Shown here: positions 1 through 64,000 of the stretch, piece by piece
Position numbering within the stretch: position 1 is the first letter of the stretch
Layout of the letters: the number at the start of each line of letters is the position of its first letter
Source of the DNA: Heliocidaris erythrogramma
Taxonomy: Eukaryota; Echinodermata; Echinoidea; Camarodonta; Echinometridae
Assembly (NCBI GenBank): GCA_025617745.1
Contig: CM046864.1
Location: 930,001-994,000 of the forward strand
DNA length: 64,000 bases
Direction of reading: 5' to 3'
The notes under the pieces: model-generated
Told to the model about the DNA's origin: nothing
What the model saw: the letters and a program-made list of their open reading frames with translations, nothing else
The model's database searches: none
Translations under genes and position numbers: made by a program

Positions 1-234
1 TATGAGAAGCATTAGATATTTCAAGTCCACTTCCCATCAATTTCTGAGATAGTCTTACTTTGAAAAGTGCCTATGAGAGGAACCATAATTGCATTGTTTC
101 TGATGCTACTTCATCTAGAGGTAGAATTAGAAAAATAAAAATCGAATGTGTAAGTTATAAAAATGACTTGTAGTTCATTAATCTAACTTTATGAATCTTT
201 TTTGTTGTTACCTACCTCGACCTCATGTTTTTAG

Positions 235-3200
235 ATATAGACGAATGTATGACTGGAGATGACGATTGTGACGCTAATGCTACATGTAGCAACAGCGATG
301 GGAGTTTTGCATGCGCCTGTAATCCTGGATACACTGGTAACGGGACCACTTGTACAGGTAAGCACGTCCTGGTTAATGCTGGTATACAAAGTTTGATTAT
401 CAATCATTAATATGAGAAGCATTAGATATTTCAAGCCCACTTCCCATCAATTTCTGAGATAGTCTTACCTTGAAAAGTAGCTATGCAGGAACCATAATTG
501 CAATGTTTCTAATTCGAAGTCATATAGCGTTCGAATTAGAAAAAACGAGTGTATAACTTATAAAAATGACTTGTAGTTTTCTTTATCCAATTTTATGAAT
601 CTTTTTTTGTTGTTACCTACCTCGACCTCATGTTTTTAGATATAGACGAATGTATGACTGGAGATGACGATTGTGACGCTAATGCTACATGTAGCAACAG
701 CGCTGGTAGTTTTGCATGCGCCTGTAATCCTGGATACACTGGTAACGGGACCACTTGTACAGGTAAGCACTTCCTGGTTAATGCTGGTATACAAAGTTTG
801 ATTATCAATCATTAATATGAGAAGCATTAGATATTTCAAGCCCACTTCCCATTAATTTCTGAGATAGTCTTAACTTGAAAAGTAGCTATGCAGGACCCAT
901 AATTGCATTGTATCTGATGCTACTTCATCCAGAGTTAGAATTAGAAAAATCGAGAGTAGAACTTATAGAATGACTTGTAGTTTTCTTTATCCAACTTTAT
1001 TATTTATTTTTTTTTTGTTGTTACCTACCTCTACCTCATGTTTGTAGATATAGACGAATGTATGACTGGAGATGACGATTGTGACGCTAATGCTACATGT
1101 AGCAACAGCGCTGGTAGTTTTGCATGCGCCTGTAATCCTGGATACACTGGTAACGGGACCACTTGTACAGGTAAGCACTTCCTGGTTAATGCTGGTATAC
1201 AAAGTTTGATTATCAATCATTAATATGTGAAGCATTAGATATTTCAATCCCACTTCCCATCAATTTCTGAGATAGTCTTACCTTGAAAAGTACCTATGAG
1301 AGGAACCATAATTGCATTGTTTCTGATGCTACTTCATCTAGAGGTAGAATTAGAAAAATAAAAATCGAATGTGTAAGTTATAAAAATGACCATTAGTTCA
1401 TTAATCTAACTTCATGAATCTTTTTTGTTGTTACCTACCTCTACCTCATGTTTTTAGATATAGACGAATGTATGACTGGAGATGACGATTGTGACGCTAA
1501 TGCTACATGTAGCAACAGCGATGGGAGTTTTGCATGCGCCTGTAATCCTGGATACACTGGTAACGGGACCACTTGTACAGGTAAGCACGTCCTGGTTAAT
1601 GCTGGTATACAAAGTTTGATTATCAATCATTAATATGTGAAGCATTAGATATTTCAATCCCACTTCCCATCAATTTCTGAGATAGTCTTACCTTGAAAAG
1701 TACCTATGAGAGGAACCATAATTGCATTGTTTCTGATGCTACTTCATCTAGAGGTAGAATTAGAAAAATAAAAATCGAATGTGTAAGTTATAAAAATGAC
1801 CATTAGTTCATTAATCTAACTTCATGAATCTTTTTTGTTGTTACCTACCTCTACCTCATGTTTTTAGATATAGACGAATGTATGACTGGAGATGACGATT
1901 GTGACGCTAATGCTACATGTAGCAACAGCGATGGGAGTTTTGCATGCGCCTGTAATCCTGGATACACTGGTAACGGGACCACTTGTACAGGTAAGCACGT
2001 CCTGGTTAATGCTGGTATACAAAGTTTGATTATCAATCATTAATATGAGAAGCATTAGATATTTCAAGCCCACTTCCCATCAATTTCTGAGATAGTCTTA
2101 CCTTGAAAAGTAGCTATGCAGGAACCATAATTGCAATGTTTCTAATTCGAAGTCATATAGCGTTCGAATTAGAAAAAAAACGAGTGTATAACTTATAAAA
2201 ATGACTTGTAGTTTTCTTTATCCAATTTTATGAATATTTTTTTGTTGTTACCTACCTCGACCTCATGTTTTTAGATATAGACGAATGTATGACTGGAGAT
2301 GACGATTGTGACGCTAATGCTACATGTAGCAACAGCGCTGGTAGTTTTGCATGCGCCTGTAATCCTGGATACACTGGTAACGGGACCACTTGTACAGGTA
2401 AGCACTTCCTGGTTAATGCTGGTATACAAAGTTTGATTATCAATCATTAATATGAGAAGCATTAGATATTTCAAGTCCACTTCCCATCAATTTCTGAGAT
2501 AGTCTTACTTTGAAAAGTGCCTATGAGAGGAACCATAATTGCATTGTTTCTGATGCTACTTCATCTAGAGGTAGAATTAGAAAAATAAAAATCGAATGTG
2601 TAAGTTATAAAAATGACTTGTAGTTCATTAATCTAACTTTATGAATCTTTTTTGGTTGTTACCTACCTCTACCTCATGTTTTTAGATATAGACGAATGTA
2701 TGACTGGAGATGACGATTGTGACGCTAATGCTACATGTAGCAACAGCGATGGGAGTTTTGCATGCGCCTGTAATCCTGGATACACTGGTAACGGGACCAC
2801 TTGTACAGGTAAGCACGTCCTGGTTAATGCTGGTATACAAAGTTTGATTATCAATCATTAATATGAGAAGCATTAGATATTTCAAGCCCACTTCCCATCA
2901 ATTTCTGAGATAGTCTTACCTTGAAAAGTAGCTATGCAGGAACCATAATTGCAATGTTTCTAATTCGAAGTCATATAGCGTTCGAATTAGAAAAAACGAG
3001 TGTATAACTTATAAAAATGACTTGTAGTTTTCTTTATCCAATTTTATGAATCTTTTTTTGTTGTTACCTACCTCGACCTCATGTTTTTAGATATAGACGA
3101 ATGTATGACTGGAGATGACGATTGTGACGCTAATGCTACATGTAGCAACAGCGCTGGTAGTTTTGCATGCGCCTGTAATCCTGGATACACTGGTAACGGG

Positions 3201-4849
3201 ACCACTTGTACAGGTAAGCACTTCCTGGTTAATGCTGGTATACAAAGTTTGATTATCAATCATTAATATGAGAAGCATTAGATATTTCAAGCCCACTTCC
3301 CATCAATTTCTGAGATAGTCTTAACTTGAAAAGTAGCTATGCAGGACCCATAATTGCATTGTATCTGATGCTACTTCATCCAGAGTTAGAATTAGAAAAA
3401 TCGAGAGTAGAACTTATAGAATGACTTGTAGTTTTCTTTATCCAACTTTATTATTTATTTTTTTTTTGGTTGTTACCTACCTCTACCTCATGTTTGTAGA
3501 TATAGACGAATGTATGACTGGAGATGACGATTGTGACGCTAATGCTACATGTAGCAACAGCGCTGGTAGTTTTGCATGCGCCTGTAATCCTGGATACACT
3601 GGTAACGGGACCACTTGTACAGGTAAGCACTTCCTGGTTAATGCTGGTATACAAAGTTTGATTATCAATCATTAATATGTGAAGCATTAGATATTTCAAT
3701 CCCACTTCCCATCAATTTCTGAGATAGTCTTACCTTGAAAAGTACCTATGAGAGGAACCATAATTGCATTGTTTCTGATGCTACTTCATCTAGAGGTAGA
3801 ATTAGAAAAATAAAAATCGAATGTGTAAGTTATAAAAATGACCATTAGTTCATTAATCTAATTTCATGAATCTTTTTTGTTGTTACCTACCTCTACCTCA
3901 TGTTTTTAGATATAGACGAATGTATGACTGGAGATGACGATTGTGACGCTAATGCTACATGTAGCAACAGCGATGGGAGTTTTGCATGCGCCTGTAATCC
4001 TGGATACACTGGTAACGGGACCACTTGTACAGGTAAGCACGTCCTGGTTAATGCTGGTATACAAAGTTTGATTATCAATCATTAATATGAGAAGCATTAG
4101 ATATTTCAATCCCACTTCCCATCAATTTCTGAGATAGTCTTACCTTGAAAAGTACCTATGAGAGGAACCATAATTGCATTGTTTCTGATGCTACTTCATC
4201 TAGAGGTAGAATTAGAAAAATAAAAATCGAATGTGTAAGTTATAAAAATGACCATTAGTTCATTAATCTAACTTCATGAATCTTTTTTGTTGTTACCTAC
4301 CTCTACCTCATGTTTTAGATATAGACGAATGTATGACTGGAGATGACGATTGTGACGCTAATGCTACATGTAGCAACAGCGATGGGAGTTTTGCATGCGC
4401 CTGTAATCCTGGATACACTGGTAACGGGACCACTTGTACAGGTAAGCACGTCCTGGTTAATGCTGGTATACAAAGTTTGATTATCAATCATTAATATGAG
4501 AAGCATTAGATATTTCAAGCCCACTTCCCATCAATTTCTGAGATAGTCTTACCTTGAAAAGTAGCTATGCAGGAACCATAATTGCAATGTTTCTAATTCG
4601 AAGTCATATAGCGTTCGAATTAGAAAAAAACGAGTGTATAACTTATAAAAATGACTTTTAGTTTTCTTTATCCAATTTTATGAATCTTTTTTTTTGTTGT
4701 TACCTACCTCGACCTCATGTTTTTAGATATAGACGAATGTATGACTGGAGATGACGATTGTGACGCTAATGCTACATGTAGCAACAGCGCTGGTAGTTTT
4801 GCATGCGCCTGTAATCCTGGATACACTGGTAACGGGACCACTTGTACAG
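235..4849 (+). CDS. cbEGF exons 1-12 (two copies of a six-exon block)
   Basis: Twelve 123-nt exons start at 235, 640, 1048, 1458, 1868, 2275, 2686, 3091, 3500, 3910, 4319 and 4727. Exons 1-6 and 7-12 correspond one to one at an offset of 2,451-2,452 bp, including Asp/Ala at position 22 and the intron subtype. Exons with Asp22 (1, 4, 5, 7, 10, 11) use GGG for Gly23 and are followed by gtaagcacgtcc. Exons with Ala22 (2, 3, 6, 8, 9, 12) use GGT and gtaagcacttcc. Exon 11 has one T fewer before its acceptor AG. Introns 1, 5, 7 and 11 lead into hairpin-type introns. The first codon and signal peptide lie outside the window. Confidence 0.9.
358..639 (+). other. Representative intron with splice signals
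   Basis: This 282-nt intron shows the usual unit layout. The donor reads CAG|GTAAGC. The 3' end is a T-run followed by TTGTTACCTACCTC and the acceptor TTTTTAG or TTTGTAG. Many sister introns carry TAATCTAAC about 50 nt upstream of the acceptor, a good branch-point candidate; others have TTATCCAAT there instead. The T-run before the acceptor varies from about 6 to more than 20 T between units. Donors differ at a few exons: GTAGGC after 27663, and GTAAAC after 30291, 33775 and 47533. Exons ending at 51081 and 53307 have CCG instead of CAG before the GT. Confidence 0.8.
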
Positions 4850-5137
4850 GTAAGCACTTCCTGGTTAATGCTGGTATACAAAGTTTGATTATCAATCATT
4901 AATATGAGAAGCATTAGATATTTCAAGCCCACTTCCCATTAATTTCTGAGATAGTCTTAACTTGAAAAGTAGCTATGCAGGACCCATAATTGCATTGTAT
5001 CTGATGCTACTTCATCCAGAGTTAGAATTAGAAAAATCGAGAGTAGAACTTATAGAATGACTTGTAGTTTTCTTTATCCAACTTTATTATTTTTTTTTTT
5101 TTTTTGGTTGTTACCTACCTCTACCTCATGTTTGTAG

Positions 5138-8100
5138 ATATAGACGAATGTATGACTGGAGATGACGATTGTGACGCTAATGCTACATGTAGCAACAGCG
5201 CTGGTAGTTTTGCATGCGCCTGTAATCCTGGATACACTGGTAACGGGACCACTTGTACAGGTAAGCACTTCCTGGTTAATGCTGGTATACAAAGTTTGAT
5301 TATCAATCATTTATATGAGAAGCATTAGATATTTCAAGTCCACTTCCCATCAATTTCTGAGATAGTCTTACTTTGAAAAGTGCCTATGACAGGAACCATA
5401 ATTGCATTGTATCTGATGCTACTTCATCCAGAGTTAGAATTAGAAAAATCGAGTGTAGAAGTTAAAAATGACTTGTAGTTTTCTTTATCCAATTTTATGA
5501 ATTTTTTTTTGTTGTTACCTACCTCTACCTCATGTTTGTAGATATAGACGAATGTATGACTGGAGATGACGATTGTGACGCTAATGCTACATGTAGCAAC
5601 AGCGCTGGTAGTTTTGCATGCGCCTGTAATCCTGGATACACTGGTAACGGGACCACTTGTACAGGTAAGCACTTCCTGGTTAATGCTGGTATACAAAGTT
5701 TGATTATCAATCATTAATATGTGAAGCATTAGATATTTCAATCCCACTTCCCATCAATTTCTGAGATAGTCTTACCTTGAAAAGTACCTATGAGAGGAAC
5801 CATAATTGCATTGTTTCTGATGCTACTTCATCTAGAGGTAGAATTAGAAAAATAAAAATCGAATGTGTAAGTTATAAAAATGACCATTAGTTCATTAATC
5901 TAACTTCATGAATCTTTTTTGTTGTTACCTACCTCTACCTCATGTTTTTAGATATAGACGAATGTATGACTGGAGATGACGATTGTGACGCTAATGCTAC
6001 ATGTAGCAACAGCGATGGGAGTTTTGCATGCGCCTGTAATCCTGGATACACTGGTAACGGGACCACTTGTACAGGTAAGCACGTCCTGGTTAATGCTGGT
6101 ATACAAAGTTTGATTATCAATCATTAATATGAGAAGCATTAGATATTTCAAGCCCACTTCCCATCAATTTCTGAGATAGTCTTACCTTGAAAAGTAGCTA
6201 TGCAGGAACCATAATTGCAATGTTTCTAATTCGAAGTCATATAGCGTTCGAATTAGAAAAAAACGGGTGTATAACTTATAAAAATGACTTGTAGTTTTCT
6301 TTATCCAATTTTATGAATCTTTTTTTTTGTTGTTACCTACCTCGACCTCATGTTTTTAGATATAGACGAATGTATGACTGGAGATGACGATTGTGACGCT
6401 AATGCTACATGTAGCAACAGCGCTGGTAGTTTTGCATGCGCCTGTAATCCTGGATACACTGGTAACGGGACCACTTGTACAGGTAAGCACTTCCTGGTTA
6501 ATGCTGGTATACAAAGTTTGATTATCAATCATTAATATGAGAAGCATTAGATATTTCAAGCCCACTTCCCATTAATTTCTGAGATAGTCTTAACTTGAAA
6601 AGTAGCTATGCAGGACCCATAATTGCATTGTATCTGATGCTACTTCATCCAGAGTTAGAATTAGAAAAATCGAGAGTAGAACTTATAGAATGACTTGTAG
6701 TTTTCTTTATCCAACTTTATTTATTTTTTTTTTTTTTGGTTGTTACCTACCTCTACCTCATGTTTGTAGATATAGACGAATGTATGACTGGAGATGACGA
6801 TTGTGACGCTAATGCTACATGTAGCAACAGCGCTGGTAGTTTTGCATGCGCCTGTAATCCTGGATACACTGGTAACGGGACCACTTGTACAGGTAAGCAC
6901 TTCCTGGTTAATGCTGGTATACAAAGTTTGATTATCAATCATTTATATGAGAAGCATTAGATATTTCAAGTCCACTTCCCATCAATTTCTGAGATAGTCT
7001 TACTTTGAAAAGTGCCTATGACAGGAACCATAATTGCATTGTATCTGATGCTACTTCATCCAGAGTTAGAATTAGAAAAATCGAGTGTAGAAGTTAAAGA
7101 ATGACTTGTAGTTTTCTTTATCCAATTTTATGAATTTTTTTTTGTTGTTACCTACCTCTACCTCATGTTTGTAGATATAGACGAATGTATGACTGGAGAT
7201 GACGATTGTGACGCTAATGCTACATGTAGCAACAGCGCTGGTAGTTTTGCATGCGCCTGTAATCCTGGATACACTGGTAACGGGACCACTTGTACAGGTA
7301 AGCACTTCCTGGTTAATGCTGGTATACAAAGTTTGATTATCAATCATTAATATGTGAAGCATTAGATATTTCAATCCCACTTCCCATCAATTTCTGAGAT
7401 AGTCTTACCTTGAAAAGTACCTATGAGAGGAACCATAATTGCATTGTTTCTGATGCTACTTCATCTAGAGGTAGAATTAGAAAAATAAAAATCGAATGTG
7501 TAAGTTATAAAAATGACCATTAGTTCATTAATCTAACTTCATGAATCTTTTTTGTTGTTACCTACCTCTACCTCATGTTTTTAGATATAGACGAATGTAT
7601 GACTGGAGATGACGATTGTGACGCTAATGCTACATGTAGCAACAGCGATGGGAGTTTTGCATGCGCCTGTAATCCTGGATACACTGGTAACGGGACCACT
7701 TGTACAGGTAAGCACGTCCTGGTTAATGCTGGTATACAAAGTTTGATTATCAATCATTAATATGAGAAGCATTAGATATTTCAAGCCCACTTCCCATCAA
7801 TTTCTGAGATAGTCTTAACTTGAAAAGTAGCTATGCAGGAACCATAATTGCATTGTTTCTGATGCTACTTCATCTAGAGGTAGAATTAGAAAAATAAAAA
7901 TCGAATGTGTAAGTTATAAAAATGACCATTAGTTCATTAATCTAACTTCATGAATATTTTTTTGTTGTTACCTACCTCGACCTCATGTTTGTAGATATAG
8001 ACGAATGTATGACTGGAGATGACGATTGTGACGCTAATGCTACATGTAGCAACAGCGCTGGTAGTTTTGCATGCGCCTGTAATCCTGGATACACTGGTAA

Positions 8101-8522
8101 CGGGACCACTTGTACAGGTAAGCACTTCCTGGTTAATGCTGGTATACAAAGTTTGATTATCAATCATTTATATGAGAAGCATTAGATATTTCAAGTCCAC
8201 TTCCCATCAATTTCTGAGATAGTCTTACTTTGAAAAGTGCCTATGACAGGAACCATAATTGCATTGTTTCTGATGCTACTTCATCCAGAGTTAGAATTAG
8301 AAAAATCGAGTGTAGAAGTTAAAGAATGACTTGTAGTTTTCTTTATCCAATTTTATGAATCTTTTTTGGTTGTTACCTACCTCGACCTCATGTTTTTAGA
8401 TATAGACGAATGTATGACTGGAGATGACGATTGTGACGCTAATGCTACATGTAGCAACAGCGATGGGAGTTTTGCATGCGCCTGTAATCCTGGATACACT
8501 GGTAACGGGACCACTTGTACAG
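5138..8522 (+). CDS. cbEGF exons 13-21
   Basis: Nine exons of 123 nt start at 5138, 5542, 5952, 6360, 6770, 7175, 7585, 7995 and 8400. Exons 12-15 and 16-19 form a four-exon block repeated at an offset of 1,632-1,633 bp, in the order Ala, Ala, Ala, Asp at position 22. Exons 13 and 17 are followed by an intron in which the usual TCATTAATATG reads TCATTTATATG. Exon 20 sits in a composite unit: an Ala22 exon preceded by intron sequence otherwise found before Asp22 exons, which suggests a crossover or conversion boundary between 7,800 and 7,995. Confidence 0.9.
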
Positions 8523-8804
8523 GTAAGCACGTCCTGGTTAATGCTGGTATACAAAGTTTGATTATCAATCATTAATATGAGAAGCATTAGATATTTCAAG
8601 CCCACTTCCCATCAATTTCTGAGATAGTCTTACCTTGAAAAGTAGCTATGCAGGAACCATAATTGCAATGTTTCTAATTCGAAGTCATATAGCGTTCGAA
8701 TTAGAAAAAACGAGTGTATAACTTATAAAAATGACTTGTAGTTTTCTTTATCCAATTTTATGAATCTTTTTTTGTTGTTACCTACCTCGACCTCATGTTT
8801 TTAG

Positions 8805-11800
8805 ATATAGACGAATGTATGACTGGAGATGACGATTGTGACGCTAATGCTACATGTAGCAACAGCGCTGGTAGTTTTGCATGCGCCTGTAATCCTGGAT
8901 ACACTGGTAACGGGACCACTTGTACAGGTAAGCACTTCCTGGTTAATGCTGGTATACAAAGTTTGATTATCAATCATTAATATGAGAAGCATTAGATATT
9001 TCAAGCCCACTTCCCATTAATTTCTGAGATAGTCTTAACTTGAAAAGTAGCTATGCAGGACCCATAATTGCATTGTATCTGATGCTACTTCATCCAGAGT
9101 TAGAATTAGAAAAATCGAGAGTAGAACTTATAGAATGACTTGTAGTTTTCTTTATCCAACTTTATTATTTATTTTTTTTTTGGTTGTTACCTACCTCTAC
9201 CTCATGTTTGTAGATATAGACGAATGTATGACTGGAGATGACGATTGTGACGCTAATGCTACATGTAGCAACAGCGCTGGTAGTTTTGCATGCGCCTGTA
9301 ATCCTGGATACACTGGTAACGGGACCACTTGTACAGGTAAGCACTTCCTGGTTAATGCTGGTATACAAAGTTTGATTATCAATCATTAATATGTGAAGCA
9401 TTAGATATTTCAATCCCACTTCCCATCAATTTCTGAGATAGTCTTACCTTGAAAAGTACCTATGAGAGGAACCATAATTGCATTGTTTCTGATGCTACTT
9501 CATCTAGAGGTAGAATTAGAAAAATAAAAATCGAATGTGTAAGTTATAAAAATGACCATTAGTTCATTAATCTAACTTCATGAATCTTTTTTGTTGTTAC
9601 CTACCTCTACCTCATGTTTTTAGATATAGACGAATGTATGACTGGAGATGACGATTGTGACGCTAATGCTACATGTAGCAACAGCGATGGGAGTTTTGCA
9701 TGCGCCTGTAATCCTGGATACACTGGTAACGGGACCACTTGTACAGGTAAGCACGTCCTGGTTAATGCTGGTATACAAAGTTTGATTATCAATCATTAAT
9801 ATGTGAAGCATTAGATATTTCAATCCCACTTCCCATCAATTTCTGAGATAGTCTTACCTTGAAAAGTACCTATGAGAGGAACCATAATTGCATTGTTTCT
9901 GATGCTACTTCATCTAGAGGTAGAATTAGAAAAATAAAAATCGAATGTGTAAGTTATAAAAATGACCATTAGTTCATTAATCTAACTTCATGAATCTTTT
10001 TTGTTGTTACCTACCTCTACCTCATGTTTTTAGATATAGACGAATGTATGACTGGAGATGACGATTGTGACGCTAATGCTACATGTAGCAACAGCGATGG
10101 GAGTTTTGCATGCGCCTGTAATCCTGGATACACTGGTAACGGGACCACTTGTACAGGTAAGCACGTCCTGGTTAATGCTGGTATACAAAGTTTGATTATC
10201 AATCATTAATATGAGAAGCATTAGATATTTCAAGCCCACTTCCCATCAATTTCTGAGATAGTCTTACCTTGAAAAGTAGCTATGCAGGAACCATAATTGC
10301 AATGTTTCTAATTCGAAGTCATATAGCGTTCGAATTAGAAAAAAACGGGTGTATAACTTATAAAAATGACTTTTAGTTTTCTTTATCCAATTTTATGAAT
10401 CTTTTTTTTTGTTGTTACCTACCTCGACCTCATGTTTTTAGATATAGACGAATGTATGACTGGAGATGACGATTGTGACGCTAATGCTACATGTAGCAAC
10501 AGCGCTGGTAGTTTTGCATGCGCCTGTAATCCTGGATACACTGGTAACGGGACCACTTGTACAGGTAAGCACTTCCTGGTTAATGCTGGTATACAAAGTT
10601 TGATTATCAATCATTAATATGAGAAGCATTAGATATTTCAAGCCCACTTCCCATTAATTTCTGAGATAGTCTTAACTTGAAAAGTAGCTATGCAGGACCC
10701 ATAATTGCATTGTATCTGATGCTACTTCATCCAGAGTTAGAATTAGAAAAATCGAGAGTAGAACTTATAGAATGACTTGTAGTTTTCTTTATCCAACTTT
10801 ATTATTATTTTTTTTTTTTTTGTTGTTACCTACCTCTACCTCATGTTTGTAGATATAGACGAATGTATGACTGGAGATGACGATTGTGACGCTAATGCTA
10901 CATGTAGCAACAGCGCTGGTAGTTTTGCATGCGCCTGTAATCCTGGATACACTGGTAACGGGACCACTTGTACAGGTAAGCACTTCCTGGTTAATGCTGG
11001 TATACAAAGTTTGATTATCAATCATTTATATGAGAAGCATTAGATATTTCAAGCCCACTTCCCATCAATTTCTGAGATAGTCTTAACTTGAAAAGTAGCT
11101 ATGCAGGAACCATAATTGCATTGTATCTGATGCTACTTCATCCAGAGTTAGAATTAGAAAAATCGAGAGTAGAACTTATAGAATGACTTGTAGTTTTCTT
11201 TATCCAACTTTATTATTTATTTTTTTTTGTTGTTACCTACCTCTACCTCATGTTTGTAGATATAGACGAATGTATGACTGGAGATGACGATTGTGACGCT
11301 AATGCTACATGTAGCAACAGCGCTGGTAGTTTTGCATGCGCCTGTAATCCTGGATACACTGGTAACGGGACCACTTGTACAGGTAAGCACTTCCTGGTTA
11401 ATGCTGGTATACAAAGTTTGATTATCAATCATTTATATGAGAAGCATTAGATATTTCAAGCCCACTTCCCATCAATTTCTGAGATAGTCTTACTTTGAAA
11501 AGTGCCTATGAGAGGAACCATAATTGCATTGTTTCTGATGCTACTTCATCTAGAGGTAGAATTAGAAAAATAAAAATCGAATGTGTAAGTTATAAAAATG
11601 ACTTGTAGTTCATTAATCTAACTTTATGAATCTTTTTTTGTTGTTACCTACCTCTACCTCATGTTTTTAGATATAGACGAATGTATGACTGGAGATGACG
11701 ATTGTGACGCTAATGCTACATGTAGCAACAGCGCTGGTAGTTTTGCATGCGCCTGTAATCCTGGATACACTGGTAACGGGACCACTTGTACAGGTAAGCA

Positions 11801-12204
11801 CTTCCTGGTTAATGCTGGTATACAAAGTTTGATTATCAATCATTTATATGAGAAGCATTAGATATTTCAAGCCCACTTCCCATCAATTTCTGAGATAGTC
11901 TTACTTTGAAAAGTGCCTATGAGAGGAACCATAATTGCATTGTTTCTGATGCTACTTCATCTAGAGGTAGAATTAGAAAAATAAAAATCGAATGTGTAAG
12001 TTATAAAAATGACTTGTAGTTCATTAATCTAACTTTATGAATCTTTTTTTGTTGTTACCTACCTCGACCTCATGTTTTTAGATATAGACGAATGTATGAC
12101 TGGAGATGACGATTGTGACGCTAATGCTACATGTAGCAACAGCGCTGGTAGTTTTGCATGCGCCTGTAATCCTGGATACACTGGTAACGGGACCACTTGT
12201 ACAG
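8805..12204 (+). CDS. cbEGF exons 22-30
   Basis: Nine exons start at 8805, 9214, 9624, 10034, 10442, 10853, 11260, 11671 and 12082. Exons 22-26 match exons 2-6 in order and type at an offset of 8,165-8,167 bp, so the first block of the window recurs here. Exons 26-30 form a run of five Ala22 exons, where earlier blocks alternate with Asp22. Exon 29 combines an Ala22 exon with the TAATCTAAC intron type normally paired with Asp22. This is another recombinant unit. Confidence 0.9.
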
Positions 12205-12492
12205 GTAAGCACTTCCTGGTTAATGCTGGTATACAAAGTTTGATTATCAATCATTAATATGAGAAGCATTAGATATTTCAAGTCCACTTCCCATCAATTT
12301 CTGAGATAGTCTTACTTTGAAAAGTGTCTATGAGAGGAACCATAATTGCATTGTTTCTGATGCTACTTCATCTAGAGGTAGAATTAGAAAAATAAAAATC
12401 GAATGTGTAAGTTATAAAAATGACTTGTAGTTCATTAATCTAACTTTATGAATCTTTTTTGGTTGTTACCTACCTCTACCTCATGTTTTTAG

Positions 12493-14651
12493 ATATAGAC
12501 GAATGTATGACTGGAGATGACGATTGTGACGCTAATGCTACATGTAGCAACAGCGATGGGAGTTTTGCATGCGCCTGTAATCCTGGATACACTGGTAACG
12601 GGACCACTTGTACAGGTAAGCACTTCCGGTTAATGCTGGTATACAAAGTTTGATTATCAATCATTTATATGAGAAGCATTAGATATTTCAAGCCCACTTC
12701 CCATCAATTTCTGAGATAGTCTTACTTTGAAAAGTGCTATGACAGGAACCATAATTGCAATGTTTCTGATGCTACTTCATCTAGAGGTAGAATTAGAAAA
12801 ATAAAAATCGAATGTGTAAGTTATAAAAATGACTTTAGTTCTTTATCCAACTTCATGAATATTTTTTTGTTGTTACCTACCTCGACCTCATGTTTGTAGA
12901 TATAGACGAATGTATGACTGGAGATGACGATTGTGACGCTAATGCTACATGTAGCAACAGCGATGGTAGTTTTGCATGCGCCTGTAATCCTGGATACACT
13001 GGTAACGGGACCACTTGTACAGGTAAGCACTTCCTGGTTAATGCTGGTATACAAAGTTTGATTATCAATCATTTATATGAGAAGCATTAGATATTTCAAG
13101 CCCACTTCCCATCAATTTCTGAGATAGTCTTACTTTGAAAAGTGCCTATGACAGGAACCATAATTGCATTGTTTCTGATGCTACTTCATCTAGAGGTAGA
13201 ATTAGAAAAATAAAAATCGAATGTGTAAGTTATAAAAATGACCATTAGTTCATTAATCTAACTTCATGAATATTTTTTTGTTGTTACCTACCTCTACCTC
13301 ATGTTTGTAGATATAGACGAATGTATGACTGGAGATGACGATTGTGACGCTAATGCTACATGTAGCAACAGCGATGGGAGTTTTGCATGCGCCTGTAATC
13401 CTGGATACACTGGTAACGGGACCACTTGTACAGGTAAGCACGTCCTGGTTAATGCTGGTATACAAAGTTTGATTATCAATCATTAATATGAGAAGCATTA
13501 GATATTTCAAGCCCACTTCCCATCAATTTCTGAGATAGTCTTACCTTGAAAAGTAGCTATGCAGGAACCATAATTGCATTGTTTCTGATGCTACTTCATA
13601 TAGAGTTAGAATTAGAAAAAACGAGTGTATAACTTATAAAAATGACTTGTAGTTTTCTTTATCCAATTTTATGAATCTTTTTTGTTGTTACCTACCTCTA
13701 CCTCATGTTTGTAGATATAGACGAATGTATGACTGGAGATGACGATTGTGACGCTAATGCTACATGTAGCAACAGCGCTGGTAGTTTTGCATGCGCCTGT
13801 AATCCTGGATACACTGGTAACGGGACCACTTGTACAGGTAAGCACTTCCTGGTTAATGCTGGTATACAAAGTTTGATTATCAATCATTAATATGTGAAGC
13901 ATTAGATATTTCAATCCCACTTCCCATCAATTTCTGAGATAGTCTTACCTTGAAAAGTACCTATGAGAGGAACCATAATTGCATTGTTTCTGATGCTACT
14001 TCATCTAGAGGTAGAATTAGAAAAATAAAAATCGAATGTGTAAGTTATAAAAATGACCATTAGTTCATTAATCTAACTTCATGAATCTTTTTTGTTGTTA
14101 CCTACCTCTACCTCATGTTTTTAGATATAGACGAATGTATGACTGGAGATGACGATTGTGACGCTAATGCTACATGTAGCAACAGCGATGGGAGTTTTGC
14201 ATGCGCCTGTAATCCTGGATACACTGGTAACGGGACCACTTGTACAGGTAAGCACTTCCTGGTTAATGCTGGTATACAAAGTTTGATTATCAATCATTAA
14301 TATGAGAAGCATTAGATATTTCAAGCCACTTCCCATCAATTTCTGAGATAGTCTTACCTTGAAAAGTAGCTATGCAGGAACCATAATTGCAATGTTTCTA
14401 ATTCGAAGTCATATAGCGTTCGAATTAGAAAAAACGAGTGTATAACTTATAAAAATGACTTGTAGTTTTCTTTATCCAATTTTATGAATCTTTTTTTGTT
14501 GTTACCTACCTCTACCTCATGTTTGTAGATATAGACGAATGTATGACTGGAGATGACGATTGTGACGCTAATGCTACATGTAGCAACAGCGCTGGTAGTT
14601 TTGCATGCGCCTGTAATCCTGGATACACTGGTAACGGGACCACTTGTACAG
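12493..14651 (+). CDS. cbEGF exons 31-36
   Basis: Six exons start at 12493, 12900, 13311, 13715, 14125 and 14529. Exons 31-33 and 35 carry Asp22, 34 and 36 carry Ala22. Exon 31 is an Asp22/GGG exon followed by gtaagcacttccgg with one base lost in the intron. Exon 32 is Asp22 with GGT, the combination that predominates later in the array, so this stretch looks like the transition between exon haplotypes. The intron before exon 34 (about 13,590-13,615) carries CTTCATATAGAGTTAG and lacks the hairpin; it looks like the ancestral form of the hairpin intron. Confidence 0.88.
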
Positions 14652-14877
14652 GTAAGCACTTCCTGGTTAATGCTGGTATACAAAGTTTGATTATCAATCA
14701 TTAATATGAGAAGCATTAGATATTTCAAGCCCACTTCCCATTAATTTCTGAGATAGTCTTAACTTGAAAAGTAGCTATGCAGGAACCATAATTGCATTGA
14801 TTCTGATGATACTTCATCCAGAGGTAGAATTAGAAAAAAAAATCGAATGTATAAGTTATAAAAATGACTTGCAGTTC

Positions 14878-14896
14878 AACGGGACCACTTGTACAG
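14878..14896 (+). pseudogene. Exon stub: last 19 nt of a cbEGF exon
   Basis: The distance between exons 36 and 37 is 651 bp instead of about 405. The extra partial unit holds intron sequence joined directly to the final 19 nt of an exon (AACGGGACCACTTGTACAG) followed by a normal GTAAGC donor. About 104 nt of exon plus the T-run and acceptor are missing. Without an acceptor the stub should not be spliced in. It is a different deletion from the one that made the 18 exonless units downstream. Confidence 0.85.
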
Positions 14897-15179
14897 GTAA
14901 GCACTTCCTGGTTAATGCTGGTATACAAAGTTTGATTATCAATCATTAATATGAGAAGCATTAGATATTTCAAGCCCACTTCCCATCAATTTCTGAGATA
15001 GTCTTACTTTGAAAAGTAGCTATGCAGGAACCATAATTGCATTGATTCTGATGCTACTTCATCCAGAGGTAGAATTAAAAAAAAATCGAATGTATAAGTT
15101 ATAAAAATGACTTGTAGTTCATTAATCTAACTTCATGAATCTTTTTTGGTTGTTACCTACCTCTACCTCATGTTTGTAG

Positions 15180-17339
15180 ATATAGACGAATGTATGACTG
15201 GAGATGACGATTGTGACGCTAATGCTACATGTAGCAACAGCGCTGGTAGTTTTGCATGCGCCTGTAATCCTGGATACACTGGTAACGGGACCACTTGTAC
15301 AGGTAAGCACTTCCTGGTTAATGCTGGTATACAAAGTTTGATTATCAATCATTTATATGAGAAGCATTAGATATTTCAAGTCCACTTCCCATCAATTTCT
15401 GAGATAGTCTTACTTTGAAAAGTGCCTATGCAGGAACCATAATTGCATTGTATCTGATGCTACTTCATCCAGAGTTAGAATTAGAAAAATCGAGAGTAGA
15501 ACTTATAGAATGACTTGTAGTTTTCTTTATCCAACTTTATTATTTTTTTTTTTTGTTGTTACCTACCTCTACTTCATGTTTGTAGATATAGACGAATGTA
15601 TGACTGGAGATGACGATTGTGACGCTAATGCTACATGTAGCAACAGCGCTGGTAGTTTTGCATGCGCCTGTAATCCTGGATACACTGGTAACGGGACCAC
15701 TTGTACAGGTAAGCACTTCCTGGTTAATGCTGGTATACAAAGTTTGATTATCAATCATTAATATGAGAAGCATTAGATATTTCAATCCCACTTCCCATCA
15801 ATTTCTGAGATAGTCTTACCTTGAAAAGTACCTATGAGAGGAACCATAATTGCATTTTTCTGATGCTACTTCATCTAGAGGTAGAATTAGAAAAATAAAA
15901 ATCGAATGTGTAAGTTATAAAAATGACCATTAGTTCATTAATCCAATTTCATGATTTTTTTTTGTTGTTACCTACCTCTACTTCATGTTTGTAGATATAG
16001 ACGAATGTATGACTGGAGATGACGATTGTGACGCTAATGCTACATGTAGCAACAGCGATGGTAGTTTTGCATGCGCCTGTAATCCTGGATACACTGGTAA
16101 CGGGACCACTTGTACAGGTAAGCACTTCCTGGTTAATGCTGGTATACAAAGCTTGATTATCAATCATTTATATGAGAAGCATTAGATATTTCAAGTCCAC
16201 TTCCCATCAATTTCTGAGATAGTCTTACTTTGAAAAGTAGCTATGCAGGAACCATAATTGCATTGTTTCTGATGCTACTTCATCCAGAGTTAGAATTAGA
16301 AAAATCGAGAGTATAACTTATGAAAATGACTTGTAGTTTTCTTTATCCAATTTCATGATTTTTTTTTTGTTGTTGTTACCTCTACCTCATGTTTTTAGAT
16401 ATAGACGAATGTATGACTGGAGATGACGATTGTGACGCTAATGCTACATGTAGCAACAGCGATGGGAGTTTTGCATGCGCCTGTAATCCTGGATACACTG
16501 GTAACGGGACCACTTGTACAGGTAAGCACTTCCTGGTTAATGCTGGTATACAAAGTTTGATTATCAATCATTTATATGAGAAGCATTAGATATTTCAAGT
16601 CCACTTCCCATCAATTTCTGAGATAGTCTTACTTTGAAAAGTGCCTATGACAGGAACCATAATTGCATTGTATCTGATGCTACTTCATCCAGAGTTAGAA
16701 TTAGAAAAATCGAGAGTAGAACTTATAGAATGACTTGTAGTTTTCTTTATCCAACTTTATTATTTTTTTTTTTTGTTGTTACCTACCTCTACCTCATGTT
16801 TGTAGATATAGACGAATGTATGACTGGAGATGACGATTGTGACGCTAATGCTACATGTAGCAACAGCGCTGGTAGTTTTGCATGCGCCTGTAATCCTGGA
16901 TACACTGGTAACGGGACCACTTGTACAGGTAAGCACTTCCTGGTTAATGCTGGTATACAAAGTTTGATTATCAATCATTAATATGAGAAGCATTAGATAT
17001 TTCAATCCCACTTCCCATCAATTTCTGAGATAGTCTTACCTTGAAAAGTACCTATGAGAGGAACCATAATTGCATTGTTTCTGATGCTACTTCATCTAGA
17101 GGTAGAATTAGAAAAATAAAAATCGAATGTGTAAGTTATAAAAATGACCATTAGTTCATTAATCCAATTTCATGATTTTTTTTTTGTTGTTACCTACCTC
17201 TACTTCATGTTTGTAGATATAGACGAATGTATGACTGGAGATGACGATTGTGACGCTAATGCTACATGTAGCAACAGCGATGGTAGTTTTGCATGCGCCT
17301 GTAATCCTGGATACACTGGTAACGGGACCACTTGTACAG
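15180..17339 (+). CDS. cbEGF exons 37-42
   Basis: Six exons start at 15180, 15586, 15995, 16399, 16806 and 17217. Exons 38-40 and 41-43 are a three-unit repeat (offset about 1,220 bp). Exons 37, 38 and 41 carry Ala22; 39, 40 and 42 carry Asp22. From exon 39 onward the intron reads ACAAAGCTTGATT instead of ACAAAGTTTGATT in many units. The donor flank of exon 42 is gtaagcacttactgg, intermediate between the upstream gtaagcacttcctgg and the downstream gtaagctcttactgg types. Confidence 0.9.
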
Positions 17340-17618
17340 GTAAGCACTTACTGGTTAATGCTGGTATACAAAGCTTGATTATCAATCATTTATACGAGAA
17401 GCATTAGATATTTCAAGTCCACTTCCCATCAATTTCTGAGATAGTCTTACTTTGAAAAGTAGCTATACAGGAACCATAATTGCATTGTTTCTGATGCTAC
17501 TTCATCCAGAGTTAGAATTAGAAAAATCGAGAGTATAACTTATGAAAATTACTTGTAGTTTTCTTTATTCAATTTCATGATTTTTTTTGTTGTTGTTACC
17601 TCTACCTCATGTTTTTAG

Positions 17619-20600
17619 ATATAGACGAATGTATGACTGGAGATGACGATTGTGACGCTAATGCTACATGTAGCAACAGCGATGGGAGTTTTGCATGCGC
17701 CTGTAATCCTGGATACACTGGTAACGGGACCACTTGTACAGGTAAGCTCTTACTGGTTAATGCTGGTATACAAAGCTTGATTATCAATCATTTATATGAG
17801 AAGCATTAGATATTTCAAGCCCACTTCCCATCAAATTCTGAGATAGTCTTACCTTGAAAAGTACCTATGAGAGGAAACATAATTGCATTGTTTCTGATGC
17901 TACTTCATCCAGAGTTAGAATTAGAAAAATCGAGAGTATAACTTATGAAAATGAGTTGTAGTTCATTAATCTAACTTCATGAATCTTTTTTGTTGTTACC
18001 TACCTCTACCTCATGTTTTTAGATATAGACGAATGTATGACTGGAGATGACGATTGTGACGCTAATGCTACATGTAGCAACAGCGATGGGAGTTTTGCAT
18101 GCGCCTGTAATCCTGGATACACTGGTAACGGGACCACTTGTACAGGTAAGCACGTCCTGGTTAATGCTGGTATACAAAGTTTGATTATCAATCATTTATA
18201 TGAGAAGCATTAGATATTTCAAGTCCACTTCCCATCAATTTCTGAGATAGTCTTATTTTGAAAAGTAGCTATACAGGAACCATAATTGCATTGTTTCTGA
18301 TGCTACTTCATCCAGAGTTAGAATTAGAAAAATCGAGAGTATAACTTATGAAAATTACTTGTAGTTTTCTTTATCCAATTTCATGATTTTTTTTTGTTGT
18401 TGTTACCTCTACCTCATGTTTTTAGATATAGACGAATGTATGACTGGAGATGACGATTGTGACGCTAATGCTACATGTAGCAACAGCGATGGGAGTTTTG
18501 CATGCGCCTGTAATCCTGGATACACTGGTAACGGGACCACTTGTACAGGTAAGCACGTCCTGGTTAATGCTGGTATACAAAGTTTGATTATCAATCATTA
18601 ATATGAGAAGCATTAGATATTTCAAGCCCACTTCCCATCAATTTCTGAGATAGTTTTACCTTGAAAAGTACCTATGAGAGGAACCATAATTGCATTGATT
18701 CTGATGCTACTTCATCCAGATGTAGAATTAGAAAAAAAAATCGAATGTATAAGTTATAAAAATCACTTGTAGTTGATTAATCTAGCTTCCTGGTTAAGCA
18801 CTTCCTGGTTAATGCTGGTATAGAACGTCTGAATATCAATCATTTATATGAGAAGCATTAGATATTTGAAGTCCACTTCCCATCAATTTCTGAGAGAATC
18901 TTACTTTGAAAAGTAGCTATGCAGGAACCATTATTGCATTTTTTCTGATGCTACTTCATCCAGAGTTAGAATTAGAAAAATCGAGTGTAGAACTTATAGA
19001 ATGATATGTAATTTTCTTTATCCAATTTAATTATTTTTTTTTTCTGTTACCTACCTCTACTTCATGTTTGTAGATATAGACGAATGTATGACTGGAGATG
19101 ACGATTGTGACGCTAATGCTACATGTAGCAACAGTGCTGGTAGTTTTGCATGCGCCTGTAATCCTGGATACACTGGTAACGGGACCACTTGTACAGGTAA
19201 GCTCTTACTGGTTAATGCTGGTATAAAAAGCTTGATTATCAATCATTTATACGAGAAGCATTAGATATTTCAAGTCCACTTCCCATCAATTTCTGAGATA
19301 GTCTTACTTTGAAAAGTATCTATGCAGGAACCATAATTGCATTGTTTCTGATGCTACTTCATCCAGAGTTAGAATTAGAAAAATCGAGTGTAGAACTTAT
19401 AGAATGATATGTAATTTTCTTTATCCAATTTAATTATTTTTTTTTTTTGTTACCTACCTCTACTTCATGTTTGTAGATATAGACGAATGTATGACTGGAG
19501 ATGACGATTGTGACGCTAATGCTACATGTAGCAACAGTGCTGGTAGTTTTGCATGCGCCTGTAATCCTGGATACACTGGTAACGGGACCACTTGTACAGG
19601 TAAGCTCTTACTGGTTAATGCTGGTATACAAAGCTTGATTATCAGTCATTTATACGAGAAGCATTAGATATTTCAAGTCCACTTCCCATCAATTTCTGAG
19701 ATAGTCTTACTTTGAAAAGTATCTATGCAGGAACCATAATTGCATTGATTCTGATGCTACTTCATCCAGATGGAGAATTAGAAAAAAAATCGAATGTATA
19801 AGTTATAAAAATGACTTGTAGTTGATTAATCTAACTTCCTGGTTAAGCACTTCCTGGTTAATGCTGGTATAGAAAGTCTGATTATCAATCATTTATATGA
19901 GAAGCGTTAGATATTTCAAGTCCACTTCCCATCAATTTCTGAGATAGTCTTACTTTGAAAAGTTGTTATGCAGGAACCATAATTGCATTTTTTCTGATGC
20001 TACTTCATCCAGAGTTAGAATTAGAAAACTCGAGTGTAGAAATTATAGAATGACTTGTAGTTTTCTTTATCCAATTTTATTATTTCTTTTTTCTGTTACC
20101 TACCTCTACTTCATGTTTGTAGATATAGACGAATGTATGACTGGAGATGACGATTGTGACGCTAATGCTACATGTAGCAACAGCGATGGTAGTTTTGCAT
20201 GCGCCTGTAATCCTGGATACACTGGTAACGGGACCACTTGTACAGGTAAGCTCTTACTGGTTAATGCTGGTATACAAAGCTTGATTATCAATCATTTATA
20301 CGAGAAGCATTAGATATTTCAAGTCCACTTCCCATCAATTTCTGAGATAGTCTTACTTTGAAAAGTAGCTATGCAGGAACCATAATTGCATTGTATCTGA
20401 TGCTACTTCATGCAGGGTTAGAATTAGAAAAATCGAGAGTAGAACTTATAGAATGATATGTAATTTTCTTTATCCAACTTTATTATTTATTTTTTTGTGT
20501 TACCTACCTCTACTTCATGTTTGTAGATATAGACGAATGTATGACTGGAGATGACGATTGTGACGCTAATGCTACATGTAGCAACAGCGCTGGTAGTTTT

Positions 20601-21054
20601 GCATGCGCCTGTAATCCTGGATACACTGGTAACGGGACCACTTGTACAGGTAAGCTCTTACTGGTTAATGCTGGTATACAAAGCTTGATTATCAGTCATT
20701 TATACGAGAAGCATTAGATATTTCAAGTCCACTTCCCATCAATTTCTGAGATAGTCTTACTTTGAAAAGTATCTATGCAGGAACCATAATTGCATTGTTT
20801 CTGATGCTACTTCATCCAGAGTTACAATTAGAAAAATCGAGAGTAGAACTTATAGAATGACTTGTAGTTTTCTTTATCCATTTTTTTTTTTTTTTTTTTT
20901 TGTGTTCCCTACCTCTACTTCATGTTTGTAGATATAGACGAATGTATGACTGGAGATGACGATTGTGACGCTAATGCTACATGTAGCAACAGCGATGGTA
21001 GTTTTGCATGCGCCTGTAATCCTGGATACACTGGTAACGGGACCACTTGTACAG
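17619..21054 (+). CDS. cbEGF exons 43-50 (first copy of the 3.71-kb block)
   Basis: Eight exons start at 17619, 18023, 18426, 19074, 19477, 20123, 20527 and 20932. Exonless units lie between 18548 and 19074 and between 19599 and 20123. Most exons here are followed by gtaagctcttactgg; 18023 and 18426 keep gtaagcacgtcctgg. Ala22 exons are 19074, 19477 and 20527. The acceptor of exon 50 is preceded by a run of about 20 T and then GTGTTCCC, where most units have TTGTTACC. Confidence 0.9.
18549..19073 (+). repeat. Exonless units (first of 18 dispersed copies)
   Basis: An extra partial unit of about 245 bp is inserted between two exon-bearing units. It consists of intron only: the intron up to GATTAATCTAAC is joined to the post-donor intron (TTCCTGGTTAAGCAC then TTCCTGGTTAATGC), so T-run, acceptor and the whole exon are deleted. 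Start of the fused TTCCTGGTTAAGC core in each copy: 18787, 19836, 22502, 23550, 25006, 26453, 29476, 32138, 35219, 38666, 43154, 44610, 45260, 47122, 52131, 54357, 55005, 55655. The copies at 32138 and 35219 carry one extra TTCCTGGTTAAGCAC. The effect is an intron of about 525 instead of 282 nt; reading frame is unaffected. Confidence 0.9.
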
Positions 21055-21334
21055 GTAAGCTCTTACTGGTTAATGCTGGTATACAAAGCTTGATTATCAG
21101 TCATTTATACGAGAAGCATTAGATATTTCAAGTCCACTTCCCATCAATTTCTGAGATAGTCTTACTTTGAAAAGTAGCTATACAGGAACCATAATTGCAT
21201 TGTTTCTGATGCTACTTCATCCAGAGTTAGAATTAGAAAAATCGAGAGTATAACTTATGAAAATTACTTGTAGTTTTCTTTATCCAATTTCATGATTTTT
21301 TTTTGTTGTTGTTACCTCTACCTCATGTTTTTAG

Positions 21335-24300
21335 ATATAGACGAATGTATGACTGGAGATGACGATTGTGACGCTAATGCTACATGTAGCAACAGCGATG
21401 GGAGTTTTGCATGCGCCTGTAATCCTGGATACACTGGTAACGGGACCACTTGTACAGGTAAGCTCTTACTGGTTAATGCTGGTATACAAAGCTTGATTAT
21501 CAATCATTTATATGAGAAGCATTAGATATTTCAAGCCCACTCCCATCAAATTCTGACATAGTCTTACCTTAAAAAGTACCTATGAGAGGAAACATAATTG
21601 CATTGTTTCTGATGCTACTTCATCCAGAGTTAGAATTAGAAAAATCGAGAGTATAACTTATGAAAATGAGTTGTAGTTCATTAATCTAACTTCATGAATC
21701 TTTTTTGTTGTTACCTACCTCTACCTCATGTTTTTAGATATAGACGAATGTATGACTGGAGATGACGATTGTGACGCTAATGCTACATGTAGCAACAGCG
21801 ATGGGAGTTTTGCATGCGCCTGTAATCCTGGATACACTGGTAACGGGACCACTTGTACAGGTAAGCACGTCCTGGTTAATGCTGGTATACAAAGTTTGAT
21901 TATCAATCATTTATATGAGAAGCATTAGATATTTCAAGTCCACTTCCCATCAATTTCTGAGATAGTCTTATTTTGAAAAGTAGCTATACAGGAACCATAA
22001 TTGCATTGTTTCTGATGCTACTTCATCCAGAGTTAGAATTAGAAAAATCGAGAGTATAACTTATGAAAATTACTTGTAGTTTTCTTTATCCAATTTCATG
22101 ATTTTTTTTTGTTGTTGTTACCTCTACCTCATGTTTTTAGATATAGACGAATGTATGACTGGAGATGACGATTGTGACGCTAATGCTACATGTAGCAACA
22201 GCGATGGGAGTTTTGCATGCGCCTGTAATCCTGGATACACTGGTAACGGGACCACTTGTACAGGTAAGCACGTCCTGGTTAATGCTGGTATACAAAGTTT
22301 GATTATCAATCATTAATATGAGAAGCATTAGATATTTCAAGCCCACTTCCCATCAGTGTCTGAGATAGTTTTACCTTGAAAAGTACCTATGAGAGGAACC
22401 ATAATTGCATTGATTCTGATGCTACTTCATCCAGATGTAGAATTAGAAAAAAAAATCGAATGTATAAGTTATAAAAATCACTTGTAGTTGATTAATCTAG
22501 CTTCCTGGTTAAGCACTTCCTGGTTAATGCTGGTATAGAACGTCTGAATATCAATCATTTATATGAGAAGCATTAGATATTTGAAGTCCACTTCCCATCA
22601 ATTTCTGAGAGAATCTTACTTTGAAAAGTAGCTATGCAGGAACCATTATTGCATTTTTTCTGATGCTACTTCATCCAGAGTTAGAATTAGAAAAATCGAG
22701 TGTAGAACTTATAGAATGATATGTAATTTTCTTTATCCAATTTAATTATTTTTTTTTCTGTTACCTACCTCTACTTCATGTTTGTAGATATAGACGAATG
22801 TATGACTGGAGATAACGATTGTGACGCTAATGCTACATGTAGCAACAGTGCTGGTAGTTTTGCATGCGCCTGTAATCCTGGATACACTGGTAACGGGACC
22901 ACTTGTACAGGTAAGCTCTTACTGGTTAATGCTGGTATAAAAAGCTTGATTATCAGTCATTTATACGAGAAGCATTAGATATTTCAAGTCCACTTCCCAT
23001 CAATTTCTGAGATAGTCTTACTTTGAAAAGTATCTATGCAGGAACCATAATTGCATTGTTTCTGATGCTACTTCATCCAGAGTTAGAATTAGAAAAATCG
23101 AGTGTAGAACTTATAGAATGATATGTAATTTTCTTTATCCAATTTAATTATTTTTTTTTTCTGTTACCTACCTCTACTTCATGTTTGTAGATATAGACGA
23201 ATGTATGACTGGAGATGACGATTGTGACGCTAATGCTACATGTAGCAACAGTGCTGGTAGTTTTGCATGCGCCTGTAATCCTGGATACACTGGTAACGGG
23301 ACCACTTGTACAGGTAAGCTCTTACTGGTTAATGCTGGTATACAAAGCTTGATTATCAGTCATTTATACGAGAAGCATTAGATATTTCAAGTCCACTTCC
23401 CATCAATTTCTGAGATAGTCTTACTTTGAAAAGTATCTATGCAGGAACCATAATTGCATTGATTCTGATGCTACTTCATCCAGATGGAGAATTAGAAAAA
23501 AAATCGAATGTATAAGTTATAAAAATGACTTGTAGTTGATTAATCTAACTTCCTGGTTAAGCACTTCCTGGTTAATGCTGGTATAGAAAGTCTGATTATC
23601 AATCATTTATATGAGAAGCGTTAGATATTTCAAGTCCACTTCCCATCAATTTCTGAGATAGTCTTACTTTGAAAAGTTGTTATGCAGGAACCATAATTGC
23701 ATTTTTTCTGATGCTACTTCATCCAGAGTTAGAATTAGAAAACTCGAGTGTAGAAATTATAGAATGACTTGTAGTTTTCTTTATCCAATTTTATTATTTC
23801 TTTTTCTGTTACCTACCTCTACTTCATGTTTGTAGATATAGACGAATGTATGACTGGAGATGACGATTGTGACGCTAATGCTACATGTAGCAACAGCGAT
23901 GGTAGTTTTGCATGCGCCTGTAATCCTGGATACACTGGTAACGGGACCACTTGTACAGGTAAGCTCTTACTGGTTAATGCTGGTATACAAAGCTTGATTA
24001 TCAATCATTTATACGAGAAGCATTAGATATTTCAAGTCCACTTCCCATCAATTTCTGACATAGTCTTACTTTGAAAAGTAGCTATGCAGGAACCATAATT
24101 GCATTGTATCTGATGCTACTTCATGCAGGGTTAGAATTAGAAAAATCGAGAGTAGAACTTATAGAATGATATGTAATTTTCTTTATCCAACTTTATTATT
24201 TATTTTTTTGTGTTACCTACCTCTACTTCATGTTTGTAGATATAGACGAATGTATGACTGGAGATGACGATTGTGACCCTAATGCTACATGTAGCAACAG

Positions 24301-24768
24301 TGCTGGTAGTTTTGCATGCGCCTGTAATCCTGGATACACTGGTAACGGGACCACTTGTACAGGTAAGCTCTTACTGGTTAATGCTGGTATACAAAGCTTG
24401 ATTATCAGTCATTTATACGAGAAGCATTAGATATTTCAAGTCCACTTCCCATCAATTTCTGAGATAGTCTTACTTTGAAAAGTATCTATGCAGGAACCAT
24501 AATTGCATTGTTTCTGATGCTACTTCATCCAGAGTTACAATTAGAAAAATCGAGAGTAGAACTTATAGAATGACTTGTAGTTTTCTTTATCCATTTTTTT
24601 TTTTTTTTTTTTTTTGTGTTCCCTACCTCTACTTCATGTTTGTAGATATAGACGAATGTATGACTTTAGATGACGATTGTGACGCTAATGCTACATGTAG
24701 CAACAGCGATGGTAGTTTTGCATGCGCCTGTAATCCTGGATACACTGGTAACGGGACCACTTGTACAG
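21335..24768 (+). CDS. cbEGF exons 51-58 (second copy of the 3.71-kb block)
   Basis: Eight exons start at 21335, 21738, 22141, 22788, 23191, 23836, 24240 and 24646, each matching exons 43-50 at an offset of 3,713-3,716 bp, exonless units included. Copy-specific changes: exon 54 has Asn for Asp10 (DNDC), exon 57 has Pro for Ala14 (CDPNATC), exon 58 has Leu for Gly8 (MTLDDDC). All six cysteines and both sequons are kept in each. Confidence 0.9.
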
Positions 24769-25292
24769 GTAAGCTCTTACTGGTTAATGCTGGTATACAA
24801 AGCTTGATTATCAATCATTTATATGAGAAGCATTAGATATTTCACGTCCACTTCCCATCAATTTCTGAGATAGTTTTACCTTGAAAAGTACCTATGAGAG
24901 GAACCATAATTGCATTGATTCTGAAGCTACTTCATCCAGATGGAGAATTAGAAAAAAAATCGAATGTATAAGTTATAAAAATGACTTGTAGTTGATTAAT
25001 CTAACTTCCTGGTTAAGCACTTCCTGGTTAATGCTGGTATAGAAAGTCTGATTATCAATCATTTATATGAGAAGCGTTAGATATTTCAAGTCCACTTCCC
25101 ATCAATTTCTGAGATAGTCTTACTTTGAAAAGTAGCTATGCAGGAACCATAATTGCATTTTTTCTGATGCTACTTCATCCAGAGTTAGAATTAGAAAACT
25201 CGAGTGTAGAAATTATAGAATGACTTGTAGTTTTCTTTATCCAATTTTATTATTTCTTTTTTCTGTTACCTACCTCTCCTTCATGTTTGTAG

Positions 25293-28200
25293 ATATAGAC
25301 GAATGTATGACTGGAGATGACGATTGTGACGCTAATGCTACATGTAGCAACAGCGATGGTAGTTTTGCATGCGCCTGTAATCCTGGATACACTGGTAACG
25401 GGACCACTTGTACAGGTAAGCTCTTACTGGTTAATGCTGGTATACAAAGCTTGATTATCAATCATTTATACGAGAAGCATTAGATATTTCAAGTCCACTT
25501 CCCATCAATTTCTGACATAGTCTTACTTTGAAAAGTAGCTATGCAGGAACCATAATTGCATTGTATCTGATGCTACTTCATGCAGGGTTAGAATTAGAAA
25601 AATCGAGAGTAGAACTTATAGAATGACTTATAGTTTTGTTTATCCAACTTTATTATTTTTTTTTTTGTGTTACCTACCTCTACTTCATGTTTGTAGATAT
25701 AGACGAATGTATGACTGGAGATGACGATTGTGACGCTAATGCTACATGTAGCAACAGTGCTGGTAGTTTTGCATGCGCCTGTAATCCTGGATACACTGGT
25801 AACGGGACCACTTGTACAGGTAAGCTCTTACTGGTTAATGCTGGTATACAAAGCTTGATTATCAGTCATTTATACGAGAAGCATTAGATATTTCAAGTCC
25901 ACTTCCCATCAATTTCTGAGATAGTCTTACTTTGAAAAGTATCTATGCAGGAACCATAATTGCATTGTTTCTGATGCTACTTCATCCAGAGTTAGAATTA
26001 GAAAAATCGAGAGTAGAACTTATAGAATGACTTGTAGTTTTCTTTATCCAATTTTTTTTTTTTTTTGTGTTCCCTACCTCTACTTCATGTTTGTAGATAT
26101 AGACGAATGTATGACTGGAGATGACGATTGTGACGCTAATGCTACATGTAGCAACAGCGATGGTAGTTTTGCATGCGCCTGTAATCCTGGATACACTGGT
26201 AACGGGACCACTTGTACAGGTAAGCTCTTACTGGTTAATGCTGGTATACAAAGCTTGATTATCAATCATATGAGAAGCATTAGATATTTCAAGTCCACTT
26301 CCCATCAATTTCTCAGATAGTTTTACCTTGAAAAGTACCTATGAGAGGAACCATAATTGCATTGATTCTGATGCTACTTCATCCAGATGGAGAATTAGAA
26401 AAAAAATCGAATGTATAAGTTATAAAAATGACTTGTAGTTGATTAATCTAACTTCCTGGTTAAGCACTTCCTGGTTAATGCTGGTATAGAAAGTCTGATT
26501 ATCAATCATTTATATGAGAAGCGTTAGATATTTCAAGTCCACTTCCCATCAATTTCTGAGATAGTCTTACTTTGAAAAGTATCTATGCAGGAACCATAAT
26601 TGCATTGTTTCTGATGCTACTTCATCCAGAGTTAGAATTAGAAAAATCGAGAGTAGAACTTATAGAATGACTTGTAGTTTTCTTTATCCAATTTTTTTTT
26701 TTTTTGTGTTCCCTACCTCTACTTCATGTTTGTAGATATAGACGAATGTATGACTGGAGATGACGATTGTGACGCTAATGCTACATGTAGCAACAGCGAT
26801 GGTAGTTTTGCATGCGCCTGTAATCCTGGATACACTGGTAACGGGACCACTTGTACAGGTAAGCTCTTACTGGTTAATGCTGGTATACAAAGCTTGATTA
26901 TCAATCATTTATATGAGAAGCATTAGATATTTCAAGCCCACTCCCCATCAATTCTGAGATAGTCTTACCTTAAAAGTACCTATGAGAGGAAACATAATTG
27001 CATTGTTTCTGATGCTACTTCATCCAGAGTTAGAATTAGAAAAATCGAGAGTATAACTTATGAAAATGAGTTGTAGTTCATTAATCTAACTTCATGAATC
27101 TTTTTTGTTGTTACCTACCTCTACCTCATGTTTTTAGATATAGACGAATGTATGACTGGAGATGACGATTGTGACGCTAATGCTACATGTAGCAACAGCG
27201 ATGGGAGTTTTGCATGCGCCTGTAATCCTGGATACACTGGTAACGGGACCACTTGTACAGGTAAGCACGTCCTGGTTAATGCTGGTATACAAAGTTTGAT
27301 TATCAATCATTTATATGAGAAGCATTAGATATTTCAAGTCCACTTCCCATCAATTTCTGAGATAGTCTTACTTTGAAAAGTAGCTATACAGGAACCATAA
27401 TTGCATTGTTTCTGATGCTACTTCATCCAGAGTTAGAATTAGAAAAATCGAGAGTATAACTTATGAAAATTACTTGTAGTTTTCTTTATCCAATTTCATG
27501 ATTTTTTTTTGTTGTTGTTACCTCTACCTCATGTTTTTAGATATAGACGAATGTATGACTGGAGATGACGATTGTGACGCTAATGCTACATGTAGCAACA
27601 GCGATGGGAGTTTTGCATGCGCCTGTAATCCTGGATACACTGGTAACGGGACCACTTGTACAGGTAGGCACGTCCTGGTTAATGCTGGTATACAAAGTTT
27701 GATTATCAATCATTAATATGAGAAGCATTAGATATTTCAAGCCCACTTTCCATCAGTTTCTGAGATAGTCTTACTTTGAAAAGTAGCTATGCAGAACCAT
27801 AATTGCATTGTTTCTGATGCTACTTCATCCACAGTTAGAATTAGAAAAATCTAGTGTAGAACTTATGAAAATGACTTGTAGTTTTCTTTACCCAATTTTA
27901 TTATTATTTTTTTGTTACCTACCTCTACTTCATGTTTGTAGATATAGACGAATGTATGACTGGAGATGACGATTGTGACGCTAATGCTACATGTAGCAAC
28001 AGGGATGGTAGTTTTGCATGCGCCTGTAATCCTGGATACACTGGTAACGGGACCACTTGTACAGGTAAGCTCTTACTGCTTAATGCTGATATATAAAGCT
28101 TGATTATCAATCATTTATACGAGAAGCATTAGATATTTCAAGTCCACTTCCCATCAATTTCTGAGATAGTCTTACTTTGAAAAGTAGCTATGCAGGAACC

Positions 28201-28468
28201 ATAATTGCATTGTTTCTGATGCTACTTCATCCAGAGTTAGAATGAGAAAAATCGAGAGTATAACTTATGAAAATGACTTGTAGTTCATTAATCTAACTTT
28301 ATGAATCTTTTTTTGTTGTTACCTACCTTTACCTCATGTTTTTAGATATAGACGAATGTATGACTGGAGATGACGATTGTGACGCTAATGCTACATGTAG
28401 CAACAGCGATGGTAGTTTTGCATGCGCCTGTAATCCTGGATACACTGGTAACGGGACCACTTGTACAG
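25293..28468 (+). CDS. cbEGF exons 59-66
   Basis: Eight exons start at 25293, 25697, 26097, 26736, 27138, 27541, 27942 and 28346. Exons 59-61 repeat 56-58 at an offset of 1,451-1,457 bp. Exons 63-64 repeat 52-53 at 5,400 bp. Exonless units precede exons 59 and 62. Exon 64 has the weaker-looking donor GTAGGC. Exon 65 has Arg for Ser21 (AGGGATGG). Only exon 60 carries Ala22. Confidence 0.9.
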
Positions 28469-28587
28469 GTAAGCTCTTACTTGTTAATGCTGGTATACAA
28501 AGGTTGATTATCAATCATTTATATGAGAAGCATTAGATATTTCAAGCCCACTTCCCATCAATTTCTGAGATAGTCTTACATTGAAAA

Positions 28588-28588
<1 letters not shown>

Positions 28589-28620
<32 letters not shown>

Positions 28621-28955
28621 TTCAGCCTTTATAAAGCGCCTAATACATCGGAGATGTCTCTAAGCGCTTTACAGATATATTATTACCCTGGTCATCGGAT
28701 TCTGGCATGCCCGCACACAATGTATGCACATTCTCCGCTCCCTAGGGAGTATTCCAGCCAGTCGCCTGTTAAGCTCACACATGCTAAGCAAAGGACATTA
28801 ACTTTCGCCATCCTACCGGGTACCCATTTAACACCTGGGTGGAGAGTGGCAAATGTAGATTAACGTCTTGCCAAAGGACGCTAGTGCTGCGGTGAGATTC
28901 GAACCCCGGACCTCGTGGTTCACAGTCCAGGGACTCATCCACTGATCCACAACAC
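28589..28955 (-). mobile_element. tRNA-derived SINE, copy 1 (oldest-looking)
   Basis: On the minus strand the element starts GTGTTGTGGATCAGTGGATA (A-box-like), continues to GGTTCGAATC (a B box match), then a body with CACCCAGGTGTTAAATGGGT and GGCGCTTTATAAAGG, and ends in an (ATT)n tail, seen here as (TAA)n from 28589. This is the layout of a pol III-transcribed SINE with a tRNA-like head. It sits in an intron unit between exons 66 and 67 and splits GAAAAGTA|CCTATGAGAGG. I see no clear target-site duplication. It differs from copies 2-5 at several sites (TTATAAAGCGCC, CCCTAGGGAG, AAGCTCACAC). It has no coding capacity. Confidence 0.85.
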
Positions 28956-29115
28956 CTATGAGAGGTACCGTAATTGCATTGATTCTGATGCTACTTCATC
29001 CAGAGTTAGAATTAGAAAAATCGAGAGTATAACTTATGAAAATGACTTGTAGTTTTCTTTATCCAATTTTATGAATCTTTTTTTGTTGTTACCTACCTCT
29101 GCCTCATGTTTGTAG

Positions 29116-32100
29116 ATATAAACGAATGTATGACTGGAGATGACGATTGTGATGCTAATGCTACATGTAGCAACAGGGCTGGGAGTTTTGCATGCGCCTG
29201 TAATCCTGGATACACTGGTAACGGGACCACCTGCACAGGTAAGCACTTCCTGGTTAATGCTGGTATACAAAGTTTTATTATCAATCATTAATATGAGAAG
29301 CATTAGATATTTCAAGCCCATTTCCCATCAGTTTCTGAGATAGTTTTACCTTGAAAAGTACCTATGAGAGGAACCATAATTGCATTGATTCTGATGCTAC
29401 TTCATCCAGATGTAGAATTAGAAAAAAAATCGAATGTATAAGTTATAAAAATGACTTGTAGTTGATTAATCTAACTTCCTGGTTAAGCACTTCCTGGTTA
29501 ATGCTGGTATACAAAGTCTGATTATCAATCATTTATATGAGAAGCGTTAGATGATTCAAGTCCACTTCCCATCGATTTCTGAGATAGTCTTACTTTGAAA
29601 AGTAGCTATGCAGGAACCATAATTGCATTGTTTCTGATGCTACTTCATCCAGATTTAGAATTAGAAGAATCTAGTGCAGAACTTATGAAAATGACTTGTA
29701 GTTTACTTTATCCAATTTTATTATTTTTTTTTTTTGTTACCTACCTCTACTTCATGTTTGTAGATGTAGACGAATGTATGACTGGAGATGACGATTGTGA
29801 CGCTAATGCTACATGTAGCAACAGCGATGGTAGTTTTGCATGCGCCTGTAATCCTGGATACACTGGTAACGGGACCACTTGTACAGGTAAGCTCTTACTG
29901 GTTAATGCTGGTATACAAAGCTTGATTATCAGTCATTTATACGAGAAGCATTAGATATTTCAAGTCCACTTCCCATCAATTTCTGAGATAGTCTTACTTT
30001 GAAAAGTAGCTATGCAGGAACCATAATTGCATTGTTTCTGATGCTACTTCATCCAGAGTTAGAATTAGAAAAATCGAGAGTATAACTTATGAAAATTACT
30101 TGTAGTTTTCTTTATCCAATTTTATGAATCGTTTTTTGTTGTTACCTACCTCTACTTCATGTTTGTAGATATAGACGAATGTATGACTGGAGATGACGAT
30201 TGTGACGCTAATGCTACATGTAGCAACAGCGATGGGAGTTTTGCATGCTCCTGTAATCCTGGATACACTGGTAACGGGACCACTTGTACAGGTAAACACT
30301 CCTGGTTAATGCTGGTACACAAAGTTTGATTATCAATCATTAATATGAGAAGCATTAGATATTTCAAGCCCACTTCCCATCAATTTCTGAGATAGTTTTT
30401 CCTTGAAAAATAGCTATGCAGGAACCATAATTGCATTGCTTCTGATGCTACTTCATCCAGAGTTAGAATTAGAAGAATCTAATGTAGAACTTACGAAAAT
30501 GACTTGTAGTTTTTTTTACCCAATTTTATTATTTTTTTTTTTTTGTTACCTACCTCTACTTCATGTTTGTAGATATAGACGAATGCATGACTGGAGATGA
30601 CGATTGTGACGCTAATGCTACATGTAGCAACAGCGATGGGAGTTTTGCATGCGCCTGTAATCCTGGATACACTGGTAACGGGACCACTTGTACAGGTAAG
30701 CTCTTACTGGTTAATGCTGGTATACAAAGCTTGATTATCAATCATTTATACGAGAAGCATTAGATATTTCAAGTCCACTTCCCATCAATTTCTGAGATAG
30801 TCTTACTTTGAAAAGTAGCTATGCAGGAACCATAATTGCATTGTTTCTGATGGTACTTCATCCACAGTTAGAATTAGAAAAATCGAGTGTAGAACTTATA
30901 GAATGACTTGTAGTTTTCTTTATCCAATTTTATTATTTTTTTTTTGTTACCTACCTCTACTTCATGTTTGTAGATATAGACGAATGTATGACTGGAGATG
31001 ACGATTGTGACGCTAATGCTACATGTAGCAACAGCGATGGTAGTTTTGCATGCGCCTGTAATCCTGGATACACTGGTAACGGGACCACTTGTACAGGTAA
31101 GCTCTTACTGGTTATTGCTGGTATACAAAGTTTGATTATCAATCATTAATATGAGAAGCATTAGATATTTCAAGCCCACTTCCCATCAATTTCTGAGATA
31201 GTTTTACCTTGAAAAGTAGTTATGCAGGAACCATAATTGCTATGTTTCTAATTCGACGTCATATAGCAGTCGAATTAGAAAAATCGAGAGTTTAACTTAT
31301 AGAATGATTTGTAGTTTTCTTTATCCAATTTTATTTTTTATTTTTGGTTACCTACCTCTACTTCATGTTTGTAGATATAAACGAATGTATGACTGGAGAT
31401 GACGATTGTGACGCTAATGCTACATGTAGCAACAGCGATGGTAGTTTTGCATGCGCCTGTAATCCTGGATACACTGGTAACGGGACCACTTGTACAGGTA
31501 AGCTCTTACTGGTTAATGCTGGTATACAAGGCTTGATTATCAATCATTTATACGAGAAGCATTAGATATTTCAAGTCCACTTCCCATCAATTTCTGAGAT
31601 AGTCTTACTTTGAAAAGTAGCTATGCAGGAACCATAATTGCATTGTTTCTGATGGTACTTCATCCACAGTTAGAATTAGAAAAAACGAGTGTAGAACTTA
31701 TAGAATGACTTGTAGTTTTCTTTATCCAATTTTATTATTTTTTTTTGGTTACCTACCTCCACTTCATGTTTGTAGATATAGACGAATGTATGACTGGAGA
31801 TGACGATTGTGACGCTAATGCTACATGTAGCAACAGCGATGGTAGTTTTGCATGCGCCTGTAATCCTGGATACACTGGTAACGGGACCACTTGTACAGGT
31901 AAGCTCTTACTGGTTAATGCTGGTATACAAAGTTTGATTATCAATCATTAATATGAGAAGCATTAGATATTTCAAGCCCACTTCCCATCAGTTTCTGTGA
32001 TAGTTTTACCTTGAAAAGTACCTATGAGAGGAACCATAATTGCATTGATTCTGATGCTACTTCATCCAGATGTAGAATTAGAAGAAAATAATCGAATGTA

Positions 32101-32567
32101 TAAGTTATAAAAATGACTTGTAGTTGATTAATCTAACTTCCTGGTTAAGCACTTCCTGGTTAAGCACTTCCTGGTTAATGCTGGTATACAAAGTCTGATT
32201 ATCAATCATTTATATGAGAAGCATTAGATATTTCAAGTCCACTTCCCATCAATTTCTGAGATAGTCTTACCTTGAAAAGTACCTATGAGAGGAACCATAA
32301 TTGCATTTTTCCTGATGGTACTTCATCCACAGTTAGAATTGGAAAAATGGAGTGTAGAACTTATGAAAATGACTTGTAGTTTTCTTTACCCAATTTTATT
32401 AATTTTTTTGTTTTTTGTTACGTACCTCTACTTCATGTTTGTAGATATAGACGAATGTATGACTGGAGATGACGATTGTGACGCTAATGCTACATGTAGC
32501 AACAGCGATGGTAGTTTTGCATGCGCCTGTAATCCTGGATACACTGGTAACGGGACCACTTGTACAG
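29116..32567 (+). CDS. cbEGF exons 67-74
   Basis: Eight exons start at 29116, 29764, 30169, 30573, 30974, 31375, 31776 and 32445. Exonless units precede exons 68 and 74. Exons 67 and 72 read DINEC, so Asn replaces the third-position Asp of the Ca-binding start, an accepted variant of the family. Exon 67 also has Arg21-Ala22 and the codons ACC TGC near its end. Exon 68 reads DVDEC. Exon 69 has Ser for Ala28 (CSCN) and donor GTAAAC. In exons 70 and 78 Met6 follows TGC rather than TGT. Confidence 0.9.
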
Positions 32568-32845
32568 GTAAGCTCTTACTGGTTAATGCTGGTATACAAA
32601 GCTTGATTATCAATCATTTATACGAGAAGCATTAGATATTTCAAGTCCACTTCCCATCAATTTCTGAGATAGTCTTACTTTGAAAAGTAGCTATGCAGGA
32701 ACCATAATTGCATTGTTTCTGATGGTACTTCATCCACAGTTAGAATTAGAAAAATCGAGTGTAGAACTTATAGAATGACTTGTAGTTTTCTTTATCCAAT
32801 TTTATTATTTTTTTTTTGTTACCTACCTCTACTTCATGTTTGTAG

Positions 32846-35800
32846 ATATAGACGAATGTATGACTGAAGATGACGATTGTGACGCTAATGCTACATGTAG
32901 CAACAGCGATGGTAGTTTTGCATGCGCCTGTAATCCTGGATACACTGGTAACGGGACCACTTGTACAGGTAAGCTCTTACTGGTTAATGCTGGTATACAA
33001 AGTTTGATTATCAATCATTAATATGAGAAGCATTAGATATTTCAAGCCCACTTCCCATCAATTTCTGAGATAGTTTTACCTTGAAAAGTAGTTATGCAGG
33101 AACCATAATTGCTATGTTTCTAATTCGACGTCATATAGCAGTCGAATTAGAAAAATCGAGAGTTTAACTTATAGAATGATTTGTAGTTTTCTTTATCCAA
33201 TTTTATTTTTTATTTTTTGGTTACCTACCTCTACTTCATGTTTGTAGATATAAACGAATGTATGACTGGAGATGACGATTGTGACGCTAATGCTACATGT
33301 AGCAACAGCGATGGTAGTTTTGCATGCGCCTGTAATCCTGGATACACTGGTAACGGGACCACTTGTACAGGTAAGCTCTTACTGGTTAATGCTGGTATAC
33401 AAAGCTTGATTATCAGTCATTTATACGAGAAGCATTAGATATTTCAAGTCCACTTCCCATCAATTTCTGAGATAGTCTTACTTTGAAAAGTAGCTATGCA
33501 GGAACCATAATTGCATTGTTTCTGATGCTACTTCATCCAGAGTTAGAATTAGAAAAATCGAGAGTATAACTTAGGAAAATTACTTGTAGTTTTCTTTCTC
33601 CAATTTTATGAATCGTTTTTTGTTGTTACCTACCTCTACTTCATGTTTGTAGATATAGACGAATGTATGACTGGAGATGACGATTGTGACGCTAATGCTA
33701 CATGTAGCAACAGCGATGGGAGTTTTGCATGCGCCTGTAATCCTGGATACACTGGTAACGGGACCACTTGTACAGGTAAACACTTCCTGGTTAATGCTGG
33801 TACACAAAGTTTGATTATCAATCATTAATATGAGAAGCATTAGATATTTCAAGCCCACTTCCCATCAATTTCTGAGATAGTTTTTCCTTGAAAAATAGCT
33901 ATGCAGGAACCATAATTGCATTGCTTCTGATGCTACTTCATCCAGAGTTAGAATTAGAAGAATCTAATGTAGAACTTACGAAAATGACTTGTAGTTTTTT
34001 TTACCCAATTTTATTATTTTTTTTTTTTGTTACCTACCTCTACTTCATGTTTGTAGATATAGACGAATGCATGACTGGAGATGACGATTGTGACGCTAAT
34101 GCTACATGTAGCAACAGCGATGGGAGTTTTGCATGCGCCTGTAATCCTGGATACACTGGTAACGGGACCACTTGTACAGGTAAGCTCTTACTGGTTAATG
34201 CTGGTATACAAAGCTTGATTATCAATCATTTATACGAGAAGCATTAGATATTTCAAGTCCACTTCCCATCAATTTCTGAGATAGTCTTACTTTGAAAAGT
34301 AGCTATGCAGGAACCATAATTGCATTGTTTCTGATGGTACTTCATCCACAGTTAGAATTAGAAAAATCGAGTGTAGAACTTATAGAATGACTTGTAGTTT
34401 TCTTTATCCAATTTTATTATTTTTTTTTGTTACCTACCTTTACTTCATGTTTGTAGATATAGACGAATGTATGACTGGAGATGACGATTGTGACGCTAAT
34501 GCTACATGTAGCAACAGCGATGGTAGTTTTGCATGCGCCTGTAATCCTGGATACACTGGTAACGGGACCACTTGTACAGGTAAGCTCTTACTGGTTATTG
34601 CTGGTATACAAAGTTTGATTATCAATCATTAATATGAGAAGCATTAGATATTTCAAGCCCACTTCCCATCAATTTCTGAGATAGTTTTACCTTGAAAAGT
34701 AGTTATGCAGGAACCATAATTGCTATGTTTCTAATTCGACGTCATATAGCAGTCGAATTAGAAAAATCGAGAGTTTAACTTATAGAATGATTTGTAGTTT
34801 TCTTTATCCAATTTTATTTTTTATTTTTGGTTACCTACCTCTACTTCATGTTTGTAGATATAAACGAATGTATGACTGGAGATGACGATTGTGACGCTAA
34901 TGCTACATGTAGCAACAGCGATGGTAGTTTTGCATGCGCCTGTAATCCTGGATACACTGGTAACGGGACCACTTGTACAGGTAAGCTCTTACTGGTTAAT
35001 GCTGGTATACAAAGCTTGATTATCAATCATTTATACGAGAAGCATTAGATATTTCAAGTCCACTTCCCATCAATTTCTGACATAGTCTTACTTTGAAAAG
35101 TAGCTATGCAGGAACCATAATTGCATTGTATCTGATGCTACTTCATCCAGATGTAGAATTAGAAGAAAATAATCGAATGTATAAGTTATAAAAATGACTT
35201 GTAGTTGATTAATCTAACTTCCTGGTTAAGCACTTCCTGGTTAAGCACTTCCTGGTTAATGCTGGTATACAAAGTCTGATTATCAATCATTTATATGAGA
35301 AGCATTAGATATTTCAAGTCCACTTCCCATCAATTTCTGAGATAGTCTTACCTTGAAAAGTACCTATGAGAGGAACCATAATTGCATTTTTCCTGATGGT
35401 ACTTCATCCAGAGTTAGAATTGGAAAAATGGAGTGTAGAACTTATGAAAATGACTTGTAAATTTCTTTATCCAATTTTATGAATCGTTTTTTGTTGTTAC
35501 CTACCTCTACTTCATGTTTGTAGATGTAGACGAATGTATGACTGGAGATGACAATTGTGACGCTAATGCTACATGTAGCAACAGCGATGGTAGTTTTGCA
35601 TGCGCCTGTAATCCTGGATACACTGGTAACGGGACCACTTGTACAGGTAAGCTCTTACTGGTTAATGCTGGTATACAAAGCTTGATTATCAGTCATTTAT
35701 ACGAGACGCATTAGATATTTCAAGTCCACTTCCCATCAATTTCTGAGATAGTCTTACTTTGAAAAGTAGCTATGCAGGAACCATAATTGCATTGTTTCTG

Positions 35801-36857
35801 ATGCTACTTCATCCAGAGTTAGGATTAGAAAAATCGAGAGTATAACTTTTGAAAATTACTTGTAGTTTTCTTTCTCCAATTTTATGAATCGTTTTTTGTT
35901 GTTACCTACCTCTACTTCATGTTTGTAGATATAGACGAATGTATGACTGGAGATGACGATTGTGACGCTAATGCTACATGTAGCAACAGCGATGGGAGTT
36001 TTGCATGCTCCTGTAATCCTGGATACACTGGTAACGGGACCACTTGTACAGGTAAGCACTTCCTGGTTAATGCTGGTACACAAAGTTTGATTATCAACCA
36101 TTAATATGAGAAGCATTAGATATTTCAAGCCCACTTCCCATCAGTTTCTGAGATAGTTTTTCCTTGAAAAGTAGCTATGCAGGAACCATAATTGCATTGT
36201 TTCTGATGCTACTTCATCCAGAGTTAGAATTAGAAGAATCTAGTGTAGAACTTATGAAAATGACTTGTAGTTTTCTTTACCCAATTTTATTTTTTTATTT
36301 TTTTGTTACCTACCTCTACTTCATGTTTGTAGATATAGACGAATGCATGACTGGAGATGACGATTGTGACGCTAATGCTACATGTAGCAACAGCGATGGG
36401 AGTTTTGCATGCGCCTGTAATCCTGGATACACTGGTAACGGGACCACTTGTACAGGTAAGCACTTCCTGGTTAATGCTGGTATACAAAGCTTGATTATCA
36501 ATCATTTATACGAGAAGCATTAGATATTTCAAGTCCACTTCCCATCAATTTCTGAGATAGTCTTACTTTGAAAAGTAGCTATGCAGGAACCATAATTGCA
36601 TTGTTTCTGATGGTACTTCATCCACAGTTAGAATTAGAAAAATCGAGTGTAGAACTTATAGAATGACTTGTAGTTTTCTTTATCCAATTTTATTATTTAT
36701 TTTTTTTTTACCTACCTCTACTTCATGTTTGTAGATATAGACGAATGTATGACTGGAGATGACGATTGTGACGCTAATGCTACATGTAGCAACAGCGATG
36801 GTAGTTTTGCATGCGCCTGCAATCCTGGATACACTGGTAACGGGACCACTTGTACAG
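32846..36857 (+). CDS. cbEGF exons 75-84
   Basis: Ten exons start at 32846, 33248, 33653, 34057, 34457, 34858, 35524, 35929, 36333 and 36735. Exons 77-80 repeat 69-72 at an offset of 3,483-3,484 bp. An exonless unit precedes exon 81. Exon 75 has Glu for Gly8 (MTEDDDC). Exons 76 and 80 are DINEC, exon 81 is DVDEC with Asn for Asp11 (DDNC), exon 82 is a CSCN type. All carry Asp22. The introns before exons 76 and 80 are of the second hairpin type. Confidence 0.9.
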
Positions 36858-36977
36858 GTAAGCTCTTACTTGTTAATGCTGGTATACAAAGTTTGATTAT
36901 CAATCATTTATATGAGAAGCATTAGATATTTCAAGCCCACTTCCCATCAATTTCTGAGATAGTCTTACATTGAAAAG

Positions 36978-37338
36978 TAATAATAATAATAATAATAATA
37001 ATATTCAGCTTTTATATAGCGCCTAATACATCGGAGATGTCTCTAAGCGCTTTACAGATATATTATTACCCTGGTCATCGGATTCTGGCATGCCCGCACA
37101 CAATGTATGCACATTCTCCGCTCCCTGGGGAGTATTCCAGCCAGTCGCCTGTTAAGCGCACACATGCTAAGCAAAGGACATTAACTTTCGCCATCCTACC
37201 GGGTACCCATTTAACACCTGGGTGGAGAGTGGCAAATGTAGATTAACGTCTTGCCAAAGGACGCTAGTGCTGCGGTGGGATTCGAACCCCGGACCTCGTG
37301 GTTCACAGTCCAGGGACTTATCCACTGATCCACAACAC
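36978..37338 (-). mobile_element. tRNA-derived SINE, copy 2
   Basis: Same element, orientation and junctions as the copy at 28589: TTACATTGAAAAG before the (TAA)n tail, and CACAACAC then CTATGAGAGGTACCG after the head. It lies between exons 84 and 85. It belongs to the subtype with GCTTTTATATAGCGCC. The shared junctions show it spread by duplication of the host units, not by a new insertion. Confidence 0.87.
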
Positions 37339-37500
37339 CTATGAGAGGTACCGTAATTGCATTGATTCTGATGCTACTTCATCCAGAGTTAGAATTAGAA
37401 AAATCGAGAGTATAACTTAGGAAAATTACTTGTAGTTTTCTTTCTCCAATTTTATGAATCTTTTTTTTTTTTGTTACCTACCTTTACTTCATGTTTGTAG

Positions 37501-39686
37501 ATATAGACGAATGTATGACTGGAGATGACGATTGTGACGCTAATGCTACATGTAGCAACAGCGATGGGAGTTTTGCATGCTCCTGTAATCCTGGATACAC
37601 TGGTAACGGGACCACTTGTACAGGTAAGCACTTCCTGGTTAATGCTGGTACACAAAGTTTGATTATCAACCATTAATATGAGAAGCATTAGATATTTCAA
37701 GCCCACTTCCCATCAGTTTCTGAGATAGGTTTCCTTGAAAAGTAGCTATCCAGGAACCATAATTGCATTGTTTCTGATGCTACTTCATCCAGAGTTAGAA
37801 TTAGAAGAATCTAGTGTAGAACTTACGAAAATGACTTGTAGTTTTTTTTACCCAATTTTATTATTTTTTTTTTTTGTTACCTACCTCTACTTCATGTTTG
37901 TAGATATAGACGAATGCATGACTGGAGATGACGATTGTGACGCTAATGCTACATGTAGCAACAGCGATGGGAGTTTTGCATGCGCCTGTAATCCTGGATA
38001 CACTGGTAACGGGACCACTTGTACAGGTAAGCTCTTACTGGTTAATGCTGGTATACAAAGCTTGATTATCAATCATTTATACGAGAAGCATTAGATATTT
38101 CAAGTCCACTTCCCATCAATTTCTGAGATAGTCTTACTTTGAAAAGTAGCTATGCAGGAACCATAATTGCATTGTTTCTGATGGTACTTCATCCACAGTT
38201 AGAATTAGAAAAATCGAGTGTAGAACTTATAGAATGACTTGTAGTTTTCTTTATCCAATTTTATTATTTTTTTTTTGTTACCTACCTCTACTTCATGTCT
38301 GTAGATATAGACGAATGTATGACTGGAGATGACGATTGTGACGCTAATGCTACATGTAGCAACAGCGATGGTAGTTTTGCATGCGCCTGTAATCCTGGAT
38401 ACACTGGTAATGGGACCACTTGTACAGGTAAGCTCTTACTGGTTAATGCTGGTATACAAAGTTTGATTATCAATCATTAATATGAGAAGCATTATATATT
38501 TCAAGCCCACTTCCCATCAGTTTCTGTGATAGTTTTACCTTGAAAAGTACCTATGAGAGGAACCATAATTGCATTGATTCTGATGCTACTTCATCCAGAT
38601 GTAGAATTAGAAAAAAAAATCGAATGTATAAGTTGTAAAAATGACTTGTAGTTGATTAATCTAACTTCCTGGTTAAGCACTTCCTGGTTGATGCTGGTAT
38701 ACAAAGTCTGATTATCAATCATTTATATGAGAAGCGTTAGATGATTCAAGTCCACTTCCCATCGATTTCTGAGATAGTCTTACTTTGAAAAGTAGCTATA
38801 CAGGAACCATAATTGCATTGTTTCTGATGCTACTTCATCCAGAGTTAGAATTAGAAGAATCTAGTGCAGAACTTATGAAAATGACTTGTAGTTTTCTTTA
38901 TCCATTTTTTTTTTTTTTTTTTTGTTACCTACCTCTACTTCATGTTTGTAGATGTAGACGAATGTGTGACTGGAGATGACGATTGTGACGCTAATGCTAC
39001 TTGTAGCAACAGCGATGGTAGTTTTGCATGCGCCTGTAATCCTGGATACATTGGTAACGGGACCACTTGTACAGGTAAGCTCTTACTGGTTAATGCTGGT
39101 ATACAAAGCTTGATTATCAGTCATTTATACGAGACGCATTAGATATTTCAAGTCCACTTCCCATCAATTTCTGAGATAGTCTTACTTTGAAAAGTAGCTA
39201 TGCAGGAACCATAATTGCATTGTTTCTGATGCTACTTCATCCAGAGTTAGGATTAGAAAAATCGAGAGTATAACTTTTGAAAATGACTTGTAGTTTTCTT
39301 TCTCCAATTTTATGAATCGTTTTTTGTTGTTACCTACCTCTACTTCATGTTTGTAGATATAGACGAATGTCTTGATTATCAGTCATTTATACGAGAAGCA
39401 TTAGATATTTCAAGTCCACTTCCCATCAATTTCTGAGATAGTTTTACCTTGAAAAGTACCTATGAGAGGAACCATAATTGCATTGATTCTGATGCTACTT
39501 CATCCAGAGTTAGAATTAGAAGAATCTAGTGTAGAACTTATGAAAATGACTTGTAGTTTGTAGATATAGACGAATGTATTACTGGAGATGACGATTGTGA
39601 CGCTAATGCTACATGTAGCAACAGCGATGGTAGTTTTGCATGCGCCTGTAATCCTGGATACACTGGTAACGGGACCACTTGTACAG
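37501..39686 (+). CDS. cbEGF exons 85-89
   Basis: Exons start at 37501, 37904, 38305, 38952 and 39564. Exon 85 is a CSCN type directly after the SINE. Exon 88 is the most changed here: DVDEC, Val for Met6, and Ile for Thr34 (GYIGNG). Exon 89 has Ile for Met6 and almost no pyrimidine tract: GACTTGTAGTTTG runs straight into its acceptor TAG, so its recognition by the spliceosome is doubtful. An exonless unit precedes exon 88. Confidence 0.85.
39357..39370 (+). pseudogene. Exon stub: first 14 nt of a cbEGF exon
   Basis: After a normal acceptor the exon reads ATATAGACGAATGT and then jumps to CTTGATTATCAGTC, which belongs to the intron about 50 nt downstream of the usual donor. The remaining 109 nt of exon and the donor are deleted. 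The following exon (39564) lacks its usual T-run, so the two lesions may come from one unequal exchange. Confidence 0.85.
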
Positions 39687-39968
39687 GTAAGCTCTAACTG
39701 GTGAATGCTGGTATACAAAGCTTGATTATCAGTCATTTATACGAGAAGCATTATATATTTCAAGTCCACTTTCCATCAATTTCTGAGATAGTCTTACTTT
39801 GAAAAGTAGCTATGCAGGAACCATAATTGCATTATTTCTGATGCTACTTCATCCAGAGTTAGAAGGGGAAAAATCGAGGGTATAAGTTATGAAATTTACT
39901 TGTAGTTTTCTTTCTCCAATTTCATGAATCGTTTTTTGTTGTTACCTAACTCTGCCTCATGCTTGTAG

Positions 39969-42900
39969 ATATAAACGAATGTATGACTGGAGATGACGAT
40001 TGTGAAGATAATGCTACATGTAGCAACAGCGCTGGTAGTTTTGCATGCGCCTGTAATCCTGGATACACTGGTAACGGGACCACTTGTACAGGTAAGCACT
40101 TCCTGGTTAATGCTGGTATACAAAGTTTGATTATCAATCATTAATATGAGAAGCATTAGATATTTCAAACCCACTTCCCATCAGTTTCTGAGATAATTTT
40201 ACCTTGAAAAGTAGCTATGCAGGAACCATAATGCATTATTTCTGATGCTACTTCATCCAGAGTTAGAATTAGAAGAATCTAGTGTAGAACTTATGAAAAT
40301 GACTTGTAGTTTTCTTTACCCAATTTTATTATTTTTTTTTTGTTACCTACCTCTACTTCATGTTTGTAGATATAGACGAATGTATGACTGGAGATGACGA
40401 TTGTGACGCTAATGCTACATGTAGCAACAGCGATGGTAGTTTTGCATGCGCCTGTAATCCTGGATACACTGGTAACGGGACCACTTGTACAGGTAAGCTC
40501 TTACTGGTTAATGCTGGTATACAAAGCTTGATTATCGGTCATTTATACGAGAAGCATTAGATATTTCAAGTCCACTTCCCATCAATTTCTGAGATAGTCT
40601 TACTTTGAAAAGTAGCTATGCAGGAACCATAATTGCATTGTTTCTGATGCTACTTCATCCAGAGTTAGAATTAGAAAAATCTAGTGTAGAACTTATGAAA
40701 ATGACTTGTAGTTTTCTTTACCCAATTTTTTTTTTTTTTTTTTTTTTGTTACCTACCTCTACTTCATGTTTGTAGATATAGACGAATGTATGACTGGAGA
40801 TGACGATTGTGACGCTAATGCTACATGTAGCAACAGGGATGGTAGTTTTGTATGCGCCTGTAATCCTGGATACACTGGTAACGGGACCACTTGTACAGGT
40901 AAGCTCTTACTGGTTAATGCTGGTATACAAAGCTTGATTATCAGTCATTTATACGAGAAGCATTAGATATTTCAAGTCCACTTCCCATCAATTTCTGAGA
41001 TAGTTTTACCTTGAAAAGTACCTATGAGAGGAACCATAATTGCATTGATTCTGATGCTACTTCATCGAGAAGTAGAATTAGAAAAATCGAGTGTAGAACT
41101 CATGAAAATGACTTGTAGTTTTCTTTACCCAATTTTATTATTTTTTTTTTTGTTACCTACCTCTACTTCATGTTTGTAGATATAGACGAATGTATGACTG
41201 GAGATGACGATTGTGACGCTAATGCTACATGTAGCAACATCGATGGTAGTTTTGCATGCGCCTGTAATCCTGGATACACTGGTAACGGGACCACTTGTAC
41301 AGGTAAGCTCTTACTGGTTAATGCTGGTATACAAAGCTTGATTATCAGTCATTTATACGAGAAGCGTTAGATATTTCAAGTCCACTTCCCATCAATTTCT
41401 GTGATAGTTTTACCTTGAAAAGTAGCTATGCAGGAGCCATAAATGCATTATTTCTGATGCTACTTCATCCAGAGTTAGAAGGGGAAAAATCGAGGGTATA
41501 AGTTATGAAATTTACTTGTAGTTTTCTTTCTCCAATTTCATGAATCGTTTTTTGTTGTTACCTAACTCTGCCTCATGCTTGTAGATATAAACGAATGTAT
41601 GACTGGAGATGACGATTGTGAAGATAATGCTACATGTAGCAACAGCGCTGGTAGTTTTGCATGCGCCTGTAATCCTGGATACACTGGTAACGGGACCACT
41701 TGTACAGGTAAGCACTTCCTGGTTAATGCTGGTATACAAAGTTTGATTATCAATCATTAATATAAGAAGCATTAGATATTTCAAACCCACTTCCCATCAG
41801 TTTCTGAGATAGTTTTACCTTGAAAAGTAGCTATGCAGGAACCATAAATGCATTATTTCTGATGCTACTTCATCCAGAGTTAGAATTAGAAGAATCTAGT
41901 GTAGAACTTATGAAAATGACTTGTAGTTTTCTTTACCCAATTTTATTATTTTTTTTTGTTACCTACCTCTACTTCATGTTTGTAGATATAGACGAATGTA
42001 TGACTGGAGATGACGATTGTGACGCTAATGCTACATGTAGCAACAGCGATGGTAGTTTTGCATGCGCCTGTAATCCTGGATACACTGGTAACGGGACCAC
42101 TTGTACAGGTAAGCTCTTACTGGTTAATGCTGGTATACAAAGCTTGATTATCAGTCATTTATACGAGAAGCATTAGATATTTCAAGTCCACTTCCCATCA
42201 ATTTCTGAGATAGTCTTACTTTGAAAAGTAGCTATGCAGGAACCATAATTGCATTGTTTCTGATGCTACTTCATCCAGAGTTAGAATTAGAAGAATCTAG
42301 TGTAGAACTTATGAAAATGACTTGTAGTTTTCTTTACCCAATTTTTTTTTTTTTTTTTTTTTGTTACCTACCTCTACTTCATGTTTGTAGATATAGACGA
42401 ATGTATGACTGGAGATGACGATTGTGACGCTAATGCTACATGTAGCAACAGGGATGGTAGTTTTGTATGCGCCTGTAATCCTGGATACACTGGTAACGGG
42501 ACCACTTGTACAGGTAAGCTCTTACTGGTTAATGCTGGTATACAAAGCTTGATTATCAGTCATTTATACGAGAAGCATTAGATATTTCAAGTCCACTTCC
42601 CATCAATTTCTGAGATAGTTTTACCTTGAAAAGTACCTATGAGAGGAACCATAATTGCATTGATTCTGATGCTACTTCATCCAGAAGTAGAATTAGAAAA
42701 ATCGAGTGTAGAACTCATGAAAATGACTTGTAGTTTTCTTTACCCAATTTTATTATTTTTTTTTTGTTACCTACCTCTACTTCATGTTTGTAGATATAGA
42801 CGAATGTATGACTGGAGATGACGATTGTGACGCTAATGCTACATGTAGCAACATCGATGGTAGTTTTGCATGCGCCTGTAATCCTGGATACACTGGTAAC

Positions 42901-45021
42901 GGGACCACTTGTACAGGTAAGCTCTTACTGGTTAATGCTGGTATACAAAGCTTGATTATCAGTCATTTATACGAGAAGCGTTAGATATTTCAAGTCCACT
43001 TCCCATCAATTTCTGTGATAGTTTTACCTTGAAAAGTACCTATGAGAGGAACCATAATTGCATTGATTCTGATGCTACTTCATCCAGATGTAGAATTAGA
43101 AAAAAAATCGAATGTATAAGTTATAAAAATGACTTGTAGTTGATTAATCTAACTTCCTGGTTAAGCACGTCCTGGTTAATGCTGGTATACAAAGTCTGAT
43201 TATCAATCATTTATATGAGAAGCGTTAGATGATTCAAGTCCACTTCCCATCGATTTCTGAGATAGTCTTACTTTGAAAAGTAGCTATGCAGGAACCATAA
43301 TTGCATTGTTTCTGATGCTATTTCATCCAGAGTTAGAATTAGAAGAATCTAGTGCAAAACCTATGAAAATGACTTGTAGTTTTCTTTACCCAATTTTATT
43401 ATTTTTTTTTTGTTACCTACCTCTACTTCATGTTTGTAGATATAGACGAATGTATGACTGGAGATGACGATTGTGACGCTAATGCTACATGTAGCAACAG
43501 CGATGGTAGTTTTGCATGCGCCTGTAATCCTGGATACACTGGTAACGGGACCACTTGTACAGGTAAGCTCTTACTGGTTAATGCTGGTATACAAAGCTTG
43601 ATTATCAGTCATTTATACGAGAAGCATTAGATATTTCAAGTCCACTTCCCATCAATTTCTGAGATAGTTTTACCTTGAAAAGTAGCTATGCAGGAACCAT
43701 AATTGCATTGTTTCTGATGCTACTTCATCCAGAGTTAGAATTAGAAGAATCTAGTGTAGAACTTATGAAAATGACTTGTAGTTTTCTTTACCCAATTTTT
43801 TTTTTTTTTTTTTTTTTGTTACCTACCTCTACTTCATGTTTGTAGATATAGACGAATGTATGACTGGGGATGACGATTGTGACGCTAATGCTACATGTAG
43901 CAACAGCGATGGGAGTTTTGCATGCGCCTGTAATCCTGGATACACTGGTAACGGGACCACTTGTACAGGTAAGCTCTTACTGGTTAATGCTGGTATACAA
44001 AGCTTGATTATCAGTCATTTATACGAGAAGCATTAGATATTTCAAGTCCACTTCCCATCAATTTCTGAGATAGTTTTACCTTGAAAAGTACCTATGAGAG
44101 GAACCATAATTGCATTGATTCTGATGCTACTTCATCCAGAAGTAGAATTAGAAAAATCGAGTGTAGAACTCATGAAAATGACTTGTAGTTTTCTCTACCC
44201 AATTTTATTATTTTTTTTTTGTTACCTACCTCTACTTCATGTTTGTAGATATAGACGAATGTATGACTGGAGATGACGATTGTGACGCTAATGCTACATG
44301 TAGCAACATCGATGGTAGTTTTGCATGCGCCTGTAATCCTGGATACACTGGTAACGGGACCACTTGTACAGGTAAGCTCTTACTGGTTAATGCTGGTATA
44401 CAAAGCTTGATTATCAGTCATTTATACGAGAAGCGTTAGATATTTCAAGTCCACTTCCCATCAATTTCTGTGATAGTTTTACCTTGAAAAGTACGTATGA
44501 GAGGAACCATAATTGCATTGATTCTGATGCTACTTCATCCAGATGTAGAATTAGAAAAAAAAATCGAATGTATAAGTTATAAAAATGACTTGTAGTTGAT
44601 TAATCTAACTTCCTGGTTAAGCACTTCCTGGTTAATGCTGGTATACAAAGTCTGATTATCAATCATTTATATGAGAAGCGTTAGATGATTCAAGTCCACT
44701 TCCCATCGATTTCTGAGATAGTCTTACTTTGAAAAGTAGCTATGCAGGAACCATAATTGCATTGTTTCTGATGCTATTTCATCCAGAGTTAGAATTGGAA
44801 GAATCTAGTGCAAAACTTATGAAAATGACTTGTAGTTTACTTTATCCGATTTTATTAATTTTTTTTTTTTGTTACCTACCTCTACTTAATGTTTGTAGAT
44901 GTAGACGAATGTATGACTGGAGATGACGATTGTGACGCTAATGCTACATGTAGCAACAGCGATGGGAGTTTTGCATGCGCCTGTAATCCTGGATACACTG
45001 GTAACGGGACCACTTGTACAG
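39969..45021 (+). CDS. cbEGF exons 90-101
   Basis: Twelve exons start at 39969, 40370, 40776, 41180, 41585, 41986, 42391, 42794, 43440, 43846, 44249 and 44899. Exons 90-93 and 94-97 are a four-exon block repeated at 1,614-1,616 bp; 99-100 repeat 96-97 at 1,455 bp. Exons 90 and 94 are DINEC with Glu13-Asp14 (CEDNATC) and Ala22. Exons 92 and 96 have Arg21 and Val26. Exons 93, 97 and 100 have Ile21 (AACATCGATGG). Exon 101 is DVDEC. Exonless units precede exons 98 and 101. Confidence 0.9.
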
Positions 45022-45548
45022 GTAAGCTCTTACTGGTTAATGCTGGTATACAAAGTTTTATTATCAATCATTAATATGAGAAGCATTAGATATTTCAAGC
45101 CCATTTCCCATCAGTTTCTGAGATAGTTTTACCTTGAAAAGTACCTATGAGAGGAACCATTATTGCATTGATTCTGATGCTACTTCATCCAGATGTAGAA
45201 TTAGAAAAAAAAATCGAATGTATAAGTTATAAAAATGACTTGTAGTTGATTAATCTAACTTCCTGGTTAAGCAATTCCTGGTTAATGCTAGTATACAAAG
45301 TCTGATTATCAATCATTTATATGAGAAGCGTTAAATGATTCAAGTCCACTTCCCATCGATTTCTGAGATAGTCTTACTTTGAAAAGTAGCTATGCAGGAA
45401 CCATAATTGCATTGTTTCTGATGCTACTTCATCCAGAGTTAGAAGGGGAAAAATCGAGGGTATAAGTTATGAAATTTACTTGTAGTTTTCTTTCTCCAAT
45501 TTCATGAATCGTTTTTTGTTGTTACCTACCTCTGCCTCATGCTTGTAG

Positions 45549-45670
45549 ATATAAACGAATGTATGACTAGAATGACGATTGTGACGATAATGCTACATGT
45601 AGCAACAGCGCTGGTAGTTTTGCATGCGCCTGTAATCCTGGATACACTGGTAACGGGACCACTTGTACAG
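45549..45670 (+). pseudogene. Frameshifted cbEGF exon (number 102)
   Basis: The exon is 122 nt instead of 123. Where sisters read ACTGGAGATGACG this copy reads ACTAGAATGACG, a net loss of one base after Met6-Thr7. The frame after that no longer encodes EGF residues, and five of the six cysteines are lost. Acceptor and donor (GTAAGC) look normal, so if included it would also throw every later exon out of frame; if skipped, the frame is restored because neighbouring exons are symmetric. Its nearest relatives are the DINEC/Ala22 exons at 51364 and 53590. An assembly or sequencing error is possible. Confidence 0.85.
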
Positions 45671-45951
45671 GTAAGCACTTCCTGGTTAATGCTGGTATAC
45701 AAAGTTTGATTATCAATCATTAATATGAGAAGCATTAGATATTTCAAACCCACTTCCCATCAGTTTCTGAGATAGTTTTACCTTGAAAAGTAGCTATGCA
45801 GGAACCATAAATGCATTGTTTCTGATGCTACTTCATCCAGAGTTAGAATTAGAAGAATCTAGTGTAGAACTTATGAAAATGACTTGTAGTTTTCTTTACC
45901 CAATTTTCTTTATTTATTTTTTTGTTACCTACCTCTACTTCATGTTTGTAG

Positions 45952-48742
45952 ATATAGACGAATGCATGACTGGAGATGACGATTGTGACGCTAATGCTAC
46001 ATGTAGCAACAGCGATGGTAGTTTTGCATGCGCCTGTAATCCTGGATACACTGGTAACGGGACCACTTGTACAGGTAAGCTCTTACTGGTTAATGCTGGT
46101 ATACAAAGCTTGATTATCAATCATTTATACGAGAAGCTTTAGATATTTCAAGTCCACTTCCCATCAATTTCTGAGATAGTCTTACTTTGAAAAGTAGCTA
46201 TGCAGGAACCATAATTGCATTGTTTCTGATGGTACATCATCCACAGTTAGAATTAGAAAAATCGAGTGTAGAACTTATAGAATGACTTGTAGTTTTCTTT
46301 ATCCAATTTTGTTATTTTTTTTGTTGTTACCTACCTCTATTTCATGTTTGTAGATGTAGACGAATGTATGACTGGAGATGACGATTGTGACGCTAATGCT
46401 ACATGTAGCAACAGCGATGGTAGTTTTGCATGCGCCTGTAATCCTGGATACACTGGTAACGGGACCACTTGTACAGGTAAGCTCTTACTGGTTAATGCTG
46501 GTATACAAAGTTTGATTATCAATCATTAATATGAGAAGCATTAGATATTTCAAGCCCACTTCCCATCAGTTTCTGTGATAGTTTTACCTTGAAAAGTACC
46601 TATGAGAGGAACCATAATTGCATTGATTCTGATGGTACTTCATCCACAGTTAGAATTAGAAAAATCGAGTGTAGAACTTATGAAAATGACTTGTAGTTTT
46701 CTTTACCCAATTTTATTAATTTTTTTGTTTTTGTTACGTACCTCTACTTCATGTTTGTAGATATAGACGAATGTATGACTGGAGATGACGATTGTGACGC
46801 TAATGCTACATGTAGCAACAGCGATGGCAGTTTTGCATGCGCCTGTAATCCTGGATACACTGGTAACGAGACCACTTGTACAGGTAAGCTCTTACTGGTT
46901 AATGCTGGTATACAAAGTTTCATTATCAATCATTAATATGAGAAGCAGTAGATATTTCAAGCCCACTTCCCATCAGTTTCTGTGATAGTTTTACCTTGAA
47001 AAGTACCTATGAGAGGAACCATAATTGCATTGATTCTGATGCTACTTCATCCAGATGTAGAATTAGAAAAAAAAATCGAATGTATAAGTTATAAAAATGA
47101 CTTGTAGTTGATTAATCTAACTTCCTGGTTAAAGCACTTCCTGGTTAATGCTGGTATACAAAGTCTGATTATCAATCATTTATATGAGAAGCGTTAGATG
47201 ATTTCAAGTCCACTTCCCATCGATTTCTGAGATAGTCTTACTTTTAAAAGTAGCTATGCAGGAACCATAATTGCATTGTTTCTGATGCTATTTCATCCAG
47301 AGTTAGAATTAGAAGAATCTAGTGCAAAACTTATGAAAATGACTTGTAGTTTACTTTATCCGATTTTATTAATTTTTTTTTTGTTACCTACCTCTACTTC
47401 ATGTTTGTAGATGTAGACGAATGTATGACTGGAGATGACGATTGTGACGCTAATGCTACATGTAGCAACAGCGATGGTAGTTTTGCATGCGCCTGTAATC
47501 CTGGATACACTGGTAACGGGACCACTTGTACAGGTAAACTCTTACTGGTTAATGCTGGTATACAAAGCTTGATTATCAGTCATTTATACGAGAAGCATTA
47601 GACATTTCAAGTCCACTTACCATCAATTTCTGAGATAGTCTTACTTTGAAAAGTAGCTATGCAGGAACCATAATTGCATTGTTTCTGATGCTACTTCATC
47701 CAGAGTTAGAATTAGAAAAATCGAGAGTATAACTTATGAAAATTACTTGTAGTTTTCTTTCTCCAATTTTATGAATCGTTTTTTGTTGTTACCTACCTCT
47801 ACTTCATGTTTGTAGATATAGACGAATGTATGACTGGAGATGACGATTGTGACGCTAATGCTACATGTAGCAACAGCGATGGGAGTTTTGCATGCTCCTG
47901 TAATCCTGGATACACTGGTAACGGGACCACTTGTACAGGTAAGCTCTTACTGGTTAATGCTGGTACACAAAATTTGATTATCAATCATTTATATAAGAAG
48001 CATTAGATATTTCAAGCCCACTTCCCATCAGTTTCTGAGATAGTCTTACTTTGAAAAGTAGCTATGCAGGAACCATAATTGCATTGTTTCTGATGCTACT
48101 TCATCCAGAGTTAGAATTAGAAAAATCGAGAGTAGAACTTATGAAAATGACTTGTAGTTTTCTTTACCCAATTTTTTTTTTTTTTTTTTTGGTTACCTAC
48201 CTCTACTTCATGTTTGTAGATATAGACGAATGCATGACTGGAGATGACGATTGTGACGCTAATGCTACATGTAGCAACAGCTATGGGAGTTTTGCATGCG
48301 CCTGTAATCCTGGATACACTGGTAACGGGACCACTTGTACAGGTAAGCTCTTACTGGTTAATGCTGGTATACAAAGCTTGATTATCAATCATTTATACGA
48401 GAAGCATTAGATATTTCAAGTCCCCTTCCCATCAATTTCTGAGATAGTCTTACTTTGAAAAGTAGCTATGCAGGAACCATAATTGCATTGTTTCTGATGG
48501 TACTTCATCCACAGTTAAAATTAGAAAAATCGAGTGTAGAACTTATAGAATGACTTGTAGTTTTCTTTATCCAATTTTATTATTTTTTTTTGTTACCTAC
48601 CTCTACTTCATGTTTGTAGATATAGACGAATGTATGACTGGAGATGACGATTGTGACGCTAATGCTACATGTAGCAACAGCGATGGTAGTTTTGCATGCG
48701 CCTGTAATCCTGGATACACTGGTAACGGGACCACTTGTACAG
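45952..48742 (+). CDS. cbEGF exons 103-109
   Basis: Seven exons start at 45952, 46354, 46761, 47411, 47816, 48220 and 48620. Exons 104 and 106 read DVDEC. Exon 105 has Glu for Gly37 (NETTC), which keeps the N-x-T sequon. Exon 106 has donor GTAAAC. Exon 107 is a CSCN type. Exon 108 has Tyr for Asp22 (SNSYGSF), the only Tyr seen at this place. An exonless unit precedes exon 106. Confidence 0.9.
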
Positions 48743-48862
48743 GTAAGCTCTTACTTGTTAATGCTGGTATATAAAGGTTGATTATCAATCATTTATATGA
48801 GAAGCATTATATATTTCAAGCCCACTTCCCATCAATTTCTGAGATAGTCTTACATTGAAAAG

Positions 48863-49224
48863 TAATAATAATAATAATTTATAATAATAATCAGCTTTTA
48901 TATAGCGCCTAATACATCGGAGATGTCTCTAAGCGCTTTAGAGATATATTATTACCCTGGTCATCGGATTCTGGCATGCCCGCACACAATGTATGCACAT
49001 TCTCCGCTCCCTGGGGAGTATTCCAGCCAGTCGCCTGTTAAGCGCACACATGCTAAGCAAAGGACATTAACTTTCGCCATCCTACCGGGTACCCATTTAA
49101 CACCTGGGTGGAGAGTGGCAAATGTAGATTAACGTCTTGCCAAAGGACGCTAGTGCTGCGGTGGGATTCGAACCCCGGACCTCGTGGTTCACAGTCCAGG
49201 GACTTATCCACTGATCCACAACAC
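48863..49224 (-). mobile_element. tRNA-derived SINE, copy 3
   Basis: Same element and junctions as the other copies, between exons 109 and 110. Its (TAA)n tail is interrupted (ATAATAATTTATAATAATAATCAG). The unit after it carries a CSCN exon, as after copy 2. Confidence 0.87.
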
Positions 49225-49384
49225 CTATGAGAGGTACCGTAATTGCATTGATTCTGATGCTACTTCATCCAGAGATAGAATTAGAAAAATCGAGAGTATA
49301 ACTTATGAAAATTACTTGTAGTTTTCTTTCTCCAATTTTATGAATCGTTTTTTGTTGTTACCTACCTCTACTTCATGTTTGTAG

Positions 49385-51893
49385 ATATAGACGAATGTAT
49401 GACTGGAGATGACGATTGTGACGCTAATGCTACATGTAGCAACAGCGATGGGAGTTTTGCATGCTCCTGTAATCCTGGATACACTGGTAACGGGACCACT
49501 TGTACAGGTAAGCACTTCCTGGTTAATGCTGGTACACAAAGTTTGATTATCAACCATTAATATGAGAAGCATTAGATATTTCAAGCCCACTTCCCATCAG
49601 TTTCTGAGATAGTTTTTCCTTGAAAAGTAGCTATGCAGGAACCATAATTGCATTGTTTCTGATGCTACTTGATCCAGAAATAGGATTAGAAGAATCTAGT
49701 GTAGAACTTATGAAAATGACTTGTAGTTTTCTTTACCCAATTTTATTTATTTATTTTTTTGTTACCTACCTCTACTTCATGTTTGTAGATATAGACGAAT
49801 GCATGACTGGAGATGACGATTGTGACGCTAATGCTACATGTAGCAACAGCGATGGGAGTTTTGCATGCGCCTGTAATCCTGGATACACTGGTAACGGGAC
49901 CACTTGTACAGGTAAGCTCTTACTTGTTATTGCTGGTATACAAAGCTTGATTATCAATCATTTATACGAGAAGCATTAGATATTTCAAGTCCACTTCCCA
50001 TCAATTTCTGAGATAGTCTTACTTTGAAAAGTAGCTATGCAGGAACCATAATTGCATTGTTTCTGATGGTACTTCATCCACAGTTAGAATTAGAAAAATC
50101 GAGTGTAGAACTTATAGAATGACTTGTAGTTTTCTTTCTCCAATTTTATTAATTTTTTTGTTTTTTGTTACCTACCTCTACTTGATGTTTGTAGATATAG
50201 ACGAATGTATGACTGGAGATGACGATTGTGACGCTAATGCTACATGTAGCAACAGCGATGGTAGTTTTGCATGCGCCTGTAATCCTGGATACACTGGTAA
50301 CGGGACCACTTGTACAGGTAAGCTCTTACTTGTTAATGCTGGTATACAAAGGTTGATTATCAATCATTTATATGAGAAGCATTAGATATTTCAAGCCCAC
50401 TTCCCATCAATTTCTGAGATAGTCTTACATTGAAAAGTAATAATAATAATAATAATAATAATATTCAGCTTTTATATAGCGCCTAATACATTGGAGATGT
50501 CTCTAAGCGCTTTACAGATATATTATTATCCTGGTCATCGGATTCTGGCATGCTCGCACACAATGTATGCACATTCTCCGCTCCCTGGGGAGTATTCCAG
50601 CCAGTCGCCTGTTAAGCGCACACATGCTAAGCAAAGGACATTAACTTTCGCCATCCTACCGGGTACCCATTTAACACCTGGGTGGAGAGTGGCAAATGTA
50701 GATTAACGTCTTGCCAAAGGACGCTAGTGCTGCGGTGGGATTCGAACCCCGGACCTCGTGGTTCACAGTCCAGGGATTTATCCACTGATCCACAACACCT
50801 ATGAGAGGTACCGTAATTGCATTGATTCTGATGCTACTTCATCCAGAGTTAGAATTAGAAAAATCGAGAGTATAACTCATGAAAATGACTTGTAGTTTTC
50901 TTTATCCAATTTTATGAATCTTTTTTTGTTGTTACCTACCTCTGCCTCATGTTTGTAGATATAAACGAATGTATGACTGGAGATGACGATTGTGATGCTA
51001 ATGCTACATGTAGCAACAGCGCTGGGAGTTTTGCATGCGCCTGTAATCCTGGATACACTGGTAACGGGACCACCTGCACCGGTAAGCACTTCCTGGTTAA
51101 TGCTGGTATACAAAGTTTTATTATCAATCATTAATATGAGAAGCATTAGATATTTCAAGTCCACTTCCCATCAATTTCTGAGATAGTCTTACTTTGAAAA
51201 GTAGCTATCCAGGAACCATAATTGCATTGTTTCTGATGCTACTTCATCCAGAGTTAGAAGGGGAAAAATCGAGGGTATAAGTTATAAAATTTACTTGTAG
51301 TTTTCTTTCTCCAATTTTATGAATCGTTTTTTGTTGTTACCTACCTCTGCCTCATGCTTGTAGATATAAACGAATGTATGACCGGAGATGACGATTGTGA
51401 CGATAATGCTACATGTAGCAACAGCGCTGGTAGTTTTGCATGCGCCTGTAATCCTGGATACACTGGTAACGGGACCACTTGTACAGGTAAGCACTTCCTG
51501 GTTAATGCTGGTATACAAAGTTTGATTATCAATCATTAATATGAGAAGCATTAGATATTTCAAACCCACTTCCCATCAGTTTCTGAGATAGTTTTACCTT
51601 GAAAAGTAGCTATGCAGGAACCATAATTGCATTGTTTCTGATGCTACTTCATCCAGAGTTAGAATTAGAAGAATCTAGTGTAGAACTTATGAAAATGACT
51701 TGTAGTTTTCTTTACCCAATTTTATTATTATTATTTTTTTTTTTTACCTACCTCTACTTTATGTTTGTAGATATAGACGAATGTATGACTGGAGATGACG
51801 ATTGTGACGCTAATGCTACATGTAGCAACAGGGATGGTAGTTTTGCATGCGCCTGTAATCCTGGATACACTGGTAACGGGACCACTTGTACAG
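49385..51893 (+). CDS. cbEGF exons 110-115 (includes the first copy of the 2,226-bp block)
   Basis: Six exons start at 49385, 49789, 50195, 50959, 51364 and 51771. Exon 110 is a CSCN type. Exon 113 is DINEC/Ala22 and ends ACCTGCACCG|GTAAGC, with CCG instead of CAG before the donor. Exon 114 is DINEC with Asp14 (CDDNATC). Exon 115 has Arg21. Exons 112-115, with the SINE after exon 112 and the exonless unit after exon 115, make up the block that is repeated next. Confidence 0.9.
50438..50798 (-). mobile_element. tRNA-derived SINE, copy 4
   Basis: Same element and junctions as the others, between exons 112 and 113. Distinguished from copies 1-3 by CATTGGAG, GCTCGCAC and CAGGGATTTATCC, shared only with copy 5. 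The exon after it is of the DINEC/Ala22 type, as after copy 1. Confidence 0.87.
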
Positions 51894-52420
51894 GTAAGCT
51901 CTTACTGGTTAATGCTGGTATACAAAGCTTGATTATCAGTCATTTATACGAGAAGCATTAGATATTTCAAGTCCACTTCCCATCAATTTCTGAGATAGTT
52001 TTACCTTGAAAAGTACCTATGAGAGGAACCATAATTGCATTGATTCTGATGCTACTTCATCCAGAAGTAGAATTAGAAAAAAAAATCGAATGTATAAGTT
52101 ATAAAAATGACTTGTAGTTGATTAAATAACTTCCTGGTTAAGCACTTCCTGGTTAATGCTGGTATACAAAGTCTGATTATCAATCATTTATGTGAGAAGC
52201 ATTAGATATTTCAAGTCCACTTCCCATCAATTTCTGAGATAGTCTTACTTTGAAAAGTAGCTATGCAGGAACCATAATTGCATTGTTTCTGATGGTACTT
52301 CATCCACAGTTAGAATTAGAAAAATCGAGTGTAGAACTTATAGAATGACTTGTAGTTTTCTTTCTCCAATTTTATTAATTTTTTTGTTTTTTGTTACCTA
52401 CCTCTACTTGATGTTTGTAG

Positions 52421-54119
52421 ATATAGACGAATGTATGACTGGAGATGACGATTGTGACGCTAATGCTACATGTAGCAACAGCGATGGTAGTTTTGCATGC
52501 GCCTGTAATCCTGGATACACTGGTAACGGGACCACTTGTACAGGTAAGCTCTTACTTGTTAATGCTGGTATACAAAGGTTGATTATCAATCATTTATATG
52601 AGAAGCATTAGATATTTCAAGCCCACTTCCCATCAATTTCTGAGATAGTCTTACATTGAAAAGTAATAATAATAATAATAATAATAATATTCAGCTTTTA
52701 TATAGCGCCTAATACATTGGAGATGTCTCTAAGCGCTTTACAGATATATTATTATCCTGGTCATCGGATTCTGGCATGCTCGCACACAATGTATGCACAT
52801 TCTCCGCTCCCTGGGGAGTATTCCAGCCAGTCGCCTGTTAAGCGCACACATGCTAAGCAAAGGACATTAACTTTCGCCATCCTACCGGGTACCCATTTAA
52901 CACCTGGGTGGAGAGTGGCAAATGTAGATTAACGTCTTGCCAAAGGACGCTAGTGCTGCGGTGGGATTCGAACCCCGGACCTCGTGGTTCACAGTCCAGG
53001 GATTTATCCACTGATCCACAACACCTATGAGAGGTACCGTAATTGCATTGATTCTGATGCTACTTCATCCAGAGTTAGAATTAGAAAAATCGAGAGTATA
53101 ACTCATGAAAATGACTTGTAGTTTTCTTTATCCAATTTTATGAATCTTTTTTTGTTGTTACCTACCTCTGCCTCATGTTTGTAGATATAAACGAATGTAT
53201 GACTGGAGATGACGATTGTGATGCTAATGCTACATGTAGCAACAGCGCTGGGAGTTTTGCATGCGCCTGTAATCCTGGATACACTGGTAACGGGACCACC
53301 TGCACCGGTAAGCACTTCCTGGTTAATGCTGGTATACAAAGTTTTATTATCAATCATTAATATGAGAAGCATTAGATATTTCAAGTCCACTTCCCATCAA
53401 TTTCTGAGATAGTCTTACTTTGAAAAGTAGCTATCCAGGAACCATAATTGCATTGTTTCTGATGCTACTTCATCCAGAGTTAGAAGGGGAAAAATCGAGG
53501 GTATAAGTTATAAAATTTACTTGTAGTTTTCTTTCTCCAATTTTATGAATCGTTTTTTGTTGTTACCTACCTCTGCCTCATGCTTGTAGATATAAACGAA
53601 TGTATGACCGGAGATGACGATTGTGACGATAATGCTACATGTAGCAACAGCGCTGGTAGTTTTGCATGCGCCTGTAATCCTGGATACACTGGTAACGGGA
53701 CCACTTGTACAGGTAAGCACTTCCTGGTTAATGCTGGTATACAAAGTTTGATTATCAATCATTAATATGAGAAGCATTAGATATTTCAAACCCACTTCCC
53801 ATCAGTTTCTGAGATAGTTTTACCTTGAAAAGTAGCTATGCAGGAACCATAATTGCATTGTTTCTGATGCTACTTCATCCAGAGTTAGAATTAGAAGAAT
53901 CTAGTGTAGAACTTATGAAAATGACTTGTAGTTTTCTTTACCCAATTTTATTATTATTATTTTTTTTTTTTACCTACCTCTACTTTATGTTTGTAGATAT
54001 AGACGAATGTATGACTGGAGATGACGATTGTGACGCTAATGCTACATGTAGCAACAGGGATGGTAGTTTTGCATGCGCCTGTAATCCTGGATACACTGGT
54101 AACGGGACCACTTGTACAG
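52421..54119 (+). CDS. cbEGF exons 116-119 (second copy of the 2,226-bp block)
   Basis: Exons start at 52421, 53185, 53590 and 53997, each exactly 2,226 bp after exons 112-115. The SINE between the first two and the exonless unit after the last are also repeated at the same offset. By eye the copies appear identical through exon, intron and SINE, including the shared GATTAAATAAC in the exonless unit. Confidence 0.9.
52664..53024 (-). mobile_element. tRNA-derived SINE, copy 5
   Basis: Exact-looking duplicate of the copy at 50438, placed 2,226 bp downstream as part of the block duplication. Confidence 0.88.
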
Positions 54120-54642
54120 GTAAGCTCTTACTGGTTAATGCTGGTATACAAAGCTTGATTATCAGTCATTTATACGAGAAGCATTAGATATTTCAAGTCC
54201 ACTTCCCATCAATTTCTGAGATAGTTTTACCTTGAAAAGTACCTATGAGAGGAACCATAATTGCATTGATTCTGATGCTACTTCATCCAGAAGTAGAATT
54301 AGAAAAAAAAATCGAATGTATAAGTTATAAAAATGACTTGTAGTTGATTAAATAACTTCCTGGTTAAGCACTTCCTGGTTAATGCTGGTATACAAAGTCT
54401 GATTATCAATCATTTATGTGAGAAGCATTAGATATTTCAAGTCCACTTCCCATCAATTTCTGAGATAGTCTTACTTTGAAAAGTAGCTATGCAGGAACCA
54501 TAATTGCATTGTTTCTGATGGTACTTCATCCAGAGTTAGAATTAGAAGAATCTAGTGTAGAACTTATGAAAATGACTTGTAGTTTTCTTTACCCATTTTT
54601 TTTTTTTTTTTTTTGTTACCTACCTCTACTTCATGTTTGTAG

Positions 54643-56471
54643 ATATAGACGAATGTATGACTGGAGATGACGATTGTGACGCTAATGCTACATGTAGCAA
54701 CAGGGATGGTAGTTTTGCATGCGCCTGTAATCCTGGATACACTGGTAACGGGACCACTTGTACAGGTAAGCTCTTACTGGTTAATGCTGGTATACAAAGC
54801 TTGATTATCAGTCATTTATACGAGAAGCATTAGATATTTCAAGTCCACTTCCCATCAATTTCTGAGATAGTTTTACCTTGAAAAGTACCTATGAGAGGAA
54901 CCATAATTGCATTGATTCTGATGCTACTTCATCCAGAAGTAGAATTAGGAAAAAAAAATCGAATGTATAAGTTATAAAAATGACTTGTAGTTGATTAATC
55001 TAACTTCCTGGTTAAGCACTTCCTGGTTAATGCTGGTATACAAAGTCTGATTATCAATCATTTATGTGAGAAGCATTAGATATTTCAAGTCCACTTCCCA
55101 TCAATTTCTGAGATAGTCTTACTTTGAAAAGTAGCTATGCAGGACCAATATTTGCAATGTTTCTGATGCTACTTCATCCAGAGTTAGAATTAGAAGAATC
55201 GAGTGCATAACTTATAAAAATGACTTGTAGTTCATTAGTCTATTTTTATGAATCTTTTCTTGTTGTTACCTACCTCTACTTCATGTTTGTAGATATAGAC
55301 GAATGTATGACTGGAGATGACGATTGTGACGCTAATGCTACATGTAGCAACAGCGCTGGTAGTTTTGCATGCGCCTGTAATCCTGGATACACTGGTAACG
55401 GGATCACTTGTACAGGTAAGCACTTCATGGTTAATGCTGGTATACAAAGCTTGATTATCAATCATTAATATGAGAAGCATTAGATATTTCAAGCCCACTT
55501 CCCATCAGTTTCTGTGATAGTTTTACCTTGAAAAGTACCTATGAGAGGAACCATAATTGCATTGATTCTGATGCTACTTCATCCAGATGTAGAATTAGAA
55601 AAAGAAAATCGAATGTATAAGTTATAAAAATTACTTGTAGTTGATTAATCTAACTTCCTGGTTAAGCGCTTCCTGGTTAATGCTGGTATACAAAGTCTGA
55701 TTATCAATCATTTATATGAGAAGCATTAGATATTTCAAGTCCACTTCCCATCAATTTCTGAGATAGTCTTACTTTGAAAAGTAGCTATGCAGGAACCATA
55801 ATTGCATTGTTTCTGATGCTACTTCATCCAGAGTTAGAAGGGGAAAAATCGAGTGTAGAACTTATGAAATTTACTTGTAGTTTTCTTTCTCCAATTTTAT
55901 GAATCGTTTTTTGTTGTTACCTACCTCTGCCTCATGCTTGTAGATATAAACGAATGTATGACTGGAGATGACGATTGTGACGCTAATGCTACATGTAGCA
56001 ACAGCGCTGGTAGTTTTGCATGCGCCTGTAATCCTGGATACACTGGTAACGGGACCACTTGTACAGGTAAGCACTTCCTGGTTAATGCTGGTATACAAAA
56101 TTTGATTATCAATCATTTATATAAGAAGCATTAGATATTTGAAGGCCACTCCCCATCAATTTCTGATATAGTCTTACTTTGAAAAGTAGCTATGCAGGAA
56201 CCATAATTGCATTGTTTCTGATGCTACTTCATCCAGAGTTAGAATTAGAAAAATCGAGAGTATACCTTATGAAAATGACTTGTAGTTTTCTTTATCCAAC
56301 TTTATGAATCTTTTTTTGTTGTTACCTACCTCTACCTCATGTTTTTAGATATAGACGAATGTATGACTGGAGATGACGATTGTGACGCTAATGCTACATG
56401 TAGCAACAGCGCTGGGAGTTTTGCATGCGCCTGTAATCCTGGATACACTGGTAACGGGACCACTTGTACAG
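54643..56471 (+). CDS. cbEGF exons 120-123 (end of the array)
   Basis: Exons start at 54643, 55293, 55944 and 56349. Exonless units precede exons 121 and 122, and follow exon 119. Exon 120 has Arg21. Exon 121 has Ile for Thr38 (NGITC), so its second sequon is lost; it is the only intact exon where I see this. Exon 122 is DINEC/Ala22. Exon 123 (56349-56471) is an ordinary Ala22 domain with a GTAAGC donor and is the last cbEGF exon in the window. Array-like intron sequence continues to about 56,710 and then stops. Confidence 0.9.
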
Positions 56472-56710
56472 GTAAGCACTTCCTGGTTAATGCTGGTATA
56501 TAAAGTTTGATAATCAATCATTAACATGAGAAGCATTAGATATTTCAAACCCACTTCCCATCAATTTCTAAGATAGTCTTACCTTGAAAAGTACCTATGA
56601 GAGGAACCATAATTGCATTGTTTCTTATGCTACTTCATCCAGAGTTAGAATTAGAGAAATCGAGTGTATAACTTATGAAAATAACTTGATGAATCTTTTT
56701 TTTTTGTTTT

Positions 56711-57002
56711 TACTGACTAGTTTTGACGGAATAACCCGAATTATTAGCAATTTGACGCGATATGAATATTCATGACCTCAGCTGCAGGATTGGTGCCTAC
56801 CGTGCTTACCGTTTTGGAAGTATATACCTGTCCCCGGTTTTCCAAAGTTGGGTCTGACTGTCATTGATGTTGCACTGCCTCCGCCAGTTTCTGATTTTGT
56901 CAAGCCTTCCTTTTTGACATTTAAGATTTCGGCATGTTTTTATAGCATAAGTATAGCCATAAAACTAGTACTAGATATAACAGAAGTAAAAAAAAAAAAG
57001 AG

Positions 57003-57053
<51 letters not shown>

Positions 57054-57057
57054 CTCT
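56711..57057. other. Unique sequence and TA microsatellite after the array
   Basis: No gene is recognised. A CAG acceptor-like site lies at about 56,785. An open stretch to about 56,910 ending in PPPVSD faintly recalls the first half of a HYR domain but lacks the CP motif in frame. A pure (TA)n tract covers about 57,005-57,049. Confidence 0.6.
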
Positions 57058-57198
57058 ATATGGTACCTTAGCAGGACAGTGCTTTGTTAGGAGCATTGTC
57101 TGAATGTCCTGCTAATGTCCGCGAGTGTCCTGCTAATGTACAGCAATGCATTGTGACGGAATAAACCTCATTGTTCACTGTCCCGCTAACGTACCATC
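57058..57198. mobile_element. Small inverted-repeat element (MITE-like, 141 bp)
   Basis: The ends are imperfect inverted repeats of about 23 bp: TATGGTACCTTAGCAGGACA at the left, and the complement of GATGGTACGTTAGCGGGACA at the right. GTCCTGCTAATGT is repeated twice inside. It is too short to encode a transposase and is flanked on both sides by TA-rich sequence, a likely target. Superfamily not determined. Confidence 0.6.
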
Positions 57199-57284
57199 CA
57201 GTGATATATATATATATTTATAAATAAATATAAAAAAATATATTTATATAAATATAGTTCTGCTTCGGACTTGCAAAGTTATAG

Positions 57285-57402
57285 AAAAAATAGGAATGAA
57301 AAGTCCGTATACAATGAAAAAATTTCGGCCATAGGCCTTCATCTGATGAAGGCATATGGCCGAAAATTCGAATTTTTTCATTGTATACGGACTTTTCATT
57401 CC

Positions 57403-57408
<6 letters not shown>
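57285..57408. repeat. Long near-perfect hairpin (foldback element)
   Basis: Two arms of about 60 bp face each other around CTTCATCTGATGAAG. The outer part (AATGAAAAGTCCGTATACAA) is exact in both arms; the inner part pairs CGGCCATAGGCCTTC with GAAGGCATATGGCCG. The right arm has a few extra bases forming a small AAAATTCGAATTTT palindrome. TA repeats lie on both sides (57,204-57,256 and 57,408-57,437). The layout suggests a non-autonomous foldback element in TA-rich DNA. Confidence 0.75.
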
Positions 57409-57440
<32 letters not shown>

Positions 57441-57582
57441 GCAACTGACAACGTGGATAGCAATTTCACTGTTATCTGCTCTCGCACATCTGTTGACAAT
57501 TTTTCGTTCTTAAAAACTACTGTTACGTATGAAGAGGCTGCTGGAAACATGGGCGAGTGCAACTTTGTGGTCACGGTAACGG
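57441..57582 (+). CDS. Partial HYR (hyalin repeat) domain exon or exon remnant
   Basis: The translation starts ATDNVDSNFTVICS and ends with TTVTYEEAAGNMGECNF then VVTVTG, which is the second half of a HYR domain (family pattern ATDN, C, TTVTY.A.D.AGN, C.F.V.V). It ends in phase 1 at a GTATGT donor at 57,583, the same phase as the EGF exons, so it could belong to the same gene. The problem is the 5' side: a (TA)n tract touches the first recognised codon and the nearest AG is about 90 bp upstream, inside the foldback hairpin. The first half of the domain is not found. Either the domain is split over two exons or the exon has been damaged by repeat insertion. Confidence 0.5.
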
Positions 57583-59233
57583 GTATGTGAATTACTGCAT
57601 TGGAATTTAGGATGTCCTCTCCCTAGCCATAATAAAATATTCTGAAAATAGTAAATACATATCAAACATTCATACCCAGAAAAAAAGTTGCTATTTTCTT
57701 TCCCAAGAAAATACATGTATAAGGATAATACTTCAAAAATATATGACCCTGCGCCACGGTTTCAGGCAGAAGTCACAAGTCAAAAAGTTTATTTTATATG
57801 CTCTAGGCCAAAGTCAACATGTTTATACCCATTTAGTTAAAACGCATATGTGCAAGGAGCTTTTTTTCACAGAAATGCAATTACCAAACTCCCCAAAAGG
57901 CAACGCCTTAATTTGCATAGAGAAAAGAGAATTCAGGGACCGTGAAACAGCATTTTGAAACTGTGTTTCATAACTGTTTCAAAACCCTGAGTTTGGTTTC
58001 GCAATAACTCATTGTACGATAATCCGCGAACAGGTGGCAAAGCCAACACAATCACATTCATGTGATAGTGTTCATGTTAAGAATTCGGATCCTTTAAACT
58101 CTTTTCATAAACTTAACCAGCATGATAAGAATTCGGATCAATTTTCCTGCCCTTGAAGAAGAACAAAACAAGACAAGCATTTAAGCGGGATGGGGGCGTG
58201 AAAAGAGCTCCCTTTGTTCATTTTCAACCAAGAATCAATATCGCTAAGAGGCATAGGGCGCAGTGTTTTCACCCGGCCCGTCAGCATGGTCAGGGTATGT
58301 TCTATTCAACCTTAATCCACCTTGTCCATTCAAAACAGCATGGTGAAATGTTTCACAAGTGATAAGTAGATGGAAGGAAAAACAAAGAAAACATAATGAA
58401 ACTTTACAAATGAAGACAGACATCGTTTGCTTTAGCACCTTATTGTTTGCTAGATCAAGAAATACCTCCTTGGCTAGATCGACCACACCATGCACACAGC
58501 GAAATCGACTGCTTGCAATTGCTAACTCAGGCTGTTGTCCACATCTACCGACTGTTTTTAGAACTTATAAATGAACATAGCATATTACAAAACGGCGCGG
58601 TAATTTTTTAAAAGCCACGGTCAATCCATGGCGTATATACTACTGCACCAACGGTGTTTAATGCTAAGGTGTAGAGACAGATTTTGAAGAGAGTCGGATT
58701 TTGTTCATAGGGTTGTGTATTATGTGCGACCCTCGCTGAGTTCGCTCGTCGTGTTATGACGTCATAGAATCACTCCGTAGAGTGGTCGTTGAAGAGCGAG
58801 CTTTGCTCAAGCTGATATTGTTCATGGTAAGAATGTATGTATGTAGATTGTTTAATGTTATCCACTCCGAAGTCTTTCCTTCCGCTTACTTTCAACCAAA
58901 TTTGTCCATCATTGTTTTCTGTTTTGGAAGGGGGATGAAAAAACCCCTTGCATGTATGTGGACGTTGCCGTTGGTCATAGGCATAGCGGGTGTCGCTGTT
59001 ACACGTCCCATAACAGTAGTATTTTCCCATTTTCTGACCTTTGTTTGAACAGTTAGTACGCTCGAAATATTGAATAGTATGTTGAAAAAGATATCCAAAC
59101 TTTTATTTAATATTCTGTTCAAATAATGCAACAAATAGTTCAATAGCGAACAAAGGGTAGTAGTTGCACGGTGAAACACGATCCCGCCGGTCACCGTTGT
59201 TTGTCCAACCCTCTTATTACGTAATCCGGTTTA
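57583..59233. other. Non-coding stretch, no gene recognised
   Basis: Reading frames here are short, overlap on both strands and resemble no family I know. Small items: AAGAATTCGGATC occurs twice (about 58,079 and 58,126), and a perfect cAMP-response-element palindrome TGACGTCA is at 58,757-58,764. Neither is enough to call a promoter. It may be an intron downstream of the HYR-like piece. Confidence 0.5.
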
Positions 59234-59652
59234 AAGGTCTGTGCACACTATACGATCGACTACGATCCGATTTTTGGAAAATTATTGCAATAGCATTAAA
59301 TATAGGCAGTTTAACCAGTGAAAGATAGCTGATTCAGGTTCTGAACAATAATATGAATACTCAACATAGGAATTTGGTGAGATGTCAGCCTTATATCCGG
59401 GATAAGGGCCAAATCAGTTTCAAATCGTAGACAATCGCATGACTGCTCTGACGTCACTACGATTCGGAGCCGATTTGGCCTTTCCTCCAACTGGAATGCT
59501 CGTAATAGCCTGTAATTTCGATTTGACTATCTATGTAACTATTCTGAACCTCAATCAAACATATCTAATGTGTTTAAGTGTTTATATCTAATGCTATAAC
59601 ATTTTCTTTCAAAATCGGAGCGTAGACCGATCGTATAGTGTGCGGTGGGCTT
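59234..59652. mobile_element. MITE-like element with about 40-bp terminal inverted repeats
   Basis: Left end AAGGTCTGTGCACACTATAC then GATCGACTACGATCCGATTTT; the right end reads as the complement of CCGCACACTATACGATCGGT then CTACGCTCCGATTTT. A second inverted repeat is nested in the middle (59,407-59,430 against 59,457-59,480; GGCCAAATC / GATTTGGCC with ATCGTAG / CTACGAT inside). TTTA flanks both ends and may be the target duplication. There is no coding frame. This is a non-autonomous DNA transposon, superfamily undetermined. Confidence 0.75.
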
Positions 59653-60503
59653 TACGAAACTGGCCTATTGAAAAGTAACACGATTCCCCGTTATTTTGTT
59701 TGAGGAACCTTCATGATGCTTTAAAAGAGGCGCACTCTGAAAAATAAAAAATGCACCTTCATAAGAAATAAGTCACTTTAGCAATAGTGTAACTTTCGAG
59801 CTAAAAAAAAATGACATGAAATCTTTAAAACACGAACTAAGCTTTAATAATGTCCTTTCCATTTTTAAGGAAATCTTACGAGTTGGAAACTATATTGTTT
59901 GGCATATAAATCAAATAATTAATACCCCCCCCCCCCCCTTCCCCAGAGAAAGTTTAGGTCGACTGTTTCAATGTTGAATTTTAGCAGACGGGTGTTTTAT
60001 TTCACCGATTAAATGCCAATTATTGGTGAAGAAATGCCACTTTCGAAAGTATATGGGACCCCTCCTGATGTGAAATCCCCTTCAAGAAAAAAGGAGTTAC
60101 CCTTTGTTTAAGAAATATATATATAGGCATGTTTTTTTTAAAAGAAGTCGCTCGGTTTTGCTAAAAATGTCATTGGTTTGGAAATTTGAACTGAAGAATC
60201 CGAAAACCAAATCTCTGAACATTCTTTTGGGCTTTGTCATTTGCAATTGCACTCATGCCGTCTCGGGTGCATAAAAAAGAAACAAGCTTTGTTTTTTTCT
60301 TCTATATTAAAGATCGCATTCCATCAAAATAAATATTGGCTTAATACTTATTATAGCATAGATGGCATAAATTAAACAAGGTTATCCAAATTCAACGCTT
60401 GAAAACATTTGAAGTAATGATTATTATCAATTATAAAACGGTAAAATACAGCCCCCGATATAGCAGCTGAAGAGCTCCTCGAACGCTGCTGAGATGTGTG
60501 ACG
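59653..60503. other. Non-coding stretch with a 14-C tract
   Basis: No gene is recognised. A run of 14 C lies at 59,925-59,938, followed by TTCCCC. The rest is AT-rich without a clear repeat. Confidence 0.5.
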
Positions 60504-61030
60504 ACACACCAGGGACAAGTCCTGTCTAAGCAGACGATGTCCCATAACATCTTACACATATTTCAGTGCCTGTTTTGTCATCTCCTCTTCACTTATTTCT
60601 CTTACTTGACTAGCGTCAGTCTTAATGTTAGTCTGTTGCCTCACTCTTAACTTCGTGTATGGTATTATTTTGATGAAAAATGCAGCGTTAAAAAAATAAA
60701 GGAATCAGTCACTTGTAAACAAAATAAGACGCCATTGTATTTTCAGCTGCTTGCACCGGGGCATGTTCGGCGTTTCAAGAGGGAACGAATACCATCCGTG
60801 CTATTATTCGGAGGGCTTTTCAATTTGAAAGTGGGGTTTATTTTATTGATCATTGACCCTTCTCCTGTGTATTTACAATCAAACGGTTTTAGTTTCACTT
60901 TTCCTTTCGTGTGAAATAAGGTCATGTTTAAATATACCAAACTCTTTATAATTTGATAAATAATTGCATTGCAATTACGTTCATTCATTATAGGACGTCG
61001 TCTGCTTAAGCAGGATCGATCCCTAGTGTG
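60504..61030. mobile_element. Second MITE-like inverted-repeat element
   Basis: Left arm 60,504-60,548 and right arm 60,989-61,030 are imperfect inverted repeats sharing CTTAAGCAGACGACGTCCTAT-type sequence (left TCTAAGCAGACGATGTCCCAT) and CCAGGGA / CTAGGGA. TGTGACGACA occurs just outside both arms in the same orientation. About 440 bp of interior has no convincing coding frame. Exact ends are uncertain. Confidence 0.6.
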
Positions 61031-61673
61031 ACGACATCAAAACATCGCTATATTTCTGGCGAATCCTCGGATATTCCAGATGCTTAGAAGAGCTTTTATT
61101 TATGTTGTTTTTTATAATCATCAGATACGCAGTTGACATAAAACTTATACGATTACCATCTGTAAGCTTCCCAGTTTCTAGTGATACATTAATTGCCATA
61201 TTTGTGATTTTCTTTGCATAGCTACTTTAAAGCAAATTGATTTTATAAACAGGGGATAATCTTCTGTACCTGAAAATACGCTTTCCATGTAATAGAAAGC
61301 GTAGTAATTTGAAAGATCAAAATAGATCAAAACAAAAGAATCGGTATGCCATGAACTAAGGCACTCTTTGAACGCACCTTTTAAGAAAGCGGCGGATTAT
61401 TTATTTTGAGAAAGCTGAATTAAAAGGGAAATACAACCTTATTTTTTTTCTATTGATGTTATATGAAGCGTAACTTGCTGGTTAATTTGATACCACATTT
61501 AGCATAATTTGACAGCTATGAAGAAAGTTATAGAATGATGATCCCCCAAACACGTCGTCTGCTGCACATGCATGGCGGCCGCCATTTTCTATGTTTGCAG
61601 TGGACTTAGTCCACGAATGACGTGGACAATTGTGGACAATTCCTAGCCTAGATTCTATCCTTTTTTCTTCTTA
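61031..61673. other. Non-coding stretch
   Basis: No gene is recognised. Near 61,575 there is a 14-bp palindrome ATGGCGGCCGCCAT that includes a YY1-like GCCGCCATTTT, followed by GTGGACTTAGTCCAC and two copies of GTGGACAATT. A promoter is possible but no exon is seen beside it. Confidence 0.45.
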
Positions 61674-61760
61674 TGCCTCCGCCCACCGAAGGTGGGTGCC
61701 GGAGGCATTATGTTTTCGGGTTGTCCGTCCGTCCGTCCGTCCGTGAGTCTGTCCGTCCGC
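61674..61760. repeat. GC-rich hairpin followed by a (GTCC)n tract
   Basis: TGCCTCCGCCCACC and GGTGGGTGCCGGAGGCA form an imperfect hairpin (61,674-61,707). It is followed by GGGTT and five GTCC units (61,723-61,744), with more GTCC shortly after. From memory this combination is widespread in marine invertebrate genomes. It forms the start of the minisatellite that follows. Confidence 0.7.
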
Positions 61761-61767
61761 ACTTCTC

Positions 61768-62501
61768 GTTACTGCGATATCTCAAGAACTGTTTGAGGTA
61801 ATAACTTCAAACTTGGTACTAGTATGTATCCCCATAGAAAGAGGAACTGATTAGATTTTGGGGTAGGTAGGTCAAAGTTCAGAGGTCACAGAGGTCAATT
61901 TACATGAAATTACATGAAATTACTGGTTTTAGCCTCGTTACTGCGATATCTCAAGAACTGTTTGAGGTAAGAACTTCAAACTTGGTACCAGTATGTATCC
62001 CCATAGAAAGAGGAACTGATTAGATTTTGGGGTAGGTAGGTCAAAGTTCAGAGGTCACAAAGGTCAATTTACATGAAATTACATGGAATTACTGGTTTTT
62101 AGCACCGTTACCGCGATATCTCAAGAACTATCTGAGGTGAGAACTTCAAACTTGGTACCAGTTTGTATCCCCATAGAAAGATGAACTGATTAGATTTTGG
62201 GGTAAGTAGGTCAAAGGTCAGAGGTCACAGAGGTCAATTTACATGAAATTACATGAAATTACTGGTTTTTAGCCTCGTTACTGCGATATCTCAAGAACTG
62301 TTTAAGGTAAGAACTTCAAACTTGGTACCAGTATGTATCCCCATAGAAAGAGGAACTGATTAGATTTTGGGGTAGGTAGGTCAAAGTTCAGAGTTCACAG
62401 AGGTCAATTTACATGAAATTACATGAAATTACTGGTTTTTAGCCTCGTTACTGCGATATCTCAAGAACTGTTTGAGGTAAGAACTTCAAACTTGGTACTA
62501 G
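61768..62501. repeat. 170-bp minisatellite, 4.3 copies
   Basis: Copies begin with GTTACTGCGATATCTCAAGA at 61,768, 61,937, 62,107 (one base differs), 62,277 and 62,447, a period of 169-170 bp. Each contains AACTTCAAACTTGGTAC, CATAGAAAGAGGAACTGATT and a doubled ACATGAAATT. The fifth copy stops after CTTGGTACTAG, exactly where the LTR element begins. Confidence 0.9.
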
Positions 62502-62901
62502 TGTAGGGACTTATTTTGAACTTCTTTACTCCTTCCCATTTATTTCCATGATTCATCCCTTTCATACCAATAGATGATCCCTCATTTTATATTCACCCTT
62601 TTTCAACCTGATTGGTTGCAGTGACCACCAGTTGCGGTCAAGCTTAGATAATAATTTGCATATAGGTTGAATAGTCAGTATATATCTTTGTGTGTTTGTT
62701 TGAATATTCAAGAACCCTTTGTAATATGATTTATGAATATAGATGTCCTCTTCTAATTTGCATGGAATGTTAGAATGCAGCAAGGCATCTTGTACATTAA
62801 AAAGCTGGGAGTTAGCCAGTAGATCTGAACCTGTGAACATGTCTGCTGTGCTGCCTCTGTGTTTAGAGTGTTAGGAATTGTTAAGAACCCAAGACACTAC
62901 A
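62502..62901 (+). repeat. 5' long terminal repeat
   Basis: The left edge is fixed by the break in the minisatellite and by TGTAGGGAC. The right edge is fixed by GACACTACA directly before the primer-binding site. TGTAG and CTACA are short inverted ends typical of LTRs. Confidence 0.82.
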
Positions 62902-62902
62902 C

Positions 62903-62920
62903 TGGTGGCAGCGGTGTTTT
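62903..62920 (+). other. Primer-binding site
   Basis: TGGTGGCAGCGGTG lies one base after the LTR and begins with the TGG expected to pair with a tRNA 3' CCA. The tRNA species was not determined. Confidence 0.7.
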
Positions 62921-62984
62921 CTAGCCCTCTTCTACCCCAGAGCTTCAGGCAGCTTAATCCAGCAGCAGTTGATAGTGAAATATT

Positions 62985-63072
62985 TTCACCCCTCTTCGGA
63001 TGATTTACGCCCTGCTTTGGTTGATTTGCATCCTACTTCGAGTGATTTATTTCACCCTTCTTCGGAGTTGGT
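62985..63072 (+). repeat. Short degenerate repeats in the retrotransposon leader
   Basis: Four degenerate units of about 21-24 bp follow each other: CCCCTCTTCGGATGATTTA, CCCTGCTTTGGTTGATTTG, TCCTACTTCGAGTGATTTA and CCCTTCTTCGGAG. No coding role is seen. Confidence 0.65.
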
Positions 63073-63606
63073 GAGATTTTGGACTAGAATCGTGCAGTAT
63101 TCATGTGGATCCATGTTGGCAGCATGAAACCTGAATAGATTCTACATTTCATACTCATAGTGAATTAGATGTGTTCTTACTCAAGTTTGTGAAGGCTTGC
63201 ATCACAAGACTGACTAAGATATTGGTGAGTCACTTAGCTTTAATTCCTGTTCACACATTCACCCTCCATCGTTTGACATCGATAGTTGAGTGTGATTTTT
63301 GGATGAATTTTCCATTATCTTGCAAACCAGGGTTAGATTCAGTCATTCGACATTGTGCAAGAGCTCTCCCTTCATCATTTGTCAAACAAATGTAATTAGG
63401 ATATAGTTTCCTTCTATTGCATGACAAAATCTTATTACCAATTCTTCAATGGGCAAGAGACCTCCCTTCTTCATTTATACAATATAATTGGGAATATATT
63501 TGCGATAGTCTTCATAGACGTATGGCAATTTAGTATTTTGTCTTTGGTTATACTGCCATACTTCCTCCTTCAACGCTAATATTTTGCTGCTACATACCCT
63601 ACCATC

Positions 63607-64000
63607 ATGAGTACATTTCGACTTGATCTCCCCGAGGTATTTACTGGTGAAGATGGAAGGAATTTTGGACAATGGGTACGTAGATTAGAGGTAGCCACTG
63701 AAGTTCTTCCCCAGTCAGGGCGCAAACTTCACCTCATCCTACCTTCTAGATGGTCAGGTGCAGCTTTCACAGTCTGGGAAAGCATCCCAAGCTCAAACCA
63801 GCAAGATTATAGTTTGGTCAGGCAGAAACTTTCAGCAGTATTTGGTAATACAAATTACTTAACAGCATTCAAGTCATGTGTTAATGCTAGAGAGCGACAT
63901 CATAATGAAGCCCTTGAAGTTTTCGCAGCGATAACTACACTAGTTGACGAAGCCTTCCCAGGATATGACGCTGCAGGAAAGGATGGGGAGAAATTCAGAA
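63607..64000 (+). CDS. gag: Retrotransposon gag, N-terminal 131 residues (runs off the edge)
   Basis: The frame starts MSTFRLDLPEVFTGEDGRNF and is open to the window end. GQWVRRLEVATEVL, LILPSRWSGAAFTVWESI and YSLVRQKLSAVFGNTNY follow the Ty3/gypsy gag capsid layout (F.G, W, ALxGxA-like helix, W). The family product is the structural capsid protein of the element. The start is the first ATG of this frame after the leader. Confidence 0.8.
   Translation, partial: MSTFRLDLPEVFTGEDGRNFGQWVRRLEVATEVLPQSGRKLHLILPSRWSGAAFTVWESIPSSNQQDYSLVRQKLSAVFGNTNYLTAFKSCVNARERHHNEALEVFAAITTLVDEAFPGYDAAGKDGEKFR

Follow-up and report, generated by a model that had tools for sequence, protein, structure and literature searches.

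Tandem arrays of near-identical cbEGF exons in the genome of Heliocidaris erythrogramma

The exon array in the window

Most of a 64,000-nucleotide stretch of the Heliocidaris erythrogramma genome (contig CM046864.1, here C12, positions 930,001-994,000; referred to as the window) is occupied by exon-intron units that encode one type of cbEGF domain, and the question raised by this locus is whether such an array is a gene or a satellite that carries coding sequence. The genome searched comprised 1.064 Gb in 26 contigs. A BLASTN search of the window with one exon as query revealed 124 plus-strand matches, which correspond to 122 intact 123-nt exons, one 122-nt exon and one 19-nt remnant, so that the 123 exon-bearing units with 122 intact exons of the original prediction were counted exactly. 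All 123 exon-bearing units are preceded by AG and followed by GT, the exons are in phase 1 at both ends (with a split codon G/AT encoding D), and an internal stop was found in none of the 122 intact exons. Owing to this symmetry, units can be added or removed without disturbing the reading frame. Tandem Repeats Finder (TRF) reported array A as tandem arrays with a period of about 401-410, and chance is therefore not an issue. The spacing of the units is mostly 400-411 nt, some introns measure 525-650 nt, and the window contains no N bases. The following features were located in window coordinates:

1..56690, plus strand: portion of array A inside the window, truncated at the left edge, with 123 exon-bearing units
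235..357, plus strand: leftmost complete cbEGF exon of the window (123 nt, D type, phase 1 at both ends)
14878..14896, plus strand: 19-nt 3' exon remnant at a recombination junction, donor present, no acceptor
18549..55943 (approximate), plus strand: right part of the array with recurring exon-less partial units
45549..45670, plus strand: exon with a 1-nt deletion, 122 nt
49968..54532, plus strand: exact 2,339-bp repeat with copies at 49968 and 52194, offset 2,226
56349..56471, plus strand: final cbEGF exon of array A
57438..57582, plus strand: possible half HYR domain exon with a phase-1 donor (Pfam score of 21.0 bits for a cut-off of 21.7 bits)

After the last exon, intron-like sequence continues to about 56,690. 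Nineteen exon-less partial units lie between exons, where they lengthen the introns, and a twentieth is located behind the last exon; the approximate bounds of the right part given above start at the donor of the exon that precedes the first exon-less unit and extend to the exon that follows the last one. Visual comparison showed a common junction in 18 of the 19, the remaining one being located at about 14.9 kb, and this common junction suggests a single exon-loss event that was subsequently multiplied with the array. The exact 2,339-bp repeat is a recent duplication within array A, and the next long exact repeat in the window amounts to 1,163 bp (at 1017/9183).

Extent of array A, its flanks and its relatives

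Array A had been predicted to be cut by the left edge of the window and, in agreement with this, exon matches continue leftward to 909.2 kb and then to 897.7 kb of C12. With the domain as tblastn query (E up to 1e-4), 187 exon matches were obtained in C12:830,001-1,024,000. Of these, 176 are at or right of 909 kb (909.2-986.5 kb), 167 of them right of 912.3 kb, and 11 further matches (897.7-906.1 kb) lie beyond interruptions of 5.2 and 3.3 kb; the same query gave no EGF matches in the 830-897 kb region of C12. The assembly has an N gap at C12:896,820-897,319, and a 5.4-kb stretch with two inverted exons and one partial exon is present twice, at about 900.9-906.3 kb and at about 907.3-912.7 kb (98.8% identity). 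The left end of array A may be misassembled, and for this reason the statistics on array A rest on units right of 912.3 kb.

The flanks were scanned against Pfam in three frames on the strand of the array, and the more distant regions C12:830-890 kb and 1,004-1,024 kb were searched with EGF and HYR peptides. On the 3' side (window 56.5-64 kb and C12:994-1004 kb) no cellular domain was detected, only transposon domains and sub-threshold Pfam matches, and on the left (C12:890.0-896.8 and 897.8-902.9 kb) only sub-threshold Pfam matches were obtained. Neither a start exon nor a signal peptide nor a C-terminal domain of array A was found in the Pfam-scanned flanks. The possible half HYR exon, which was not recovered in the three-frame Pfam scan, has an AT repeat directly before it and no acceptor was seen; this exon could be a relic or could belong to the array A gene as a downstream exon.

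A second array is present on the same contig:

C12:4,729,365-4,838,757, minus strand: array B, 179 exons (span covered except for 3 kb)

In array B, 177 of the 179 exons are flanked by AG/GT splice sites, two exons are frameshifted, and 168 encode one identical peptide, which is 68% identical to the peptide of array A. The first 174 exons extend up to 4,814,602 and five more follow after an interruption of 22.5 kb. A diverged cbEGF exon occurs on the same strand about 8.4 kb past the 3' end of array B, and a Pfam scan of the 4 kb beyond its 5' end found nothing. Diverged relatives were encountered in at least four more places among the matches listed (C12:8.65-8.76 Mb, C12:10.17-10.21 Mb, C13:7.58-7.76 Mb and C11:45.96 Mb), and exons were read at three of these four. 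HYR exon arrays are also present in the genome of Heliocidaris erythrogramma.

When exons were compared at the DNA level, the nearest neighbour belonged to the same array for all 166 clean exons of array A and for all 177 of array B, as well as for 12 of 12 exons in array C and 4 of 4 in array D, and for only 2 of 6 in array E (on C13). Arrays A and B have therefore been homogenised separately, and array E has not. Judged from these relationships, the exon pattern of A and B is as in concerted evolution. The consensus sequences of A and B differ with a dN of 0.20 and a dS of 0.69, and a comparison of B with the 12 exons at C12:8.65 Mb gave dN values of 0.033-0.101 and dS values of 0.216-0.331.

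Uniformity of the units and selection on the encoded protein

The exons of array A had been thought to encode all the same 41-residue cbEGF domain, and domain and intron to be almost uniform. A single domain type is indeed encoded throughout, but the domains are not all identical, as 22 distinct peptides are encoded by the 122 intact exons (mostly due to a D/A difference at one site) and 33 distinct DNA sequences occur among the 123 exons. Similarly, near-identity holds for the exons, whereas the introns are less uniform. Over the 97 regular units of the window (spacing about 385-430; units with long introns were left out), a diversity of 0.091 was determined for introns versus 0.017 for exons, with values of 0.13-0.17 for 20-column blocks in the middle of the intron. 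For array A as a whole, diversity was calculated from 141 units, after 6 of 147 from the inverted left-end region, which had inflated the diversity, had been dropped. Mean identity among regular units amounts to 0.935 in A (141 units) and 0.944 in B and falls slowly with distance, reaching 0.921 and 0.934, respectively, at lags of more than 80 units, as is expected of local unequal exchange or conversion. Most regular units have a sequence of their own (118 distinct sequences among 141 in A, 95 among 114 in B).

Selection on the protein is clear in array B. Among its 114 regular units, the diversity at fourfold sites (0.0589; 19 sites) is similar to that of the intron (0.0750; 287 sites; P 0.6), and at zerofold sites it drops to 0.0009 (82 sites; P 5e-5 when compared to fourfold sites). 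Taking alleles as independent events, here and for array A below, 17 silent and 8 replacement alleles (two of the latter being one double change) were counted over 177 exons, although only 24% would be expected to be silent (P 4e-6). The 8 alleles that occur at least three times are silent without exception. These numbers point to strong selection on the domain encoded by B. For array A (141 units), zerofold diversity (0.0120) is lower than intron diversity (0.0874; permutation P 5e-5), and fourfold diversity (0.0347; 16 sites) showed no significant difference from zerofold diversity (P 0.17). The 34 alleles detected in 166 exons of A consist of 13 silent and 21 replacement alleles (23% silent expected; P 0.03), corresponding to an omega of about 0.48. 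All 34 preserve the cysteines (loss expected for 12.5%; P 0.01), and no stop arises from any of them. Of the alleles found in at least three window exons of A, 7 of 13 are replacements, including the D/A site. In array A, selection on the protein thus appears modest and the indication for it is weaker.

The original prediction had placed the locus closer to a coding satellite than to an ordinary multi-exon gene. With a mean identity of 0.935 and exact repeats of up to 2,339 bp, array A is in fact a long tandem exon-intron array that is homogenised within itself. As an alternative to a gene, however, the satellite does not agree with the constraint on the encoded protein, strong in B and modest in A, nor with AG/GT splice sites at 123 of 123 exons. 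Array A is more aptly described as a gene, or a portion of one, that expands like a satellite.

Predicted product, alternative explanations and comparison with known systems

Two joined domains matched the Pfam profiles EGF_CA (E 3.2e-23; 82.1 bits, above the curated cut-off of 27 that defines membership) and EGF_3 (E 8.4e-24), and the nearest solved sequences are EGF pairs from NELL2, uromodulin and Notch (best 6pog, E 1e-33). Simulated splicing of the 122 intact exons yields 5,002 amino acids without a stop, with a mass of 499 kDa and a pI of 4.05. This product contains 732 Cys residues and 243 N-x-S/T sites, is composed of 16.0% Asp, 14.6% Cys, 14.6% Thr and 0.14% Arg, and is devoid of Lys, His, Trp and Gln. 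Each of the 122 domains has six cysteines and, with motif definitions that derive partly from general knowledge, each starts with D-[IV]-[DN]-E-C and carries the hydroxylation motif C-x-[DN]-x4-[FY]-x-C. The motif C-x4-[ST]-C, which we take to be an O-fucose site, is likewise present in 122 of 122 domains. A single residue separates the last cysteine of one domain from the calcium motif of the next, presumably the spacing of rigid fibrillin-type pairs of about 3 nm per domain, and on this basis the domains in the window would add up to a rod about one third of a micrometre long. The calcium-binding consensus of cbEGF domains is as given in an excerpt of PMC3306419. When all 123 exons were joined, a first stop appeared at residue 4183, shortly after the frameshifted exon at 45549-45670, which may be a sequencing error, may be skipped by splicing or may truncate the protein.

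We consider it probable that the locus is a protein-coding tandem exon array which has grown by unequal exchange, is subject to concerted evolution and encodes a long cbEGF rod. According to this model, one 123-nt phase 1-1 exon would account for one cbEGF domain, and the exon together with its intron of roughly 280 nt would have been multiplied via unequal exchange and kept alike via concerted evolution. The product would be a secreted or surface-exposed rod of near-identical, very acidic and disulfide-rich cbEGF domains, the length of which would be set by copy number. From the sequence we infer one continuous transcript, secretion, a rod shape and a structural role in the extracellular matrix or surface coat. 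A more far-reaching version, which we put forward tentatively, is that one chromosome carries at least two independent coding arrays with well over 150 near-identical one-domain exons each, that each would encode a cbEGF polypeptide of about 7,000 or more residues, the one from A being essentially without Lys, His and Trp, and that copy number would set the length while selection would keep the domains alike.

It is somewhat unlikely that several separate genes or alternative transcripts each draw on a part of the array, in place of one giant transcript. Symmetric exons would permit the splicing of any subset, the left end contains insertions of 3-5 kb, and splicing might skip the frameshifted exon; however, between 912.3 and 986.5 kb neighbouring exons are all on one strand and never more than 1 kb apart, and unsystematic inspection revealed neither a start exon nor an end exon inside the array. 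We regard it as unlikely that array A is dead or dying, that is, a former gene with relaxed constraint which still expands as satellite DNA and gives no full-length product. The frameshifted exon, the 19-nt remnant, the 20 exon-less partial units, several common replacement alleles in A and the gene ends not found in the Pfam-scanned flanks would be in agreement with such a decay. On the other hand, the splice sites are intact at 123 of 123 exons, the 34 alleles include neither a stop nor a cysteine loss, exon diversity is far below intron diversity, array B is clearly constrained, and the exon-less units sit inside introns, where they need not harm the message.

That the copy number is an artefact of the assembly, in which misjoined or duplicated reads inflated a smaller array, seems quite improbable. 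The N gap, the 5.4-kb repeat with the same odd inverted exons at 98.8% identity and the exact 2.3-kb repeat inside array A could be read in this way, but most units are individually distinct in both arrays and the window is free of N bases. Finally, exon uniformity due to the copying back of spliced RNA or to exon-focused conversion, instead of selection, was retained as a minor and very improbable rival only, as the depletion of silent alleles in the left part of A (39 silent sites carry 2 alleles and 275 intron sites carry 64; Fisher P 0.006) was not seen in B, where fourfold sites are as diverse as introns, and as the intron start is also depleted in the left part of A, so that a recent spread from few founder units suffices and no exon-specific copying is needed.

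If this more far-reaching version, with length set by copy number, is true, the arrays would represent a genetic ruler or cable written in DNA repeats. With silent sites that drift like introns and a protein that is fixed in B, arrays A and B make it possible to separate DNA homogenisation from protein selection in a single gene. The predicted product would be an extreme natural protein, a uniform, acidic and disulfide-rich rod of interest as a material, and would test how cells transcribe, splice, fold and export such a protein. The array would probably be overlooked or fragmented in annotation that is automatic or based on short reads.

A published description of a comparable array was not found in the literature searched, the coverage of which excludes most subscription journals. 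In spider silk genes, internal repeats are homogenised by concerted evolution; unlike silk motifs, the repeats of array A would encode folded, disulfide-rich domains. Hyalin of sea urchins is an HYR-rich extracellular coat protein. The fibropellins of sea urchins contain up to 21 EGF domains (excerpt of PMC10336842). Array A resembles these EGF-rich or HYR-rich coat proteins of marine invertebrates, its link to HYR being putative. Fibrillins possess tandem cbEGF runs with TB and hybrid domains between them (PMC3306419, in the part available); array A shares the tandem cbEGF domains with calcium-binding and hydroxylation consensus, and no Pfam match to TB or hybrid domains was obtained in the scanned part of its flanks. 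Octovafibrin from octopus egg tethers is described, in the excerpt of PMC10336842, with 29 EGF domains, none of them calcium binding by PROSITE, and with lectin ends. Its long tandem EGF run, which makes up the body of a fibre-forming protein, is comparable to array A, which differs in having more than 120 domains of the cbEGF type.

Drosophila Dumpy, according to an excerpt of PMC2930355, has more than 300 EGF repeats, most of them with DPY modules in between, is encoded by 78 coding exons and carries ZP and transmembrane ends. A further block of this protein consists of about 40 repeats of 102 residues each, which are nearly identical and are reported to evolve in concert. Array A likewise predicts a giant extracellular protein of EGF repeats; unlike in Dumpy, there is one exon per domain, the domains are near-identical and, in the simulated splice, each of the 122 exons encodes one cbEGF domain with nothing in between. 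The human LPA kringle IV type 2 VNTR has units of 5.6 kb in 1-40 copies per allele (PMC11462820, in excerpt). Both systems have a coding tandem unit of exon(s) and intron in which protein length depends on copy number, and in array A, as read in one assembly, the 123-nt exon with phase 1 on both sides stays in frame at any copy number. In contrast to the 5.6-kb kringle units described there, the unit of array A has about 0.4 kb and one exon, and 123 such units occur in the window and more outside. Among the comparators considered here, those with intron-bearing coding repeats usually have larger units or fewer copies. Intron-bearing coding repeats, giant EGF proteins and EGF fibres are already known. 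Array A differs from them in a combination of features: each domain is encoded by a single symmetric exon, the window alone contains more than 120 near-identical copies of it, and two or more arrays of this type occur in one genome.

Variants and possible rearrangement at the left of array A

Within the left part (C12:909-945 kb; window 1-14,650) of array A, the plus-strand tandem array of cbEGF exon and intron units, fewer variants were found at silent exon sites than in mid-intron, and the intron start was likewise depleted when compared to mid-intron. This depletion, at silent sites and at the intron start, may reflect recent founders or focused conversion. Also, two stretches of 5.4 kb (C12 ~900.9-906.3 kb and 907.3-912.7 kb) are near-duplicates, each containing two inverted array exons, and may represent a genuine inversion and duplication or else an assembly artefact.

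Sequence to the right of array A

The following features were identified in the window:

57280-57415: imperfect palindrome, 85% identity to its own reverse complement, foldback- or MITE-like
59243-59643: imperfect palindrome, 66% identity to its own reverse complement, foldback- or MITE-like
61765-62502: tandem repeat, 170 bp x 4.3 copies, 94% matches
~62,500-64,000: LTR-retrotransposon-like sequence, continuing at C12:994,001

The first palindrome is flanked by AT repeats, and the 170-bp repeat is followed by the retrotransposon-like stretch. In the sequence adjoining the right edge of the window, into which this stretch continues, integrase, RNase H and reverse transcriptase domains are spread over more than one frame.

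Exon arrays elsewhere in the genome

At C12:10,181,131-10,205,031, evenly spaced matches with equal scores were obtained to the unit of array B, the minus-strand sister cbEGF array; this locus is perhaps a third homogenised array.

Among the matches listed (150 of 1,996 candidates), HYR (hyalin-type) exons with near-equal scores and a regular spacing of ~1.0-1.1 kb were encountered at C20:34,695,201-34,720,907 (at least 24 matches), C5:26.118-26.135 Mb and C14:24.96-24.98 Mb. Exon arrays, as at these HYR loci, may be a wider habit of the Heliocidaris erythrogramma genome.
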